Shown here: piece by piece, positions 1-64,000 of the stretch | Numbering within the stretch: position 1 is the stretch's first letter | Layout of the letters: each line of letters begins with the position of its first letter | Made by a program: the position numbers and the translations under genes | The notes under the pieces: generated by a model | Databases searched by the model: none | Told to the model about the DNA's origin: nothing | What the model saw: only the letters and a program-made list of their open reading frames with translations | Source of the DNA: Agromyces sp. NDB4Y10 | Lineage (GTDB): Bacteria; Actinomycetota; Actinomycetes; Actinomycetales; Microbacteriaceae | Length of the DNA stretch: 64,000 bases | Direction: 5' to 3' | Assembly: GCF_001620055.1 (NCBI RefSeq) | Contig: NZ_LQGY01000005.1 | Span: 1 to 64,000, forward strand

Positions 1-1282
1 CAGGACGGCCGGGCGCCGCGGGGCGAGCGGATGCCGCGACCCCCGTCAGCTCGTCGAGGAACCGCCCGTGCGCGTCCTCCTCCGGGGTCGCGGTCAGTGA
101 GAACAGGGGCAGGCGCAGGCCGGCCGGGCCCGCGGCATCCGTCGCCGTCGCCCCGCCGTCGGCCGCGTCGCCGAATTCGTCGCCCCCCGCGACCGACCGC
201 TCGATGGCGGCCGGCGCGTTGCCGAACGCGCGCGCGAGCACTGCCTCGAGCCCGGCGCGCGCGTCGGCGGCGAGCGTGTAGCTGTACGGGATGACGCGCA
301 CCGGCGTCGGCTCGCCCACCCACGCCGACACGAGCCGCCGGAAGTACGGGTCGCCGAGCGGCAGCGCCACGCGGCGCGCCCGACGGCGCTCGACGAGCCA
401 CGCGGCGAGCGCGAGCACGAGCCGCGGCAGGACGACGACGGCGACGACGGTGGCGGCCATGAGGTGCATCCACGGTGCGGCGTTCTCGCTCGCGGGCGCG
501 CGGATCGCCTCGATCCCGGCGACATCCGGCACCGGGATGCCCGTGAGCAGCGAACCGGGCGCGAGCGTGACGGCGAGCAGCGCGTGCACGTGCTCGGCGC
601 CGAGGAACGTGCTCTCCCACGAGGCGCGGTACTCGAACGCGAGCCCGCGCGTGTAGAGGCCCGCGATCACGCCGAGCGCCGTCGCCGCGGCCGCGAGGTG
701 CAGCACGCGCGCGGCGCGGGCCGAGTACAGCGGCGCGGCGATGCGCGCCCACTCGCCGGGCAGGCCGGTGAGCACCGACCGGCGGGCGACGGCGCCGTCG
801 CCGCGCCATCCGTCGACCGCACCGCGCACGGCCGCCGCGCGGATCAGCACCGCCCGCACCGGACCGACCGCACCACCGCGGAGCACCACCGGCCGGAGCA
901 GCAGCCACACGTACACGACGAGGTTCCACGCGACGAGCGCGAACACCGGCGGCGCGAGCAGGTTGATGCTCGACCCGCCGCCGATGCGGTCGACGACCAC
1001 GCCCAGCACGAACGCGCCGAGCACCGTGACGACGCCCACCCACGGGCGCCAACGGATGCCGCGCACCGTGCGCGTCACACCCGGCTGGCGCGTGCCGATG
1101 CGCTCGAGCACGAGCTGCGCGCGGCGGGCGAGGAACGCGTCGGCGCTGGCGCGCTCCCCGACGATCGCGGCGGCGGCGCGGCTCGCCCACTCGCGGTCGG
1201 CGTCGGACCACAGCACCCGGTCGCGCTCGCCGGTCTCGACGGCGCGCGCGGCGGTCACCTCGAGGGCGGCCTGCTCGTCCAT
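1..1282 (-). CDS. DUF2868 domain-containing membrane protein (3' end outside window)
   Basis: I read this open frame by hand from an ATG at 1282 leftward; it has no stop before the window edge, so the C-terminus is missing. The first 427 codons contain the DUF2868 pattern: an acidic and arginine-rich start, the LARRAQLVLERIG stretch near residue 48, then hydrophobic segments near residues 80-100 (after WRPWVG) and 105-135 (after INLLAPP), and two more near 200 and 270. In many bacteria DUF2868 genes are followed by a DUF3482 GTPase gene, which would lie just outside the window; that is family knowledge, not seen here. The biochemical role is unknown. The arrangement suggests a membrane partner of a GTPase. 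Confidence 0.85.
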   Translation of the reverse strand, partial: MDEQAALEVTAARAVETGERDRVLWSDADREWASRAAAAIVGERASADAFLARRAQLVLERIGTRQPGVTRTVRGIRWRPWVGVVTVLGAFVLGVVVDRIGGGSSINLLAPPVFALVAWNLVVYVWLLLRPVVLRGGAVGPVRAVLIRAAAVRGAVDGWRGDGAVARRSVLTGLPGEWARIAAPLYSARAARVLHLAAAATALGVIAGLYTRGLAFEYRASWESTFLGAEHVHALLAVTLAPGSLLTGIPVPDVAGIEAIRAPASENAAPWMHLMAATVVAVVVLPRLVLALAAWLVERRRARRVALPLGDPYFRRLVSAWVGEPTPVRVIPYSYTLAADARAGLEAVLARAFGNAPAAIERSVAGGDEFGDAADGGATATDAAGPAGLRLPLFSLTATPEEDAHGRFLDELTGVAASARPAAPGRP

Positions 1283-1415
1283 ACGCGTCACTCTATGCGG
1301 GCGCGTGGCGCGCACCATGGGGCTTGCGGATGCCGCGGGCCGGCGCGCGGGCTGCCGACGCCGCGTCCCCGCCCCTCGCTCGCCCTCGCCCTCGCCCTGC
1401 CCCGCACCCTCGCGT

Positions 1416-1464
1416 CGGACGCGAATCGTCACTTCGCGCGCCCCATACCGACCATTCGCGCCCG
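1416..1464. repeat. Imperfect palindrome, REP-like family, copy 1
   Basis: The arms at 1416-1430 (CGGACGCGAATCGTC) and 1450-1464 pair at 13 of 15 positions. Related palindromes lie at 2570-2618 and 4221-4269, all between genes. This copy lies in the 304-bp gap (1283-1586) between two divergently transcribed genes, which otherwise holds only presumed promoters that I cannot place. Confidence 0.5.
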
Positions 1465-1586
1465 CCGAGGGGACGCAACACGCCGCCGCCCGCGCGGACC
1501 GCGCGGCGTGTCGCGTCCCCTCGCGAAGCGGGCCCGCCCGTGGCTATGGTGATCGCAGGAACGCCGACGGATCGAGGGGAACCCGG

Positions 1587-2528
1587 ATGGCCGAGCACGT
1601 CAACGTCGACAACTTCGCGCGCGCCGAGACGAGCCGCATGTTCGCGGCCATCGCCGGCCAGGCGGGCGGCACCGGGCAGTGGTTGCACAACCGCACGCCC
1701 ACGCCGCTCGACAACCAGCCGGTGATCCGGCAGAACCGCGACACGCTCTACAGCACGGTCCTCGTCGACGCGTCGCAGGGTGCGACGCTCACGATCCCCG
1801 ACTCCGGCGACCGGTACCTGTCGGTCATGGTCGTGACCGAGGACCACTACATCCCGCTCGTGCTGCACGACCCGGGCGAGCATCGGCTCTCCGCCGACGA
1901 GCTCGGGTCGCGGTACGTGCTGCTCGCGGCACGCATCCTGGTCGACCCCGAAGACGAAGCGGATGTCGCGGCCGTGAACGCCCTGCAGGACGGATTCGCC
2001 CTCGACGCGGCATCCGCTGAGCCCTATGTCATGCCCGAGTGGGACGAGGCCACGCTCACCGAGACGCGGCAGGCCCTGCTGACCCTCGCCCGCGGTCTCG
2101 GCGGGTTCGCGGGCGCGTTCGGGCGGCGCGACGAGGTCGACCCGGTGCACCACCTGATCGGCACGGCGGCGGGCTGGGGCGGCCTGCCGACGTCGGAGGC
2201 GTTCTACGTCAACGTCGAGCCGCGGCTTCCGGTGGGCGAGTACGCGCTCACGGTCGGCGACGTGCCCGTCGACGCGTTCTGGTCGGTCACGGTCTACAAC
2301 GCCGACGGCTATCTCGAGGACGCCGGCGGGCTCGTCAGCGTCAACAGCGTCACGGCCGATCGCAACGCGGATGGCACGGTCACGGTGCACTTCGGCGGGC
2401 CGGACGACGGGCGACCGAACCGGCTGGGGATCATGGACGGCTGGAACTACGTCGTGCGGCTGTACCGCCCGCGCGCCGAGGTCGTCGACGGGTCGTGGAC
2501 GTTCCCGGAGGCGCGGCCGGTCGCGTAG
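1587..2528 (+). CDS. DUF1254/DUF1214 domain-containing protein
   Basis: This is a 313-residue protein starting at ATG 1587, preceded by GAGGGGA at 8-9 bases. Residues about 25-110 match the DUF1254 style (TPLDNQPVIRQNRDTLYSTV, then TIPDSGDRYLSVMVV). The last third matches DUF1214 (LPVGEYALTVGDVPVDAFWS, then a WNYVVRLYRPR ending). No signal peptide is seen, whereas many relatives are exported. The family function is not established. A longer upstream reading frame exists, but the sequence before 1587 does not look coding. Confidence 0.88.
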   Translation: MAEHVNVDNFARAETSRMFAAIAGQAGGTGQWLHNRTPTPLDNQPVIRQNRDTLYSTVLVDASQGATLTIPDSGDRYLSVMVVTEDHYIPLVLHDPGEHRLSADELGSRYVLLAARILVDPEDEADVAAVNALQDGFALDAASAEPYVMPEWDEATLTETRQALLTLARGLGGFAGAFGRRDEVDPVHHLIGTAAGWGGLPTSEAFYVNVEPRLPVGEYALTVGDVPVDAFWSVTVYNADGYLEDAGGLVSVNSVTADRNADGTVTVHFGGPDDGRPNRLGIMDGWNYVVRLYRPRAEVVDGSWTFPEARPVA

Positions 2529-2569
2529 CGCTCGCGGCTGGCGTGGTTCGGGGCGCTGGGGGCGCTCCG

Positions 2570-2618
2570 CGGACGTGAATCGTCGGAATCGGCCGCGCCG
2601 AGCGACGAATCGCGTCCG
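2570..2618. repeat. Imperfect palindrome, REP-like family, copy 2
   Basis: The arms CGGACGTGAATCGTCG (2570-2585) and its partner (2603-2618) pair at 14 of 16 positions, 42 bases after the stop of the DUF1254 gene. It could act as a transcription terminator. Just downstream (about 2612-2664) a phrase beginning GCGTCCGAGGCGAG and ending CAGCGGATGCCGC occurs twice in direct orientation, the first copy with a seven-base insertion. Confidence 0.5.
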
Positions 2619-2779
2619 AGGCGAGTGGCGAGCAGCGGATGCCGCGTCCGAGGCGAGCAGCGGATGCCGCGGCGGGTACGACCAGCGAATGCCGCAGGCG
2701 GGGCGGGCGCGTCAACCCCCGTGCGGCATCCGCTGCCCGTGCCTACCGTGGCGACACGAGCACGAGAGAGGACGTACCC

Positions 2780-3196
2780 ATGACCGTCGCACGTGACCTG
2801 ATGACGCCCGACCCGACCTGCGTGAAGGAGGACGAGACCCTCGTCGACGCCGCACGCAAGATGCGCGACCTCGACGTCGGGGCGCTGCCGATCTGCGGCA
2901 ACGACGACCGCCTCAAGGGCATGCTCACCGACCGCGACATCGTCGTGAAGTGCATCGCCGACGGCGGCGACCCGTCGAGCGTCACCGCGGGCAGCCTCGC
3001 CGAGGGCAAGCCCGTGACGGTGGGCGCCGACGACGACATCCGCGAGGCGCTCGAGATGATGCAGCAGCACCAGGTGCGGCGCCTGCCGGTGATCGACGGG
3101 CACGACCTCGTCGGCATCATCAGCCAGGCCGACATCGCCCGGTCGCTCTCGGCGGGCGCGACCGGCGAGACGGTCGCCGAGATCTCCGAGGACTGA
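2780..3196 (+). CDS. Tandem CBS-domain protein
   Basis: This 138-residue protein consists almost only of two CBS domains (residues about 5-62 and 72-130). The first contains DVGALPICGNDDRLKGMLTDRD and the second QVRRLPVIDGHDLVGIIS, the usual hydrophobic strand-turn pattern of Bateman modules. CBS pairs bind adenosine nucleotides or related ligands. Stand-alone pairs are common in actinobacteria and often respond to stress or dormancy, but no partner domain shows the target here. The start ATG at 2780 follows GAGAGAGGACGT. The gene appears monocistronic. Confidence 0.93.
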   Translation: MTVARDLMTPDPTCVKEDETLVDAARKMRDLDVGALPICGNDDRLKGMLTDRDIVVKCIADGGDPSSVTAGSLAEGKPVTVGADDDIREALEMMQQHQVRRLPVIDGHDLVGIISQADIARSLSAGATGETVAEISED

Positions 3197-3261
3197 GCGG
3201 GTCTCCCGAACCGCGGCGGGCCGGACGCAATCGCGACCGGTCCGCCGCTTCGTGCGCCGGG

Positions 3262-3771
3262 TCAGAACAGCCGACGCTGCACGACCGCGGCGCCCTCGAG
3301 CTCGAGCAGGCGGTGCTTGCGCTCGAATCCTCCGGCGTAGCCGGTGAGCGATCCGTCGGCGCCGACGACGCGGTGGCAGGGCACGACGATGCTGATCGGG
3401 TTCCGCCCCACCGCGTTGCCCACGCGGCGCGCGAGGTTGCGGTCGCCGAGCCGCGCGGCCAGTTCGCCGTAGGTCACGGTCTGCCCGTACGGGATGTCGC
3501 GCAGCATCCGCCACACCGCCTGCTGGAAGTCGTCGCCGACCGGCGCGAGCGGCAGGTCGAAGGCCGTGCGGCGTCCGTCGAGGTACTCGTCGAGCTCGCC
3601 CGCGAACCGCGCGATGAGCGGGTCGCGCGCGGGGTCGACCTCGGCGCCGAGGGTGCCCGGTGCCGGCGGATGCCAGTGATCGGGGAAGTAGACGCCCGCG
3701 AGTCCGCCGTCGTCGGCGACCACGAGCAGGTCGCCGAGCGCGGTCGGCAGCGTCGCGTGGAGGCGGGTCAT
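3262..3771 (-). CDS. ogt: Methylated-DNA-protein cysteine S-methyltransferase
   Basis: This 169-residue protein repairs O6-alkylguanine (and O4-alkylthymine) in DNA by irreversible transfer of the alkyl group to its own cysteine. The active-site motif PCHRVVG is present near residue 134. It is preceded by the helix-turn-helix region that inserts the arginine finger (YGQTVTYGELAARLG, then NPISIVVPCHR). An N-terminal RNase H-like domain fills residues 1-80. The length is that of the short Ogt/AGT proteins without an Ada domain. ATG 3771 is the first methionine giving a standard N-terminus. The gene converges on the CBS gene and appears to be its own unit. Confidence 0.95.
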   Translation of the reverse strand: MTRLHATLPTALGDLLVVADDGGLAGVYFPDHWHPPAPGTLGAEVDPARDPLIARFAGELDEYLDGRRTAFDLPLAPVGDDFQQAVWRMLRDIPYGQTVTYGELAARLGDRNLARRVGNAVGRNPISIVVPCHRVVGADGSLTGYAGGFERKHRLLELEGAAVVQRRLF

Positions 3772-3924
3772 GCGTCGATTCTCACCCGCGGCGGGCGCAC
3801 GGCGGCGAGCGGATGTCGCGGGAATCGGACGTGGACGGCCCCGCGCGCCTGTCAACCCGGTGACGGCGCGCCCCTGCACGCGGAAGGGTGGAGGCACCGA
3901 CGCCCGGACACGAAGGAGCGAGCG

Positions 3925-4080
3925 ATGAGCGACACGAACGTCCCCGACGAGGAGTACCGCGACGAGCAGCCCGGCGACCCCGAGTCGCCCGAGACGCCCG
4001 GCGCGCCCGACAACGCCGACCCGATGAGCGAGTCCACCGACGGCGGGCTCGACGGCGGGGAGCCCGGCGTCGAGGAGTGA
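3925..4080 (+). CDS. Small acidic, probably disordered protein
   Basis: This 51-residue protein starts at ATG 3925, four bases after GAAGGAGCGAGCG. It is extremely rich in Asp, Glu, Pro and Gly (for example DEEYRDEQPGDPESPETP) and has no hydrophobic core, so it is probably unstructured. No family was recognised. The good ribosome-binding site and high-GC codon use support a real gene. It resembles in style the acidic proteins at 6278-6511 and 59305-59496. Two strong hairpins follow it. Confidence 0.65.
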   Translation: MSDTNVPDEEYRDEQPGDPESPETPGAPDNADPMSESTDGGLDGGEPGVEE

Positions 4081-4119
4081 GGCCGGCGCGGCGGCGCTCG
4101 GCGCCCCGCGCACTGCTGC

Positions 4120-4171
4120 ATGAGCATCCGTCGGATGGGCGCCCTGGGGCGCGCATCCGGCGGATTCTCAT
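4120..4171. terminator. 52-bp near-perfect palindrome, candidate terminator
   Basis: The arms 4120-4144 and 4147-4171 pair at 22 of 25 positions around a 2-base loop. The left arm begins ATGAGCATCCG and the right arm ends CGGATTCTCAT. It lies 39 bases after the stop of the small acidic gene, in a gap between convergent genes. There is no U-tract, which is usual for actinobacterial hairpin terminators. It could instead be a cruciform-forming repeat. Confidence 0.5.
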
Positions 4172-4220
4172 GTGTTCGTCGGGGCCCGCGCGCCAGCGTG
4201 GGGCGGTGCCCCGACCGCGT

Positions 4221-4269
4221 CGGACGCGAATGGTCGCAATGCCGTGCGCATTCCGACCATTCGCGTCCG
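4221..4269. repeat. Long palindrome, REP-like family, copy 3; possible bidirectional terminator
   Basis: The 22-base arms 4221-4242 (beginning CGGACGCGAATGGTCG) and 4248-4269 pair with one mismatch around a 5-base loop. It shares the CGGACGCGAAT-GTC core with the palindromes at 1416 and 2570. It lies 51 bases beyond the stop of the HNH nuclease gene, so it could end transcription from both sides. Confidence 0.6.
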
Positions 4270-4319
4270 GCGTGCCACGGGTACGGGCACGCGCGTGCGG
4301 CGCCGCGGGTCGGACCGCG

Positions 4320-6143
4320 CTAGGGCGCGCCGGGCAGCGACTCGCAGGCGATGCGGTCGTTGTCGGCGTCGAGCTGTGCGACGTCGCCGTAGTACGGGTA
4401 GTAGTAGTCGAACCAGTTCTGGGCCTGCGACCAGGTCGCGAAGTCGCTGCAGTTCTTGGTGTTGCCCGGGTTGGCCGGCACCGACGGTGTCGGCGTGGGC
4501 GTGGGCGTCGGTGCGGGTGCCGGCGCCGCGCATTCCGTGAGGTTCGCGACGGCCGTCGAGAGCGAGCCGGTTCCGCCGAGCAGGACCACGGTCGTCGGGC
4601 CATACGAGAGGATCTTGTCGCGAACGACCTTCGGCACGCAGTTCTGCTGCACGATGAACATCGGGGACCCGAGGGCCCCGGCGAGCGCGCCGCCCGCGAG
4701 CGCGTCGGGGAAGTTCGTGCCGTTGGCGAGGAACACGGTCGAGGCACTCGAGAAACCCGAGCCGTTGATCAGCGTGCTCGTGGCGTACCGGTCGGCGCCG
4801 CCGAAGCGCTGCACGCCGAACGTCGAGCGAAGGGATGTCTCGATGCCGGAGCTGACCGCGCCGGTGCCGCCCGCGATGCGGACGTTCGAGGCACCGATTC
4901 CGGTGAGCGTGTTCCGGGTCGCGGTATCCGCGCTGCTCGCCCCGCCCGGGACGAGTACCACGCCGCCAGAGCTCGACCCCGCGACGGCCGCTGCCGACAG
5001 CGCGTCCGGGAAGTTGCGGCCGTCGGCGATGAAGGCGGTAGCCCCGGTGAGGTCGGCGTGCTCGGCGATGAGTCGGCTGGTGGCGTAACGATCGGCGCCC
5101 GCGAGCCGCTCGACCGGGGCGATCGAGGTGAGCTTGGCCTGCACGGCACTCGACACGACCCCGGTGCCACCGGCGATGATGATGCGCTGCGGCTGGAGCC
5201 GAAGCAGCTCGTTCCAGACGACGGTGGGGATGGCGGTCGGCTGCACCAGGAGCAACGGGACGCCTGCAGCGCCCGCCGCAGCCGCCGCCGAGAGGGCGTC
5301 GGGGTAGTTGGCGCCGGTGGCGACGTAGACGGATGCCACGCCCGGGTTGAATCGCGAGGAGACCTGGGCGGCGGTGGCATACCGGTCGATGCCCGAGAGG
5401 CGGTGCGTTCCCGCGGGGAGTGCATTGGCACCGCCGCCTGCCGCGGGCGTCGAGGCGGTGTCGTCGCGCACCGGCGGGACGACGATCTCCACCCCGGCGC
5501 AGTTCGCCTCGACGAGCGATGCCAGCGCCGATCGCTCGGCGGTGTCGACCGTCAGGTTCCAGCGGTACTTCACCGTGATCCAGTCCGCGGCATACGCACA
5601 GCGCGACGGCGTGTACGACGGCAACCAGTTCGCCGGGTCGTACGCGGACTTGGCGCTGTTCTGGGCGCCGGTGACCATGGTCAGCGTCGCGTCGATGTCG
5701 AGGTCGTTGGCGTAGTCGGAGCGCTGCTGATCCGTCCAGGCGTGGGCGCCCGAGATCCAGGCTTCCTTGAGCGCGACGAGGTGGTCCATCTCGAGCATGG
5801 CGGGGTCGGTCTGCGTGACCCCCTCATACCAGGAGAACCATTCACCGGCTGTGATGGTGCAGCCCGACGAGATGGTGACCGGTACGCGTGACTCCGCGAT
5901 GAGGACCTCGCGGCGCGTGTTGCAGCCGTCGCCGTCCGCGTCGATCCCCTCGGCGAAGCGGTCTCGGTCGTAGGGCACGGTCGCATCGGCCGCCACGGTC
6001 AGCTCGGCGAGGAGCGCCGCCGGGGCGACCGGCGCACCGACCTCGAGGGTCGAAACCTCGACCGCGGCCGCGGGAGTGGTCGGGAGGATCAGGGCGGCGA
6101 CGACCGCCGACGCGGCCGTAATGGCCGCGAGGGTGTGCTTCAA
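4320..6143 (-). CDS. Secreted HNH nuclease with three cell-wall-binding repeats and an Excalibur domain
   Basis: This protein of about 607 residues begins with a signal peptide (MKHTLAAITAAS, hydrophobic run, then PAAA). The HNH/DUF1524-type nuclease domain follows, with MDHLVALKEAW as the catalytic His strand and NSAKSAYDPANWLP downstream. Three CWB2 repeats then occur, each with a RxxGxDRYAT motif and a YPDALSA or FPDALSA motif. A Pro-Thr linker leads to a C-terminal Excalibur calcium-binding motif, DADNDRIACE. The predicted role is an extracellular, wall-anchored nuclease for nutrition, DNA uptake or competition. I chose TTG 6143 because GAGGAG lies 7 bases upstream; a GTG at 6173 is possible but has no ribosome-binding site. 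It is transcribed alone. Confidence 0.88.
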   Translation of the reverse strand: MKHTLAAITAASAVVAALILPTTPAAAVEVSTLEVGAPVAPAALLAELTVAADATVPYDRDRFAEGIDADGDGCNTRREVLIAESRVPVTISSGCTITAGEWFSWYEGVTQTDPAMLEMDHLVALKEAWISGAHAWTDQQRSDYANDLDIDATLTMVTGAQNSAKSAYDPANWLPSYTPSRCAYAADWITVKYRWNLTVDTAERSALASLVEANCAGVEIVVPPVRDDTASTPAAGGGANALPAGTHRLSGIDRYATAAQVSSRFNPGVASVYVATGANYPDALSAAAAAGAAGVPLLLVQPTAIPTVVWNELLRLQPQRIIIAGGTGVVSSAVQAKLTSIAPVERLAGADRYATSRLIAEHADLTGATAFIADGRNFPDALSAAAVAGSSSGGVVLVPGGASSADTATRNTLTGIGASNVRIAGGTGAVSSGIETSLRSTFGVQRFGGADRYATSTLINGSGFSSASTVFLANGTNFPDALAGGALAGALGSPMFIVQQNCVPKVVRDKILSYGPTTVVLLGGTGSLSTAVANLTECAAPAPAPTPTPTPTPSVPANPGNTKNCSDFATWSQAQNWFDYYYPYYGDVAQLDADNDRIACESLPGAP

Positions 6144-6277
6144 CAGGGTTCTCCTCGTTCGGGTCGCACCCACCGTAGAGGCAGGCGGATGCCGCGGGAG
6201 AGCGTTTTCGCTCGTACTCCCCCGAACTGGGGTACGCCCGGAACCCGCGCCGGGCCGCCCGGGCCGTGCCCCGCGCG

Positions 6278-6511
6278 TCAGTCGCGGGGCGTGCGGTGCC
6301 CGCCGCCGGTGTCGAGGTCGGGGCCGGCCTCGAGGTCGGGGCCGTCGCTCTCGGTGATGTTCGCGCCCTCGAAGAACGGGTCGACGCCGAGTTCCCGGTC
6401 GTGCTCGGCCTTGAGCCGCGCCTGCTCGCGCGCGCTGTCGGCGTAGTGCCGGTCGTCGGGCAGGTCGTCGTCGCCGCGGCGCCCCTGGTCGCGGTCGGTG
6501 TCGTCGCTCAT
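6278..6511 (-). CDS. Small acidic hypothetical protein
   Basis: This 77-residue protein starts at ATG 6511, with GGAGG six bases upstream. The composition is polar and acidic ([20 protein letters not shown] start, then a charged helix rich in Ala, Arg and Glu, then a Gly-Asp-rich tail). No domain was recognised and no membrane segment is present. A longer form from 6562 is possible but lacks a better start signal. Confidence 0.6.
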
Positions 6512-6740
6512 GCGGTCCTCCGGTTCGTCGATGCGCTCAGGGTAGGTCGCCCCGACGCGCACCGCACGGGCTTGCGCCCGTTCGATGTCCTTCGCCGCAG
6601 CCTGCCAGGAGCACGCCGCCCAGGGAGGATGCGCTCACTGCCCCAGCCGGGGCGGAACCGCCGACCGTCGTACCCGAGCCTCGACGTCGACATCATCGAA
6701 CCCGTGACGGATGCCGCGCCGGCGGCGTTCCACGCGCCTC

Positions 6741-6769
6741 TTGCGGCGCCGATGGCACCGGAGTAGCTT
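6741..6769 (+). promoter_or_regulatory. Candidate sigma-70-type promoter for the carboxypeptidase pair
   Basis: TTGCGG (6741-6746) and TAGCTT (6764-6769) are spaced by 17 bases, 82 bases before the ATG at 6851. It is the only reasonable match in the 339-bp gap 6512-6850, which otherwise shows nothing recognisable. Confidence 0.3.
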
Positions 6770-6850
6770 CCGCCGCGAGGGGTTCTGGGGGGAGCCCGTT
6801 CGGCGTGCCCGCGAGGCGGGCCGGGCGAGCCGTGTCTTGAGGGGGAACTC

Positions 6851-7192
6851 ATGGCCAGGCAATCGAAGGACGCCGACGCGGTCGGCCGACCGTCGGGCGT
6901 GCCGCCCGAGGGCGAGCGGTTCGAGGCGACCGTGCATCCGGGCGAACGGGAGGCCGCGCTGGCGCGCGTGGCCGACCTCGACCTCGACCGTGTGCCCGAC
7001 CCGCAGGGCGGGGTACGGGTCGTGGTGAACGCCGACGACCTCGCCGAGCTCGTCCGGCGCGGGTACGAGGTGCGGGTCGTGCGCACGGTGCCGATCGCAC
7101 CGGTCGATCCGGCGCTGGTCGCGTCGGACGAGGAGGCGGAGCGGTGGCTCGAGGACCGCATCGCCGGCATCCCGCGAGAGGAGGAGCGCTGA
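6851..7192 (+). CDS. Propeptide-like protein upstream of M14 carboxypeptidase
   Basis: This 113-residue protein is encoded one base ahead of the carboxypeptidase gene: its TGA and the next ATG share the A at 7192, so the two are probably translationally coupled. The middle part (DPQGGVRVVVNADDLAELV, then RRGYEVRVVR) reads like the small alpha/beta N-terminal region found before the catalytic domain of bacterial M14 peptidases, where a sequence about a scanning position and a GYEV strand is common. I infer a separately encoded inhibitory or chaperone-like prodomain. No signal peptide is present. Confidence 0.7.
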   Translation: MARQSKDADAVGRPSGVPPEGERFEATVHPGEREAALARVADLDLDRVPDPQGGVRVVVNADDLAELVRRGYEVRVVRTVPIAPVDPALVASDEEAERWLEDRIAGIPREEER

Positions 7193-8691
7193 TGTACCGG
7201 ACGGTGGCGCAGCTCGACTCGCAGATGCAGTCGCTTGCGATGTGGTTCCCCGGGTACTTCACGCGGATCAGGCTGCCCGAGGCATCCGTTCAGGGTCGGC
7301 CGGTGCACGCGCTGCGGTTGCGTGCGGGCGGCGGGCCGGAGCGTCGCGGGGTGCTGCTCGTCGGCGGCACGCATGCGCGGGAGCTGATGAATCCCGACGC
7401 GATCATCGAGCTGGCCGTGGACCTCTTCGTCAGCTACGCGACGAACCGCGACCTCGTGTACGGCGGCAAGACGTGGCCGGCGTCGGACGTGAAGCTCATC
7501 CTCGAGGCGCTCGACATCTGGTTGGTGCCCTGCGCGAATCCCGACGGGCGCGTGCACGTGATGACGGTCGACGGGATGTGGCGCAAGAACCGGGCGACGA
7601 ACTCGGGGACGTCGTGCCTCGGCGTCGACCTGAACCGCAACGCGGACTTCCTGTGGGGGGTGACGCAGGGGCAGACGTCGTGCTCGCCGTGCTCCGACGT
7701 CTACGCGGGTCCGAGCGCGTTCAGCGAGCCCGAGACCCGGAACGTCAAGCACCTGCTCGACACGCACCGGATCGTGACGTTCGCCGACGTGCACTCGTAC
7801 TCCGAGCTGATCCTCTGGCCGTGGGGGCATGCGCCGACGCAGACGACCGACCCGAAGAAGAACTTCACGAAGCTGCCGACGCCGAAGTGCCAGCCCATCC
7901 AGGTGGCCGGGTACCAGGAGTACCTGTCGCCGCGCGACCTGCAGCGGTTCCAGACGGTCGGCGGCCGCATCCGCGACGCGATCACGGCGGTGCGCGGTCG
8001 CACGTACACCAGCGAGGCGAGCATCGGCCTGTACCCGACGACGGGCACGTGGAGCGATTACGTCTACAGCCGCCACATCGCGAGCTCGTCGCTCGGCAAG
8101 ACCTACGGGTTCACGTTCGAGACCGGGCCGTGGATGGGCACCGCGGAGGAGTCGTTCCACCCGGCCGACCCGCGCCCGGTGATCCGCGACGCGAAGTCGG
8201 GCATGGTCGCGCTGCTGCAGCAGAGCATCTGCGCGATCGAGCTGATCGGCGCGCAGTTCTTCCGCGCGCAGGCCGAGGTGAAGGCGTTGCAGCAGGTGCG
8301 CGACAAGCTGCTGTCGACGACGGATGCCGGGCGGGACTGGATCGCGCTGTTCGAACGCGTCGAGGGGCCCGCGGTGCTGGCGATGCTCGGCGATCGCGAG
8401 CTGCTGTCGGACACGGCGGAGCTCGTGAAGCGCGCCTCGGCGCTGTCGAGAGATGACGCGACGAAGCTCACCGACGACGAGGTCGACGCCGGCCTCGCCG
8501 TGGTGCGGCGGCTGCGCTCGCGACTCGAGGACCCGGGGCTCCGCAAGGACCTCCGCGCGATCGAGACGCAGCTCGAGGCGCTCCGCGGCACGCCCATGTC
8601 GAAGGCGGTCGAGCGGCTCATGGCGACGCCGCCCGGCGAGAAGGCACCCGCACGCTCGGGTGCGAAGGGGAAGGCGGGCGCGCGGGGCTGA
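7192..8691 (+). CDS. M14-family zinc carboxypeptidase
   Basis: This 499-residue protein has all the hallmarks of a metallocarboxypeptidase. They are the zinc ligands HARE (about residues 60-63) and a later His in ADVHSYSELILWPWG (about 201), the substrate-binding NPDG and DLNRN stretches (about 118 and 146), and the catalytic Glu in FTFETGP (about 310). The last 130 residues are helical and charged, outside the M14 domain, and unrecognised. There is no signal peptide, so an intracellular or non-classically exported enzyme is likely; many relatives are secreted and made as one chain with their propeptide. Coupled to the upstream 113-residue gene. Confidence 0.92.
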   Translation: MYRTVAQLDSQMQSLAMWFPGYFTRIRLPEASVQGRPVHALRLRAGGGPERRGVLLVGGTHARELMNPDAIIELAVDLFVSYATNRDLVYGGKTWPASDVKLILEALDIWLVPCANPDGRVHVMTVDGMWRKNRATNSGTSCLGVDLNRNADFLWGVTQGQTSCSPCSDVYAGPSAFSEPETRNVKHLLDTHRIVTFADVHSYSELILWPWGHAPTQTTDPKKNFTKLPTPKCQPIQVAGYQEYLSPRDLQRFQTVGGRIRDAITAVRGRTYTSEASIGLYPTTGTWSDYVYSRHIASSSLGKTYGFTFETGPWMGTAEESFHPADPRPVIRDAKSGMVALLQQSICAIELIGAQFFRAQAEVKALQQVRDKLLSTTDAGRDWIALFERVEGPAVLAMLGDRELLSDTAELVKRASALSRDDATKLTDDEVDAGLAVVRRLRSRLEDPGLRKDLRAIETQLEALRGTPMSKAVERLMATPPGEKAPARSGAKGKAGARG

Positions 8692-8723
8692 AGCGTGGCG
8701 CACGGCCCCGCGCGTCGCGATCC

Positions 8724-8755
8724 GGGTGAGCGGATGCCGCGGCATCCGTTCACCC
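8724..8755. terminator. Bidirectional terminator hairpin built from GGATGCC/GGCATCC
   Basis: The 16-base arms 8724-8739 and 8740-8755 pair at 15 of 16 positions with no loop bases. The hairpin sits between the convergent carboxypeptidase and SDR genes and covers the SDR stop codon. Its core is the genome-wide word GGATGCC facing its complement. Confidence 0.6.
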
Positions 8756-9529
8756 GCGCGCGCCCGCCCGCGCCACCGCCTCCCGGTCACCCGACCGCAG
8801 CCACTCGTCGAACGTGATGCGCCCGCGAGCGGCATCCGCCCCGCCCCGTACCGCGCCGGAGGCGAGCGACCGCCCGAACGGCCCCGGGAAGCGCACCTCG
8901 AGCACCCCGCGCCGCACGCCCTCGACGGCGTGGAGGCGCCGCACCAGGTCGGCGAGCCGCTCGTCGCGCGGCCCGACGAGGTCGCGGGCCCGGCCGTCCA
9001 CCGGCGCACCCTCGGCGAGTTCGACGAGCCGCGCGCCGACCTCGCGCGCCGCGACCGGCCGGATCAGCGCCTTCGGCACGATCGTCACCGGCCCGTACGT
9101 CGCGGTCGCCGCGACCTGCGCCGCGAACTCGTGGAACTGCGTCGCCCGCTGGATGGTGACCGGCACCGGGCTGTCGGCGAGGAGCGCCTCCTGCGCGAGC
9201 TTGCCGGCGTAGTGCGCGTCGTCGACGCCGTCGATGCCGACGATCGACAGAGCGACGTGGTGTGCGACGCCCGCGGCGCGTTCGGCGCGCAGCAGGTTGC
9301 CGGTGACGTTCGTGAAGAACTCGCGCGCCCGGCGTCCGGACAGCGTGACGACGCTCGCCACGTCGATCACGGCGTCGATTCCGGCGAGCGCGGCGGCGAG
9401 TCCGGTGCCGGTCTCGAGGTCGTGCCCGTCGTGGCGGGTGAGGGTGAGCACGTCGTGTCCGCGCGACTCGGCGGCGGCGACGACGTGGCGGCCGACGGTG
9501 CCGGTTCCGCCGGCGACGGCGATCCTCAT
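8750..9529 (-). CDS. NAD(P)-binding SDR/NmrA-like oxidoreductase
   Basis: This 259-residue Rossmann protein has the N-terminal nucleotide-binding motif GGTGTVGRHV (residues 7-16). Asp-Val-Ala-Ser near residue 60 and the TIQRATQFHEF region are typical of atypical SDRs of the NmrA/YlbE type. Its ATG overlaps the stop of the upstream membrane-protein gene by four bases (9526-9529), giving a two-gene operon. GAGGAGG precedes the start. Epimerase or oxidoreductase partners are the classic neighbours of ECF41 sigma factors, and this operon lies divergently from one, so it is probably its target. Confidence 0.88.
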   Translation of the reverse strand: MRIAVAGGTGTVGRHVVAAAESRGHDVLTLTRHDGHDLETGTGLAAALAGIDAVIDVASVVTLSGRRAREFFTNVTGNLLRAERAAGVAHHVALSIVGIDGVDDAHYAGKLAQEALLADSPVPVTIQRATQFHEFAAQVAATATYGPVTIVPKALIRPVAAREVGARLVELAEGAPVDGRARDLVGPRDERLADLVRRLHAVEGVRRGVLEVRFPGPFGRSLASGAVRGGADAARGRITFDEWLRSGDREAVARAGARG

Positions 9530-10017
9530 CGGGCCACCTCCTCGGGCGCGCGGTGGGCATCGGGGCGAGCGGATGCCGCGCGGCGGGCGACCCCGGCAGT
9601 CGCGGCGGTCCCGGCCCCGCGCCCGCGCGCCGGGATCAGCAGGAGGAGGCCGAGCCCGAGGCTGAGCGTCAGCGAGACGGCGGTGCCGATCGCGGCATCC
9701 GTTTCGAGGTGGTCGAGGTGGGTGGCGTGGTACCAGAGGTGGAGCGCGCCGAAGACCGTCCAGGCGAGGCCGAGCAGGCGCGTGACGGCGGGGCTGCGCC
9801 AGGCGAACCCGGCGACGGATGCCGCACCGAGGGCGAGGTAGAACGCGCCGACATCGCGCACGAGGTGCTCGTTGTACGGTCCGTCGGTGGCGACCCACTG
9901 CCCGAGCACGCCCGGGAACGAGTCGTAGAACGAGGCGGGCGCGAACGACGCCCACCCGCCGACGAAGCACGCGATGGCCGCGGTCAGCGCGAGCGCGGCC
10001 GTGTGGATTCTGTTCAT
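9526..10017 (-). CDS. Small integral membrane protein in the ECF41-controlled operon
   Basis: This 163-residue protein has about four hydrophobic segments (residues 5-25, 60-78, 83-100 and 112-132) and an Arg/Ala-rich cytoplasmic tail. FAPASFYDSFPG and GPYNEHLVRDVGAFYLAL are conserved-looking blocks that I recall from uncharacterised actinobacterial membrane proteins. The activity is unknown. It is the first gene of the operon running leftward from the divergent promoter region and overlaps the SDR gene by four bases. Confidence 0.8.
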   Translation of the reverse strand: MNRIHTAALALTAAIACFVGGWASFAPASFYDSFPGVLGQWVATDGPYNEHLVRDVGAFYLALGAASVAGFAWRSPAVTRLLGLAWTVFGALHLWYHATHLDHLETDAAIGTAVSLTLSLGLGLLLLIPARGRGAGTAATAGVARRAASARPDAHRAPEEVAR

Positions 10018-10026
10018 ACCCGTACT

Positions 10027-10051
10027 GACGACACGGGCGGGCGAAGTGTGA
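10027..10051 (-). promoter_or_regulatory. Candidate ECF41 promoter for the membrane-protein/SDR operon
   Basis: On the minus strand TCACA (10051-10047) is followed after exactly 16 bases by CGTC (10030-10027). As I recall, ECF41 promoters use TGTCACA at -35 and CGTC at -10 with this spacing. The -35 matches 5 of 7 bases. The start codon lies 10 bases beyond the -10 element. Confidence 0.6.
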
Positions 10052-10057
10052 GGTGGC

Positions 10058-10082
10058 TCACGATTCGGGCGGCTGCGCCGTC
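10058..10082 (+). promoter_or_regulatory. Candidate ECF41 autoregulatory promoter
   Basis: TCACG (10058-10062) is followed after exactly 16 bases by CGTC (10079-10082), mirroring the promoter on the other strand. The two -35 elements form the palindrome GTGAG-N4-CTCAC (10048-10061). The sigma-factor ATG is 25 bases downstream of the -10. Confidence 0.55.
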
Positions 10083-10107
10083 ATGCTTGGTGAAGGGAGC
10101 ATTGACG

Positions 10108-11085
10108 ATGACCGATGACACGATGCGGGACGCGCCCGGGCCCGGCGACGCCCCGGACCTCGCCGACGTGGCCGCCGAGCGCCGCCGCCTGCTGGCGCTC
10201 GCGTACCGCATGCTCGGCACCACCGGCGAGGCCGAGGACGCCGTGCAGGAGACCTACGTGCGCTGGTACCGGATGTCGGACGCCGAGCGCGCCGCGATCG
10301 CGAACCCGCAGGGCTGGCTGACCCGCGTCGCGGGCCGCGTGTGCCTCGACCTGCTCGGCACGGCGCGAGCCCGGCGCGAGCGGTACGTGGGGCCGTGGCT
10401 GCCCGAGCCGCTGCCGGCGGGGTTCTTCGCGTCGCGCGCGGGTTCGGCCGGCCCCGCGGCATCCGCTCGGCCCCACACCGACACGACGACGGATGCCACG
10501 GCCGACCCGCTCGACCGCGTGACCCTCGACGAGGCCGTGTCGAGCGCCCTGCTCGTCGTGCTCGAGTCGATGACGCCCGCCGAGCGCGTCGCGTTCGTGC
10601 TGCACGACGTGTTCGCGGTGCCGTTCCCCGAGATCGCGGAGATCGTCGGCCGCTCCCCCGCCGCGGTGCGCCAGCTCGCGACCTCCGCTCGCCGTCGGGT
10701 CGCCGAGTCGCGCACACGGACCGTGGCCCGTGCCGAGCACGACCGGGTGGTCGCCGCGTTCGGTGCCGCCGCGGCATCCGGCGACCTCGCGGCCCTCGTC
10801 TCGGTGCTCGACCCCGACGTCGTGCTGCGCTCCGACGGCGGCGGACTCGTCACCGCCGCCCGCAAGCCCGTGCTCGGGGCGGACCATGTCGCCCGCTTCC
10901 TGCTCGGCCTGCTCGCCAAGAACCCCGACGACCAGGTCGAACCCCTCGAGACGACGGATGGCGCCGGCTTCGCCGTCCGCCGCGACGGTGCGGTGATCGG
11001 GGTGGTGAACCTGCGGGTCGTCGCGGGACGGGTCGCGGACGTGTGGATCGTGATGAATCCGGAGAAGTTGGGGGCGTGGCGGTAG
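10108..11085 (+). CDS. ECF41-family RNA polymerase sigma factor (SigJ-like)
   Basis: This 325-residue protein contains sigma region 2 (residues about 25-95, with AYRMLGTTGEAEDAVQETY), a linker with the ECF41 signature WLPEPLP near residue 97, and sigma region 4 (about 145-205, with PFPEIAEIVGRSPAAVRQL). A C-terminal SnoaL-like domain follows with the two other family marks DGGG (near 237) and NPEKL at the end. In ECF41 the C-terminal domain replaces an anti-sigma factor and tunes activity; that is family knowledge. The Ala-rich insert at about 110-135 is longer than usual. It probably regulates itself and the divergent SDR operon through the mirror promoters. Confidence 0.94.
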   Translation: MTDDTMRDAPGPGDAPDLADVAAERRRLLALAYRMLGTTGEAEDAVQETYVRWYRMSDAERAAIANPQGWLTRVAGRVCLDLLGTARARRERYVGPWLPEPLPAGFFASRAGSAGPAASARPHTDTTTDATADPLDRVTLDEAVSSALLVVLESMTPAERVAFVLHDVFAVPFPEIAEIVGRSPAAVRQLATSARRRVAESRTRTVARAEHDRVVAAFGAAAASGDLAALVSVLDPDVVLRSDGGGLVTAARKPVLGADHVARFLLGLLAKNPDDQVEPLETTDGAGFAVRRDGAVIGVVNLRVVAGRVADVWIVMNPEKLGAWR

Positions 11086-11091
11086 GTGACG

Positions 11092-11106
11092 ATTAGGTCA
11101 CCTAAT
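11092..11106. other. Perfect 15-bp palindrome at a convergent junction
   Basis: ATTAGGTCACCTAAT is symmetric around the central C and overlaps the stop codon of the minus-strand gene at 11102. Such sites resemble operators of MarR-type repressors, but the position between two gene ends makes regulation doubtful. It may only be part of a weak terminator. Confidence 0.35.
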
Positions 11107-11533
11107 GAGCCGATGCCGCGGTCGCCACGCCGACGACGGCTGAACGACGCGCCACCGGCCCGTCCCGCCGCCGCGCCCGCCGGTCGCCGTACCGGGCGTG
11201 ACGCTCGTCGAGTCCCACGATGCGGCGCCGCAGCATGGTGAGGAGCGCTGCGACGTGTCGACGTCGATGCGGCTCGAGTGCGCCCGCGGCATCGAGAGCG
11301 CCGGCGCGGTCGGCGAGCGAGCGGACGCGCGTGACCGTGTCGCGCCGCCAAGCCTGGTACGCGTCATCCGGGCGGGCGGCGAGCCGTTCGAAGCGGTCGT
11401 CGATGATCGCGAGACGCAGCTCGAGCGCCTGGAGGTCATCGAAGAACTGGGTGCGGTCGATGTGGTCGACCGGGGTGCCACCGCCGCGCAGGGCGGCATG
11501 CATCCAAGCGCTGAGAGGTGAGTCCGAGCCCAT
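11102..11533 (-). CDS. Hypothetical helical protein
   Basis: This 143-residue protein starts at ATG 11533 behind AAGGAG. It is rich in Ala, Arg and Leu with long amphipathic helices (for example DLQALELRLAIIDDRFERLA) and a basic C-terminal part ending in a small hydrophobic tail. No domain was recognised. The codon use fits the host. Confidence 0.6.
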   Translation of the reverse strand: MGSDSPLSAWMHAALRGGGTPVDHIDRTQFFDDLQALELRLAIIDDRFERLAARPDDAYQAWRRDTVTRVRSLADRAGALDAAGALEPHRRRHVAALLTMLRRRIVGLDERHARYGDRRARRRDGPVARRSAVVGVATAASAH

Positions 11534-11813
11534 GTCGGTGCTCCTTGCTGACTCCAGCCGTAGCCGAAGATTCCGACGGTAGGGAGGGCCACTGACATCC
11601 GCTCGATTCGGGTCTCAGACGCTCGTGTACCCCGTTCTGGGGCGGAAGCAGAACTTCGGCCGGTCAGAGGGCTAATCGCTGCACGAATGCATGTCCCCCA
11701 GCCGTGAGACGGCCATCCGACGTCGGTCGGCGCCGATAGCGTCGGTCGGCTGTCGACTCGACGGCGGTGCGCCCGCACCAGGCGCACGTCCACACACAGG
11801 GAACGGACACGAG

Positions 11814-12986
11814 ATGAGCGAGACCCCGAACACGACCGAGAGCCCGGCGAGCCCGGCGCCCGACGCCGCAGCACCGGCGGGATGGTACCCCGACGGCAAC
11901 GGCGGACAGCGGTACTGGGACGGCAGCGCCTGGACCGAGCACACCGCACCGGCAGCGGATGGCGCGACCGGCACCCACGCCGACTCGGCGGCTGGCCCCG
12001 CGGCCGCCGACGCAGCGGCGAAGTCGTTCGTCGTGACGTGGCTGCTCGCGCTGCTCGTCGGCGTGTTCGGCGTGGACCGCTTCTACCTGGGCAAGATCGG
12101 GACGGGCATCGCGAAGCTGCTCACGCTCGGTGGCCTGGGCGTGTGGGTGCTGGTCGACCTGATCCTGGTGCTCACCGGCGCGCAGCGCGACAAGCTGGGC
12201 CGCCCGCTCGAGGGCTACGCGCAGCACCGCAAGGTGGCGTGGATCGTCACGGCCGTCGTGGTCGCGCTGTCGCTGATCTTCAACGTCGTGAACGCGGCCA
12301 GCCTCGCCGGTCAGGCAGCGGCGGCCGGGGCTGCAGCGTCTGCGGCATCCGACGACGACGCCGACGAGGCCGAGACCGAAGCGGATGCCGCACCGGCGGC
12401 CGAGCCCGCGGCCGGCGTCGAGGAGCTCGCCGTCGTGGAGACCGCGTTCGGCAAGGACATCGAGTCGGACACGTGGTGGTACGTCGTGGTGCTCGAGAAC
12501 CCCAATCCCGATCACGTCTTCCCGATGGCCGGCATCACCATCGAAGCGCTCGACGCGAGCGGAGTCATCTTGGACTCGGGCAGCGAGTACACGACCGTCC
12601 TGCAGGGCCGCACGGTCATCGCCGGCGACTTCTTCTCGGTCGGCTCGGGCACCATCGCCTCGCTCGACGTGCGGGGCCCGACCAGCGCGGCCGCAACCGC
12701 GTCGCCCGCTTCGGAGACCGGCTCCTTCACGATCACCGACATCGCCCGCGCGGACGAGTACGGCTACGCCAGCATCACCGGCAAGGTCACGTCGTCGTTC
12801 GGCGAGGACCAGGAACTCGTCCAGGTGACCGTGGTCGCGCGCGACGCCGCAGGCAAGATCGTCGGCGGTGACTTCACCTTCATCGACCGCCTCCCGGCGG
12901 GCGGCACCGCCCAGTTCGATTCGTCGCTCTGGAGCGTCGAGAACCTGCCCGCGGATGTCACGTTCGAGGCGTTCGCAACGCTGTAG
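11814..12986 (+). CDS. TM2/DUF2510 membrane protein with extracellular C-terminal domain
   Basis: This 390-residue protein begins with a DUF2510 motif ([19 protein letters not shown], residues 22-40). A TM2 domain follows, made of two membrane helices at about 72-135 with the DRFYLG turn. A third helix at about 143-165 and an Ala/Asp/Glu-rich linker lead to a beta-rich C-terminal domain (about 205-390) that resembles bacterial FxLYD/DUF4352-type extracellular modules. DUF2510 proteins are typical actinobacterial envelope proteins of unknown role. The ATG at 11814 is the first start in front of the DUF2510 block. A terminator hairpin follows directly. Confidence 0.88.
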
Positions 12987-12993
12987 CACGATG

Positions 12994-13023
12994 GGGGCCG
13001 GCCACCGACGTGCGGCCGGCCCC
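12994..13023 (+). terminator. GC-rich terminator hairpin
   Basis: The perfect 10-base arms GGGGCCGGCC (12994-13003) and GGCCGGCCCC (13014-13023) flank a 10-base loop, 8 bases after the TM2 gene's stop codon. There is no U-tract. Confidence 0.75.
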
Positions 13024-13064
13024 GCTCGCCCTCCGCTATCGATCTCGAGATTGAGAACCCAACG

Positions 13065-13568
13065 ATGAGCGACGGACACGCTCCCTCTCCCCCGGCCGGA
13101 TGGTACGCCGCGCCGCACGCCGCCGGACAGTTGCGCTACTGGGACGGCTGGCGCTGGCTCGACATCACCCCGCCGCCGCAGCCCGTGGCAGCACCGCGTG
13201 CTCCCCTCGTCGGCGTCGAGCACCGCGGCAACCAAGTCGGTCGGATCGCCCTGGTGGCTGCCATCGCCGGTACGATCTTCGCCTGCTGGCCCGGCTGGTT
13301 CCTCGCGGGATGGATCCTCCTGCCCGCCGCGTTCGTACTCGGCATCGTGGCGGTCGCGTTGCCCGGGCGACGGCGCGGCAACGCCGTCACAGCGATCGTC
13401 ATCTCGATCATCGGGACGATCGCGGGATTCTCGGTGTTCTTCTCCACGGTCTTCGATGGATTCGGGGACACGGGGCTGGAGCGGGTGCGGTCGGAGGCGC
13501 CGCTTGAGGGCGCGCCGCCTTCACGGTCGCACCATTTGGAGATCATCCCACTGTTCGTCGATTGGTGA
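13065..13568 (+). CDS. DUF2510 membrane protein at the island edge
   Basis: This 167-residue protein has an N-terminal DUF2510 motif (AGWYAAPHAAGQLRYWDGWRW, residues 11-31) and three close membrane helices between about residues 63 and 133. The last 35 residues (from DTGLERVRSEA to LFVDW) look unlike the usual acidic tails of such proteins, and base composition drops near the end. The 3' end may have been replaced when the neighbouring island arrived. The stop codon overlaps the earliest possible start of the next gene. Confidence 0.82.
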   Translation: MSDGHAPSPPAGWYAAPHAAGQLRYWDGWRWLDITPPPQPVAAPRAPLVGVEHRGNQVGRIALVAAIAGTIFACWPGWFLAGWILLPAAFVLGIVAVALPGRRRGNAVTAIVISIIGTIAGFSVFFSTVFDGFGDTGLERVRSEAPLEGAPPSRSHHLEIIPLFVDW

Positions 13569-13648
13569 CCGATTCACCGCCAGCTGATGCATCTCCGATG
13601 TCTTTGCCATACCCAATAGGCTTCACAGGTGCCACCCAGTCAGCCGCC

Positions 13649-15469
13649 ATGGATCATCTCTCAGCCACTCGCGACGTCGATGAGGTGCATGCATCAGTGA
13701 GCGCGCCAGCCAAGGACCCTTTCGCGCAGCTGGAGGGGCTCGTCGAGAAGCGAATCTTCGAGCCATTCATTCGCCACATTCGGTTCCCGCGGTTCAAGAA
13801 TCTCGCGCCTATGTTTCGGATCGACTTCGATTATCCGATCACCGCCCTCGTCGGGCCGAACGGCACGAACAAGAGCTCCATCCTGAGAGCGCTGCAAGGG
13901 TGCCCCGAGACATACAACATCGGCAACTATTGGTTCAGCACAGACCTCGACCCGATCGCGGGTGGCAGCCCTCAGCGCTATATTCATGGGTACTCCCCAC
14001 GCGACGGGCTGGATGTCGAAGCAATCAAAGTTCGCACGGGCAAAGTCGGTCGAACCATCGACTACTTCGAGACGAGTCGTCCCCGCAGCCGAGACGGCAT
14101 GGAGAAGATGCCACCGCTTCAGAAAGAGGACCAGCTCCTACGAAGCAGCACGCGATGGCGATCGATTGACAAGCACGTTGTCTACCTCGATTTCAGGCAA
14201 GAACTCTCAGCCTATGACATCCTTTTTCATTTCAACTGGCGACGTCATAGTAGCGACCCCGAAGACAAGAAGGCGCTCATTCGACGCCACGCACGACGCG
14301 TTTCACAGGCCCTCGATGAGCTGACCGATAGCCACATCTTCTATGGAAGTGAACGGATCCTTGAGGAGGCCGATGAGTTGACTCCGACAGAAGTCAACGA
14401 TGTTTCGGTCATCCTCGGCCGCAAATACACGTCGATCAGGCTCGTGAAGCACGACTATTTTGGAGTTGAGGGATACACGGCACGATTGAAGACCGCATTC
14501 ATCGACTACTCCGAGGCATACGCGGGGAGCGGCGAGTTTGCAGCAATCATGCTCGTGCGAGCCATCTCACGCTCACCGAAGCACAGCCTGATCCTTCTCG
14601 ACGAGCCCGAGACATCTCTGCACCCGGCCGCTCAGGCGCAGTTGGTGCGCTATCTGGCGCGCGAGTGTCTCGTTCGGAAACACCAGGTAGTGATGGCGAC
14701 GCACTCCTCAGCGATGATCGACCTCCTTCCTAATCGGGCTCGCAAGCTCCTCGACATCAGCCCTTCAACGGGAAAGGTCGAGATGATCTCTCAAGCAGCG
14801 TCGGTCGGCGAGGCCTTTTCGCGTCTGGGGCACGGCGTCTCGGGGAGAAAGATCCTCGTCGAGGACGAACTTGCGCGGGCGCTCGTCGAGTACGCGGCTC
14901 GGGTGCGTGGCACAGACTTCCTGCGCTCGATTGATGTGATCGTCTCGCCCGGGGGCGCTCAATCGATCTGCCGACGATATGTACCGACCTTTGCCCAAAT
15001 CGCGGCTGACACAGTCATCCTGCTTGACGGAGACCAGCGGCCGACCGTGCAACTCAGACGATCGAAGGACCTCCTGGACGAGGATGTCGAATTAGAACTG
15101 ACGAAGCTTCACCTTTCGAAGGGCGACATCCTCACGAACGGAGGCAACGACCCGAATCTCAAAACGAAGTCCCTTGCGCAGATGAGAAGTACTCTGGACT
15201 GGGCTGCACGCCACGTCGACTATCTCCCCGGAGAAAGCAACCCCGAAGTATTGCTTCTGAAGGTCGCTCGACATGAGACGGTCGCGGATCCCCAGGCGGC
15301 GAAGGATCGCTGGATGGCTCTCTGTCGAGACGAACTGGGTTTGCCTCAGGAGGACTACCCGTCCTCGGCCGACATCCTTGCGACCCAACGACGCGCCTTC
15401 GTCAACATCGATCGCGAGACCGACGAGTGGAAGCAACTCATGGAGACGCTCGAACGCGCGGCGTCGTGA
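13649..15469 (+). CDS. OLD-like AAA ATPase with TOPRIM nuclease domain
   Basis: The protein has about 606 residues. The ABC/SMC-type ATPase domain shows Walker A GPNGTNKSS (about residue 68), Walker B LILLDEPETSLHP (about 314) and the H-loop MATHS (about 350). The C-terminal TOPRIM-like part shows ILVEDE (about 404), SPGGAQS (about 433) and LLDGDQ (about 460), the acidic residues expected for metal binding. OLD-family proteins are DNA nucleases, several of them phage-defence effectors. No UvrD partner sits beside it on the same strand, so it is not a Gabija pair. The start is uncertain (GTG 13565, ATG 13598 or ATG 13649); none has a clear ribosome-binding site. A+T is visibly higher than in the host genes. 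Confidence 0.88.
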   Translation: MDHLSATRDVDEVHASVSAPAKDPFAQLEGLVEKRIFEPFIRHIRFPRFKNLAPMFRIDFDYPITALVGPNGTNKSSILRALQGCPETYNIGNYWFSTDLDPIAGGSPQRYIHGYSPRDGLDVEAIKVRTGKVGRTIDYFETSRPRSRDGMEKMPPLQKEDQLLRSSTRWRSIDKHVVYLDFRQELSAYDILFHFNWRRHSSDPEDKKALIRRHARRVSQALDELTDSHIFYGSERILEEADELTPTEVNDVSVILGRKYTSIRLVKHDYFGVEGYTARLKTAFIDYSEAYAGSGEFAAIMLVRAISRSPKHSLILLDEPETSLHPAAQAQLVRYLARECLVRKHQVVMATHSSAMIDLLPNRARKLLDISPSTGKVEMISQAASVGEAFSRLGHGVSGRKILVEDELARALVEYAARVRGTDFLRSIDVIVSPGGAQSICRRYVPTFAQIAADTVILLDGDQRPTVQLRRSKDLLDEDVELELTKLHLSKGDILTNGGNDPNLKTKSLAQMRSTLDWAARHVDYLPGESNPEVLLLKVARHETVADPQAAKDRWMALCRDELGLPQEDYPSSADILATQRRAFVNIDRETDEWKQLMETLERAAS

Positions 15470-15716
15470 TGAGCCGAGCGCCTGAGTGGTCACTGTTGCG
15501 GATTGGTTTGGCATCTCCGACGCCAGCGTCCAGCACGACTAGTTCGTCGCACGGCCAACTCGACTTCACGTGGAGCAGTCATCCCTCAGCAGCTCCACCT
15601 CCGCTCGACCCTCCCACGTGACACCCAGTCGTTCGTAGCGAACGGGCATCACGGCTGGATCGCGCGCTCACGGCTGGAGGGGTGGGTTGGTAACGACCAG
15701 CCGGTCGATCCACCGG

Positions 15717-17468
15717 TCAACCCATCCCGTCCGGCCATCGCTCGAGAACGAGTTCCTGGAGCCGTCGTGCCCGCGACGAAACCGCCTCGATGTCCCATCG
15801 CGCGTACTCTGCAGCCACCGACCTGGTCGAACCGAACGCCGGCTCCTCAGCGAAGCGTCGCCGCTTCTCGTCGTACGGCTCCCGGAGCGCCCGTTGCGAC
15901 GGCGATTCGCTCAGTGGCACAAGGTTCGCGAGCAGGTCCCGGGTGTTCGCGACCTCTTCATCAGTGAACTGCGTCCATGCGTCATCCGGCTTCTCGGGGA
16001 GCACGCGCTCGACGTACATCACCGGCGAAGGCAAGGCACCCTCGACGGCGTCCAACTCCTGGAACAGGTAAGGAACGATCGTCGCACCGGCCAGGTGACG
16101 TTGGAGCACCGCCGCAGAGACTTCGGCGTCGGTCGGCCAGCTGACCGTCTTGTGCTTCTTGATCTCGGCGGCCACGCGTTGCGGGGTGTACCAGTTGTCG
16201 CAGTCGAGCCACAGCCGCTTGAACACCGCGTGCAGGCCGGTCGGCTCGAAGCCGCAGATGGCTCGACGGGTGAGGAACGCGTCGATCACATCGAGGATCC
16301 CGTCGCCAGGACCGACGCCGACCGCGCCCGTGCGCATCGCGTGCGAGAGCTGCATCAGGAACGGGAGCGCGGAGGCCGGCAGGTTGGCGCGGCGCAGCCG
16401 GTCCAGGCGGAGCACCGTCGATGGTGCGTGCTCCGATCGGTTGCCACCGATGACGAGATCGAGGAAGTCGGGCTGGAAGACGGCCAGAGAGTCGATGACC
16501 TCGACCGGGCTCATCCGCCCCCATTCGCGCTTCAAGGTCGGGTAAACCTCGGACTTCCGGAGATTGGGCTCGTGGATCAGTCCGAACGGGAAGAAGTAGG
16601 CGTCGAAGTAGTCCTTCGAGTCGGTCTTGAAGGCCGAATAGAAGGGTTGCCACGCCTCCCGGTCGATCTCGATCGCCTGTTCGGGGTCTTCGAGCGCGAC
16701 GCGCAGGAAGACATCGTTCCGCACAAGGTCTCCGATCGTCATCGGCTCCTGCCGGGAATTCAGGCTGTCGAAGATCTTGGGCCCGTTGGTCGGGTCGTTG
16801 ACGTCGATCACGACGACGCTCAGCTGCTGCAGGAGTGCCGTGTAGATCTCGCGGATGCGGTCGGAACCGCCTTCGGCGGACTGGAGACGGTAGAACCGCT
16901 TGGCACGCTTGTAGTTGGTCTCGACGCGGCCGTGCTTCCGCTCATCCGACGGCAGCAGGTTGATGTGCGTGCCGACGAGCGCGGGCTCGAGCTGGCGCAT
17001 CGTCGTGAGCTCGCGGATCACGACGTTCAGGTCGCCCTGGTCTTCACCGCTCGGCTGCAGTCGCAGATTGGAGCGCCGCCCTGTCGGCACATTGGTCACG
17101 ATGTACCGGCGGAAGAGCTGCGCGGCCTCCTCCGCTTCACCGGCGAGCGCCAGTGCGTGGATCGCCGCGCAGAGGTAGAGGTACACCGTCGTGAGCCGCT
17201 GCTGGCCGTCGATGATCTCGTCGACGGCGAGTTCGGCAGGGCCGCTCGGCAGCTGATGCATGATGATCGCCCCGACGAAGTGCACGTCGTCTTCGCCTTC
17301 GACGAGGCGAAGGATGTCGAGCTCGAGCTGGTAGCACCGCGCGGTCTGCCATTTGTACGGTCGCTGGAAGAACGGGATCGAGAGCACGGACCCGCCTCCG
17401 AGGATCGCCTCGAAGTTCGTTTCGTCGGTGCTGCTGGTCAGCTTGAGTTGGCGGAGGACGAGAGGCAC
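15717..17468 (-). CDS. GmrSD-like DUF262 protein with altered C-terminal nuclease motif
   Basis: This 583-residue protein resembles type IV GmrSD-type enzymes. The DUF262 domain carries FFQRPYKW (about 33) and the hallmark DEIIDGQQRLTTVYLYL (about 82-98), implicated in nucleotide-driven cleavage control in this family. The C-terminal part aligns by eye with the DUF1524 HNH region, including a counterpart of the NLxxLS segment (LLANLVPLSESPSQ). In the motif normally reading (E)HxxPQ, the sequence is ERVLPEKP (about 484), with CGC coding Arg where His is expected, so nuclease activity may be lost. GTG 17468 follows GGAAAC. It is the last gene of the six-gene minus-strand operon, 36 bases after the BRCT gene. 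Confidence 0.87.
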   Translation of the reverse strand: MPLVLRQLKLTSSTDETNFEAILGGGSVLSIPFFQRPYKWQTARCYQLELDILRLVEGEDDVHFVGAIIMHQLPSGPAELAVDEIIDGQQRLTTVYLYLCAAIHALALAGEAEEAAQLFRRYIVTNVPTGRRSNLRLQPSGEDQGDLNVVIRELTTMRQLEPALVGTHINLLPSDERKHGRVETNYKRAKRFYRLQSAEGGSDRIREIYTALLQQLSVVVIDVNDPTNGPKIFDSLNSRQEPMTIGDLVRNDVFLRVALEDPEQAIEIDREAWQPFYSAFKTDSKDYFDAYFFPFGLIHEPNLRKSEVYPTLKREWGRMSPVEVIDSLAVFQPDFLDLVIGGNRSEHAPSTVLRLDRLRRANLPASALPFLMQLSHAMRTGAVGVGPGDGILDVIDAFLTRRAICGFEPTGLHAVFKRLWLDCDNWYTPQRVAAEIKKHKTVSWPTDAEVSAAVLQRHLAGATIVPYLFQELDAVEGALPSPVMYVERVLPEKPDDAWTQFTDEEVANTRDLLANLVPLSESPSQRALREPYDEKRRRFAEEPAFGSTRSVAAEYARWDIEAVSSRARRLQELVLERWPDGMG

Positions 17469-17504
17469 GGTGTTTCCGTTCGTTCGGGGTCGATCAGGGT
17501 TGGT

Positions 17505-18362
17505 TCATGAGCGGAGGTCGAGAGCTAACCCCCACCCGACGAAATCGGGGCCCCAAGTCAGGCCGATACCCACCGATTCCGCCGCGGCCATCCAGCGATC
17601 CGGTTCCCGAGGACGTCGCTCGAGGACGAGAACCGCTCTGACGGACTGGCCAGGGATGGCAGGTCGGGAGCGCAACTGCTCGGCGTAGTCGACAACCTGC
17701 CCGATCCCGAGTCGGATCTGCTGGTCTTCGACTGCACTTCCCAGGCTCTTGACCTCAGCGACGTAGACGGTGAGCCCGTCCGCCCAGCCGACATCGAACT
17801 TGGGCGCATTGCGACCGTGGCGTTGAGGAACGAGCCCTCGGCTCGCCAGCCTTCGTGCGAACGCCAGGAGCGTTGCTTCATGGGCAGCGGTGGCGCGGTC
17901 GAGCGCTTCGAGGTCGACAGTGAGGCTCGATGGCTGGTGAGCCGTTGGAGCTCGTTCGGCCAGGGGCCCGCCAAGTATCCCTTCACCGAGAGAAGGCAGG
18001 ACGAGTACTTCGTCTACGCCGGCCACCCGAAGTTCACGGTTTCGCGCAGGGTATCCATCGAGCAGGTCTGCGAAGCCCTGACCATCGATGATCGCCAATT
18101 CGTGCCCAGAGCGACGGAGCGTGTCGGCGAGTTTGAGCTTCTTGCTGTACTGCCGGGTTTTGTCGGTCACGTTCTGGTTGGCAAGATCTCCGTGAACGAG
18201 CAAGCTGACCTTCCTGGACATGTCCGTCTTCCAGTCGGCCGCTCCGCGCGCCATGGCCATCCGGACACAATCCTCGCGGATCTCCCAGTTGCCGTCGACG
18301 AACACCCGACCGGTGAACGCGAGGACGTGCCCGTGGAAGCTCTCGATCCATTGAGGTTTCAT
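17505..18362 (-). CDS. BRCT domain fused to a PD-(D/E)XK-like nuclease domain
   Basis: This protein has 285 residues. Residues about 8-100 form a BRCT-like domain of the DNA-ligase type (HGHVLAFTGRV start, DMSRKVSLLVHGDL in the middle, a KKLKLAD helix, IIDGQGFADLLDG end). Residues about 180-240 contain FDVGWADG, then VYVAEVKSLG, then GIGQVVDYAEQL, which gives the D-(x)n-E-x-K pattern and following helix of restriction-like nucleases. BRCT domains bind DNA ends or partners; I infer a nuclease recruited to breaks, gaps or helicase products. It lies between the UvrD-like helicase gene (44 bases upstream) and the DUF262 gene (36 bases downstream), all on one strand. Confidence 0.8.
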   Translation of the reverse strand: MKPQWIESFHGHVLAFTGRVFVDGNWEIREDCVRMAMARGAADWKTDMSRKVSLLVHGDLANQNVTDKTRQYSKKLKLADTLRRSGHELAIIDGQGFADLLDGYPARNRELRVAGVDEVLVLPSLGEGILGGPLAERAPTAHQPSSLTVDLEALDRATAAHEATLLAFARRLASRGLVPQRHGRNAPKFDVGWADGLTVYVAEVKSLGSAVEDQQIRLGIGQVVDYAEQLRSRPAIPGQSVRAVLVLERRPREPDRWMAAAESVGIGLTWGPDFVGWGLALDLRS

Positions 18363-18406
18363 CGCGCGACCACCCGCCTAATCTCGTTTCGACCTGCCAG
18401 TTGGAC

Positions 18407-20641
18407 TCAAGACACCTTGAGCAGTGACGAAGGTCGTCCCTTCCAGAGCACCACGAGCTCATCGCGCGCCCGGCTCGACGCCACGTACAGCAGCGACCGT
18501 TCCCGCAGCTCCACGTCCGCGCGGTCCTCAGGCGCGACGCCCTTGAATGCCCACGTCGACGGGAACGACCCGTCGGACATGTCGAAGAGCACCACTCGTG
18601 AGAACTCCATGCCCTTCGAGGTGTGCATGGTGAGCACGACCGGGTCGGTTCCGGTCTGCTTCGCCGAGGTCAGGATGGTGCTGGCGATGCCGTGGTGTTC
18701 GAGGGCGTCGTGCACGTCCTTCGAGGCGTTGTTGGACGAGGTCAGCACGGCGATGGTCTCGCCGCGGACGCCGGCATCGAGCCAGCCCCGCACGGTGTCG
18801 GCGAGCGCCGTGTACTGCTCCCCCGCCGATGTGGACGCGATGCGTCGCGGATCCGGACCGAGTCGGCTGGAGCGATACCCCGCCACGCCCTCTTCGGCGC
18901 CTTCGGCGTCGATGTACTCCGCGCCTTCGAGCAGCCCGAGCGCGTACCGCAGGTTCTGCTCGGTCGTGCGGTAGTTGAGGGTGAGCCGACGCGACCGTCC
19001 GACGATCGCGATCCCGAGCCGCGAGAGCACGACGCGGCGTCCATAGATGCGCTGGTGGATGTCATCGGCGATGAACATGTCGTCGTCGCCCTCGGCGGTG
19101 AAGGCGCGCAAGAACTGCCAGTGCGCCGCGGTGAGGTCCTGCGCTTCGTCGATGAGGATGTGGTCGGCGAGTGTGCGCGGCCTTCCGCCGTCGAGGCCGC
19201 CGAGCCACCCGGCCGCGACCGCAGCGAGCTCGGCGTAGGTGACGGTCGAGTTGATGCGGGCGTTCCGGCGGAAGTGCTCGACGACCTTCCACACCTCGGC
19301 GCGCTTCGCGCGGTCGAGGGCGATGCCCCGCCCGGGCCGTCGGGCGGTGAAGTAGTCGTCCTTCGTCGTGATGCGACCGGGCAGAATCACCTCGAGGTAC
19401 TCACCCGCGAGGAACGACTTCGAGCGGAGCGGTCCGTCGAGGTTCGCCCCCGAGTCGTCGAGTGCCGCTTCCCATCCGCTGTCGTTCGCCACCGGTCGAG
19501 CGGCCGAATCGACGGACGAGCCGATCACGTTCACGGCCGCGTCGCCGAACCCGGTGCCGGCGAGCTCCCGAACGGATGCCACGAGCGCGTCCACCCCCCG
19601 GATGAGGATGCCCGGGTCGCCAGGCCGGTCCGCGATCGCGGCGGTGGCGTCCAGGCGTTCGAGGTCCCGGCGGAGGTTGTCGGCGAGCGCCCGCGTGTAG
19701 GTCGTGAGCACGACGCGCGACCCGGCGTCCGTCCACGCGAGGTTGCGCGCGCGGTGGATGAGCACGACGGTCTTGCCGGTGCCCGCTCCTCCGGTGAGCC
19801 GGAACGGCCCGTGGTACTTCGCGGTCGCGTACCGGCGCTGGTCGGGGTGGAGGAAGACGCGCCAAGCGCCGAAGTCGCCGCCCTCGATGACCCGCTGCAG
19901 CTCCTCGTCGGAGTCGACGAACGTGAACTGCATCTGCGCGGCTGGGTGCTTGAGCGCGTCGACGAGGCGTGCGTCCTCGTGCCGTTCGTCGATCTCGGCG
20001 GGTGCGACGGGCTCGACCGCCTCGCCGATGCCGAGCGAGTCCTTGATCTGCGAGATCGCCGACCCGACGGCCATCTCGAGCAGCACCGAAGCCTGCCACT
20101 CGTTCTCGAGCGACGCGGCGAAGGTGAGTAGTGCGTCTTCGTCGGGCGCGGCGAACGCTCGCTCGGCGAGGTCGGGTGCGAAGCCGAACTCGTCGACGAG
20201 GTCGCTGCGGAAGTACGAGCGCTCGGTCAGGAAGGAGCGCGACGGCGCGGCGTCCGCTTCGGTCGCAGACGGGGACGCCTGCCCGGTCGCCGCCTCGTCG
20301 GCCGGCGTCGTCGCCTCGATGAATTCCGGGATTCCGTTGACCGGGTTGATCTGCAGCTTACGGGTGCGTGCCCGTTCGATCGCCTCGTCGTGCTCCCAGG
20401 TGCCCGCGTAGACGTAGGTGCGCTCCTGGCCGATGGGGTCCAGCTGGTAGAGCACTGCGCGCAGGTGGATGTCGACCCGCCCGGTTCGCGCCCGCTCGTC
20501 GACCGGGTGGTTCATCCGCTCGATGTTCAGGCCGGGGATGCCGTCGTCCTCCGTGAGCTTGCGGAGGAACGACATGATCTTCAGGTCGACGGCCTTCTCG
20601 TGCTTCTGACCCTTCATCTTGGTCATGATCAGGTTGGGCAT
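18407..20641 (-). CDS. UvrD/PcrA-like superfamily 1 helicase
   Basis: This 744-residue protein has an N-terminal region of about 250 residues unlike classic UvrD (KMKGQKHEKAVDLKIMSFL near the start). It is followed by SF1 helicase motifs: Walker A TGGAGTGKTVVL (about 284), DEAQDLTAAHW (about 499), the TLNYRTT motif (about 560), MHTSKGMEFSRV (about 670) and VASSRARDEL (about 720). It unwinds DNA with ATP. I chose ATG 20641, which follows GAGAGGA by 5 bases; the frame remains open far upstream but there it overlaps the next gene antisense to nothing coding. It is 32 bases downstream of the giant DUF1998 helicase gene in the operon. Confidence 0.92.
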   Translation of the reverse strand: MPNLIMTKMKGQKHEKAVDLKIMSFLRKLTEDDGIPGLNIERMNHPVDERARTGRVDIHLRAVLYQLDPIGQERTYVYAGTWEHDEAIERARTRKLQINPVNGIPEFIEATTPADEAATGQASPSATEADAAPSRSFLTERSYFRSDLVDEFGFAPDLAERAFAAPDEDALLTFAASLENEWQASVLLEMAVGSAISQIKDSLGIGEAVEPVAPAEIDERHEDARLVDALKHPAAQMQFTFVDSDEELQRVIEGGDFGAWRVFLHPDQRRYATAKYHGPFRLTGGAGTGKTVVLIHRARNLAWTDAGSRVVLTTYTRALADNLRRDLERLDATAAIADRPGDPGILIRGVDALVASVRELAGTGFGDAAVNVIGSSVDSAARPVANDSGWEAALDDSGANLDGPLRSKSFLAGEYLEVILPGRITTKDDYFTARRPGRGIALDRAKRAEVWKVVEHFRRNARINSTVTYAELAAVAAGWLGGLDGGRPRTLADHILIDEAQDLTAAHWQFLRAFTAEGDDDMFIADDIHQRIYGRRVVLSRLGIAIVGRSRRLTLNYRTTEQNLRYALGLLEGAEYIDAEGAEEGVAGYRSSRLGPDPRRIASTSAGEQYTALADTVRGWLDAGVRGETIAVLTSSNNASKDVHDALEHHGIASTILTSAKQTGTDPVVLTMHTSKGMEFSRVVLFDMSDGSFPSTWAFKGVAPEDRADVELRERSLLYVASSRARDELVVLWKGRPSSLLKVS

Positions 20642-20673
20642 CGGCGTCCTCTCGGGTGGGTTCGGGTGCGGCG

Positions 20674-23600
20674 TCAGTTCACGCCAAGGGCGGCGGCCAC
20701 GGATGTCGCGTCGGGGTCGACGACGGTCCAGCCGTCGTCTTCGAGTTCGGCACGGTCGCCGCCTGCGGGGTGCAGCAGCACGACGATCTTGGGTTCGATC
20801 CAGGCGAACGACACGGGAATGCCGTCGCCGAGTTCGAGGCCCATCTCTGGGACGGGCATGCCCTCGATCGCGTGCAACGCGTGCAGGAGCACCTGTTCCT
20901 CGGGGGTCGCGAGGTCGACGAGGCCCTGCCAATCGACGGTGAGGTCTGCGGGGAGGGTCACGTCGACCGGTCCAGGCGCGGCGGCGCCCGCGGTCGGCAG
21001 GATGTCGCTGAGGGCGGCGATCGCGACCGACGAGCCGTCGAGGCGCGCGCCGAGCAGGTTCGACAGTCGGAGCCAGAACTTCCAGTCGTCGGCGAACAGG
21101 GTGCCCGCGAGCGCGGGCATCCGGTCGTCCAGCACGACGGATGCCTCGGTCTTGCCCTGCCCGATGTGCCGGGCGGTGAGCACGGCCCGATCGTGGCGCA
21201 GCTGCCAGGTCGTCGGGTCGGTGCCGGGCGGCAGCCCGTCGACGAGGGCTGCGGCGGCGAGTTCCTCGACCGTGCGACCGGCGGCATCCACGAGCACGCT
21301 CGTCGGCAGGCGCACGAGCATGGGCAGCGCCTCGGCGACGGCCTCCCAGCGTTTGGCGGCCTTCCCCGGGTCCTGCATCCAGCCCATGAGCCACGTCATG
21401 GGATTCGCCGTGACGTGGTCGAGCGACGCGAGCGAGAGTCCGTACTGTCCGGAGAACGCCGTCGCCTTGGCCGCGTCGAACCACGGCGTCGCCGGTTCGA
21501 CCTTCTCGTCGCGGGCGCGCACGAGGTCGTCCCACGTGAATGCGAGCACGAGATACCCCTGGTCGCGGAGGATCGCGCGCTTCTGCGCGTCGTCGGCGAT
21601 GCGGTTGTGGGCGACCGAGGCGTGGAACGCCCGACCGTCGGTGTAGATCGCGATGGGCTTGGCGCCGCCGCCGAACTGTTCGAGCACGAAGTCGGGCTGC
21701 GTGTGGCCGAGCATGAGCTGCGGCTGCAGCATCCAGATGCGGCGGCTGCCCGGGAAGGTGACCTGCACCTTGTTGCCGTGGTCGCCGGGGATCTCCTTCA
21801 CGCCCGCGCCGAGCTTCTTCGCCCGGGCCATGAAGACCTCGCGGAACAGCGATTCGATCACCGGTTCGCCGACGGGCACGCCCGGGTCTTCACGCGTGAC
21901 GTCCCAGCCGGTCGGCTCGCCATCGGCGACGCCCAGCAGCACCGCGAGGCTGTGCTCGGCGCTCGCCCGCGAGACGCGGTCGATGCTCCTGCCCGGCGCA
22001 TAGGGAAGCAGGCACCGGTGGCACGATGCCCGGCCTTCGCCGCGGCACGGGCAGTCACGCACGGTCGTCCACGCGATCTCGAGGAGTTCGCGGATGCGGT
22101 CGACGTTCGCGAGCTCGGCGAGGTAGCCGGTGCCGCCGGGCACCGCGTCGTGCACGAGGAGCGCGGGCACGTTCTCGGTACCGTCGGAGAGCATGGGCTG
22201 CACCGTCTCGACGATGCGGAGGTGGTCCGGGTCGCCGCCGATCACCTCGCGGAGGCCGCGGAGGATCGCCGCAGCGAGGCTCGGCACCGCGAGGGTGTCG
22301 CCGAGCGTGATGCGCGGCGGCAGCCGGAGCAGGATGCCCTGGGTCGTCAGCGTTCGGCTGAGGGCGATCGGGATCGCCTGCTCGTCTCGGGCGTCGCGGT
22401 TGGGGCACCACGGCTTGTGCTCGCGGCGCGAGTTGGCGTTCGCCTCGGCGTCGAGCTTGCCGCAGACCGCGCAGACGCGGAACAGCGGCGCGGTGCGCTC
22501 CTCGCCCGCGATGAGCCGGTTCTCGCCGGCCGGACCGACCTTGCCGAGGTTGAGCCAGCGCACCGTGAGGTCGCGGACGTAGGTGACGCCGAACCCGTCG
22601 CCCTCGACGTACCAGGCGTCGGTGATGCCGGCCGGGTCGACGTCGGGTGCGACCTGCATGACGAACCGTTCGCGCTGTCGCTCGTCGCGACGGTCGCCGA
22701 TGGATGCCTCGTCGCGCCGCACCTCGGCCGAGACCTGTTCGAGTTCGACGACGCGGAGCTGCTGGGCGGTGTCGGCGATGCCGTTCGCCCCGCAGCGGGG
22801 GCAGGAGGCGTGCGACTGATCGACCGTGCCGACGTCGTAGCCGAACCCGCACGCAGGGCAGAACGACCACGTGCGCACGGCTTCGCCGCCGCTTCCGAGG
22901 TCGACGGAATCGACGGCGATCTCGATGCCCTGCGCGTAGAACACCGCACCGGGCGCAAGCTCGCTGATGGCGATGCCCGCTCCGCGCTGATACGTGATCG
23001 CCTTGTCGCGATACTCGAGGCTGTCCGGGTCGATCCAGCTGAGCGCGACGTCGAGGCGCACCGAATCGTCGATGAGCGAGTAGTTCGGCAGCAGCCCGAA
23101 CCGTTCGAGCGCCGCGACCCAGTGCTCCGAGCGCAGTTCGGCGAGCTGCTTGGTCGCCATCGCGTACGAGGCCCGCGCGGTGCGGTACTCACGCCGCTCG
23201 TCGTCGCCGGCGGTCGGATGCTCGGCGGCCTTACGGAGGTCGTCGAGCGCGTCGGCGACCGCGTTCTTGCGGAAGCGCACCTCGTCGACCTGGGCGCTCC
23301 AGCGCTGCACCGCCTCCCGTGCGGCCGCGGCAAAGGCGCTCGATCCGGGCTCCTCGCCAGGGCTCGCCCACCGGCGGAGGGCCTCGCGCGCCGCCTCGCT
23401 CACGGTGTCCGCGTCGAAGGCGCCGAGGAACGCGCCGAGCCGCTCGGCCGCGTGGGCCTCGGCGTCCGCCACGAGGTCCCCGAGGAACGTGCCGGGTTCC
23501 GTCGATGCGAGGACGTCGCGGGCGTTCCGCGGTGCGTCCGTCAGGTCGGCCGCGCGGCGATCGACGAGGGACGCGACGTACTGTCGCCGCAGGATCTCCT

Positions 23601-26600
23601 CGGCGTCGAGGTAGGTGGCGGGGGCGCGCACCGCCCCGTTGATGACGGAGAGCGGTTCGCCGAGTTTCGGCAGCTGTTCGCCGCGGCCGGTCACGAACGC
23701 GAGCGAGAGGGCGTTCCCGGTGAGGCGCCCCGCACGGCCGACGCGCTGCAGGTACGACGCGACGGTGCGCGGGAGTCCGGCGAGCATGACGGTCGACAGG
23801 TCGCCGATGTCGATGCCCATCTCGAGCGTGGGGGTCGCGACGAGCACGTTCGGGCTGTCGGGCTGGGTGTCCGACGCCTTGAAGCCGTCTTCATAGGCGA
23901 GGCGGGTCTCGTCGTCGAGCAGGCTCGTGTGCTCGCGGGCGACGACCCGCCGCATGTCGCCGTCGTCGTAGAGGGCGCGGTAGTAGTTCTGGCCGCCGCG
24001 ACTCCGACGCAGCGTGCCCGGGCACCGGGCCGAGGTGCACGGGCCGTCGGCGAGCTGGTCGACGACGGCGATCGTGCCGGGCACGGGGTTCTGGCAGACG
24101 TCGCAGGCGAGCAGGTGCCGGCCGTCTTCGAGGTCGGCGAGGTCGACCGGATACACGGTGACCGACGACGGGCCCAGGCGATAGACCGTCGCCGCCCCCG
24201 CTCCGATGCCCAGCGACGAGACGACGCCGTCGGCGTCGAGCTGGGCGAAGAGCGACCGGGTGAGGTGCGCCCCGGCGGCAGGCGTGACGCCGAGCACGTC
24301 GCGCGCCCAGGTCGCGTACCAGCCCTGGCTCGATCCGGCCTGGTCGAGCTGACTCTTCTGTCCGGGACCGGCGACTGCGGCGGCCGCGCCGATGCGCGCG
24401 AATCCCGGGGCATCACGACCGTCCGGGAACGCGGGCATGCCGACGCCACGGGGCCGTCCGCCCCAGAGGTACCAGCGACGGCCGTCGTTCTCGAGGTACT
24501 TGCGGAACCACTCGTGGTCGATCGCGCCGCGATCGCGCAAGCGTTCGAGCACGCCCCGCACCCATCGCACGACGACGTCAGCAGGCACGTCGGCCGGAGC
24601 GTCGTCATCCAGCGTCGTCGCGGTCGAGAAGCCGGTGAGCACCGAGCGTCCGATCGCCTCGAGCTTCGCCGGTGCGCCGACGCTCACCTCGGCTGCGAGG
24701 CTGCCGGTGAGTTCGAGGGTGCGACCGACGCGGGACTGCAGGCCGAACTCCATGACGAGGTCGAACAGCAGCCGCTGACGCACGCGCTCCTCGACGGCGG
24801 GGTCGACGTCGCGCGCGGTCTCCGCCTCCCAGAAGTCGCGGAAGTTGTCGTGGTCGACGATCTCGGGCGCGAGCAGCCGATACCGGGCGTCGCGGTCGTC
24901 TCCGGCACCCTGCAGCAGGAGCTCGACGAGCTTCGAGATGTTCGCCGGCCGGGTGCCGACGGCACGGCGCACGGCGTTGCGCAGGCTGAAGACGTGGGAG
25001 CGGCTCTGCACGAATCCGGCGCGGTGGGCGGCATCCTGCACGCTGTCGGTGAAGACGAGTGCCTTCTTCTCGGCGACGTCGAGCGATTGCTCGCCGAAGA
25101 GCGTGGTCACCGCGACCGAGAGCATGGTGGCGACGGCGCTGCCGATGAAGCGGATGCCGTCGGCGCGGCCGCACGACGGGCACTGGTCGTCCTTCGAGCG
25201 GTCTTCGACGTCGGGGCCGGTGAGCACGAGCACCGGCAGCACGACGGCATCGTCGTCGGGTGCCGCGTCGAGGATGATGCGGTCGCGCACGTGGAACCAG
25301 CGGAGCCCGTCGACGGGCTCGTCCAGCGCGCGACGGGCCTCGTTCGGTGCGTGGACGAGGGCGCGGAAGCCACGCTCGCGGTGGAGGTGGTTGGCGCGGA
25401 TGTCGACGTCGTCGTGGTCGAGGTAGGTGCCGACCGGAGCGAGCTGCACGCCCCAGCCGCTGCGGCCGCAGTGGCGGCAGTAGATCGCCGGGTAAGCGGG
25501 CGCGCTGTCGAGGGCGGATGCCTCGGCACCGAGCATCTGCCCGTCGTCGCTCCATCGGAATAGGGCGACGGGGTCGGCGGCACGGTCGATGCGCGTGAGC
25601 GCGCGCAGCCACAGGTGCAGGTCGATCGAGAGCGCGCCGCGCCCCTGCCGCGTGCGGATATGGCTGAGCGCGGCGAGCACCGTGACCAGGAACGACCGGC
25701 GCCGCTCGGCCCGGGCCTCGTAGGTCTCGTCGGCCGCGAGGCCGGCGGGCAGGATGCGGTCGGCGAGGTCGTCGAGGCGGACCGCGTCGGTCGCGGATTC
25801 GGCGAGGGCGCGCACGAGCGGATGCCCCGCAGCCAGGGCCGCCACGAGCTCGTCATCGAGCGACTCGGGCGCGAGCCCGTCGTAGAGGGCGGCGACGACG
25901 CGACGCGTGAGGTCGTCGACGTCGAGGTCGCGCGGGTCGGCGACCGCCTCGATGACCGCATCGACGAGCGCGTTGTCGACGGACGGGATCGTGAAGCCAC
26001 CCGCCGATACCCGAGTCTTCGCCTCGCGGGACCACTCGTCGTACGACATCCGCGTCTCGGTGACGACGGAGGTCTCGTCGAAGTCGACGCCGAATACCGT
26101 GCGGGCGAAACCGATCATCGCGGTCGGGTCGCCCTGGTCGCCGAGCGTCGCCGAGGTCGCGACGGGCGTGACCTGCACCGGCCCGCCGGCGTACCGCTCG
26201 AGCGTGAGCCGCAGCCGGCGCAACAGCATCGCCACGTCGGTGCCCTGGGCGCCGTCGTAGGTGTGGAACTCGTCGAGCACGAGATACTGCAGGCTGCTCG
26301 CGCTCTGCTGCCAGATCGTCTGGTCGTCGCCGCGCAGCAGCAGTTGGTCGAGCATCTTGTAGTTCGTGAGCAGGATGTCGGGCGCTTCGCCGCGGATCGC
26401 CGGGCGGCTGGTGATGAGCCCGTCGGGGGTGACGTGCGAGCGTTCGTCGCCAGTCTGCCCGGTATAGATCGCCGCCCGAATGCCGCGGAGCTCCTCGCGC
26501 GTCGTGAGCAGCTCGGTCAGGCGTCGCGCCTGGTCGTTCGCAAGCGCGTTCATCGGGTAGAGGATGAGCGCCTTGACGCCCCCTTGGCCGTTCCGCTTCG

Positions 26601-26985
26601 CCCGGAGCACGTGGTCGAGGATCGGATACAGGAACGCCTCGGTCTTGCCCGAGCCGGTTCCGGTCGTGACGAGGGTCGGCAGCGGGTGCGGCTTCGTTTC
26701 GCTCAGGTTCGCGCTGCTCAATCGCTCGAACGCCGCGGCCTGGTGACCGTAAGGTGGCTGGCCGCTGTCCCATTCCAGCGCCGACGGTCGGTCGGCCTCG
26801 GCTGGCCGGAACGGCATCCGAACACGGACGTACGGGCCGCGAAAGACGCCGTCGACGGGGTGGTCGAGGAACGACGTGAGCGCGCCTCGCGCCTCGACGT
26901 CGGCCAAGGCGAACGTCGTCGTCAGGTAGCCGAGGAGGCTACGACGGATCTGTTCCGCCTCGACGCTCGGCAGCAGCTCGCTCAC
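20674..26985 (-). CDS. Giant DEAD-like DUF1998 helicase (DruE-like) with Vsr-like nuclease tail
   Basis: This protein has 2103 residues. Helicase core: Walker A TGTGSGKTEAFL (about 108), LILYPMNALANDQARR, LDEFHTYDG box (about 235), then after a long insertion LVATPTLEMGIDIG (about 1045) and QRVGRAGR (about 1085). Cys-rich clusters (YCRHCGRSGW, CPSCGRADG, FCPACGFGYD with CPRCG, VCAVCGKLD) suggest several zinc sites. The DUF1998 end is marked by HDAVPGGTGYLAEL and CHRCLLPY (about 1656). Beyond it, PDFVL (about 1762), YTDGRAFHAS (about 1783) and KRAILRDQGYLVLAFTW match the Vsr/DUF559 nuclease pattern. Length and architecture recall DruE of Druantia. ATG 26985 overlaps the methylase stop by four bases. 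Confidence 0.9.
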   Translation of the reverse strand: MSELLPSVEAEQIRRSLLGYLTTTFALADVEARGALTSFLDHPVDGVFRGPYVRVRMPFRPAEADRPSALEWDSGQPPYGHQAAAFERLSSANLSETKPHPLPTLVTTGTGSGKTEAFLYPILDHVLRAKRNGQGGVKALILYPMNALANDQARRLTELLTTREELRGIRAAIYTGQTGDERSHVTPDGLITSRPAIRGEAPDILLTNYKMLDQLLLRGDDQTIWQQSASSLQYLVLDEFHTYDGAQGTDVAMLLRRLRLTLERYAGGPVQVTPVATSATLGDQGDPTAMIGFARTVFGVDFDETSVVTETRMSYDEWSREAKTRVSAGGFTIPSVDNALVDAVIEAVADPRDLDVDDLTRRVVAALYDGLAPESLDDELVAALAAGHPLVRALAESATDAVRLDDLADRILPAGLAADETYEARAERRRSFLVTVLAALSHIRTRQGRGALSIDLHLWLRALTRIDRAADPVALFRWSDDGQMLGAEASALDSAPAYPAIYCRHCGRSGWGVQLAPVGTYLDHDDVDIRANHLHRERGFRALVHAPNEARRALDEPVDGLRWFHVRDRIILDAAPDDDAVVLPVLVLTGPDVEDRSKDDQCPSCGRADGIRFIGSAVATMLSVAVTTLFGEQSLDVAEKKALVFTDSVQDAAHRAGFVQSRSHVFSLRNAVRRAVGTRPANISKLVELLLQGAGDDRDARYRLLAPEIVDHDNFRDFWEAETARDVDPAVEERVRQRLLFDLVMEFGLQSRVGRTLELTGSLAAEVSVGAPAKLEAIGRSVLTGFSTATTLDDDAPADVPADVVVRWVRGVLERLRDRGAIDHEWFRKYLENDGRRWYLWGGRPRGVGMPAFPDGRDAPGFARIGAAAAVAGPGQKSQLDQAGSSQGWYATWARDVLGVTPAAGAHLTRSLFAQLDADGVVSSLGIGAGAATVYRLGPSSVTVYPVDLADLEDGRHLLACDVCQNPVPGTIAVVDQLADGPCTSARCPGTLRRSRGGQNYYRALYDDGDMRRVVAREHTSLLDDETRLAYEDGFKASDTQPDSPNVLVATPTLEMGIDIGDLSTVMLAGLPRTVASYLQRVGRAGRLTGNALSLAFVTGRGEQLPKLGEPLSVINGAVRAPATYLDAEEILRRQYVASLVDRRAADLTDAPRNARDVLASTEPGTFLGDLVADAEAHAAERLGAFLGAFDADTVSEAAREALRRWASPGEEPGSSAFAAAAREAVQRWSAQVDEVRFRKNAVADALDDLRKAAEHPTAGDDERREYRTARASYAMATKQLAELRSEHWVAALERFGLLPNYSLIDDSVRLDVALSWIDPDSLEYRDKAITYQRGAGIAISELAPGAVFYAQGIEIAVDSVDLGSGGEAVRTWSFCPACGFGYDVGTVDQSHASCPRCGANGIADTAQQLRVVELEQVSAEVRRDEASIGDRRDERQRERFVMQVAPDVDPAGITDAWYVEGDGFGVTYVRDLTVRWLNLGKVGPAGENRLIAGEERTAPLFRVCAVCGKLDAEANANSRREHKPWCPNRDARDEQAIPIALSRTLTTQGILLRLPPRITLGDTLAVPSLAAAILRGLREVIGGDPDHLRIVETVQPMLSDGTENVPALLVHDAVPGGTGYLAELANVDRIRELLEIAWTTVRDCPCRGEGRASCHRCLLPYAPGRSIDRVSRASAEHSLAVLLGVADGEPTGWDVTREDPGVPVGEPVIESLFREVFMARAKKLGAGVKEIPGDHGNKVQVTFPGSRRIWMLQPQLMLGHTQPDFVLEQFGGGAKPIAIYTDGRAFHASVAHNRIADDAQKRAILRDQGYLVLAFTWDDLVRARDEKVEPATPWFDAAKATAFSGQYGLSLASLDHVTANPMTWLMGWMQDPGKAAKRWEAVAEALPMLVRLPTSVLVDAAGRTVEELAAAALVDGLPPGTDPTTWQLRHDRAVLTARHIGQGKTEASVVLDDRMPALAGTLFADDWKFWLRLSNLLGARLDGSSVAIAALSDILPTAGAAAPGPVDVTLPADLTVDWQGLVDLATPEEQVLLHALHAIEGMPVPEMGLELGDGIPVSFAWIEPKIVVLLHPAGGDRAELEDDGWTVVDPDATSVAAALGVN

Positions 26986-29900
26986 GAGCGCTCCTGCAGG
27001 ATCTGCTCGAAGTGCGCGTACGCCCGGCGCATGTCGGCCTCCCGGTCGAGCGTCACGAACGGCAGCTCGTAGGTGTAGTCGATGCCGGAGGCCGGATGCG
27101 TCGCGGTGCGCTCTTCCTGGGAGATCGCGTCGCCCCTCTGACGCCAGACGGTCAGCACAGAGTTCGGAACGAGGCGGCCATTAGCATCATAGAAATGCGA
27201 GTTGCGGTCGTAGCCGTAAAGCACAGCGAACTGAGCGCGGTAGATCGAGCACAATTCGTCGGCACTAAGGCCAAATGCGATTGCAGAAATAGCGTCCACC
27301 TCAACCAGCGCCTGTCGCCTGTCCGCGTCCCGCCGCAGAGGGAGATCCGGAGTCCACTCGCGGGTCACTTCCCCCAGCTCGCGCCGCCCAAGATACGCCA
27401 CCCCTCCCGCCCATGAGTCCTCTTCGAAGGCAGAGTGGTAGCCATGCTCCCAAAGGGCAGCGTAAGCACGACTCATCGCATTGAGCCGGAGGATCCTGTG
27501 GGATGCGAGCAGGAATGCCTGGGAGCCAGTTGGCAGCCCAATTAGCCCACGAATCACACCTCGACCAAGCGTTGATGGCGCAGTGCTGCGGACGAGGAAG
27601 TCATTCGTCATCGAACTCATGGCAGCTGCCACGCCGACGAGCTGCGGCAAATCGGGGACGCCCAGGCTCGACACGGCGTGAACATGCGCGGCACCAGGAG
27701 GAATGATCGTTGGAATCAGCGTGCGTTGATTGGTGGTGTTCACCATGACTCGCCACGCCACTCTGAAGAAGTCTCGCGCCGGCCTGCCGCGCCAGTGAGA
27801 ATAGCCCGCGTCATACTCCGCCTCGGGCGCTGCAGGCTTGTACACAGTGACCGGAAGAGCGTCGGCGTCGACGTGCTCCAAGTCAGTCTGCGTCCAGTCC
27901 TTGTTGCTAAGCAGGCCGGGGTTCGGCGACTTATAGAAGGGGTTGCCGACAAACAGATGTGGACCTTGGAGGATTGCCTCCTGCCAGGAGTCGACCCGGC
28001 CCCACGACACGTCGAAGTATCCCTTTGTGCGATCGTTCTTCTCGTGCCAGCCTGCCGAGAATTCGAGCCCGAGCTGACCGATTCTCGGGGCCGCAGATAG
28101 TTTGCGGAGCACCTCTGCAGTCGAGCGGTTGGTTGCGTAGACCATCCGTGTGCGACCGACTGCGACCTCCCGGTCTTCGAGCAAAGCGTGCCAGACCAGG
28201 AGTGTCTCATGTGTCACCGTCGTGATGCGACTACGGTGCGGACGGAGATCCCACCTGCCATCCGGATCTTTGAGGCCGGGCTCGTCGCCGCTTCCATCAT
28301 GGTTCAGGGAGCGGACGACAGTATCAGGGTGATATAGACCGGTCGCGGAAAGGAACGACACGTCTCCTGGTGCCGAGTAAATGTGCACACCGTATGAGAT
28401 GTGATTATGAATCTCGAACAGCTTCAGCTCATTGATGAACTGCCAGTGTCTGCGCAGTCTCGAATACGAGCTGGCCCTAAGCAATCCTGCCTTCTCGTCA
28501 ACAAAATGTGTCTCCGGGTGAACCAGGCCCGCGACACCGCGGGCCCTGTTGTTTCGCCAACTCCGCTCCATGAAGCATCGGTATAAGTCTGGTTGCAGGC
28601 CCGCAAGGTGGGGATAATTCTGCGGTGCTCCGACAAACGCAGAGGTGACCGCTACCTCCGCTGTACCGTCGACAACGATTTCGCGAATGCCGTCGAGTTC
28701 GAGTGTCGCAGCGCGCTTCACTGCGATCTGCGATTGCGTCGGTTTGACCGCGAGCTGCCACCACGGATCACCTTCAGCGAGTAGCGCATCGACATCAGAA
28801 CGCGGCCGCACCCACGGCGGGTTCCCGACCTGGAGGTCAAAGCCGCCGCGATCGAAGACTGTCGCGAAGTCGAGCTCCCAGTGGAAGAAGCCCTGCTGCG
28901 CGGCTATACGCGCGGCCACGGCGAGCCAGGGCGTCTCTTCGACAAGACCACCCACCGTCTGGGCACCGGCGAACGACAGGTCCAGTTCCTCTGCGTCGCC
29001 GAGCGCGTCCCAGCTCGTAGGCAGTCCGAGAGTCTCACCACCGGCGGTCTTGCCGGTCTTCTTTCCCTCGAAGTGGGTACCGAGGATTGCGGTGAGGCCG
29101 TCGATCCACTCATCGAGCGAGGGCGGCTTGGCACCTTCGGTCAGGGTGTCGGTCAGCGGCCAGAACCAGAGGGCGTTCCAGGCGTCCATCACCCGACGGA
29201 GACGCTGGAATGCGCCTTCAGGGTCGTTGAGTTTGCGTTCGATCTCGGTTCTGGTGACGGGGGTGGTCTCGATACGCTCGCCGGCGCTCGCTGCTCGAGC
29301 GGCGGTGGGGGCAGCTGCCTGACCCCAAAGTGGGATCTCACGGCGGGCTTCGCGCTCGGCGATGGTGAGACGGCGGAGCGCGAACTGCCAGAGCGTCTCG
29401 ACGCGGTAGGCGAGATTCACGAGCTTCTTCGTTTGTGCGGCGCTCGGCTTCAAGAGGATCTGCTTCCGCCACGCCTTGAGCTTCGCGAGCGCCTCTGGAG
29501 CGAGCTCCTTCGCCTCCTTCGCATCGACCGCGGCCCCCCAGCCGTCGGCCGGCAGCAGGAAGTGGTGGATCGCGCCCGCCGTCCCCTGCGCCAGCCGACC
29601 TTCACGGAGGTTCTCGGCGAGCTCGGTGATCGGCACGTCGCGCGGCACGTCTTTGAGCCAGGACTTCTTCGCGACCTGATCGGTCGAGTACACCGCACGG
29701 CGGGCGCCGATGAGCGAGTTGCCGCGTCTAAGGTGTAGGCCGAACCACGGGGCGGCGAGCCCTTCGACCATGGTGTCGAGCCAGAGGGAGATTTCCGCGA
29801 GTTCGACGGCAGTCGCATTGAGGTCGACGCCGTAGACCTGGTGCAGGGCGATCGACGCCTTCACGCGCTGCAGCTCGCGCGGGCGGTCCTCGGGGTCGAC

Positions 29901-31679
29901 CTTCTCGCCGAGTTCCTCCTCCTTGCGGGTCAGGTACTCCTCGGCGAGCTGCCGCACGGCCTCGATGGCGAACGCGCCCGAACCGAGCGCCGGCTCGCAG
30001 ACGGTGAGCTCGAGGATCTCGTCGGCGGTCGTCGTGCGGCCGTCCTGATCGAGCAGTTCTTCGAGGGCCTGGCTCACGACGAACTTCGTGAGCACCTCGG
30101 GTGTGTAGTACGACGCCGACTGCTGGCGCTCCCGGCCCGCGAGGCGGTAGACGAAACTTCCGCGCTCGTGCAGCACGGCCTTCTTCTCGCCGGTGATCGG
30201 GTCTTCGGACTGCACGAAGTCCTTCGGCGAGATGCCCGACGAGCGGTCGACGGGTACGACCCAGGAGCCCTTCGAGGCATCCCCGTCTTTCGCGACCTCG
30301 AAGAGGTCGGTCGTCGCGAAGAAGCCGGTGTACGACATGAGGCCCTCGTACACGGCACCGAGCTGGTTGATGCCGAGATCGGAGTAGCTGATGAAGCCGC
30401 GGTCGCGGCCGCGCTGCTCCTTGCTCAGCAGCAGGTGGGCGAGCACCCGCTGCATCGCCTCGTCGCCGAGGCCGACTTCGTCGATGTGCGCGGTCGCGGC
30501 GGGCAGGAACAGGTCGGCCTTGAGGCTGTTGAAGGTCAGCCCCTCGGGCACGTCGGCGGCTTCGACCGCGGTCTCGGGCCGGTGACCCTGGTCGACGAGC
30601 CGGAACAGCACGCCGAGCGAGTCGTGGAAGTGGGTGCGGTCGGCGGCGTCGACGGTCAGCTCGACGAGCACGAGTTCGCGCAGGCGGTCAAGGCTGTAGC
30701 CCTCCTCGTACTCGCTCGCACCGATCGGCAGGACCTCGAGCTCGGGCGACGCCTCGGCGTAGAGCAGGAACAGGATGCGATAGAGGTAGCGCAGCGCCTG
30801 CTTCGCCAGCGGCTGCGCCTCCTCGGCCGGCAGCGGGTCGAGGCCCTTCGCCGCGCGACGCCGCACGACCTCGTTCGCGATGATCTCGATCGACGAGCGA
30901 ACGCCCTCACGGAGGTCCTTCGAGACGCCGACAGTGTGCTTCACCGAGTCGTCGAAGACCGAGTCCCACCACACCGTGCCCTCGGCGTCGGGCAGCAGCG
31001 ACTCCGCCGTGATGCAGGCGATCGCGCGATCGAGCTCGCCACCCTTCTTCTGGTCGTCGCGCTCGACCACGAGCTGCAGGTTGGTCGCCAGCCACCGGCC
31101 CTCGGGCCAGCGCTCGCGGTCCGTGAGCAGCAGCCACCGCCCCGCGACGACCAGCGCGAACGCCGGGCCGTCGTCGGCCGCGAAGAGGCGCGAGAGGGCG
31201 CGCGAGGCCGACACGATTTCGATCGACTCGTCGTCGGCGGGGATGAACGGCTCGGCGAGGGTCGCGGCATCCTTCTGCAGCAGGTCCTCGACCTCGGCGA
31301 CGTGTCGTGCGTCGAGGACGACGAGCTTGGCGGGCTCGTCGAGCCCACGCCGGCGCACGGATGCCACCGGGCCGCGACGGTCGAGCTCGTAGAGCCCACT
31401 GCCGAATCCGAGCCCGTCGACGAGGGCGCGGCTGATGCGGGCCGCGGCATCCTTCGCCGACGCGTCGCCCTCGTCCTCGAGGTCGGCGTACGCGCGGACC
31501 AGCTCCGGTCGAACCGCGAGGAACGCGGCACGCGACGATTCCTGGCCCGACTCCGTGTGCGCGTCCCACTCCTTGCGGCGCTGCGTGACGCGTGCCTGGA
31601 ACGACTGCTTCGTGGCATCCGTGTTGAAGTAGTGCTCGCTGATCCAGCCCTCGCCGACGATGAAGGCGTCCGACGCCAT
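26982..31679 (-). CDS. Eco57I/PglX-type N6-adenine DNA methyltransferase (DrmMI-like)
   Basis: This protein has 1565 residues. After a long N-terminal domain of about 540 residues, the methylase fold shows the AdoMet-binding motif I CEPALGSGAFAIEA (about 560), YGVDLNATAVELAEISLW and catalytic motif IV VGNPPWVRP (about 951). It should methylate adenine in DNA to mark self, as DrmMI does in class 1 DISARM or PglX in BREX. The segment after NPPW (about 955-1510, DNA about 27.14-28.80 kb) is visibly richer in A+T and is presumably the target-recognition part, possibly exchanged. The start ATG 31679 shares its A with the stop of the SNF2 gene, and the end overlaps the giant helicase by four bases, so the three are coupled. 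Confidence 0.92.
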   Translation of the reverse strand: MASDAFIVGEGWISEHYFNTDATKQSFQARVTQRRKEWDAHTESGQESSRAAFLAVRPELVRAYADLEDEGDASAKDAAARISRALVDGLGFGSGLYELDRRGPVASVRRRGLDEPAKLVVLDARHVAEVEDLLQKDAATLAEPFIPADDESIEIVSASRALSRLFAADDGPAFALVVAGRWLLLTDRERWPEGRWLATNLQLVVERDDQKKGGELDRAIACITAESLLPDAEGTVWWDSVFDDSVKHTVGVSKDLREGVRSSIEIIANEVVRRRAAKGLDPLPAEEAQPLAKQALRYLYRILFLLYAEASPELEVLPIGASEYEEGYSLDRLRELVLVELTVDAADRTHFHDSLGVLFRLVDQGHRPETAVEAADVPEGLTFNSLKADLFLPAATAHIDEVGLGDEAMQRVLAHLLLSKEQRGRDRGFISYSDLGINQLGAVYEGLMSYTGFFATTDLFEVAKDGDASKGSWVVPVDRSSGISPKDFVQSEDPITGEKKAVLHERGSFVYRLAGRERQQSASYYTPEVLTKFVVSQALEELLDQDGRTTTADEILELTVCEPALGSGAFAIEAVRQLAEEYLTRKEEELGEKVDPEDRPRELQRVKASIALHQVYGVDLNATAVELAEISLWLDTMVEGLAAPWFGLHLRRGNSLIGARRAVYSTDQVAKKSWLKDVPRDVPITELAENLREGRLAQGTAGAIHHFLLPADGWGAAVDAKEAKELAPEALAKLKAWRKQILLKPSAAQTKKLVNLAYRVETLWQFALRRLTIAEREARREIPLWGQAAAPTAARAASAGERIETTPVTRTEIERKLNDPEGAFQRLRRVMDAWNALWFWPLTDTLTEGAKPPSLDEWIDGLTAILGTHFEGKKTGKTAGGETLGLPTSWDALGDAEELDLSFAGAQTVGGLVEETPWLAVAARIAAQQGFFHWELDFATVFDRGGFDLQVGNPPWVRPRSDVDALLAEGDPWWQLAVKPTQSQIAVKRAATLELDGIREIVVDGTAEVAVTSAFVGAPQNYPHLAGLQPDLYRCFMERSWRNNRARGVAGLVHPETHFVDEKAGLLRASSYSRLRRHWQFINELKLFEIHNHISYGVHIYSAPGDVSFLSATGLYHPDTVVRSLNHDGSGDEPGLKDPDGRWDLRPHRSRITTVTHETLLVWHALLEDREVAVGRTRMVYATNRSTAEVLRKLSAAPRIGQLGLEFSAGWHEKNDRTKGYFDVSWGRVDSWQEAILQGPHLFVGNPFYKSPNPGLLSNKDWTQTDLEHVDADALPVTVYKPAAPEAEYDAGYSHWRGRPARDFFRVAWRVMVNTTNQRTLIPTIIPPGAAHVHAVSSLGVPDLPQLVGVAAAMSSMTNDFLVRSTAPSTLGRGVIRGLIGLPTGSQAFLLASHRILRLNAMSRAYAALWEHGYHSAFEEDSWAGGVAYLGRRELGEVTREWTPDLPLRRDADRRQALVEVDAISAIAFGLSADELCSIYRAQFAVLYGYDRNSHFYDANGRLVPNSVLTVWRQRGDAISQEERTATHPASGIDYTYELPFVTLDREADMRRAYAHFEQILQERS

Positions 31680-34597
31680 CAGTTCACTCCTTCGTTCGGC
31701 ACGACCAGCAGCAGCGGGCGCACGAGCCGCCGGCTCGGCTTCATGGATTCGGCGACGGTCTGTTCTTCTTCGACCGTGAGCCGGCGTTGCTGCAGGTCGC
31801 TTCGCTGGATCAGGGCCTGGGCCTCGTCTTCCCAGCGCCGGACCCGCTGCGACCAGCGGTCGATGTTCGTCTCGACATCGGTAGCCGCAGCCTGCGCCAG
31901 TTCGGACATCAGCGCGTCGGCGTGCCGCACCGCGGGGCGGATGAGCCGCTGCAGGTCGTCGATGCCCTCGACAGCGCCCGGATTCGACAGCGTGCCGAGC
32001 AGGCCCAGCTCGTCGAGGGCCTCGCGGGCGCTCGCATGCGGCTCGACGAGCACGAACGACGGATCGTCGGCGTCGGGCACCGCCGCAGTCAGGAACGACG
32101 AGGCGACCACGTGGCCGCGCCGGTTGGTCAGCGTGCCGATGAGCAACACCGTCGGGTACGAGACGTCGCCGCGCACCGTGAACACCTCGTTGCGGCCGAC
32201 CTTCGCGAGCGCTCGGTCGCTCACCCACTCGAGCACGGGATGCAGCGGTCCGAGGTAGTGCGCCTCGGGCCACAGCGACCGGCTCGACCGGTCGTCGATC
32301 GCCTGCTGCAGCACGCTCTTCGCGAGCGTCTCGGTGACGGCGAGCTTCAGGTGCTCGGTGACCCCCTGATCGCGGAGGTAGCTCTGCGGCAGCACCGCGA
32401 GCCGCTGCGCGAGGTCGCGGGGCGGCGTGAACTCCACAAGCCCGTGCCCGGGGTGACGCCGCCAGGCGACGCCGCCGCCCTGCGCGCCCGGGGCCGCGGC
32501 CGGGGTCGTGAATACCTCTTCGAGCGCGGCGCCCAGGTAGGCCTCGTCATCGGCGAAGAGGCCGGATGCCCCGGCGGTCGTGCTGCCCGCGGCAGACGCC
32601 TCGCCTGAGGCATCCGCCGTCGGATCGGCCTCGTCGGCGGCCGCGCCGAGGAGGAGCGCCAGCCACGGGTCGTCCTCGTCTGCCGTCAGCCCGTCGACGC
32701 CCGGCACGATCTCGTCGACGTCGACGCCCTTCGCCAGGGCCCGCGCGATCGCGTCTTCCTCGGCCGTCACGTCGTACTTGCCCATCAGCGAGGCGACGTC
32801 GCCGAGGGCCTGGTGCGCCTCCTCCTCGCGCTCCATGAGGCGGGTGAGCACCTTCACATCGCCCGCGAACCGCTCGTTGCGCGGCGTCAGCAGGATCGTC
32901 GTGATCTGCGGGCGGTGGCGCTGCCCGTAGCGGTCGACGCGACCATTGCGCTGCTCGATGCGGATGAGGCTCCACGGGATGTCGAAATGGATCAGCTCGT
33001 GGCACTGCGAATGCAGGTTCACGCCCTCGGAAGCGACGTCGCCCGTCACCAGCACGCGGATCGGCGACGACGACTGCTTGAACGACTCGACGATGCGCTG
33101 CTGCTCCTGATCGTTCAGGCCGCCGTGCAGCACCTCGACCTGATCGGCGCGGAGCTTGAGGTCCTTCTGGAGCTTCGCCCGCAGCCACTTCAGCGTCGGC
33201 ACGCGTTCGGAGAACACCACGGCGCGCTCGGTGCCGTTCGCGGCGACGCCGATCTCACGGAGGTAGGCGACGAGGCGGTCGTACTTCGCCGAACCCGTCG
33301 CCTCAGACTCCGCGGCGAGCGCGGCGAGGCGTTCGAGTGCCTCGCGCTCGGCCGCCTGCGCCACGGTCGGCTCGGCGCCCATGCGCCGGATGCGCTCGGC
33401 CGCCGTCTCACGGAGCGCGGCGGGCGACGACAGGAACGCCTTCGCGAGCGTCCACGGGAAGAGGCCCTTGTTGTCGCCCGAGTACGGGCTCGCCCCCGAC
33501 GACGGGTACAGCCAGACATCCGCCAGCTCATCGGCGATCGCGTCTTCGACGTCGTTCGCGGGCACCGCGAAGTGCTGGAGCTCCTTGCGCTCGGCCCAGT
33601 CGCCGCCGACCTCCTCGGCGACCTCAGGGCTGTGGCGGTGGCGACGGATCACGAGCCTGCTCAGCTCGCCGCGATCGATGTCGCCGTCGGGCGACACCGC
33701 GGTCGGCTCCAGCAGACGGATCAGCTCGGCGAACGACTCCTTCTTGCCGTTGTGCGGGGTCGCGCTCGCGAGGATCAACGCCTCGGTGTTGCGGGCCAGC
33801 AGTCGCGCGAGCGCGTTGTTCTGGGTCTGGCCGGTGATGTTGTGCGACTCGTCGATCACGACGGCATCCCACTTGTGCTTGCGCAGGTGCGCCCGGTACT
33901 TGTCCTGCTTCAGCGTGTCGATCGAGATGATCGCGCGCTTGTAGAGGCTGAACGGGTTGCGCGTCGCGGGCAGCTTCTGCCGCACCCGCTGGATGCCGAC
34001 CGAGTCGAGCCGCACGAACGGGAGGGCGAACCGGGTCCACATCTCGTGCTGCATCTGCTCGAGCACGTGCTTCGGCGTGACGATGAGGATGCGCTCGCCC
34101 CGCCCGCGACGCACGAGCTCGGAGAGGACCATGCCGATCTCGATCGTCTTGCCGAGTCCGACGGCGTCGGCGATCAGCATGCGCGGACGCAGGTTCTGCG
34201 GATCGAGCGTGCGGCGCACCGCCGCCTGCTGGTAGCCGAGCGGGTCGGACAGCATGCGGGTGCTGACCGTCAGGCCGGGCTCGTTGAGCGGGATGGGCGT
34301 CTTGCGGAGCGTGGCCTCGAGCCAGAGCTTCGCCTGCCGGTAGCCCGGCGAGGCGTCGGCCTTGAGGCGAGCTTCCGCCGGGTCGAGCACGCGGATGTCG
34401 TCGAGGTGCTCGTAGAACGACGCCGTCGAGTCGCGCACCAGCTCTGACAGACCCTGCACGCGGACGAGAAGCCCGTCTTGCGTCTGCGTCGCGGCCGTCA
34501 CCATCCACTCGGCGTCGCGCACGACGACGACGGAGCCTGGCGCGACATTGAGCTGTGGCCGCTCCGCCGGGGGCGCCGAAGTGTAGGGGGTCGGCAA
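31679..34597 (-). CDS. SNF2-family helicase (DrmD-like)
   Basis: This protein of about 972 residues has the SNF2/SF2 motifs. Walker A is IADAVGLGKTIEIG (about 144), then the DESHNITGQTQNN box (about 247), ASATPHNGKKE, and in the C-terminal RecA domain TGDVASEGVNLHSQCHELIH and RIEQRNGRVDRYGQ (about 555). A 350-residue C-terminal region follows. The size and pairing with an adenine methylase recall DrmD of class 1 DISARM. I prefer TTG 34597, with GAGAGGA eight bases upstream, over GTG 34627, which lacks a ribosome-binding site. It is the first gene of the six-gene operon. Confidence 0.9.
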   Translation of the reverse strand: MPTPYTSAPPAERPQLNVAPGSVVVVRDAEWMVTAATQTQDGLLVRVQGLSELVRDSTASFYEHLDDIRVLDPAEARLKADASPGYRQAKLWLEATLRKTPIPLNEPGLTVSTRMLSDPLGYQQAAVRRTLDPQNLRPRMLIADAVGLGKTIEIGMVLSELVRRGRGERILIVTPKHVLEQMQHEMWTRFALPFVRLDSVGIQRVRQKLPATRNPFSLYKRAIISIDTLKQDKYRAHLRKHKWDAVVIDESHNITGQTQNNALARLLARNTEALILASATPHNGKKESFAELIRLLEPTAVSPDGDIDRGELSRLVIRRHRHSPEVAEEVGGDWAERKELQHFAVPANDVEDAIADELADVWLYPSSGASPYSGDNKGLFPWTLAKAFLSSPAALRETAAERIRRMGAEPTVAQAAEREALERLAALAAESEATGSAKYDRLVAYLREIGVAANGTERAVVFSERVPTLKWLRAKLQKDLKLRADQVEVLHGGLNDQEQQRIVESFKQSSSPIRVLVTGDVASEGVNLHSQCHELIHFDIPWSLIRIEQRNGRVDRYGQRHRPQITTILLTPRNERFAGDVKVLTRLMEREEEAHQALGDVASLMGKYDVTAEEDAIARALAKGVDVDEIVPGVDGLTADEDDPWLALLLGAAADEADPTADASGEASAAGSTTAGASGLFADDEAYLGAALEEVFTTPAAAPGAQGGGVAWRRHPGHGLVEFTPPRDLAQRLAVLPQSYLRDQGVTEHLKLAVTETLAKSVLQQAIDDRSSRSLWPEAHYLGPLHPVLEWVSDRALAKVGRNEVFTVRGDVSYPTVLLIGTLTNRRGHVVASSFLTAAVPDADDPSFVLVEPHASAREALDELGLLGTLSNPGAVEGIDDLQRLIRPAVRHADALMSELAQAAATDVETNIDRWSQRVRRWEDEAQALIQRSDLQQRRLTVEEEQTVAESMKPSRRLVRPLLLVVPNEGVN

Positions 34598-34907
34598 CGT
34601 GGAGGTCCTCTCGATCCGCGGTGCCACAACGCGGTCGGCCCCGCCGCCTTCATGCTAGCCATGGCCTCGTGCCTATCGGGCGCCGACCGGGCCCTGTCCC
34701 CCGAGTTGGGGGGCATCCGACCACGGTGAGCGCTTGCCGCCGCGCCTCTCCGAGCTGAGAGGATGCCAGGACGGGCATCCCGAGGGCGGATGTCGGTGCG
34801 TATCTGTAACGTCACTCGGCTGACCGGGCAGAGCTCGCACGGTCGGCCTTCACGCGCAACCCAGCGCGGCAGGAAGCCCCGCGAGCCCTACATCGGAAGG
34901 CAACACA
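34598..34907. promoter_or_regulatory. Divergent control region between the two defence operons
   Basis: These 310 bases must hold the promoters of both the SNF2-led operon (leftward) and the ATPase-helicase/drmAB operon (rightward). I could not place convincing -35/-10 pairs. Two dyads are visible: CCCCC-gagtt-GGGGG at about 34699-34713, and the perfect 7-base inverted repeat GGATGCC-N6-GGCATCC at 34761-34780. Either could bind a shared regulator or be a chance use of the genome word. GGAAGG precedes the ATG at 34908. Confidence 0.6.
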
Positions 34908-37900
34908 ATGGAGTGGAACAGCGCGGACGGCCGGCTGCGCGAGTACGTGCAAGAGCGTCAAGCGATCGCATTGCGCACGTACGAAGTGAACCCGGATCTG
35001 CTCGAGGAACACGTCAACCAGGAAGACAGCTTCCGCGCCGGAGGCTACGGCGAACGGCAGATCAGCGAGCTGCTCCAGAACGCCGTGGACGCCCTCACCG
35101 CATCCGGAGATGCCGGAACCATCGAATTCCGGATGGCGGGCGGCAACCTGTACTGCGCCAACGAGGGCGTGCCGTTCTCCGAAGGCGGCATCCGCGCAGT
35201 CTGCCACGCCTTCCTCAGCCCGAAGCGCGACGAAGAGAGCATCGGGCGCTTCGGTCTCGGGTTCAAGTCGGTGCTCGGCGTCTCGAACCGACCCCAGATC
35301 TACAGTCGCAGTGTCAGCTTCGAGTTCAACGCGCCCGAGACGGCCGAACTCTTCGGCGGGATGGCCGCGCCCGACGGACGCGTGCCGCTCATGCGGGTGC
35401 CGAGCCTCATCGACGTGGACGCAGCCACCGCCGACGACCCTCATCTGGCCGAGATGCTGACCTGGGCGAGCACGGTCGTCAAGCTCCCGCTGATCCGCGA
35501 CGGCGCGCGTCTCCGCGGAGAGCTCCAGGAGTTCAAGACCCAGTCGCTGCTGTTCATGAAGTCGGTCTCCCGCCTCAACATCGTGCTGACCGACAAGGAC
35601 GGCGCTCCCGTCCCCGCCGCCCATCAGCGGGAGGGCGATCTAAAGTCGGGCGAGGTCACGCTCACGGGGCCGACGAGCGAACCGACCGCCTGGCTCTACG
35701 CGGAACGCGAGTACCGGCCGAGCGAAGAGGTGCTGAAGACCCTCACGGCGAACATGGCGCGGCAGACGATGACCGTGTCGTACGCCGTCCCGAAGCGCGG
35801 ACAGACCGAGCTCGGCGAACTGTGGGCTTGGTTCCCGCTCCGCGACAAGACGACCGCGCGCGGCATCTTCAACGCGCCGTGGCAGGTGAATGACGACCGC
35901 ACGACGTTGCTCGCAACGAGCGCACTCAACGGCGAGATGCTGGATGTCTGCGCGGAACTGTTCCTCGACGTGGTGATCCGTTCGGCGCGCGAAGACGACC
36001 CGGCGGCGCACCTCGACCTGTTCCCTGCCCGAGGGCGTGAGGTCCGAAGCGCGGCCGACCGCGTCTTGACGTTCCGCATCCCTGAGCTCGCGCGTGGCCG
36101 CGCGATCATTCCCGACCGGAACGGGGTGCTCCGGAGCCGGGACCACTTCCGCGACGTACCCTCGCCCGAAGCACCGTATCCTCCGTTCGAGTTGGTGAAG
36201 GAGTGGCAGAGCCTCGTCGACCGCGACTCCATCCCGCACTGGTCCGCGTTCACCACGGCGAAGGATCGCGTCTCACGCCTCCGGACGCTGCTGAGGGATG
36301 AGGACAGCAAAGTGGCCGCGAACGAGACGACCGTCGTCGCGTGGTTGGAAGAACTCGGTCGCCTGCGAACTGCCGAATCGATCGCTGGAGCACTCCGCAT
36401 CTTCCGTGCCCTTCGGAACGCGGGATTCCCCGAGCAGATCGGCTCGGCGAAGATCGTCCCCCTCGAGGGCGGTGGATGGGAGCGGGTCTCCGCGAACAAG
36501 GCAGTACTGATCCCGCTCGACGGTGCCCCGGCGCCCGACGGCGTTCCGCTCATCGACACGCGCTTCGCGACCGGCGAGGTGCGCGGACTGCTCGAAGCGC
36601 TCGGATTCTCGACGGTCTCGACCGACCAGACCGCTGCCGCGCTCGCCGCACGGGCAAGGCCGTCGTGGGGTGAGGACGATTGGCGCAGACTGTGGAGCGC
36701 ACTCCTCCAGGCGACGCCGTCGTCGGCAGCCTCAGCGCTCGACGGCATCAGGGAACGCGGCATCGACGTGATGGTCGAGACGGCTTCTGGGCCGTGGCGC
36801 CCAGCCCGCGAGGTCTTCGCGTCCGACGCATGGGCACCCACACTCGCCACGCGTCACGCGAGCGACCTGCACCAGGGCCGCAGAGACCTGCTCGAGGCGG
36901 CCGGGGCACTCATCGAGGCCGATCCGGATTGGGAGCCCTGGCGCGAGGCGGTCTACTCCGAATATCGCGATGTTCAGCTGAAGCACATCTCGAACGAACT
37001 CCGCCGCAACGGGCACACGTCGAGGCAGCTCGGGGTACCCGACATCCCGTCCAGCGGCCCTCTGCAGATCCTCGTCGAACTCCAGGACGATCCGAGCGCG
37101 TGTGCTGGGTGGACGAAGGCCCTGCTCAAGGCCCTCCCCTCGCGCACCGCCACGGTTTCGATCAACCTGTCGAGCTCGAAGCACATCGCGGAGATTTCGA
37201 TCGACGCGCCCGACTGGTGGGCGATACGGACCTACGGCCGCATCGTCACCACCGTCGGATTCGCTTCGGTCGACGACGCCGTCGGCAGCGCCCTCCGCTC
37301 CTACGGGGCGTTCCTCCCGGCGGCGGAATCGGAGGTCTCGATGCGACTGCCGCTCCCGCGGACACTCGAGGAAATTCCGGATCGGATCCTGCTCAGGGCG
37401 CTCTCACGCTTCGGTCAGACGGTCGAATCGGCCCGCATCGTCACCGAGCTCGTCGTCGAAGCCGCAGGGCGCGCGTCGCTCTCGGCGCCGGAGGAGATCC
37501 CCGCCGTCTCACGCGGCACGATCGTCCTCCGACGGCCGGCCGATGTCGTACTCGCCTCGTCGCCCGAAGACCGGGCGATGCTGGACGAGCATGAAGTGGC
37601 CTACCTCGACGGCTCGGTCGAGGGCGCGGATGCGATCACTGCGTGGGGCCTTCGATCGAGCGACGAAGCGCTGGCCAGGTCGTACGAGATCCGCGACGGC
37701 GGCGACGCCGTCCCGCTCACCGACCGGTTCCCGAGTCTTTCCGACCACAGCGCGGTCCCGCTAGGCAAGGTTCGGCTGCGCCGCAGCCCTTCGATCATCC
37801 GGCGAGTCACGACGCCTGGCGGCACGATCGAGCAGCGACTCATGGGGCACAGGTACGACGACCTCGTCATCGTGGACGACTCGCTCGACGATCAGGGCGT

Positions 37901-39593
37901 GCTCGAGGAGGTGTCGAAGCAGCTCGGCCTCGGGCTTTCACGCTCGGACATCGCTGACGCACTCGCCTCTGATGAACGGCGCCGGAAAAGCGAACTCATT
38001 GCTCGTACCAAGTCCGCCACCACGATCCCGGAGAAGCTGCTGATCCTCTTCGGCGCGGACGACCTCAAGAGCGCACTGCCGCAGGGCCTGCTCGCCGCGG
38101 TCGAGGCGAAGAGTGGGAAACGCACCGAAGTGCAGGTCGCCGAACTGTATGCCAAGGTCCGGGGCCACGACGCACTCTGGTACATGCGAGAGAAGTTGGG
38201 CGCCCTCAATCTCTCGGTACCTCGCGCCTGGGGAGGCTCGAGCGATGCGCAGGCATTCGTGGCGAGGCTTGGCTTCCCGACTGGCTATGCAGGCACCAAG
38301 GAGGCCACCAAACCCGGCCTGCAGCAGGTGCTCGGACGCGTCGAACTTTCTCCGCTTCACGACTTTCAAGAACGGCTGGCGGCAGATATTCGTGAGCACG
38401 TTCTCGAGGACGACCCGGATGGGCAGGCTCAACGCGGACTGCTCTATCTCCCGACTGGCGCAGGAAAGACGCGCGTCACGGTAGAAGCGATCGTCCGCAT
38501 GCTGGTCGCCGAGGAGCTCACCGGACCAGTCCTCTGGATCGCCCAGTCGCAGGAACTCTGCGAGCAGGCCATCCAGACGTGGACCGATGTTTGGCGGGCG
38601 ATCGGCGATTCGCGAACACTCGACATCAACCGGTTCTGGGGCAAGTACGAACTGGACGAATCTCGCGAGGAACTGCAAGTCGTCGTTGCGGTCGACGACA
38701 AGATCGCCACGCGGATCAAGGACGACGAGCGCGCGTACCCTTGGCTCGCCGACGCCTCGCTCGTGGTCATCGACGAGGCGCACACCGCAGGTAGCCCCAC
38801 GTATACGTCCATCCTTCGCTGGCTCGGCATCACCGCAGGCCGCGGCCTCGGCACGGCCACAACCTCACGGCCGCTGATCGGCCTCACCGCCACGCCTTAT
38901 CGCGGTAGGAACGAGACTGTCAACAAGCTGTTCGTTGAGCGCTTCGGCCAGAAGAAGCTGGAGTCACTCGACTCCGATGATCCGATCGGGCAGCTCCGAC
39001 GGGATCAGGTACTCGCCGAGGTCGACCACTATCTGCTCGACGGCGCGCGGGTGGTCACCATGGATGAAGACCGAGTAGAGCTCAGCTCGATGAATATTCG
39101 GGACGTCACCAAATCGATGCTGACCCGGCTCGGGCAGGACATGGAGCGGACCCAAACGCTCGTCGACGACATCCTCACGCACGACCCCTCGTGGCCGGTG
39201 CTCGTGTTCTCGGCATCCGTCGCGTCGGCACACACGATCGCGGCTTTGCTCACCCTAGAGGGAGCGAGTGCCGCCGCAGTCGACGGAACGATGCGGCCAC
39301 AGGAGCGGCGACGGGTCATCGAAGACTTCCGCTCGGGGAAGACGCAGGTGCTCGTCAACTGCGACCTCCTCACGCAAGGCTTCGACGCACCGAAGGTGCG
39401 CGCGCTCTACATCGCGCGCCCGACGTTCAGTCCCAACCGGTACCACCAGATGATCGGCCGCGGCCTCCGCGGACCGAAGAACGGCGGCAAGGACCGCTGT
39501 CTGATCGTCAACGTGGCCGATACCTTCGAGGAGTTCGGGGAGCAGCTCGCCTTCACCGAGTTCAACTACCTGTGGGAGACGCAGAACGCATGA
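34908..39593 (+). CDS. HSP90/sacsin-like ATPase fused to SF2 helicase
   Basis: This protein has 1561 residues. The N-terminus is a GHKL (HSP90/sacsin type) ATP-binding domain with ELLQNAVDAL (about 54), CANEGVPFSE (about 82) and IGRFGLGFKSVLG (about 114). Roughly 800 residues without a recognised domain follow. The C-terminus is an SF2 helicase: LPTGAGKTRVT (about 1180), VIDEAHTAG (about 1285), GLTATPYRG (about 1324), GFDAPKVRALYIARP and HQMIGRGLRGP (about 1512). Its last four bases overlap drmA, so it belongs to that operon and occupies the place where drmE stands in class 2 DISARM. I infer an ATP-driven sensor or remodeller coupled to a DNA translocase. Confidence 0.88.
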   Translation: MEWNSADGRLREYVQERQAIALRTYEVNPDLLEEHVNQEDSFRAGGYGERQISELLQNAVDALTASGDAGTIEFRMAGGNLYCANEGVPFSEGGIRAVCHAFLSPKRDEESIGRFGLGFKSVLGVSNRPQIYSRSVSFEFNAPETAELFGGMAAPDGRVPLMRVPSLIDVDAATADDPHLAEMLTWASTVVKLPLIRDGARLRGELQEFKTQSLLFMKSVSRLNIVLTDKDGAPVPAAHQREGDLKSGEVTLTGPTSEPTAWLYAEREYRPSEEVLKTLTANMARQTMTVSYAVPKRGQTELGELWAWFPLRDKTTARGIFNAPWQVNDDRTTLLATSALNGEMLDVCAELFLDVVIRSAREDDPAAHLDLFPARGREVRSAADRVLTFRIPELARGRAIIPDRNGVLRSRDHFRDVPSPEAPYPPFELVKEWQSLVDRDSIPHWSAFTTAKDRVSRLRTLLRDEDSKVAANETTVVAWLEELGRLRTAESIAGALRIFRALRNAGFPEQIGSAKIVPLEGGGWERVSANKAVLIPLDGAPAPDGVPLIDTRFATGEVRGLLEALGFSTVSTDQTAAALAARARPSWGEDDWRRLWSALLQATPSSAASALDGIRERGIDVMVETASGPWRPAREVFASDAWAPTLATRHASDLHQGRRDLLEAAGALIEADPDWEPWREAVYSEYRDVQLKHISNELRRNGHTSRQLGVPDIPSSGPLQILVELQDDPSACAGWTKALLKALPSRTATVSINLSSSKHIAEISIDAPDWWAIRTYGRIVTTVGFASVDDAVGSALRSYGAFLPAAESEVSMRLPLPRTLEEIPDRILLRALSRFGQTVESARIVTELVVEAAGRASLSAPEEIPAVSRGTIVLRRPADVVLASSPEDRAMLDEHEVAYLDGSVEGADAITAWGLRSSDEALARSYEIRDGGDAVPLTDRFPSLSDHSAVPLGKVRLRRSPSIIRRVTTPGGTIEQRLMGHRYDDLVIVDDSLDDQGVLEEVSKQLGLGLSRSDIADALASDERRRKSELIARTKSATTIPEKLLILFGADDLKSALPQGLLAAVEAKSGKRTEVQVAELYAKVRGHDALWYMREKLGALNLSVPRAWGGSSDAQAFVARLGFPTGYAGTKEATKPGLQQVLGRVELSPLHDFQERLAADIREHVLEDDPDGQAQRGLLYLPTGAGKTRVTVEAIVRMLVAEELTGPVLWIAQSQELCEQAIQTWTDVWRAIGDSRTLDINRFWGKYELDESREELQVVVAVDDKIATRIKDDERAYPWLADASLVVIDEAHTAGSPTYTSILRWLGITAGRGLGTATTSRPLIGLTATPYRGRNETVNKLFVERFGQKKLESLDSDDPIGQLRRDQVLAEVDHYLLDGARVVTMDEDRVELSSMNIRDVTKSMLTRLGQDMERTQTLVDDILTHDPSWPVLVFSASVASAHTIAALLTLEGASAAAVDGTMRPQERRRVIEDFRSGKTQVLVNCDLLTQGFDAPKVRALYIARPTFSPNRYHQMIGRGLRGPKNGGKDRCLIVNVADTFEEFGEQLAFTEFNYLWETQNA

Positions 39594-42500
39594 GCGCCAC
39601 GGATGTCCGGAACGATTTCGTCGACGAGTTGCGGCGGATGTGGCTCGGTCCCTTGGGCGGACCGAACGAGGTCCTCTCGCGCAACCCTGTCTACGCCTAC
39701 CTCGTCGGAACGCTGTATCCCGTCGAAGAAGGTGCGGTCGCCGCGGCACCGACCGTGCTGGACGAGGACATCGAGGCCGGGGTGCTGCACGGCGAGACCG
39801 CCGAGGTCGTCGATGACGAGCTCGACATCGGCGGAGAACGGCTGGACGAGGACGACGATCCCGGGCTGAGCCTCGTCGGCGCATTCGGCTGGGCTCCGCA
39901 GTCGATGGGGATGTCGTTCATCCATGATGGCGACGCGATCATCGTGTCGGTCGACGCCGGCGCATATCGCGAGGACGAGTCGGCCGAAGCCTCGGATGAC
40001 GAGCCCACGGATGGCCCGCGCGAAGCATGGCGGCGGGAAGACGTGTCGCACGCTGGGATCCGCATTCCGACGACCGCCCACGGGAGACAGACGATCCTGC
40101 AGGGCCGCGCGCATCTGGCGTGGCGCACCCGGACCATCGGTGAGAAGCGCCTCACCACGATCGCCGTCTCGAACGCCGAAACGGCGGCCGCGGGCAAGGC
40201 CAAGTCGGATCCGACGAAGTGCTTGTTCCAGGTCCGCATCCGCGCCGACATCGAATCGGGACGCCTGCACCCGTACCCGACGAGCAACCCGGTGACCTCC
40301 TCCGACGAGGATCGCGAGCTCGAGCTGCGGTACCGGTCCAAGCCGACGTACGCGATCGGCCACGGCACCGCCGTCGTCTGGGACGACGGCGAAGCCCCTG
40401 GCTATGCGATGACCGAGACCGTCCCTCGGCAAGAGGTTCCCGCGGTCCGGGCCCGGGTGAGCACGCTCCAAGCTCTGGAACTGGCGTGGCTCGCCGACGA
40501 GAGCGTCAGCGCCGAAGATCTCGGCACCGGCCTCCGTGCGTTCCTCGACGGGTACCGCTCATGGGTGTCGGATCGCGAGCAGGAAGCGGCATCCCTTCCG
40601 GCACGATTCGAGAAGCCCGCCGCCGCCATCCTCGAACGGATGTCGACCGCGCGAGACCGCATCGAAGACGGGATCCGTCTGCTCGAATCCGGCGGTTCGG
40701 TGCTGACGGCGTTCCGACTCGCGAACCGCGCGATGCGCACCCAAATGTTGCAGCAGCGATGGGCGCGCAGCCACGCCGGCCAGGTCGGAGTTCCTCTCGA
40801 GCCGGCCCCTGCGCCCTCGACGAAGCGGGAGGAGCCACGGTGGCATCCGTTCCAGCTCGGCTTCATCCTGCTCTCGCTCGCCTCGACCACGGACGCCGAG
40901 CACGATGACCGAGGGCTCGTCGACCTGATCTGGTTCCCGACCGGTGGCGGCAAGACCGAGGCGTACCTCGGCCTCGCGGCCATCGAGATGATCAGGCGTC
41001 GCCTCGACCGCGGTGTCGCTGGCGGTGGCACAGCGGTGCTCACCCGCTACACCATGCGCCTGCTCACGGCGCAGCAGTTCCAGCGCGCCGCGACGCTGAT
41101 CTGCGCGCTCGAGCTACTGCGCGCGCAGGACGCCCGGCTGGCGGGGACTCCGCCATTCTCGATCGGACTTTGGCTCGGCAACACGACGACGCCGGGCACG
41201 TACGAGCAGGCCGCCGACCAGATGAAGCGGGTCTTGCGCGAGAAGAGTCCGCAGAATCCGTTCCAGTTCCGGCAGTGCAGCTGGTGCGGGACGTCGATCA
41301 TGCCCGCGCGGCAGACCCGCTATGAGGAGCAGTACGGAGTCCGCGCGAGCAAGTACTCCTTCGAGTTCTTCTGTCCGCACGCCGGATGCCCGTTCCACGT
41401 CAAGCTCCCCGTGCAGGTGGTGGACGAGGGCATCTTCGAAGACCCGCCGACGATGCTGGTGGCGACGGTGGACAAGTTCGCGCGTCTCGCTTGGATCGAC
41501 CAGGGCGCGTCGATGTTCGGGCTCGGCGGCGTGGCGTACGACCCGCCGTCACTGGTCATCCAGGACGAGTTGCACCTCATCGCCGGGCCGCTCGGCACGA
41601 TCGTGGGCATCTACGAGGCAGCGATCCGGGGCCTCATGTCATGGAAGGGCACGGCGCCGAAGGTCGTCGCTTCGACCGCCACGACCCGCGCCTCGGCCGA
41701 CCAGATCCGCGAACTCATGGCCTCGAAGGTCGCGGTGTTCCCGCCGAGCGGGCTCGACGCCGACGACAGCTATTTCGCCGAGCCCGACCCGGATCGTGCC
41801 GGCCGTATGTACGTCGGGATCATGCCCCAGGCACACACCCCGTCGTGGGCGCTGGGCCAGATCTCGACCGAGATGCTGAACGCCCCGGTACGCCTCGGGA
41901 TGACGGGCGCAGAGCTTGATGCGTACTGGACGCTGGTCGTTTATCACAACAGCCTCCGCGAGCTGGGGCGGACTGTGACCATCCTGCGCGACGACGTCCG
42001 AGCCGCGCTCGACCGCAGGGCCGATCGGGATGACGACGGACCGTCGAGGACGCTCGCGAAGGACGGCATCGAGGAGCTCAACGGCAACGTCTCGTCCGAC
42101 GAACTGCTCCGCATCCTCGAACAGCTCGGCGAGGGGCCGGAGAGCGGCGGCAAGCCGCTCGACGCGCTCGCGACCACCAACATCATGTCGGTCGGCATCG
42201 ACGTCAGTCGGCTCGGTCTGATGCTCGTGAACGGCCAGCCCAAGTCGACCTCGGAGTACATCCAGGCCACGAGCCGAGTCGGACGTGGCGACGTGCCGGG
42301 CCTCGTCGTCACGATGTACCGCTCAGGCAAGCCGCGCGACCGGTCGGTGTTCGAGTCGTTCACGGCGTATCACCGGGCGTACTACCGGTTCGTGGAGCCG
42401 GGGACGGTGACGCCGTGGTCGCTCCAGGCGCGTCGCAGGGCGCTTCGCGCGGCTTTGGTGATCCTCGTGCGCCACGGCGCGGGGCTCAGCGTCAATGACA

Positions 42501-42808
42501 GCGCGGACCGGTTCGAAGCGGATGCCTCGGCTGTCAAGAAGGCGCTGGATGTGCTCACCCGGCATGTGCAGGTCGCCGACCGTCGCGAGGCGGTCAAGGT
42601 CGCCGACGAACTGAAGAAGGCGGTCGACGACTGGGAGTATCGCGCGGAGGAAGCCGGGCTCAGCGGCACCCCGCTGAAGTACCGTTCCCGTACCGCCGGC
42701 GAACGCTTGCTCAAACAGTTCACCGACTCTGGAGCGGGGTGGTCGACGATGAACTCGATGCGATCGGTGGACCGCGTCGTCCGAGTGCGAGCGGATGGTG
42801 AGCGCTGA
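39590..42808 (+). CDS. drmA: DISARM helicase DrmA
   Basis: This 1072-residue protein begins at the ATG overlapping the upstream stop (39590). The helicase motifs have the DrmA form: LIWFPTGGGKTEAYLGL (about 446), RYTMRLLTAQQF, then VIQDELHLIAGPLGT (about 656) instead of DEAH, ASTATTRA, and ATSRVGRGDVPGLVV (about 893). A zinc cluster CSWCG followed 30 residues later by CPHAGC lies near 563. In characterised DISARM, DrmA forms a complex with DrmB that engages incoming DNA with a 5' overhang. The N-terminal 430 residues are acidic and less conserved. Its stop shares one base with the start of drmB. Confidence 0.93.
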   Translation: MSATDVRNDFVDELRRMWLGPLGGPNEVLSRNPVYAYLVGTLYPVEEGAVAAAPTVLDEDIEAGVLHGETAEVVDDELDIGGERLDEDDDPGLSLVGAFGWAPQSMGMSFIHDGDAIIVSVDAGAYREDESAEASDDEPTDGPREAWRREDVSHAGIRIPTTAHGRQTILQGRAHLAWRTRTIGEKRLTTIAVSNAETAAAGKAKSDPTKCLFQVRIRADIESGRLHPYPTSNPVTSSDEDRELELRYRSKPTYAIGHGTAVVWDDGEAPGYAMTETVPRQEVPAVRARVSTLQALELAWLADESVSAEDLGTGLRAFLDGYRSWVSDREQEAASLPARFEKPAAAILERMSTARDRIEDGIRLLESGGSVLTAFRLANRAMRTQMLQQRWARSHAGQVGVPLEPAPAPSTKREEPRWHPFQLGFILLSLASTTDAEHDDRGLVDLIWFPTGGGKTEAYLGLAAIEMIRRRLDRGVAGGGTAVLTRYTMRLLTAQQFQRAATLICALELLRAQDARLAGTPPFSIGLWLGNTTTPGTYEQAADQMKRVLREKSPQNPFQFRQCSWCGTSIMPARQTRYEEQYGVRASKYSFEFFCPHAGCPFHVKLPVQVVDEGIFEDPPTMLVATVDKFARLAWIDQGASMFGLGGVAYDPPSLVIQDELHLIAGPLGTIVGIYEAAIRGLMSWKGTAPKVVASTATTRASADQIRELMASKVAVFPPSGLDADDSYFAEPDPDRAGRMYVGIMPQAHTPSWALGQISTEMLNAPVRLGMTGAELDAYWTLVVYHNSLRELGRTVTILRDDVRAALDRRADRDDDGPSRTLAKDGIEELNGNVSSDELLRILEQLGEGPESGGKPLDALATTNIMSVGIDVSRLGLMLVNGQPKSTSEYIQATSRVGRGDVPGLVVTMYRSGKPRDRSVFESFTAYHRAYYRFVEPGTVTPWSLQARRRALRAALVILVRHGAGLSVNDSADRFEADASAVKKALDVLTRHVQVADRREAVKVADELKKAVDDWEYRAEEAGLSGTPLKYRSRTAGERLLKQFTDSGAGWSTMNSMRSVDRVVRVRADGER

Positions 42809-44580
42809 TGGCGCGGAACGACAAAGTGATCCGGACGATTCGGCTCAGCGAGACCGTCTCCCCGTTCGGACCTGGCGCCCTCGTCGACATCCTCGGTGAG
42901 TCGTTCATGGCGATGACCGGCGACGAGTGGCCGCCGGCCAGCGTTCGCAGTGCCGTCTCCTGCGATCGGCTGGCCACGAAGCTGCGAGTCGACGAGCTCT
43001 GGGCTGCGCCCAGCAGCGGTGAGCCCGATGCCCCCAAGACTCCCGGACTCGAATTCGCCAGATTCCCGGCCTGGCTGTTCTGTCAAGAGTGCCGTCGGAT
43101 GACGCGATGGACCCGGATGATGGAATCCGGCTCTACTCCGAAATGTCCCGATTGCGAAGGTCGGCTCGTACCGATGCGATTCGTCACGGTGTGCGCCACG
43201 AGGAGTCATGCCGACGACGTCCCTTGGCCCGATTGGGTCCACCGCGCCGGGTCGGGTACCTGCGACCGCAAGGACCGTCTGCGGTTCCACCCGTCCAAGG
43301 GTGCTCGTGAGGGCCTGAGCGCACTTCAGGTCTCCTGCGACGCCTGTAAGACCACTCGGTCGCTCGGCGATCTCCGCGGCGATGTCCTGGTCCGCGACGG
43401 ATTCACGTGTCGTGGCAAGCAGCCATGGGAACGCGAGTGGGGGAACTGTGGAAAGCCGCTCGAAGTGCTGCAGCGCGGTGCCACGAGCCTGTACTTCGGT
43501 GAGGTGGTCTCCGCGATCGACATTCCGGAAGTCGAGGGTCGTGAGGCGGAGCTCGATGAGCAGATCAGAAAGCACCCCTACTGGCAGGCCGTGCAGAGCG
43601 GCAATGCCGCGATCCTCGACATGATGGTCGACGAACTGGCCGCCGTGCTCGAGCCCCCGGCAGACACCATCCGACGACGGATACTCGCGCTGACAAGCGA
43701 CGAACCGACGCTTCAGGACACGAAGCGGTCCCTCCTGAGCGAGGAGTTCGAGGCCTTCGCCGCGGCGATCGCCGGGTCGGCGCCCGCGCAGGACTTCGTC
43801 ACCAGGGTCGAACGACGTTCTGAACGCACGCCGGCGGGGCTCGGCGACGTCGTGCTGGTCGACCGGCTGCGCGAAGTGCGCGCGACGATCGGTTTCCGCC
43901 GGTACACGCCGGAGGCCCAGCTCGTGCCCTCTGTACCGAAGCGCCCAATGGAGCGCAGGTGGTACCCGGCCGTCGAGGGATACGGCGAGGGGATCTTCAT
44001 CACGTTCGATTCCGCCGCGGTCGACGCATGGGCCGTGCAGGACGGGGTGCAGCGACGCGCCGGCCGGGTCGAGTCGAACCAGGAAGGCTCGATGCTCGGC
44101 AGCCGTCTGCACGAGACCAGCCCGCAGTTCCTGCTGCTGCACGCCTTCGCGCACGCGATCATGCGTGAGCTCGCCTTCGTGAGCGGGTATTCAGCACCGT
44201 CGCTGCGCGAGCGGATCTACTGCGAGAGCACCGGCGACTACGGTGTCTTCATCTACACCACGTCGACCGATGTGGAAGGGACGCTCGGCGGCCTCGCGCG
44301 CCAGGGCGAAGCCGACTACCTCACCGGGGTCGTGCTGCGCTCGCTCGAACAGGTCGCCTGGTGTGCGAACGATCCGGTGTGTTCGGAGTCCGACCCGCAG
44401 AGCATCGACGGTCTCAACCTCGCGGCGTGCCACGCCTGTCTCCTCGCGCCGGAGACGTCGTGCGAGAGCTTCAACCTGCTGCTCGATCGGGCGATGCTCG
44501 TAGGCGGCGATGGTTTCGATGGCTACTTCCAGAAAGCCATCGAGTCGGCCCTGGACGTGTCGATCAGCGCGATGAGCTGA
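42808..44580 (+). CDS. drmB: DISARM DUF1998 protein DrmB
   Basis: This 590-residue protein begins with the typical DrmB start (RLSETVSPFGPGALVDILGE). Zinc-binding pairs are visible (FCQECRRM, CPDC, VSCDAC). The C-terminal DUF1998 region contains LLLHAFAHAIMRELAF, IYTTSTDVEGTLGGL and CHACLLAPETSCE. DrmB is the partner of DrmA in all DISARM classes. The ATG at 42808 overlaps the drmA stop by one base. The last 17 bases overlap the 3' end of the convergent vsr gene. Confidence 0.93.
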   Translation: MARNDKVIRTIRLSETVSPFGPGALVDILGESFMAMTGDEWPPASVRSAVSCDRLATKLRVDELWAAPSSGEPDAPKTPGLEFARFPAWLFCQECRRMTRWTRMMESGSTPKCPDCEGRLVPMRFVTVCATRSHADDVPWPDWVHRAGSGTCDRKDRLRFHPSKGAREGLSALQVSCDACKTTRSLGDLRGDVLVRDGFTCRGKQPWEREWGNCGKPLEVLQRGATSLYFGEVVSAIDIPEVEGREAELDEQIRKHPYWQAVQSGNAAILDMMVDELAAVLEPPADTIRRRILALTSDEPTLQDTKRSLLSEEFEAFAAAIAGSAPAQDFVTRVERRSERTPAGLGDVVLVDRLREVRATIGFRRYTPEAQLVPSVPKRPMERRWYPAVEGYGEGIFITFDSAAVDAWAVQDGVQRRAGRVESNQEGSMLGSRLHETSPQFLLLHAFAHAIMRELAFVSGYSAPSLRERIYCESTGDYGVFIYTTSTDVEGTLGGLARQGEADYLTGVVLRSLEQVAWCANDPVCSESDPQSIDGLNLAACHACLLAPETSCESFNLLLDRAMLVGGDGFDGYFQKAIESALDVSISAMS

Positions 44581-45007
44581 TTCGTTCGTAGACTTCGCGG
44601 ATGCGCGCGCCGACCTCGACAGGATCGGCGCGCACGTCGTGTTCCCAGATGCGCAGCACAGTCCACCCGTGCGATGCGAGCACCTCATCGGTGTTGCGGT
44701 CACGCGCCTGGTTCGCCTGCACCTTGGCATCCCAGTACGTCTGATTGCGACCGGGCCGCTGGTAGTGCTCGGCACACCCGTGCCAGAAGCATCCGTCGAT
44801 GAACACTGCGAGCCTCGCCCGCGTGAACACGATGTCTGCCGACCGCCGAAGCCCCTTCACCGGCGGGGTGTTCACACGGTACCTCAGGCCCTGGGCATGC
44901 AGCAGGCGTCGCACACTCAGCTCCGGCCCGGTGTCCCGCCCGCGGTTCGCGAGCATCGATCTGCGCGTGCCCTCGGAGGTCGCCCAGGATGCGCTCTGCT
45001 CACCCAT
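44564..45007 (-). CDS. vsr: Very short patch repair endonuclease
   Basis: This 147-residue protein has the full Vsr pattern. It begins with SMLANRGRDTGPELSVRRL, then LRRSADIVFTRARLAVFIDG with the catalytic Asp, CFWHGC with the catalytic His, and ends with GWTVLRIWEHDV. Vsr nicks T:G mismatches that arise by deamination of 5-methylcytosine, so it protects DNA modified by the adjacent C5 methylase. ATG 45007 follows GGGAGGTGG; a GTG at 45022 is less likely. It runs divergently from the methylase gene with an 80-base shared control region. Confidence 0.93.
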   Translation of the reverse strand: MGEQSASWATSEGTRRSMLANRGRDTGPELSVRRLLHAQGLRYRVNTPPVKGLRRSADIVFTRARLAVFIDGCFWHGCAEHYQRPGRNQTYWDAKVQANQARDRNTDEVLASHGWTVLRIWEHDVRADPVEVGARIREVYERISSSR

Positions 45008-45087
45008 CGCCACCTCCCGCACTGCGTCCGCTCGCCCGCCGGCGGGGCGGGCGTCCAGCGTCGCACCGGCCGGCTAGACTCTGGGCG

Positions 45088-46194
45088 ATGCTCCCCACCG
45101 CCTCTGCCAATACTCGCACCGACGAGAAGGATTCCAGCGCCATCCGCGTGCTCGACCTGTTCGCCGGTGCCGGTGGCCTGACCGCCGGGTTCCACGCGGC
45201 GTCGCCACGCTTCAAGAGCGTTCGGGCGGTCGAGATGGACCTCGCGGCCGCGGCGAGTTACGCCGCCACCTTCGGCGACGACATCGTCTATGCAGGGAGC
45301 ATCCAGGACTGGCTCGTCAATGAGACCGTGCCCAGCGTGGATGTCGTCGTCGGAGGACCTCCTTGCCAGGGGTTCTCGAACCTCGGCAAGCGAGATGTCA
45401 ACGATGAGCGAAACCTCCTGTGGCGCCAGTACGCTGCGACGATCCGCCGTGCTAAGCCGAAGTACTTCGTCGTCGAGAACGTCGCGGCGTTCGCGAAGTC
45501 GTCCCAATTCACCGACTTTCAGCAGGCGACCGCGCCCGGCGGGCTGCTTGAGGAGTACGACTTCCGGCACGCCGTGCTGAACGCCGCTGACTACGGGGCG
45601 TTCCAGGCGCGCAAGCGTGCGGTGGTCATCGGCTTCCGCCGCGACCTGCCGTTCCCGGGATTTCCGGCACCCACCCACCTGAAGGCCCACCGCACGGTAG
45701 AGGAGGCGTTCGACGGCATCCCATGGGTTCCAGCCGGTACTGACCTGCCCGAGCGGAAGTACGACTTCGCGGACAAGTCGTTCTTCGGGGCGTATCGAGC
45801 CTCTGAATTGCACCTCGACCGACGGTACGAGCCGATTTCGATCGATCGCTTCGCGGCGATTCCGCCCGGCGGGAATCGATTCGACCTGCCGGACCACCTG
45901 TTGGCCCCATGCTGGCGCAACCATAAGTCCGGCTCGGGCGACGTGATGGGCCGCCTGTATTGGGACAAGCCCTCGGTGACTGTCCGTACGGAGTTCTTCA
46001 AGCCGGAGAAGGGCCGATACTTGCACCCTGAGGCGAATCGTGCGATCACCCATTACGAAGCCGCCGTCCTTCAAGGATTCCCCGACGATCACAAGTTCGT
46101 CGGGTCGAAGACCGCGATCGCTCGGCAGATCGGCAACGCTGTGCCGATCCCGCTCGGCAAGGCGATCGCCGAGGTCCTCGCGACCCGTCTCTAG
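45088..46194 (+). CDS. C5-cytosine DNA methyltransferase (DrmMII-like)
   Basis: This 368-residue enzyme has the C5-methylase motifs: I DLFAGAGGLTAGF (about 23), IV VGGPPCQGFS with catalytic Cys (about 90), VI FVVENV, VIII QARKRAVVIG, IX/X ending IARQIGNAVPIPLG. Class 2 DISARM contains such an enzyme (DrmMII), which methylates host sites so they are spared. The position after drmB fits this. It could also be a stand-alone modification enzyme paired with vsr. The recognition sequence cannot be read from the protein. The frame is open upstream, but the first motif-compatible start is ATG 45088. Confidence 0.93.
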   Translation: MLPTASANTRTDEKDSSAIRVLDLFAGAGGLTAGFHAASPRFKSVRAVEMDLAAAASYAATFGDDIVYAGSIQDWLVNETVPSVDVVVGGPPCQGFSNLGKRDVNDERNLLWRQYAATIRRAKPKYFVVENVAAFAKSSQFTDFQQATAPGGLLEEYDFRHAVLNAADYGAFQARKRAVVIGFRRDLPFPGFPAPTHLKAHRTVEEAFDGIPWVPAGTDLPERKYDFADKSFFGAYRASELHLDRRYEPISIDRFAAIPPGGNRFDLPDHLLAPCWRNHKSGSGDVMGRLYWDKPSVTVRTEFFKPEKGRYLHPEANRAITHYEAAVLQGFPDDHKFVGSKTAIARQIGNAVPIPLGKAIAEVLATRL

Positions 46195-46271
46195 CCGGGC
46201 CCTGGAGCAGTGATGACTTCGAAGGCCGGGAAACTCGGGCTCAGATAACTCCTCTCCGCCCTACGCGCCGA

Positions 46272-46517
46272 TCAACGTTGTGCGAGGCGCCAGACCCCGT
46301 CATTGGTATCGACGGGTGACATCACACCTCCTCGTCGCAGCCTGTTCGCGGCCCATCGAAGATCGTATTGCCACGTGTAGAAGAGATCCCCCGAGCTCCT
46401 GAGGTCGTCCTCGTGATTTCGCCAGACGTGTTCCGCGATGCGGACGTGGTGGGCCGCGCCGCCCATTTCTCTCAGTGCCTCTTCGGTCCAATCCGCGAGA
46501 TCATGCTTCGTCGCCAT
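46272..46517 (-). CDS. Small winged-helix-like protein
   Basis: This 81-residue protein (MATKHDLADWTEEALREMGG start) has the helix pattern of the small winged-helix domain found at the N-terminus of Mrr-type and related restriction proteins (AHHVRIAEHVWRNH, then YDLRWAANRLRRGGVM, then DGVWRLA). It may bind DNA and could be a truncated remnant or a regulator of the island. A TTG start at 46538 is also possible. Confidence 0.6.
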   Translation of the reverse strand: MATKHDLADWTEEALREMGGAAHHVRIAEHVWRNHEDDLRSSGDLFYTWQYDLRWAANRLRRGGVMSPVDTNDGVWRLAQR

Positions 46518-46711
46518 CTCTTGAGCATGCCAGACCAACGGCGTCGAGAACGCCCAGCGCCCCGGTCCTACCAGGGCGTGATTTATCCAGGTATCACGGT
46601 TCGGTGTTCTGAAATCCGGCGGCCGGCTCGATGTCTAGCGGTCATCATGTCGCAGGCATGTCCGATCAGTGCACAATACTGAGGGCATGGCTCAACTGTC
46701 CTTCACTCGAA

Positions 46712-47902
46712 ATGGCGGGAACTAGCGTGGCAACGAAGGTGAAGGTTCAAGAGATCGCCGTCTTCGGAGAGAGCGGAAGCGGCAAGACCGTCCTCTTGTC
46801 GTCGTTCTACGGCGGAACGCAGGAACCCTCGTTCAGAACCGGAAACTCGTATCGCGTGCTTGCGGACGACACGACTCAAGGCAATCGCCTGAAGCACAAC
46901 TACCTTCGTATGCGCAACGAGGCGGAAGCCCCGGAGACCACCAGGTTCCGGGCCGAACCGTACTCCTTCACCATCAAGCCGAAAGAGAACACCAATCCCG
47001 ACGCAGCCAAGGTTGCAGGAAGGAGCTTCGGTGCCCTGCGGCTTGTATGGCACGACTACCCCGGCGAGTGGTTCACAGAGGAGCCCAGTACCGATCAGGA
47101 AGCAAGTCGCCGAATCGACACGTTCCGCAAGCTGCTGAACTCCGACGTAGCGCTCGTGCTCGTGGATGGGCAGAAGCTCATCGACTACTCAGGCGAGGAG
47201 GAGCGCTACCTCAAGTCTCTATTCTGGGGAATTCGCGAAGGACTTGAGAAGCTCAAAGAAGACATCCTTGTCAACGGCGCCCTGATTGCACGGTTCCCTC
47301 GAATCTGGATCGTCGCGCTCTCCAAGGCCGACCTTCACCCATCCCTCACTGCGCAAGACTTCGAGGACCTCATCATCCAGAAAGCAGCCGGTGACCTCAC
47401 AGCGCTCCACGAGACAGTGAGGGCCTTTGTGCAAGTGCCAGCTGCCCTCTCTCTTGGCGAGGACTTCATGCTGTTGTCCTCGGCCAGGTTCGAACCGGGC
47501 AAGATCGAAGTCACAAAGAGGGTGGGCCTCAACCTCCTGCTCCCTGTTGCCACGATGCTGCCACTCGAACGGGTCGCTCAGTGGGTCGATAAGTTCGATG
47601 TTCCACTCAAGATGCTGGGCGGGCTCGCGAATCGAGCCGACGAATTCATGAAGGTACTTACAGTGAGGATTGCGCCGTTCGTCGCGAAGCTCATCGCTAA
47701 GATCCCGAAAGTCGGCCCAGCTCTTGCCCCGCTTACAGTCCCCGTGGTGATGTTCGCGGTGAAGCTGGGGAAGGAGAAGGTCGAGGAGCTTCACGCACAG
47801 GCCATAGCGGACAAGGACTACCTTGCAGCGACTATCACCCAATTCCGGCTCGACCTCGAGCACGGGGTGACGGAAGACGTCCTGGTCAAGAGCCCGTGGT
47901 AG
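46712..47902 (+). CDS. TRAFAC-type GTPase-like protein
   Basis: This protein has about 396 residues. A P-loop GESGSGKTVLL (about 19-29), a switch-like WHDYPGEWF (about 113, DxPG where GTPases have DxxG) and a base-recognition-like ALSKAD (about 201) point to a small GTPase-type fold of the TRAFAC clade. The C-terminal part has hydrophobic stretches (about 300-370) that may contact membrane. Similar proteins occur in bacterial conflict clusters as regulators of a linked effector; that role is inferred. GTG 46727 is an alternative start. A+T is visibly higher than in the host genes. Its end overlaps the next gene by seven bases. Confidence 0.78.
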   Translation: MAGTSVATKVKVQEIAVFGESGSGKTVLLSSFYGGTQEPSFRTGNSYRVLADDTTQGNRLKHNYLRMRNEAEAPETTRFRAEPYSFTIKPKENTNPDAAKVAGRSFGALRLVWHDYPGEWFTEEPSTDQEASRRIDTFRKLLNSDVALVLVDGQKLIDYSGEEERYLKSLFWGIREGLEKLKEDILVNGALIARFPRIWIVALSKADLHPSLTAQDFEDLIIQKAAGDLTALHETVRAFVQVPAALSLGEDFMLLSSARFEPGKIEVTKRVGLNLLLPVATMLPLERVAQWVDKFDVPLKMLGGLANRADEFMKVLTVRIAPFVAKLIAKIPKVGPALAPLTVPVVMFAVKLGKEKVEELHAQAIADKDYLAATITQFRLDLEHGVTEDVLVKSPW

Positions 47903-48267
47903 ATCTCATATGGGCGACAAGAGGTCGCACGTGGGGCTTTCGTTTCCTACTTGACGGCGGCATGCCAAATGCCCTCGCATCGTACGAGAGTGCATTCGTC
48001 GGGGCAGAGAACGAAGCTACGCTCTGTCGCCGAAGTGGCGCCCGAGTTGCCTTGCGCTTTCCCGACCCTTTGCGGCGCGCGGATAGCGCTGGCCGAACCA
48101 TCCCACACGACTTCGTGATCATGGGTTCTGCTGCCACGCACCTTGGGTCAGTTGAGGATGGCGTCCGCGAGATCTGGCCGATTGTCGCGGAGGTCTACGC
48201 AGACGTCTGGGATGGCGAGACACCACCCTCAATTTCCTCGATTCGATCGACGATCGCGACGGGGTGA
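47896..48267 (+). CDS. Small protein coupled to the GTPase
   Basis: This 123-residue protein starts at GTG 47896 inside the end of the GTPase gene, so it is probably co-translated. No domain was recognised. It contains WGFRFLLDGGMP near the start and mixed alpha/beta sequence, with no membrane segment. The base composition matches the GTPase gene rather than the host. It is probably the functional partner of the GTPase. It marks the right end of the island. Confidence 0.65.
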   Translation: MVDLIWATRGRTWGFRFLLDGGMPNALASYESAFVGAENEATLCRRSGARVALRFPDPLRRADSAGRTIPHDFVIMGSAATHLGSVEDGVREIWPIVAEVYADVWDGETPPSISSIRSTIATG

Positions 48268-48308
48268 CCTAGCCCACCGATCGGCAGGAACGAGCGCAGA
48301 GGAGCGCC

Positions 48309-49364
48309 ATGACCAACGCATCCATCCGCTTCACCGACCTCCTCGGCATCCGCCACCCGATCGTGCTTGGCCCGTTCGGCGGGCTCTCATCGGTCGAGCT
48401 CACCGCGACCGTGAGCGAGCTCGGCGGCCTCGGCTCGTACGGGCTCTACGGGTACGACGCCGACCGCATCCGCGAGACGGGTGCCGCGATCAGGGCGGCG
48501 ACGGACGGACCGTTCGCGCTCAACCTGTGGCTGCCGATGGCGACGGATGCCGCGCCCGAGCCCGGCGCGTTCGAGCGTGCCGTGGCATCCGCTCGCCCGT
48601 TCTTCGACGAGCTCGGGGTGCCGGCGCCGGAGTCGCCGCCGCAGCGGTTCCTGCCGACGTTCGAGGAGCAGTGGGCGGCCGTGCTCGAGGTGCGGCCCGC
48701 GGTGGCGAGCTTCGTGTTCGGGGTGCCGCCGGCGCACGTGGTCGAGAGCGCTCGGGAGCGCGGCATCCGTCTGGTGGGCACGGCGACCACGGTCGAGGAG
48801 GCGGTCGCGCTGCAGGACGGCGGAGTCGACGCGATCGTCGCGACCGGGATCGAGGCGGGTGGGCACCGGGTCGCGTTCCTGCGCGAGCCGGAGCAGGCGC
48901 TCGTCGGGTCGATGTCGCTCATCCCGCAGGTCGTCGACGCGGTCGAGGTGCCCGTGATCGCTGCGGGTGGGATCGCCGACCGGCGCGGCGTCGCGGCCGC
49001 GCTCGCGCTCGGCGCGGCGGGCTTGCAGGTCGGCACGGCGTTCCTGCGCACGCGGCAGTCCGCGACGACGGCTGCCCACCGCGACGCGATCGCGCGAACC
49101 TCTGCCGAAGACACGGTGCTGACGCGCGTGATGAGCGGGCGGCTCGCGCGCGGCGCGGCCAATCGGGCGGTGCGAGAACTGACCGCGGCCGGAGGCACTG
49201 CGCCGTTCCCGATGCAGAACTGGATCACGGGCCGCTTCCGCGCCGAGGCCGCGCGGGTCGGGCGCGGCGACCTGCAGGGGCTGTGGATGGGACAGTCGGG
49301 GCGACTCGCGGTGCGCGAGGATGCGGGCGAGGTGTTCGCCGAGCTGGTCGCCGGGATCAGGTAG
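48309..49364 (+). CDS. Nitronate monooxygenase-like flavoprotein
   Basis: This 351-residue TIM-barrel protein of the NPD/2-nitropropane dioxygenase family starts with LLGIRHPIVLGPFGGLSS. It has the FMN-phosphate-binding elements GIEAGGHR (about 180) and VIAAGGIADRRGVAAALALGAAGLQVGTAFL (from about 218, two segments). The family oxidises alkyl nitronates such as propionate-3-nitronate or acts as related NADH:quinone reductases. The host-like codon use and frequent GGATGCC words show that host DNA resumes here. ATG 48309 follows GGAGCGCC. Confidence 0.9.
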   Translation: MTNASIRFTDLLGIRHPIVLGPFGGLSSVELTATVSELGGLGSYGLYGYDADRIRETGAAIRAATDGPFALNLWLPMATDAAPEPGAFERAVASARPFFDELGVPAPESPPQRFLPTFEEQWAAVLEVRPAVASFVFGVPPAHVVESARERGIRLVGTATTVEEAVALQDGGVDAIVATGIEAGGHRVAFLREPEQALVGSMSLIPQVVDAVEVPVIAAGGIADRRGVAAALALGAAGLQVGTAFLRTRQSATTAAHRDAIARTSAEDTVLTRVMSGRLARGAANRAVRELTAAGGTAPFPMQNWITGRFRAEAARVGRGDLQGLWMGQSGRLAVREDAGEVFAELVAGIR

Positions 49365-49429
49365 CCGCGCCCACAGGCTCGGGTGCCCGCACTTCCCCAC
49401 GCTGAGGCGGCCGAGAGGAGAATGGGCTC

Positions 49430-49579
49430 GTGGAGCAGCGCGACGCGGCATCCGACGCCGAAAGCGCCCCGGGCGTGGCGACGGGCGCGGTCTGCTGGCT
49501 CGCCGCGACCTGCGTCGAGTGCGGAGCGCTTGTCGAGGGCGGCACCTGCTGGAACTGCGGGACCCGCCGCTCGGAGTGA
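49430..49579 (+). CDS. 49-residue zinc-ribbon protein
   Basis: I found this small gene by reading the gap between the flavoprotein and the transporter. GTG 49430 follows GAGAGGAG by nine bases. The last part contains ATCVECGALVEGG then TCWNCGTRRSE, two CxxC knuckles 13 residues apart, so it should bind one zinc ion. The function is unknown; it might be a small nucleic-acid or ribosome-associated protein. The codon use fits the host. Confidence 0.6.
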   Translation: MEQRDAASDAESAPGVATGAVCWLAATCVECGALVEGGTCWNCGTRRSE

Positions 49580-49670
49580 AGCGCGGTCGACGCCGCGACC
49601 GATCAGGGACCCTCAAGTCCAAGCCCAGAATCCCGATGCGGCCACCGCCCGCGCCCACTAACGTCGACTC

Positions 49671-51260
49671 ATGGTCGACCCGATCGTCGCGACGTTCGTC
49701 ATCCTGGCGCTCGCGATGGTCGGGTTCGTGAGCGGCCGCGTCCCGATCGCGCTCGTCGCCGTCGGCGTGGCCCTCGCGCTGTGGGCGACCGGCGTGATCA
49801 CCCTCCCGCAGGCGCTCGCCGGGTTCGGCGATTCGACGGTCATCTTCATCGCGACGCTGTTCGTCGTGAGCGAGGCACTGGATGCCACGGGTGTGACTGC
49901 ATGGGCCGGTCAACAGGTCATCGGCCGGGCCGGCACCGGCCGGCGGCAGCTCACCGTCGTCGTCGCGTTGATGGTGGCGGTGCTGACCGCGTTCATCAGC
50001 CTGAACGGCGCCGTCGCCGCGCTGCTGCCCGTGGTGGTCGTCGTGGCGCTCAACGCGGGCATCGCCCCGTCGCGACTGCTGCTCCCGCTCGCCTTCTCGT
50101 CGCACGCCGGGTCGTTGCTCGCGCTGACCGGCACCCCGGTGAACGTGCTCGTGTCGGATGCCGCGGCCAACGCCGGCGGCGAGCGGTTCGGGTACTTCGA
50201 GTTCGCTTTGGCCGGCCTCCCGCTGCTGGCGATCACCGTCGCGATCCTCGTCACGTTCGGCGACCGGCTCCTGCCCGACCGGAAGGCCGACCAGCTCGAC
50301 ACCGCACCCGCCGACCCCGAAGCCATGGCCCGGGAGTTCCGCCGCAGCTACGACCTGACCCACGACACCGGCACGTTCTACACGCCCGACGAAGGCGTCG
50401 CCGAGGTGATGATCACCCCGCGGTCGGAGTACATCGGGCGCAAGGTGTTCCCGGGCATGACCACGCTGCGCGAGAACCTCGTGATCATCGCGATCAAGCG
50501 GAACGGGGAGCGACATCCATCGGGAAGCGACGACGACGAACCCGAGGCGCTGCGCCCCGGCGACTCGCTCCTCGTGCGCGGCCCGTGGGATGCGCTCGAG
50601 CGGTACGTGCGCCTGCCCGGCGTCATCCCGGTCACCGAGCCGCAGTCGCTGCGCCGGGCCGTGCCGCTCGGGCGCGGCGCCCGGCGCGCCATCGCCGTCC
50701 TCGTCGCCATGGTCGTGCTGCTCGCGTCGGGGCTCGTGCCGGCCGTCGTCGCCGGCCTCCTCGCGGCGGGCGCGCTCGTGCTCCTGCGCGTGCTCGACCT
50801 GCCGCAGGTGTGGCGCTCCATCCAGTGGAGCACGGTCGTGCTCATCGCCGGGCTGATCCCCCTGTCGACCGCGTTCATCGAGACCGGCGCCGCAGAACTC
50901 GTCGCCGGCTGGCTGCTTGACCTCGTCGGCACGGCGAGTCCGCACCTCGCACTGCTGGCGATCTGCCTGCTCACGCTCCTGCTCGGGCAGGTGATCAGCA
51001 ATGCAGCCACGGTGCTCGTCATGATCCCGATCGCCCTTTCCGTCGCGGCCACCCTGGATGCCTCGGTGCAGCCGTTCATGATGGCGCTCACCGTCGTCGG
51101 CGCGGCTGCCTTCTTCACCCCGATCGCCACGCCCGTGAACCTCATGGTGCTCGAGCCCGGCGGGTACAAGTTCGGCGACTACTGGCGCCTCGGCACCCCG
51201 CTCGCCCTCGCCTACGTGGTCATCGCGGTGCTGTGGGTTCCGGTCATCTGGCCGTTCTGA
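49671..51260 (+). CDS. SLC13/DASS-type transporter with cytoplasmic TrkA-C domain
   Basis: This 529-residue membrane protein has about 11 hydrophobic segments. The transport signature AGSLLALTGTPVNVL (about 145) and its repeat ATPVNLMVLEPGGYKFGDYW (about 485) are the SNT-like motifs of divalent anion/sodium symporters. Between about 225 and 325 lies an RCK_C/TrkA-C domain (VMITPRSEYIGRKVFPG to DSLLVRGPWDALER), typical of the actinobacterial branch. The likely substrates are dicarboxylates, sulfate or similar anions. It is probably monocistronic. Confidence 0.92.
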   Translation: MVDPIVATFVILALAMVGFVSGRVPIALVAVGVALALWATGVITLPQALAGFGDSTVIFIATLFVVSEALDATGVTAWAGQQVIGRAGTGRRQLTVVVALMVAVLTAFISLNGAVAALLPVVVVVALNAGIAPSRLLLPLAFSSHAGSLLALTGTPVNVLVSDAAANAGGERFGYFEFALAGLPLLAITVAILVTFGDRLLPDRKADQLDTAPADPEAMAREFRRSYDLTHDTGTFYTPDEGVAEVMITPRSEYIGRKVFPGMTTLRENLVIIAIKRNGERHPSGSDDDEPEALRPGDSLLVRGPWDALERYVRLPGVIPVTEPQSLRRAVPLGRGARRAIAVLVAMVVLLASGLVPAVVAGLLAAGALVLLRVLDLPQVWRSIQWSTVVLIAGLIPLSTAFIETGAAELVAGWLLDLVGTASPHLALLAICLLTLLLGQVISNAATVLVMIPIALSVAATLDASVQPFMMALTVVGAAAFFTPIATPVNLMVLEPGGYKFGDYWRLGTPLALAYVVIAVLWVPVIWPF

Positions 51261-51274
51261 GCCGGCTCGGCCGT

Positions 51275-52531
51275 TCAGGATGCCGCAGCGACGCGCCCCG
51301 TGGCACGGAACGCCTCCACGTCGCGGCGCGCCAGATCGACGGCCTCGCTCGCGAGGGACGCGACGCGACGCGCCATCGCCAGCACGCGGGCGCCGTGGTC
51401 CGCGTCGATCACCGCGACCGTCTCGGTGGGGGTGCCGAGGCAGTGGGCCAAGGCGGTGCGGATGCGCTCGGACTCCGCCAGGCGCGTGAGGGCTTCAGCG
51501 CCGATCCAGCCGGGGTGGCCGGCGATCGCGTCGCGCGCGGCGTCGAGGCGACGGTCGGCGTCCTCGATCGCGTGGTGCACGTGATGCGGGTGGTGCACGG
51601 ATGCCGCGGGCGACGTCGCGCGTTCGCGGGCCGGCGCGAGCGCGGCATCCAGGGCGGCATGCGCCTCGCGCACGCGAGCCAGGTGCGCGAACGGGTCGGT
51701 GTTGACGCCCACCGCAGGCAGGTCGGCGAGTGCGGCCCGCAGCTCGGCGACCGCCTCGGCCACCCGGTACGGATGCGGCTCGCCGGGCACCGCGGCGAGC
51801 GCCCGACGGGCCTCGTCGACGGCGCCGGCGAGCGACGCTTCGGCGCGCAGCGCCTCGACCTCGAAGTCGTCCATGGCGTCGAGCAGCGCAGCGGCCCGAT
51901 GCACGGCGGCAGCGGATGCCTCGAGCGCGACGCTCGCCGGATCCAACTGTCCGGCGGCCCGCCGCCGGGCGGCCACGGCGACGCCATGCTCGGCGAACGC
52001 CAGCAGCTGCTCGGCTTCGGCCGCGTTGGCGGCGACCGGCGCGAGCGCCGACCGCGCGTAGCGGGCGGCCAGCCGCTCGAGCGTGTCGCGCGCGTGCGGG
52101 AGGCGGGCACGCAGGCGTTCGGCGTCGGCGTGCACCGTGGCGAAGACCTCGGGCGCGCGTCGCAGCCGCGCAGCGGCCTCGGCGACGGCCGCCGTGTGCT
52201 CGGCGAGCACGCGCTCGACCGACTCGCACAGCTCGATCACCCGCAGCGAGCGCGCTCGCACCTCCGCCGACGACCCGGGACCCCCATCCCGGTTCCGTCG
52301 GTTCAGGCGGAACGCCTCGCTCAGGCTCCGGCGGGCCACCTCGAGGGCGGCGCCGAGCCGGGCGGCGGCATCCGCTCCCACTTCCGCCTCGGCGAAGCCG
52401 AGTTCCTCGGCGACCGCGCGGATGCGCTCGTCGGCGGCGAACAGGGCCGATCCGGCCCGCTTCGCCAGCTCGGCGTCGTGGACCTCGGTGTCGCGCGCAC
52501 TCCCTCGGCGGCTGACCCGGAACCCGGCCAT
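51275..52531 (-). CDS. Coiled-coil paralogue of the TPM-protein tail, copy B
   Basis: This 418-residue, almost fully helical, Ala/Arg/Glu-rich protein is closely similar to the gene just upstream (52614-53975), from the start MAGF to VNTDPF, HHAI(E/D)DADR and (P/R)GWIGA. It lacks that copy's Gly-rich tail. The sequence recalls the C-terminal coiled-coil region of actinobacterial TPM-domain membrane proteins, but the TPM domain and signal peptide are absent. It arose by tandem duplication and has diverged. It probably forms scaffolds or oligomers; the role is unknown. Confidence 0.78.
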   Translation of the reverse strand: MAGFRVSRRGSARDTEVHDAELAKRAGSALFAADERIRAVAEELGFAEAEVGADAAARLGAALEVARRSLSEAFRLNRRNRDGGPGSSAEVRARSLRVIELCESVERVLAEHTAAVAEAAARLRRAPEVFATVHADAERLRARLPHARDTLERLAARYARSALAPVAANAAEAEQLLAFAEHGVAVAARRRAAGQLDPASVALEASAAAVHRAAALLDAMDDFEVEALRAEASLAGAVDEARRALAAVPGEPHPYRVAEAVAELRAALADLPAVGVNTDPFAHLARVREAHAALDAALAPARERATSPAASVHHPHHVHHAIEDADRRLDAARDAIAGHPGWIGAEALTRLAESERIRTALAHCLGTPTETVAVIDADHGARVLAMARRVASLASEAVDLARRDVEAFRATGRVAAAS

Positions 52532-52613
52532 AGTCCATGGTAGGCGCGCGCATCTGCGCGCGCCATGGGATCAGGACGGGCGCCGGCCCAGCGGCATCCG
52601 CTCGCCGCCGACG

Positions 52614-53975
52614 TCAGTCGAAGATGCCGTCGAGGATGCTGCCGATGACGAGGCCGCCGAGGATGCCGCCCATCATGTCGCCGCCACCGCCGCCGCGGCG
52701 GCCGCCACCCCAGCCGGGCCCGCCGGGGCCGCCCCACTGGTCGTACCCCTGCGGGCGCGAGGAGTCGATGTCGCGCCGCGCGAGGTGCAGCGCCTCCCCC
52801 GCGAGCTGCGCCGCGCGGCGGGCCATGAGCATCGCCTGCTCGCGGTGGTCCTCGTCGATGACGCTCGCGGTCGCCGCGGGCGTGCCGAGGAAGCGGTCGA
52901 GGTCGAGGCGGGTGCGCTCGGCCTCGGCGAGTCGGGTGCGCGCGTCGGCGCCGATCCAGCCGCGGTGGCCGGCGATGACGTCGCGGGCGACGGCGAGCTG
53001 TCGGTCGGCGTCGTCGATCGCGTGGTGCACGCGGTCGAGCGGCGGGATGGGACGCGCGGCACGTTCGCGAGCGGCGGCGATCGCGGCATCCAGCCCCGCA
53101 TTCGCCTCGCGCAGGCGGTCGAGGTGCGTGAACGGGTCGGTGTTGACGCCCGCGGCCGGCAGCGCGGCGAGCGCCGCCTGCAGCTCGCCGATGGCCTTCG
53201 CGACGCCGGGCGAGTGCGGCTCCCTCAGGGCGACGGCGATGTCGCCGCGCGAGTCCTCGACGATCGCCGCGAGCGTCGACTCGGCCCGCAGCGCCTCCAC
53301 CTCGAACGTCTCGACCGCGTCGAGCAGGGTCGCCGCGCGACGCACCGACTCGACGGATGCCTCGATCGCGAGGTTCGCCTGCTCCCGCTGCCCCGCTTCG
53401 CGGCGCCGCTCCGCGACGCCGACGCCGTGCTCGGCGAACCCGAGCAGTTGCTCCGCCTCGGCCGGGTTCGCCTCCACCTGCGCGAGCGCCTCGGGCGCGT
53501 ACCGGGCGGCGAGCCGCTCGACCGTGTCGCGCGCGATCGGGAGGCGTTCGCGGAGGAGCGCGACATCCCCCCTCACCCCGGCGATGATCTCGGGGGCGCG
53601 CCGGGCCCGCGCGATGCGCTCGGCGAGCGCCGACGTCTGGTCGTCGATGACGTCCTCGGCCCACTCGCACAGCTGCACGATGCGCGCGTTACGGGTGCGC
53701 AGCTCTTCGCGGGTGTCGGGGATCTCGTCGTGGTTCAGCTGGTGCAGGTGGAACGCCTCGCTGAGGTGCGTGCGCACGGTCGTGAGCGCCTGGGTCAGCG
53801 GCTTGGTCGCGTCGGCGCCGAGCTCGGCCTCGGCGAACACGAGCTCGTCGGAGGTCACGCGGATGCGCTCATCGGCGGCGACCAGCGCCGACCGGGCGCG
53901 CTTGGCCAGGTCGGCGTCCTGCGCGTCGAGCTCCTGCTGCTCTTCCCGTTTGCGCTTGCCCCAGAACCCGGCCAT
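52614..53975 (-). CDS. Coiled-coil protein resembling the TPM-protein tail, copy A
   Basis: This 453-residue helical protein ends in a Gly-rich segment and a hydrophobic tail (GGGGGDMMGGILGGLVIGS). That ending is the one usual for TPM-domain proteins of actinobacteria, although no TPM domain precedes it. Residues about 10-400 are long helices with repeated Ala-Glu-Arg patterns. Copy B lies 82 bases downstream on the same strand and probably shares its transcript. The start ATG 53975 gives MAGFWGKRKREEQQ. Confidence 0.8.
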   Translation of the reverse strand: MAGFWGKRKREEQQELDAQDADLAKRARSALVAADERIRVTSDELVFAEAELGADATKPLTQALTTVRTHLSEAFHLHQLNHDEIPDTREELRTRNARIVQLCEWAEDVIDDQTSALAERIARARRAPEIIAGVRGDVALLRERLPIARDTVERLAARYAPEALAQVEANPAEAEQLLGFAEHGVGVAERRREAGQREQANLAIEASVESVRRAATLLDAVETFEVEALRAESTLAAIVEDSRGDIAVALREPHSPGVAKAIGELQAALAALPAAGVNTDPFTHLDRLREANAGLDAAIAAARERAARPIPPLDRVHHAIDDADRQLAVARDVIAGHRGWIGADARTRLAEAERTRLDLDRFLGTPAATASVIDEDHREQAMLMARRAAQLAGEALHLARRDIDSSRPQGYDQWGGPGGPGWGGGRRGGGGGDMMGGILGGLVIGSILDGIFD

Positions 53976-54139
53976 GTGACGATCCTACGGTCGGCGGATC
54001 GGGGCGCTGCTGGGAGCGCGCCCCAAGGCAGGGGCATCCGTGGTCCTCTTTCTCCACAGCGCCGAACTCGGACAACTGCTCGGGAGGAACGGGCGCGTGA
54101 AGCCGGACCGAGGCTGTGCCGCCGATCGCGACCCGATCG

Positions 54140-54514
54140 TCAGTGCTGCAGCACCGCCCAGGCGAGAAGACTGTCGATGCGCCGAATATCCGCGCCCTTG
54201 GTGAGCTTGACCTTGATATGGCCGGCTCGGGTCCAGAGCTCAACCTCCGCGTCGCGATCCAGCAGCCCGCCGGCGTTCTCGGTGGACCACATGTTGATCG
54301 AGCTGTACGGAAGCGAGTAGATCTCGACCTTCTTGCCGGTAATCCCCTGCGCGTCGCGGACGATAAGGCGCTTGGTCGTGAAGGTTGCCGAGTCCCGGAA
54401 GGTCTTGAAGGAGGCGACGGCCTCCTCACCTTGGACCAGGAGCGCCTGCACGTCAGCCGGAATGGGAATCTCGTTCTGTAGGGTCCACGAGAGAATCGCA
54501 GCGGTCTCGGTCAT
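54140..54514 (-). CDS. Bacterial PH-domain protein
   Basis: This 124-residue protein starts at ATG 54514 behind AAAGGAG. It reads as a single bacterial PH domain: EEAVASFKTFRDSATFTTKRLIVRD in two strands, then VEIYSLPYSSINMWSTE, then EVELWTRAGHIKVKL, and a final helix ADIRRIDSLLAW. Such stand-alone domains form oligomeric rings in some bacteria; the cellular role here is unknown. Confidence 0.88.
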   Translation of the reverse strand: MTETAAILSWTLQNEIPIPADVQALLVQGEEAVASFKTFRDSATFTTKRLIVRDAQGITGKKVEIYSLPYSSINMWSTENAGGLLDRDAEVELWTRAGHIKVKLTKGADIRRIDSLLAWAVLQH

Positions 54515-54563
54515 GTCGGCTCCTTTGCATCGGGTTCAGCTCCGAAGCCTAGTGAGCCCGCGG

Positions 54564-54998
54564 CTAGACGGTTCCCTCCGGCGGCCAGACCCCGATGATG
54601 AGGCCCATCACGGCCACCGTGACGAGCTCGTGCCCGATGTTCATCGTGGTGAGCGCCGAGGGCCGGCCCTCGAACGCGTCGTGCGTGATGAACCGCGCCG
54701 CGGTGAAGCCCGCCCACAGGATGAACGCCGTGAACATCGCCGCCATCAGGTAGCTGCCGCCGTAGAAGTGCCACGCGATGGTCGACGCGCCCGCGAGCAC
54801 CCACGCGGTCACGAAGCTGACGAGCACGGTGACCACGATCGGGCCGACGGCACTCGAACCGGGCCGGTCCATGTCGACGTTCGCGAGCTTCGACCAGCGC
54901 GTGCCGAACACGCCTTTCGCGTACCAGATCGTGCCGACGACCATGCTCGACAGCGTCGCCAGCAGCACCGCCCAGTAGTTGATCTCGGGGACCGTCAT
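54564..54998 (-). CDS. DUF1761 membrane protein
   Basis: This 144-residue protein has four membrane helices (about 8-26, 50-70, 80-100 and 122-138) and the family's opening pattern INYWAVLLATLSSMVVGTIWY followed by FGTRW. DUF1761 proteins have no assigned function. ATG 54998 follows GAGGCGGAG. It lies 49 bases upstream of the PH-domain gene on the same strand and could be co-transcribed with it. Confidence 0.85.
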   Translation of the reverse strand: MTVPEINYWAVLLATLSSMVVGTIWYAKGVFGTRWSKLANVDMDRPGSSAVGPIVVTVLVSFVTAWVLAGASTIAWHFYGGSYLMAAMFTAFILWAGFTAARFITHDAFEGRPSALTTMNIGHELVTVAVMGLIIGVWPPEGTV

Positions 54999-55114
54999 CT
55001 CCGCCTCCTCGCCGCGACCGAGGTCGCTTGACCAGGCGCTGCAGTCCGCAGCGCACGAGGTGTTGCTGGCCGCGAGCGTACTCCTCCCGCGGTGCCCGTG
55101 GGGGCGCAGCGCGC

Positions 55115-55149
55115 CGGATGCCGCGTGCCGCGCCGTGCCGCGGCATCCG
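55115..55149. other. Hairpin built from GGATGCC and its complement upstream of ppk2
   Basis: The perfect 11-base arms CGGATGCCGCG (55115-55125) and CGCGGCATCCG (55139-55149) flank a 13-base loop, 26 bases before the ppk2 start. It may lie in the 5' leader and affect expression, or be another use of the genome word in an intergenic dyad. Confidence 0.45.
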
Positions 55150-55175
55150 TTCTAGGCTCTGGTCAGGGGTGCCCG

Positions 55176-56000
55176 ATGACCAGACGGATGCCGAAGGCGC
55201 TGTACGAGCGCGAACTGCGCGCGTTGCAGGCGCAGCTCGTCGACATGCAGGCGTGGGTGCAGCAGACCGGCGCCCGGGTCGTGGTGATCTTCGAGGGGCG
55301 GGATGCCGCGGGCAAGGGCTCCGCGATCAAGCGCGTCAGCGAGTACCTGAACCCGCGCGTCACCCGCATCGTCGCGTTGCCCACGCCGAGCGAGCGCGAC
55401 AAGACCCGGTGGTACTTCCAGCGGTACGTGCCGCACCTGCCGGCGGCGGGCGAGATGGTGCTCATGGACCGCTCCTGGTACAACCGCGCCGGCGTCGAAC
55501 GCGTGATGGGGTACTGCACCAACGAGGAGTACCAGCGGTTCCTTCGGCAGGCGCCGATCTTCGAGCGGATGCTGGTCGAGGACGGCATCATCCTGCTGAA
55601 GTACTGGTTCAGCGTGTCCGACGTGGTGCAGGAGGAGCGGTTCCGCTCGCGCCTCGAGGACCCGATGCGGCGCTGGAAGCTCAGCCCCAACGACGTGATG
55701 TCGATCACGAAGTGGGAGGACTACTCGCGCGCGAAGGACACCATGTTCGTGCACACCGACATCGCCGAGGCGCCCTGGTACGAGGTGGAGAGCGACGACA
55801 AGCGCGCGTCACGGATCAACATGATCTCCCACCTGCTGTCCAAGGTGCCGTGGGAGCCCGTCGTGTGGGAGCCGATCGTGATCCCGCGGCGGCCGCCCGC
55901 CGGTGGGTACGAGCGCCCGCCTCGGGCGTGGACGAACTCGGTGCCGGATGTCGCGGCCGAACTCATGCGGCGGCACGCGGGGGGCGGCGCTGGCGGCTGA
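55176..56000 (+). CDS. ppk2: Polyphosphate kinase 2
   Basis: This 274-residue single-domain PPK2 phosphorylates nucleotides with polyphosphate (or the reverse). Motifs are Walker A FEGRDAAGKGSAIKRV (about 41-56), Walker B-like VLMDRSWYNRAGVERVMG (about 103-120), and the conserved KYWFSVSD and RRWKLSPNDVMS blocks. Length and motifs fit the classic PPK2 family; whether it prefers ADP or GDP cannot be told. I chose ATG 55176, since the 28 preceding in-frame codons are intergenic in character. It converges on the MFS gene across the heptamer array. Confidence 0.93.
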   Translation: MTRRMPKALYERELRALQAQLVDMQAWVQQTGARVVVIFEGRDAAGKGSAIKRVSEYLNPRVTRIVALPTPSERDKTRWYFQRYVPHLPAAGEMVLMDRSWYNRAGVERVMGYCTNEEYQRFLRQAPIFERMLVEDGIILLKYWFSVSDVVQEERFRSRLEDPMRRWKLSPNDVMSITKWEDYSRAKDTMFVHTDIAEAPWYEVESDDKRASRINMISHLLSKVPWEPVVWEPIVIPRRPPAGGYERPPRAWTNSVPDVAAELMRRHAGGGAGG

Positions 56001-56046
56001 CGCGTCGCCCAGCGCCGCGACCCCGAGGACGGCCGCTTGGGCGACC

Positions 56047-56130
56047 GGCATCCGGCATCCGGCATCCGGCATCCGGCATCCGGCATCCGGCATCCGGCAT
56101 CCGGCATCCGGCATCCGGCATCCGGCATCC
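56047..56130. repeat. Perfect tandem array, 12 copies of GGCATCC
   Basis: Twelve uninterrupted identical 7-base units fill 84 bases between the convergent ppk2 and MFS genes. The unit is the complement of GGATGCC, the word that is frequent singly across the host parts of this window. No spacers are present. It lies in a 201-bp gap whose remainder shows only GGTACCGGAGTACC-like dyads near 56155-56175. Confidence 0.95.
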
Positions 56131-56201
56131 GAGCAGGGTCTCGCCCGCGATCTCGGTACCGGAGTACCGAAGTACCGGACCACCGCGCCGACGCGACTCG
56201 T

Positions 56202-57473
56202 TCACGCGCGGTCGCGGGGCGAGCGCCGCGCGTGCCCGACCGCGAGCCCGACGACCGCGGCCGCGACCACCGCGGCGGCGAGCGCCGGCAGCGCCGCTAT
56301 GCCCAGGCTCCCGACGACGAGCGACGCGAGCGCCGCGCCGACCGCGATGCCGAGGTTGAACAGCACCGGGATGAGCGCGCCCGCGAAGCCGCGGTGCTCG
56401 GTCCCCGCGAGCCGCAGGATGAGCGTCTGCGCGAGTGCGGGCAGCGCTCCCGACGCGGTCGCCCAGGCGACGACCACGACGATGCCGATGGCGGGGTGTG
56501 CGTCGACGACCGAAAGCGCGAGCACGGCTGCCGCGGTTGTGATCGAGCTGATCAGCAGCGCGCGCTCGGTGCGGGCGCCGAACCGCCCGGCCAGCACGAC
56601 GCCGGCGGCCGACGCGAGCCCGAACACGAGCAGCATCGTCCCGACTCCGCCGGGCACGACGGCGGCGGGCGACTCCACGAGCCGGGTGATGAACGTGTAG
56701 GCGCCGTAGTGTCCGACGAGCAGCAGCGCGACGAGCAGGGTCAGCACGAGCAGCGGGCGGATGCCGCCGGCGCGGCCGGCACTGCCGTCGGCGTGAGTCG
56801 CGGCATCCGCTGCACCGGACGAGGTCGTTTCGCCCGGCGCGCCGGAGCCTGCGGCGGAGACGGGCGCCCGCACGACCAGGAACACGAGCACCGCTGCGAC
56901 GAGCGCGAGCCCCGCGAGTCCGCCGAACGCGGCCCGCCATCCGACCGCGTCGGCGACGAGGCTGCCCGCCGGAAGCCCGAACACCATGCCGAGCGTGGCG
57001 CCGCCGAGCACGACGGCCACGGCACGCGCGAGGTGGCGGTCGGCGACGAGGTCGGCGGTGACGGCGTTGGTCGTCGCCCACAGCAACCCGACGGCGAGGG
57101 CGCCGAGCAGGCGCGCGGCGACCGCGGGTGCGTAGCCGGGCGCCATCGCGGTGAGTGCGGCCGACGCCGCGAGCACCACGAGCGCGGCCACGATGACCGT
57201 CCGCCGGTCGATGCGCCGCGTGAGGCGCACGAGCGGGAAGCTGCCGATCACGACGACCGCCGCCCACACCGAGACGAGCAACCCGATGCGGGGCTCGCTC
57301 ACGCCGAGGCCCGCGCTCATCTGCGGCAGCACCGCAGCGGGCAGCATCTCCGCGGTGACCATCGTGAACGTCGCACCGCCGAGCACGAGCAGCGGGAACC
57401 AGGGGAAGCGATCGGTCGCGCGGTCGCCCCCACGTGCCGCGCGGGACCGTTCGAGATAGGTGGTGTCGCTCAT
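56202..57473 (-). CDS. MFS exporter
   Basis: This 423-residue major facilitator has 12 hydrophobic segments, with the loop 2-3 motif RLTRRIDRRTV and motif C-like ATLGMVFGLPAGSLVAD in helix 5, which marks drug or metabolite exporters of the DHA1/AraJ type. The opening segment TMVTAEMLPAAVLPQMSAGLG is characteristic. The central loop (about 210-240) is Ala/Ser-rich. The substrate is unknown. The divergent MerR gene and the dyad between them suggest that it is induced by a MerR ligand. Confidence 0.92.
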   Translation of the reverse strand: MSDTTYLERSRAARGGDRATDRFPWFPLLVLGGATFTMVTAEMLPAAVLPQMSAGLGVSEPRIGLLVSVWAAVVVIGSFPLVRLTRRIDRRTVIVAALVVLAASAALTAMAPGYAPAVAARLLGALAVGLLWATTNAVTADLVADRHLARAVAVVLGGATLGMVFGLPAGSLVADAVGWRAAFGGLAGLALVAAVLVFLVVRAPVSAAGSGAPGETTSSGAADAATHADGSAGRAGGIRPLLVLTLLVALLLVGHYGAYTFITRLVESPAAVVPGGVGTMLLVFGLASAAGVVLAGRFGARTERALLISSITTAAAVLALSVVDAHPAIGIVVVVAWATASGALPALAQTLILRLAGTEHRGFAGALIPVLFNLGIAVGAALASLVVGSLGIAALPALAAAVVAAAVVGLAVGHARRSPRDRA

Positions 57474-57489
57474 GCTCCGACGCTAAACT

Positions 57490-57511
57490 TTGACACTGAT
57501 GTCAATGTCAA
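57490..57511. promoter_or_regulatory. MerR-type operator with overlapping promoters
   Basis: The perfect dyad TTGACA-CTGA-TGTCAA (57490-57505) is followed by a further half site TGTCAA (57506-57511). On the minus strand TTGACA (57511-57506) is followed after 18-19 bases by a TTTAG-like -10, placing transcription close to the exporter start codon. Dyads in a lengthened spacer are the standard MerR arrangement. Confidence 0.65.
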
Positions 57512-57542
57512 GCTCGGGTGTGAGCGGATGTCGGAGACCCAC

Positions 57543-57932
57543 ATGAAGATCGGCGAACTCGCGAGTCGCGCGGGCGTCTCGCCCCGACTCGTCCGCTACT
57601 ACGAAGCCCAGTCGCTCCTGGCTCCGACCCGGCAGGCGAACGGCTACCGGAGCTACGACGAGCGCCACGTCGAGCGGGTGCGGCGCATCGCCGGTCTCGT
57701 GCAGTCGGGCCTCACCACCCGCCTGGTGAAGGAACTGCTCGACCTCGAGGACGCCGCGGCCGAGCAGCGCCCGAGCTGCCCGCGAACCGTCGCCGACATG
57801 CTCGCGCACGAACTCGACGGCATCGAGGAGCGCATCGCCTGCCTCACGCGCAGCCGCGACACGATCCGCGACTACCTCGCGCGCACCGAGCACGCCGCCG
57901 TGCTGTCCGAGCGGGCCGCGGCCCGCGGGTGA
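57543..57932 (+). CDS. MerR-family transcriptional regulator
   Basis: This 129-residue protein begins with the MerR winged helix (MKIGELASRAGVSPRLVRYY, then EAQSLLAPTRQANGYRSYDE). A dimerisation coiled coil follows (about 75-115) and a short C-terminal part. It lacks the paired Cys of metal sensors except for isolated Cys near 80 and 100, so a small organic ligand is more likely. ATG 57543 follows GGAG; ATG 57528 would add five residues. It probably controls the divergent MFS gene and itself. Confidence 0.92.
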   Translation: MKIGELASRAGVSPRLVRYYEAQSLLAPTRQANGYRSYDERHVERVRRIAGLVQSGLTTRLVKELLDLEDAAAEQRPSCPRTVADMLAHELDGIEERIACLTRSRDTIRDYLARTEHAAVLSERAAARG

Positions 57933-58024
57933 CGTCGCGCGGCTCAGCGGCCGAGGCGGCAGAGCACGTCGGATGGCTGCGCCCGCGAGCTCGGGATGTC
58001 GGACGCCCTCCGTAGGTTCGGACC

Positions 58025-59137
58025 ATGACGGCTCCGGTGCCCTTCGAGATCCACGTCGACGACGCGGTGCTGGGCGACCTGCGCGCTCGGCTCCGGCATG
58101 CACGGCTGCTCGACGACTCGCCACGGCGACCGTCCTCCGGCATGACCACGGCCTACCTCCGCGATCTCGTCGACACCTGGATCGACTGGGACTGGCGCGC
58201 CCGCGAAGCGTGGCTGAACCGGCATCCGCAGTTCATCGCGCAGATCGACGACGCGAACGTGCACTTCGTGCACCAGCGCTCGGAGCATCCGGACGCGCCC
58301 GCGCTGCTCGTCATGCACGGGTGGCCCCACACGTTCGCGATGCAGCTCGACTTCGCCGACCGGCTGCCCGACGTGCACGTCGTGGTCGCGAGCCTGCCGG
58401 GCTTCGCCTTTTCGGCGCCGTACGCCGACGGCCCGATGACCGAGCACCGCATCGCGGCCACCATGCACCGGCTCATGACCGAGGTGCTCGGCTACGGGCG
58501 CTACGTCACCTACGGAGAGGATGTCACCGCGAACGTCAGCGACCTCATCGCCGCCAGCTATCCCGAGCACGTCGCGGGCATCGCCGCGACGCACGCGCAC
58601 TTCCCCACGATCGCCGAGCGCGAGGCGCTCACCGACCCGGCCGAGGTGGCGTTCTTCGCTGCCCTCGCCGAGAAGCACGGCACGGACGGCGCGTACGGCC
58701 ACGTGCAGGCGACGCGCCCGGACACGCTCGCGGTCGCCCTGAACGACTCCCCCGCGGGCCTGCTCGCCTGGATCGCCGAGAAGCTCGTCGAGTGGAGCGA
58801 CACCCCGCCCGGCGATCCGTCGGCCGTGGAACGGCGCATCTCGCGCGACCGCATCCTCACCGAGGCGATGATCTACTGGGTCACCCAGTCGATCCAGTCG
58901 TCCTTCCGCCCGTACTACGAGGGAGCCGACACCCCGGATCCGATCCCTGCGACCGACGTGCCCGCCGCCGTCTGGGTGCAGCGGCACGAGGGCGACTATC
59001 CCGAGTCGCTCGCCCGCGCGCACTACCGAGACCTGCGGTGGTTCGACCGACTCGACGAGGGCGGTCACTTCGCGGCGGCCGAAGTGCCGGAGGACCTCGC
59101 CGACCGGATGCGGCGCTTCCTCGCCATGCTCGACTGA
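58025..59137 (+). CDS. Epoxide hydrolase-like alpha/beta hydrolase
   Basis: This 370-residue protein has an N-terminal epoxide-hydrolase (EHN) domain (PFEIHVDDAVLGDLRARLRH). The alpha/beta fold follows with the oxyanion HGWP (about 98), a nucleophile region YGEDVTANVS (about 162) with Asp in place of the GGDWG seen in most relatives, a ring-opening Tyr in FRPYYEG (about 294) and catalytic His in EGGHFAAAE (about 345). It should hydrate epoxides or act on a related ester or ether substrate. The unusual residues around the nucleophile make the exact chemistry uncertain. Confidence 0.9.
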   Translation: MTAPVPFEIHVDDAVLGDLRARLRHARLLDDSPRRPSSGMTTAYLRDLVDTWIDWDWRAREAWLNRHPQFIAQIDDANVHFVHQRSEHPDAPALLVMHGWPHTFAMQLDFADRLPDVHVVVASLPGFAFSAPYADGPMTEHRIAATMHRLMTEVLGYGRYVTYGEDVTANVSDLIAASYPEHVAGIAATHAHFPTIAEREALTDPAEVAFFAALAEKHGTDGAYGHVQATRPDTLAVALNDSPAGLLAWIAEKLVEWSDTPPGDPSAVERRISRDRILTEAMIYWVTQSIQSSFRPYYEGADTPDPIPATDVPAAVWVQRHEGDYPESLARAHYRDLRWFDRLDEGGHFAAAEVPEDLADRMRRFLAMLD

Positions 59138-59304
59138 TCGGCGCCGCGCCGTGCTGGTGGCCGCGGCGCAGTCGGGGCCGGCAGCGCCGTGCGCCTCACC
59201 GGCGAGTACGACATGCGGATGCCACGGCCGAAGCATCCGTGCTGTCAACCGCCTGCCGACCCACCGGGCCGCGTGCGAGCGTGGAGGAAACGGAAGGAGA
59301 CACC

Positions 59305-59496
59305 GTGACCGACATCTCGACGGGCTTCCAGGACCCGGGCGACAACAAGGACGCCGACCGCGACCGCATCCCCATGACGCAGGTGGATGACGAGGAGGTC
59401 GCCAAGCACCGCACGACCACGGATGACGCGCCCTCGGGCGAAGGCACCGGGATCGGCGGCGAGCCGACGCGGCTGCCCGCCGACGACGAGTCCTGA
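59305..59496 (+). CDS. Small acidic, probably disordered protein
   Basis: This 63-residue protein starts at GTG 59305, which follows GGAAGGAG. It is rich in Asp, Thr, Gly and Glu with no hydrophobic core (FQDPGDNKDADRDRIPMTQV, then DDEEVAKHRTTTDDAPSGEG). No family was recognised. It resembles the acidic protein at 3925-4080 in style. Confidence 0.65.
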   Translation: MTDISTGFQDPGDNKDADRDRIPMTQVDDEEVAKHRTTTDDAPSGEGTGIGGEPTRLPADDES

Positions 59497-59585
59497 CCGA
59501 ATCGAGTCCCGCTTCTGCGATGGAGTCCGCCCGACGAGCGGGCTCCATCGCACGAACGGCACTCCAGCGGGGCGCGGCGCGGCGA

Positions 59586-60392
59586 TCAGGCGGCGGACGG
59601 CGACCATCGTCCGGCCGACGGCGCCGACGCCCGCGGGCCCGGGGCCGTGGCGCGGTACCAGCCCGCGAGCAGGATCACCAGGATGGCGACGTCGACCGCG
59701 TCGCCGCCGTAGTACATGACCGCGGCGCCGAGTTCCGCCTGCACCGCGCCCACCCCCGCGGGCGGGTGAGCCGCGATCCACTTGGCGAGCACGCCGTGCC
59801 CGGCGAAGGCGACGAGCAGGACGACGGTACGGAACGCCGGACCGGGCCGGTGCGGCGCCGGGTCCCGTCCGATCATCGACGCGGTGAAGAGGTAGCCGGC
59901 GACGAGGACGTGCGCATTCACGGCCGCGGCCAGGAACGGGTTCGCGTGCATCCGCACGAACAGGTCCGTCGTGTAGAGCACCCACAGCCCGCCGACGTTC
60001 AGCACCGTCGCGGTCACCGGATGCGCGACGAACCGGACCGGCCGCGAGCGGAGCAGCGCCGACAGGCGCCGCGCCGGCACCACCGCGAGCGACCGCAGCG
60101 CGAGCGTCACCGGCGCGGCCAGCACCAGCAGCAGCGGGGCCACCATCCCGACCAGCAGGTGCCCGGCCATGTGCGCCGCGAACGCCGAACCGCCCGCCCC
60201 CGCGACCGAACCGGCTAGCCCCGCGTACACCGCGCCGAGCCCCAGCAGCCAGCACGCGGTCCGCCCGAGCGGCCACGGTCGACGGCGGCGCGAGCGGATG
60301 ACAGCGGCGACGTAGCATCCGCCGACCGCCAGCAGCACCGCAGCGAGGATCAGCTCGCCGGGCCACGCCGACGACGCCGCATGTTCAGGCAT
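59586..60392 (-). CDS. CtaG/caa3-type cytochrome c oxidase assembly protein
   Basis: This 268-residue protein with seven membrane helices has the CtaG (caa3 type) features HMAGHLLVGMVAPLLLVLAAP (about 74-94), NVGGLWVLYTTDLF and NAHVLVAGYLF. Metal-binding His residues occur in the HMxxH and AHV contexts. The family helps to insert copper into cytochrome oxidase. The start overlaps the 3' end of the DUF2243 gene by eight bases, so the two form an operon, a pairing common in actinobacteria. Confidence 0.93.
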   Translation of the reverse strand: MPEHAASSAWPGELILAAVLLAVGGCYVAAVIRSRRRRPWPLGRTACWLLGLGAVYAGLAGSVAGAGGSAFAAHMAGHLLVGMVAPLLLVLAAPVTLALRSLAVVPARRLSALLRSRPVRFVAHPVTATVLNVGGLWVLYTTDLFVRMHANPFLAAAVNAHVLVAGYLFTASMIGRDPAPHRPGPAFRTVVLLVAFAGHGVLAKWIAAHPPAGVGAVQAELGAAVMYYGGDAVDVAILVILLAGWYRATAPGPRASAPSAGRWSPSAA

Positions 60393-60882
60393 CGCCGCGC
60401 CGCCTCGCCCGCACGAGCAGGAGGGCCCCGGCGACGATCAGCGCGACCGAGACGCCGTTCCACACCAGGTCGTACGGCAGCAGGTCGACGCCGTACCGGA
60501 TCTGGTGCACCCCGAACGCCTTGTGGAGGACCGTGCCGTCGAACAGCTGGAAGCCGCCGGAACCGAGCAGCACCGCGCCCCACCAGCGCATCCACTGCAC
60601 CGAGTGCCGACGAGACAGGTCGGCGAGGAGGAACAGTCCCCCCACCGTCGCGAACCAGCCGAACGCGTGGAAGATCCCGTCGGACACCAGCCCGATATCG
60701 GGCGTCGACCGGTCGTAGAAGTGGTGCCAGTGGAGCAGCTGGTGGAACACCGCCTCGTCGATGAACGCGGCCACCCCGATGCCGAGCAGCACGCCGGAGG
60801 CGAGGTTCCGGCCGCGGGCGCGCTCGGGCGCGGCATCCGTCGTCGGGCGCGCCGCGGATGCGGCACCGCGGTCACTCGGCAT
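60385..60882 (-). CDS. DUF2243 membrane protein
   Basis: This 165-residue protein has four membrane helices. The conserved His-rich first segment AAFIDEAVFHQLLHWHHFYD (about 38-57), then SDGIFHAFGW and GTVLHKAFGVHQIRYG, gives clustered His residues that may bind metal. DUF2243 often accompanies CtaG. The first 25 residues are Ala/Arg-rich and cytoplasmic. It is the first gene of the two-gene operon. Confidence 0.92.
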   Translation of the reverse strand: MPSDRGAASAARPTTDAAPERARGRNLASGVLLGIGVAAFIDEAVFHQLLHWHHFYDRSTPDIGLVSDGIFHAFGWFATVGGLFLLADLSRRHSVQWMRWWGAVLLGSGGFQLFDGTVLHKAFGVHQIRYGVDLLPYDLVWNGVSVALIVAGALLLVRARRRGDA

Positions 60883-60967
60883 GGGTCCTCCCCGGCTCGG
60901 CGGTCCGCGCCAGTCTTCGATCCGCGTCGCCGCCGGGCAAGGAGGTTGCCGGTGTCCGGGCCGGCTG

Positions 60968-62068
60968 CTAGCGATCCGCGACCGGCGGCGCGGACACCGA
61001 CGCCCGCGAGATGAGCTTCGTCTCGAGGGTGTGGCGGGAACGCGGCGTGGCCTTGCCGTCGATGAGGGAGAGCAGGGTGGCCGCGGCCGTCTCGCCGAGT
61101 TCGTGCATGGGTTGCTCGATCATCGTCAGCGGCGGATCCATGACCGCCGCCCACGAGCTGTCGTCGAAGCCGATGAGCGACACGTCGGCCGGGTAGGCGA
61201 GGCCCGCGGCGCGCACCGCGCGCAGCGACCCGGTCATGGCGTCGGTCTCGGTGCAGAACACCGCGGTCGCCCGCTCGGGCAGCGCCAGCATGCGCGTCAC
61301 CTCGTCGGTGGCGCGCGACTCGGTCTTCTCGCCGACCATCACGAGGTCGGGGTCGAAGGGGATTCCCGCGTCGTCGAGCGCATCGAGGTAGCCGCGAAGA
61401 CGTTCCGCGTCGGTCCAGAGGTTGCGGGATGCCGCGGCGAGCAGCTCGCGACGGGTCGCCGGCCGCCCCTCGGTCGTGGGGCCCCAGACGAAGCCGATGC
61501 GGGTGTGGCCCGCCCGGATCAGGGAATCGACGGCCTCGCGGGCCGCCTCGCGGTTGTCGATCACGACCGCATCGAGGTCGAGGTGCGAGACCTCGCGGTC
61601 GACGAGCACCACGGGGATGCCGCGCTCGATCGCCGCCGTCAGGTGCGCGACATCCGCTCGCTCGACCGCCGCCGAGGCGACGATGACGCCGTCGACGCGC
61701 TTGTCGATGAGCACGTTCATGGCGGCGATCTCCTCGCTGAGCGACTCGTGCGTGCTCAGCACGATCGTGTCGAAGCCGCGCTCCCGCGACGTGTCGGAGA
61801 TGCCGCGGACCACGCCGGCGAAGAACGGGTTGCCGATGTCGGCGACGATGACGCCGAGCGTGTGCGTGACGCCCGTCGACATGCTGCGCGCGAGCGCGTT
61901 CGCCCGGTAGCCCAGCTGCTCGGCCGCGGCGAGCACGCGCTCGCGGAGCTCGGGGCTCACGTAGCCGTAGCCGCCGAGCGTGCGGGCGGCGGTCGCGCGG
62001 CCGACGCCGGCAGTCGCGGCGACCTCGGAGATGGTGGGCGGGCTGGGTGTTCGCTCGCGTTCCGCCAT
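60968..62068 (-). CDS. LacI-family transcriptional regulator
   Basis: This 366-residue protein has an N-terminal LacI helix-turn-helix (TISEVAATAGVGRATAARTL, about 12-31) and hinge (RANALARSMSTG). The periplasmic-binding-like sensor domain starts at HTLGVIVADIGNPFFAGVVRG. The last part has IGFDDSSWAAVMDPPLT, a typical ligand-pocket region. It lies 17 bases downstream of a PfkB kinase gene on the same strand and probably represses that sugar pathway. ATG 62068 is the first start in front of the helix-turn-helix. Confidence 0.94.
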   Translation of the reverse strand: MAERERTPSPPTISEVAATAGVGRATAARTLGGYGYVSPELRERVLAAAEQLGYRANALARSMSTGVTHTLGVIVADIGNPFFAGVVRGISDTSRERGFDTIVLSTHESLSEEIAAMNVLIDKRVDGVIVASAAVERADVAHLTAAIERGIPVVLVDREVSHLDLDAVVIDNREAAREAVDSLIRAGHTRIGFVWGPTTEGRPATRRELLAAASRNLWTDAERLRGYLDALDDAGIPFDPDLVMVGEKTESRATDEVTRMLALPERATAVFCTETDAMTGSLRAVRAAGLAYPADVSLIGFDDSSWAAVMDPPLTMIEQPMHELGETAAATLLSLIDGKATPRSRHTLETKLISRASVSAPPVADR

Positions 62069-62085
62069 GCTCCCGTGCCGCCCTT

Positions 62086-63015
62086 TCACCCGTGCGCCTC
62101 GACTGTCGCCATGGTAGCCGCGACGGGCTCGGCGGCGAGGGTCACCGGAGGGCCGGACGGACGGGCGCGACCGAACGCGCCCTCGACGAAGCACTGGTCG
62201 TACGCGGCGTCCGCCCCGGCGGCGAGCGCGGCCGCGAGCCGATCACGCGACGGCCGCGAGGCGGGCGTCCATCCGCTGCCGAGCAGGGAGACGACGAACC
62301 CCGCGAGGAACGCATCCCCGCAGCCCATGGTGTCGACGATCGTGGCCGGATCCTCGACGAGCCGCGCCGGCGCGGCGACGGTCAGCGTGCCGTCGGTGAC
62401 GACGGCGCCGTCCGTGCCCCGGGTCGCGAGGGCGACGGATGCCCCGCGGTCGACGGCCCGCGCGAGGAGCGCCTCCGTCTCGTCGAGCCCGAGGTGCGAG
62501 CACGACAGCAGCACCAGGTCGGCGTGCGGCGCCACCAGGTCGAGGTAGGCGTCGGTCCGGAACTCGTCCTCGCTCGACAGGTCGAACGAGACGAGCGCAC
62601 CGGTGCCCGCGAGCCTCGGCAGCTGCGACTCGCTGCGCGAGTACACGCTCGAGTGCACGAGGTCGAAGCTCGCCGCATAGGCGAGCAGGTCGTCATCGAG
62701 CTCGAGCGGCGAGCGGACGGTGACGCCGCCGCCGTTCCAGCCGAGGAACGTCCGCTCGCCGTCCTCCACGCGCAGGGTCGACACCCCGCTCTCCCCCGCC
62801 CGGACGACGCACCGGCCGACGTCGACGCCCTCCGCCGCGATCGCCTCGCGCAGCAGCTCGCCCGCCTCGTCATCGCCGAACACGCCGAGATACCCGGCGT
62901 CGGCGCCGAGGCGGTGGGCGAACACGGCGACGTTGACGCTGTTGCCGCCGGGGTAGTCGAGGCCGCGGTCGAGGAAGCGATCGACGATGTTGTCGCCGAA
63001 GCCGAGTACGCGCAT
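62086..63015 (-). CDS. PfkB-family sugar kinase, fructoselysine-6-kinase-like
   Basis: This 309-residue kinase begins with the FrlD-like pattern MRVLGFGDNIVDRFLDRG and YPGGNSVNVAVFAHRLGA (about 21). It ends with the PfkB anion-hole signature DTMGCGDAFLAGF (about 228; most relatives have GAGD, so Gly-Cys-Gly is a mild variation). The SIS-domain gene upstream and the LacI gene downstream suggest an Amadori-product or amino-sugar catabolic unit in which the kinase phosphorylates position 6. The substrate assignment is inferred. Confidence 0.9.
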   Translation of the reverse strand: MRVLGFGDNIVDRFLDRGLDYPGGNSVNVAVFAHRLGADAGYLGVFGDDEAGELLREAIAAEGVDVGRCVVRAGESGVSTLRVEDGERTFLGWNGGGVTVRSPLELDDDLLAYAASFDLVHSSVYSRSESQLPRLAGTGALVSFDLSSEDEFRTDAYLDLVAPHADLVLLSCSHLGLDETEALLARAVDRGASVALATRGTDGAVVTDGTLTVAAPARLVEDPATIVDTMGCGDAFLAGFVVSLLGSGWTPASRPSRDRLAAALAAGADAAYDQCFVEGAFGRARPSGPPVTLAAEPVAATMATVEAHG

Positions 63016-63110
63016 GTGCGTCTCCTGAGGACGGGGTGGTCGGAGGGTGGTCGAGGTCGACGGATGCCTCGCGGCGCGGTCACCGGCCACGAGGCATCCG
63101 TCGGCGCGGC

Positions 63111-64000
63111 TCAGTAGTCGAGCACGCGGTAGTAGCGACGCAGGTCGAGGGAGTGCTCGCGCACCCGCTCGAGGTGCTTCGACACCCGGCCCATGACCGT
63201 GTCGAGCACGAGCGGCGCCAGGAGCCCGCGGAACTCGGGGCTGATGCCCTCGAGCGGGTAGTCCTTCGTGTCGAACACGGTCACGTCCTTCGAGATGCGC
63301 TTGGCGAACCGCTCGACGCGGTCGGTGAGCGCGCGGGTCTCGTCCTCGCCCTGGAAGACGATGACGCTCGTGTCCTCCTCGAGCAGTTCGAGCGAGCCGT
63401 GGAAGAACTCGGCGCTGTGCACGCGCGTGGTGCGCAGCCACTGCATCTCCTCGAGGATGCACATCGAGTAGAGGTACGTGAAGCCCCACAGGTTCCCGCC
63501 GCCGACGAGGAAGTGGTAGTCGGTGCCGGCGTGCGCCTCGGCGAAGGCGGATGCCGCGGGCTCGGCCTGCTCGGCGACCTGCACGAGCACGTCGGGCAGC
63601 ACCTGCAGCTCGTCGGCGAACCGCTCGTAGCCCTCGAACTCGCCGCGCTCCGAGAGCAGGCGGGTCATGAACAGGAGCATCTGCATGTCGAACGGCCAGG
63701 TCTTCGGCTCCGACACGAGTGCGATGTCGACCGCCTGCGCGATGGGCGACTCGGGGTAGCCCGTGAAGCCGATCGTGGTCACGCCGCGCTGCTTGCAGTA
63801 CTCGATCGCGCGCAGGCTGTCGTCGGTGGTGCCCGAGACGGACGTGAAGATCGCGACGGAGTCGGCGCCGAGCGTCGCGTCGCCGGACTCGATGAGCTCG
63901 GCGGCGATGACCGCGCGCACCGGCAGCGTCGAGCTGCGGCGGGCGAGGTGCTCGTACGGCCACATCGCGGCGTACGTGCCGCCGGCGCCGATGAGGAAGA
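63111..64000 (-). CDS. SIS-domain deglycase/isomerase, FrlB-like (5' end outside window)
   Basis: The reading frame runs to the window edge without a start (FLIGAGGTYAAMWPYEHLARR near the edge), so the N-terminus is missing. Two SIS domains are visible: FLIGAGG then TSVSGTTDDSLRAIEYCKQRG, and later HFLVGGGNLWGFTYL with RVHSAEFFHGSLELLE. This matches fructoselysine-6-phosphate deglycase and relatives such as glucosamine-type isomerases. It ends 95 bases before the PfkB kinase gene, a probable operon. Confidence 0.9.
   Translation of the reverse strand, partial: FLIGAGGTYAAMWPYEHLARRSSTLPVRAVIAAELIESGDATLGADSVAIFTSVSGTTDDSLRAIEYCKQRGVTTIGFTGYPESPIAQAVDIALVSEPKTWPFDMQMLLFMTRLLSERGEFEGYERFADELQVLPDVLVQVAEQAEPAASAFAEAHAGTDYHFLVGGGNLWGFTYLYSMCILEEMQWLRTTRVHSAEFFHGSLELLEEDTSVIVFQGEDETRALTDRVERFAKRISKDVTVFDTKDYPLEGISPEFRGLLAPLVLDTVMGRVSKHLERVREHSLDLRRYYRVLDY

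Follow-up and report, generated by a model that had tools for sequence, protein, structure and literature searches.

An ARMADA type II operon paired with a DISARM-like cassette in Agromyces, and recurrence of the pair in other genomes

Two divergent defence operons

In Agromyces sp. NDB4Y10 an operon that, judged by its sequence, is an ARMADA type II system lies head to head with a gene row that is apparently an undescribed relative of DISARM. Some other bacteria have both as well, grouped in several arrangements, and this recurrence suggests a joint function; probably the locus combines two complementary DNA-restriction modules against phage whose association has been favoured by selection. 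The initial annotation of the 64,000-nucleotide stretch analysed here (the window) had left a choice between one enlarged system and two systems held together; the recurrence of the pair in several orders elsewhere bears out the latter.

The two large divergent operons described there were recovered by ORF inspection of the window, at positions 15717-34627 (minus strand) and 34908-46194, all frames being open. They do share one control region (34628-34907), located between the start codons of the armA-like gene (34627, minus strand) and the GHKL-helicase gene (34908, plus strand), but its size is 280 bp and not 310 bp. Adjacent genes overlap by 1-4 bases at four junctions (ArmA/ArmB, ArmB/ArmC, GHKL-helicase/DrmA and DrmA/DrmB), and the three other junctions of the leftward row are gaps of about 32-44 bp. 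Helicase motors are found in five of the proteins (ArmA, ArmC, ArmD, the GHKL-helicase and DrmA), in line with the four or five helicases counted initially. Genes for an OLD-type ATPase and a DUF262 protein occur at the flanks of the same island. No clear empty site was found among relatives from the genus.

The leftward operon

ARMADA type II was named in 2025 in a preprint by Bell et al. (PMC12458937). The leftward row follows its gene order, ArmA (RapA/BrxHII-like), ArmB (PglX-like), ArmC (YprA-like) and ArmD (GajB-like), with 32-36% identity to the E. coli ARMADA II proteins. The first gene (31679-34627, minus strand) encodes an SNF2/RapA-type, BrxHII/DrmD-like helicase of 982 aa (36% identity to ArmA). 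The second (26982-31679, minus strand) encodes a PglX-type N6 methylase of 1565 aa (36% identity to ArmB), matched by the PADLOC models REase_MTase_IIG (E=0, 1486 bits) and DrmMI (6.6e-55) and by Pfam Eco57I. The third (20674-26985, minus strand) encodes a YprA-family helicase of 2103 aa with an MZB/DUF1998 region (32% identity to ArmC; Pfam DEAD, Helicase_C and MZB). The C-terminus of this protein may contain a segment resembling a Vsr-type nuclease, to judge solely from aligned motifs (PDFVL...IYTDGRAFH versus PDYVL...IFLDGFAFH in E. coli ArmC). The fourth gene (18407-20641, minus strand) encodes a UvrD/GajB helicase of 744 aa counted from the ATG at 20641 (32% identity to ArmD; PADLOC NERD+UvrD 3.3e-26 and GajB 6.3e-22; Pfam UvrD). 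Its putative RelE-like N-terminus, which has no Pfam match, is assigned by homology only, 666 residues being aligned to the 704-aa E. coli ArmD.

For E. coli, eight residues are described whose mutation reduces or eliminates defence (PMC12458937). All eight are conserved in the alignments with the window proteins: K160 and D259 of ArmA (at the sites of E. coli K136 and D236), G567 and N954 (in NPPW) of ArmB, K114 and D238 of ArmC, and K309 and D517 of ArmD (numbered from 20698). The E. coli ARMADA II taken as reference has, at the published numbers, the residues given in that paper.

The initial annotation had read the same row as the start of a DISARM class 1 system continued by a DruE-like helicase. 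The SNF2 helicase and the N6-type methylase are indeed present, but the class 1 label does not hold. The ArmA-like protein matches PADLOC DrmD (1.5e-91), yet scores 334 bits with NCBIfam DrmD, for which the cut-off is 610. Moreover, the class 1 combination of DrmD and DrmMI beside DrmA and DrmB was not found, and by gene order and residues the two genes belong to ARMADA. Likewise, the large MZB/DUF1998 helicase exists but is not a DruE: its score with the best DruE model is 304 bits, compared to 2183 for a true E. coli DruE, and its raw alignment score is 1628 against E. coli ArmC and 422 against E. coli DruE. With Druantia III the locus shares the YprA-family helicase with its MZB domain, and the C5 methylase is the only other part that resembles Druantia; neither DruH nor another Druantia partner occurs among the PADLOC matches listed for the operon proteins. 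A reading of the operon as DISARM class 1 plus Druantia was rejected on the basis of cut-offs, gene order and residues.

Two possible accessory genes come next in the window. The first is an orphan ORF of 285 aa (17505-18362, minus strand) without a match in PADLOC, Pfam or PDB, or at 1e-5 in 298 other genomes of the family; its structure prediction from the single sequence has a pLDDT of 34. The second (15717-17468, minus strand) encodes a DUF262/GmrSD-type protein of 583 aa (Pfam GmrSD_N 7.8e-24 and GmrSD_C 1.5e-5; PADLOC Orf5 1.7e-55 and HEC-06 7.8e-44), to which weak matches were seen in three of nine ARMADA-only loci of the family.

The DISARM-like cassette

The rightward row starts with a gene not named in the initial annotation (34908-39593, plus strand), which encodes a GHKL/sacsin-type ATPase fused to an SF2 helicase (1561 aa; NCBIfam P_loop_sacsin 72 bits, cut-off 50; Pfam ResIII and Helicase_C). 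A model of residues 1-600 (pLDDT 89.9) has Hsp90 as its best Foldseek match (E 4.8e-9), and the GHKL-type residues are invariant in all 35 homologs compared. The DISARM core follows, as had been proposed: DrmA (39590-42808, plus strand; 1072 aa; PADLOC 3.8e-198; NCBIfam DISARM_DrmAS 872 bits, below the cut-off of 950) and DrmB with its MZB/DUF1998 region (42808-44580, plus strand; 590 aa; NCBIfam DrmB_fam 409 bits, cut-off 240; PADLOC 1.4e-73). The Vsr and C5 methylase genes named initially are also present, but Vsr (44564-45022; 152 aa; NCBIfam vsr 121 bits, cut-off 97.85; Pfam Vsr 1.7e-19) is encoded on the minus strand; its gene separates DrmB from the C5 methylase and is divergent from the latter. 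The C5-cytosine methylase (45088-46194, plus strand, start chosen by inspection; NCBIfam dcm 164 bits, cut-off 100.65) matches PADLOC DruM2 (1.1e-93) and DrmMII (4.3e-50), the latter being outscored by general type II models as well.

The DISARM class 2 label is justified for DrmA, DrmB and the C5 methylase, but not for the remainder, since the cassette has no detected DrmC or DrmE, starts with the GHKL-SF2 fusion and carries Vsr. As stated initially, DrmC, PglZ and a clear DrmE appear to be lacking. None of the three occurs among the PADLOC, Pfam and NCBIfam matches listed for the operon proteins (for several proteins the best 25) or among the PADLOC matches listed for 14 flank proteins. DrmE is also missing from the best 25 of 28 PADLOC and the best 25 of 27 NCBIfam matches of the GHKL-helicase. 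No ORF of at least 120 aa in the window contains the HxKxxxxD motif of PLD nucleases such as DrmC. This single-motif test picked up an ORF beside DrmB in all three class-1-like loci (L071-L073) but nothing in L070, a different kind of locus with DrmA and DrmB; a test with two motifs was discarded, since in class-1-like loci it overlooks the DrmC that should be there. Such an ORF is found somewhere in nine of 48 cassette loci, for instance about 1.2 kb downstream of DrmB in L159, and never directly after DrmB on the DrmB strand.

Within Actinomycetota the GHKL-helicase-DrmA-DrmB cassette is conserved as an operon. Of 80 loci retrieved with only the GHKL-helicase as query, 48 contain DrmA and DrmB too, downstream and on the same strand in 46 of these. 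A C5 methylase or Vsr match lies within the fetched stretch in 36 of the 48. In 41 of them a NERD- or UvrD-type helicase gene is located between the GHKL-helicase and DrmA, a place where the window has none.

The N-terminal GHKL/Hsp90-type region is shared with TmtA of Tiamat (PADLOC 1.6e-44), whereas in the window an SF2 helicase forms the other part of the protein, whose gene precedes those of DrmA and DrmB. The MORC/paraMORC restriction-modification operons have the GHKL ATPase, SF2 helicase, cytosine methylase and Vsr in common with the locus, but the passages of PMC2292703 seen mention no DrmA, DrmB or DUF1998, and the word sacsin is absent from that text. In the literature searched (titles and the starts of abstracts, with few subscription papers) we found no description of the cassette or of an ARMADA-DISARM pairing. 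The initial annotation knew of no described system with this gene set. The leftward operon matches one named in 2025, ARMADA II (PMC12458937), and the rightward one is a candidate new DISARM class with an Hsp90-type ATPase-helicase at its head and without DrmC or DrmE.

Recurrence of the pair

A family sample hinted that the pairing might be unique: among 299 genomes, a strong DrmA match (best piece at least 227 bits) was found in 12, eight of them as part of a cassette led by the GHKL-helicase, and a full ArmC (at least 1500 bits) in ten, while both modules occurred only in the window's own genome. That idea was ruled out by the wider search, in which 15 paired loci (the window and one plasmid included) were found in five arrangements. 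The proposed side-by-side search confirmed adjacency but not a single fixed order. Of the two halves of the survey outcome that was to speak against the proposal, never being adjacent did not hold, since the pair recurs elsewhere, whereas each operon is indeed alone in most genomes. A DrmC or DrmE match in the window, which was also to count against it, did not turn up among the matches listed.

Tandem pairs are separated by some tens of bases in certain genomes and by kilobases in others. On a Tsukamurella plasmid the annotation places ArmA 35 bp after DrmB on one strand; one-strand pairs are also seen in Mycolicibacterium peregrinum and in genome G401, with gaps between match edges of about 45 and 184 bp, respectively. 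In the interleaved locus of G413 the GHKL-helicase lies about 250 bp after ArmD, and about 10.6 kb extend from DrmB to ArmA. In Smaragdicoccus some 9 kb separate ArmD and the cassette, and Cryobacterium has a rearranged copy of the locus. In Microbacterium aoyamense and a record labelled 'Planococcus' the C5 methylase and Vsr lie past armD, with ARMADA separating them from DrmAB.

ArmC is present in 12 of 48 cassette genomes, a set that was selected by the cassette alone, comprises those matching the window's own gene best and has members that are not independent; loci L095 and L113, added for their ARMADA genes, fall outside this count. It adjoins the cassette in eight of the 12 and was not seen to do so in the other four, which are drafts in which contig ends partly intervene. 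The proportion compares with 28 of 295 (p 4e-3, the species not being independent). In the class sample, own genome excluded, the GHKL-helicase occurs in six of 28 ArmC-positive genomes versus 11 of 365 others (one-sided p 5e-4), and the two genes lie within about 25 kb in four of the six and far apart in two. On a DrmA tree without rows shorter than 800 aa, the composite label requires seven changes, six of them forced by starred branches, and the non-paired L063 falls inside the head-to-head clade. On an ArmA tree, built without the E. coli row and without L116 (a copy of L195), the six head-to-head rows form one starred clade.

Explanations for the pairing

Defence genes group in islands anyway, and the pairing figures stand without a matched control system. 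Independent systems could lie side by side through drift or a general selection for stacking, with no functional link. This fits with each module being alone in most genomes, the 9-11 kb that separate some pairs, the OLD-type ATPase and DUF262 genes at the island flanks, and the similar adjacency of ARMADA II and Druantia III in E. coli. We nevertheless regard such clustering as rather unlikely, because of the pairs that lie on one strand tens of bases apart, the co-occurrence above background in both comparisons (with species that are not independent) and the six forced label changes; as a weak control, none of the 80 GHKL-helicase loci matches the window's DUF262 protein at 40 bits. At the other extreme, the GHKL-helicase, DrmA, DrmB and ArmA-D might form a single multi-motor complex checking two base marks. 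The composite rows on one strand, the methylase and Vsr genes beyond armD and the conserved control element point in that direction, but both modules occur alone in many genomes and the ARMADA II of E. coli is active when it is the only system cloned (PMC12458937); such a complex is improbable. The rearranged Cryobacterium copy might indicate a broken island without function, for which we see hardly any chance, as all window frames are open and the eight ARMADA residues intact.

We favour two complementary modules. ArmB should place an adenine mark on host DNA, while the three motors ArmA, ArmC and ArmD, one of them with the putative Vsr-type nuclease segment, would act on incoming or replicating DNA. 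The C5 methylase of the cassette would mark host cytosines, and Vsr would most likely repair the T:G mismatches caused by that mark. DrmA-DrmB may translocate after loading at DNA ends or at single-stranded gaps, with the GHKL-helicase, which is absent from DISARM, probably serving as an ATP-gated clamp or loader. If the DNA structures recognised by the modules overlap while the self marks checked and the effectors used differ between them, the two could jointly cover phages that escape one of them. Possibly they also synergise; ARMADA II and Druantia III do so in E. coli (PMC12458937). More tentatively, and with greater doubt than about the pairing itself, the cassette may be an undescribed DISARM-like class in Actinomycetota that together with ARMADA II makes a functional, co-regulated immune machine that uses adenine and cytosine marks, has five or six helicase motors and arose repeatedly in evolution.

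In E. coli the partners of ARMADA II are Druantia III and Zorya II (PMC12458937), whereas here the partner is a DISARM-like cassette, which extends the pairing, repeatedly and in several gene orders, to Actinomycetota. Since nature provides head-to-head, tandem, convergent and interleaved forms as well as each module alone, the reason for the co-travel of large restriction systems is directly testable.

The intergenic element

In the lineage of the window the head-to-head operons are separated by a region with a short conserved element, which would permit joint expression. A sigma-70 promoter scan of the control region gave no promoter-like site. The core of the element, GTAACGTCnnTCGGCTG (34806-34822, plus strand), has one exact match in the own genome and is found exactly upstream of the GHKL-helicase gene in the window and in the head-to-head loci L092, L093, L095, L105 and L113, with no further exact match in 214 sequences (3.29 Mb). 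It may be a mere marker of common descent.

An ARMADA type II operon facing a DISARM-like cassette

The window (GC content 69.7%) spans 64 kb at the start of a contig of 74.8 kb, in a genome of 3.34 Mb. It holds an island flanked by ordinary genes, encoding TM2/DUF2510 proteins on the left and a nitronate monooxygenase and a citrate transporter on the right. Two divergent gene rows were confirmed within the island, although the control region proposed to be shared by them is smaller than the 310 bp of the initial annotation: 280 bp separate the two start codons.

The left row (minus strand) encodes an SNF2 helicase (ArmA-like; 31679-34627), a PglX-type methylase (ArmB-like; 26982-31679), an MZB helicase of 2103 aa (ArmC-like; 20674-26985) and a UvrD/GajB-like helicase (ArmD-like; 18407-20641). 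This is exactly the order of ARMADA type II as described by Bell et al. (PMC12458937). The proteins were compared with those of one E. coli ARMADA II locus, whose residues at eight mutant positions are the ones named in PMC12458937; that locus comes after a DruE gene (PADLOC DruE3, 2183 bits), with an integrase at tRNA-Leu close by. Identities were 36% for ArmA, 36% for ArmB, 32% for ArmC and 32% for ArmD, and 8/8 of the mutant positions are kept. The raw alignment score of the ArmC-like protein was 1628 against E. coli ArmC, versus 422 against E. coli DruE. Gene order, residues and scores thus identify the row as ARMADA type II and not as a mixture of DISARM class 1 and a DruE-like helicase, the reading it had been given originally. 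That mixture is explained by the labels DrmD, type IIG/DrmMI, DruE and GajB that these proteins receive from PADLOC (2023), which predates the naming of ARMADA. The ArmC-like gene of an E. coli plasmid (L209) has matches, mostly chromosomal, in 518/5426 complete E. coli genomes.

The right row (plus strand) starts with a GHKL-SF2 helicase gene (34908-39593), followed by drmA (39590-42808) and drmB (42808-44580). After DrmB come a Vsr gene on the minus strand (44564-45022) and, to its right, a C5 methylase gene on the plus strand (45088-46194). The first protein consists of an N-terminal sacsin/Hsp90-type ATPase, related to TmtA of Tiamat, fused to a C-terminal SF2 helicase. A model of its residues 1-600, built from 35 sequences (pLDDT 89.9), matched Hsp90 proteins best (E 4.8e-9). 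TM-scores were only ~0.3 over the whole length, so that these matches recognise the ATPase fold and not the overall domain layout. All of the 35 homologs keep E54, N58, D61, G87, G116 and G118, which we take as the GHKL motifs.

Conservation of the cassette

A search of 84,980 species genomes with the GHKL-helicase gene alone yielded at least 588 pattern stretches, of which at least 271 were confirmed; the best 80, ranked by how closely they resemble the gene of the window, were taken. DrmA and DrmB were both found in 48 of these 80, downstream and on the same strand in 46/48. A C5 methylase match was present in 30/48, a Vsr match in 24/48 and either of them in 36/48, and in 41/48 a NERD- or UvrD-type helicase gene lies between the GHKL-helicase and DrmA. 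These genes therefore form a conserved cassette. Within the family sample (299 Microbacteriaceae genomes, our own included), 6/7 cassette loci have a C5 methylase and 3/7 a Vsr match, whereas neither was found at 1e-6 in nine ARMADA-only loci (~40 kb each, less at contig ends), which assigns both genes to the cassette. A figure legend of Bell et al. (PMC12458937) mentions many uncharacterised DISARM-like classes, and the cassette may be among them, its novelty resting on keyword searches of open papers.

Association of the two modules

Strong DrmA matches (best piece at least 227 bits) occur in 12/299 genomes of the family sample, eight of them with the GHKL-helicase, and full ArmC in 10/299. 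The two coincide only in the window's own genome, so that the family sample is evidence against a general link. ArmC was also searched (1e-60) in the genomes of 50 loci, namely the 48 cassette loci plus L095 and L113, added for their ARMADA genes, and was found in 14/50. This corresponds to 12/48 cassette genomes (from the best 80 of at least 271), against 28/295 in the class sample (p 4e-3). ArmC lies in the same neighbourhood as the cassette in 10/14, or 8/12 without the two additions (L095 counted by ArmA, on a short contig). In L099, L117, L125 and L127, which are partly at contig ends, ArmC is present and adjacency was not seen.

In the wider class sample, the GHKL-helicase was found in 18/394 genomes (the match in genome G355 covers the helicase part only) and ArmC in 29/296, although weaker ArmC matches may represent other ARMADA types. 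With our own genome excluded, the GHKL-helicase is present in 6/28 ArmC-positive genomes versus 11/365 others (one-sided p 5e-4), a comparison in which species are not independent, membership of the 28 in the 394 was inferred from handle numbers, and the 365 include some genomes never examined for ArmC. ArmC and the GHKL-helicase are at most ~25 kb apart in four of the six (G401, G413, G569, G577; G569 and G698 are apparently one genome, counted once) and far apart in two (G454, G549). Such adjacency could also reflect the clustering of defence genes in islands.

Arrangement and descent of the paired loci

Including the window, 15 paired loci in five arrangements were found. The head-to-head arrangement of the window recurs in Agromyces salentinus, Microbacterium aoyamense, a record titled Planococcus sp. 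APC 4015 (L093, JASDDH010000007.1), a Frigoribacterium MAG (ArmA and GHKL-helicase only, at contig ends) and Cryobacterium suzukii (GHKL-helicase and DrmA duplicated, partly truncated). ARMADA is enclosed by the cassette in M. aoyamense and the 'Planococcus' record, where C5 methylase and Vsr are encoded past armD. In C. suzukii (L113/L188), one side of ARMADA carries an intact GHKL-helicase and a DrmA fragment and the other a GHKL-helicase fragment and full DrmA-DrmB-C5, a duplication or rearrangement around ARMADA.

The cassette precedes ARMADA in tandem on one strand in Mycolicibacterium peregrinum (~45 bp between match edges), G401 (184 bp), G577 (613 bp) and another Mycolicibacterium MAG (985 bp). 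On a Tsukamurella plasmid, DrmAB precedes ARMADA likewise, with 35 bp from DrmB to ArmA by annotation and a 4-base overlap of DrmA and DrmB; a GHKL-helicase match was absent at 1e-3 within the 50 kb examined. This composite row (L211, 15542-42393; T. tyrosinosolvens plasmid 10, NZ_LR134452, 386 kb) has a UvrD-type gene ahead of DrmA and another after ArmD, and its ArmC is annotated as two CDS. The modules are convergent, ~1.5 kb apart, in Pseudarthrobacter C4D7 and Arthrobacter efr-133. ARMADA comes first in Smaragdicoccus niigatensis, with ~9 kb from ArmD to the GHKL-helicase and C5 methylase and Vsr matches inside, and the modules are interleaved in G413 (DrmA-DrmB, ~10.6 kb, ArmA-D, GHKL-helicase). 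In G577 (L204-L206) one ARMADA operon lies between two cassettes on opposite strands, ~30 kb apart, each comprising GHKL-helicase, UvrD, DrmA and DrmB.

On a DrmA tree (60 rows, quick method; 14 composite), the composite label required 7 changes, 6 forced by starred branches, against a shuffled mean of 12.8 (0/500 as low). Composite loci are thus clustered, yet without a single origin, and the deepest split in the tree divides them. Head-to-head rows fall within one starred set of six that includes the non-paired locus L063; the pairing may have been lost there or have arisen more than once. The ArmA tree has 23 rows, of which only eight are non-composite, all of one family, so its label count of 2 changes proves little. 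It unites six head-to-head rows in one starred clade with no others inside. Since both trees also recover a window/Agromyces/Cryobacterium group and a Microbacterium/'Planococcus' group, the pair mostly co-descends in the head-to-head clade. The grouping of L093 with M. aoyamense in DrmA and ArmA points to a possible mislabel or contamination. Three genomes in which ArmC had no match at 1e-60 have an ArmD-like gene close to the cassette (loci L115, L122, L147). L115 may have lost ARMADA, since its DrmA has a near twin in L162, a full-ARMADA locus.

A conserved element in the control region

Most of the head-to-head intergenic DNA could not be aligned; the exception is a stretch of ~36 bp whose core is GTAACGTCnnTCGGCTG. 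In the 280-bp control region the element reads GTAACGTC..TCGGCTG. Exact cores were found six times in 214 sequences (3.29 Mb), in the window, L092, L093, L095, L105 and L113, each at ~60-90 bp from the GHKL-helicase gene, on its 5' side. A single exact copy exists in the window's own genome, and a copy with 3 mismatches at the second Cryobacterium junction. The non-composite relatives L063, L065, L094 and L138 gave no exact copy. The element may serve both operons as part of an operator or promoter. Alternatively, it may belong to the cassette alone, as in L113 it precedes a GHKL-helicase gene that does not face ArmA, or it may simply reflect shared ancestry.

Possible mode of action

In E. 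coli, defence by ARMADA II requires all four genes, proceeds without growth arrest and is synergistic with Druantia III (PMC12458937). Unmethylated DNA stimulates the ATPase DrmAB, for which unmodified 5' overhangs are the proposed trigger (PMC9142583), and DruE acts on intermediates that contain ssDNA (PMC13192584). ARMADA and the cassette would meet on intermediates of this kind, using different self marks. Beside C5 methylases, Vsr generally repairs 5mC deamination, and the Vsr of the cassette would do the same. Vsr might instead be the effector in place of DrmC, but this is less likely, as neither its position nor its strand is constant among loci.

Other genes of the island

A DO-GTPase2 domain protein is encoded just downstream of the C5 methylase (46631-47902); a PADLOC match to it was not found. 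The left row, on the minus strand, further contains an orphan ORF of 285 aa (17505-18362), without a match among the 298 other family genomes. Inspection by eye suggests a BRCT-like pattern at its N-terminus and a PD-(D/E)xK-like one at its C-terminus, which no tool supported. The row also contains a DUF262/GmrSD gene (15717-17468). Convergent with the latter is an OLD-type AAA ATPase gene (13562-15469, plus strand; Pfam AAA_15/AAA_21; PADLOC HEC-04, 6e-33), a further defence candidate at the island edge.
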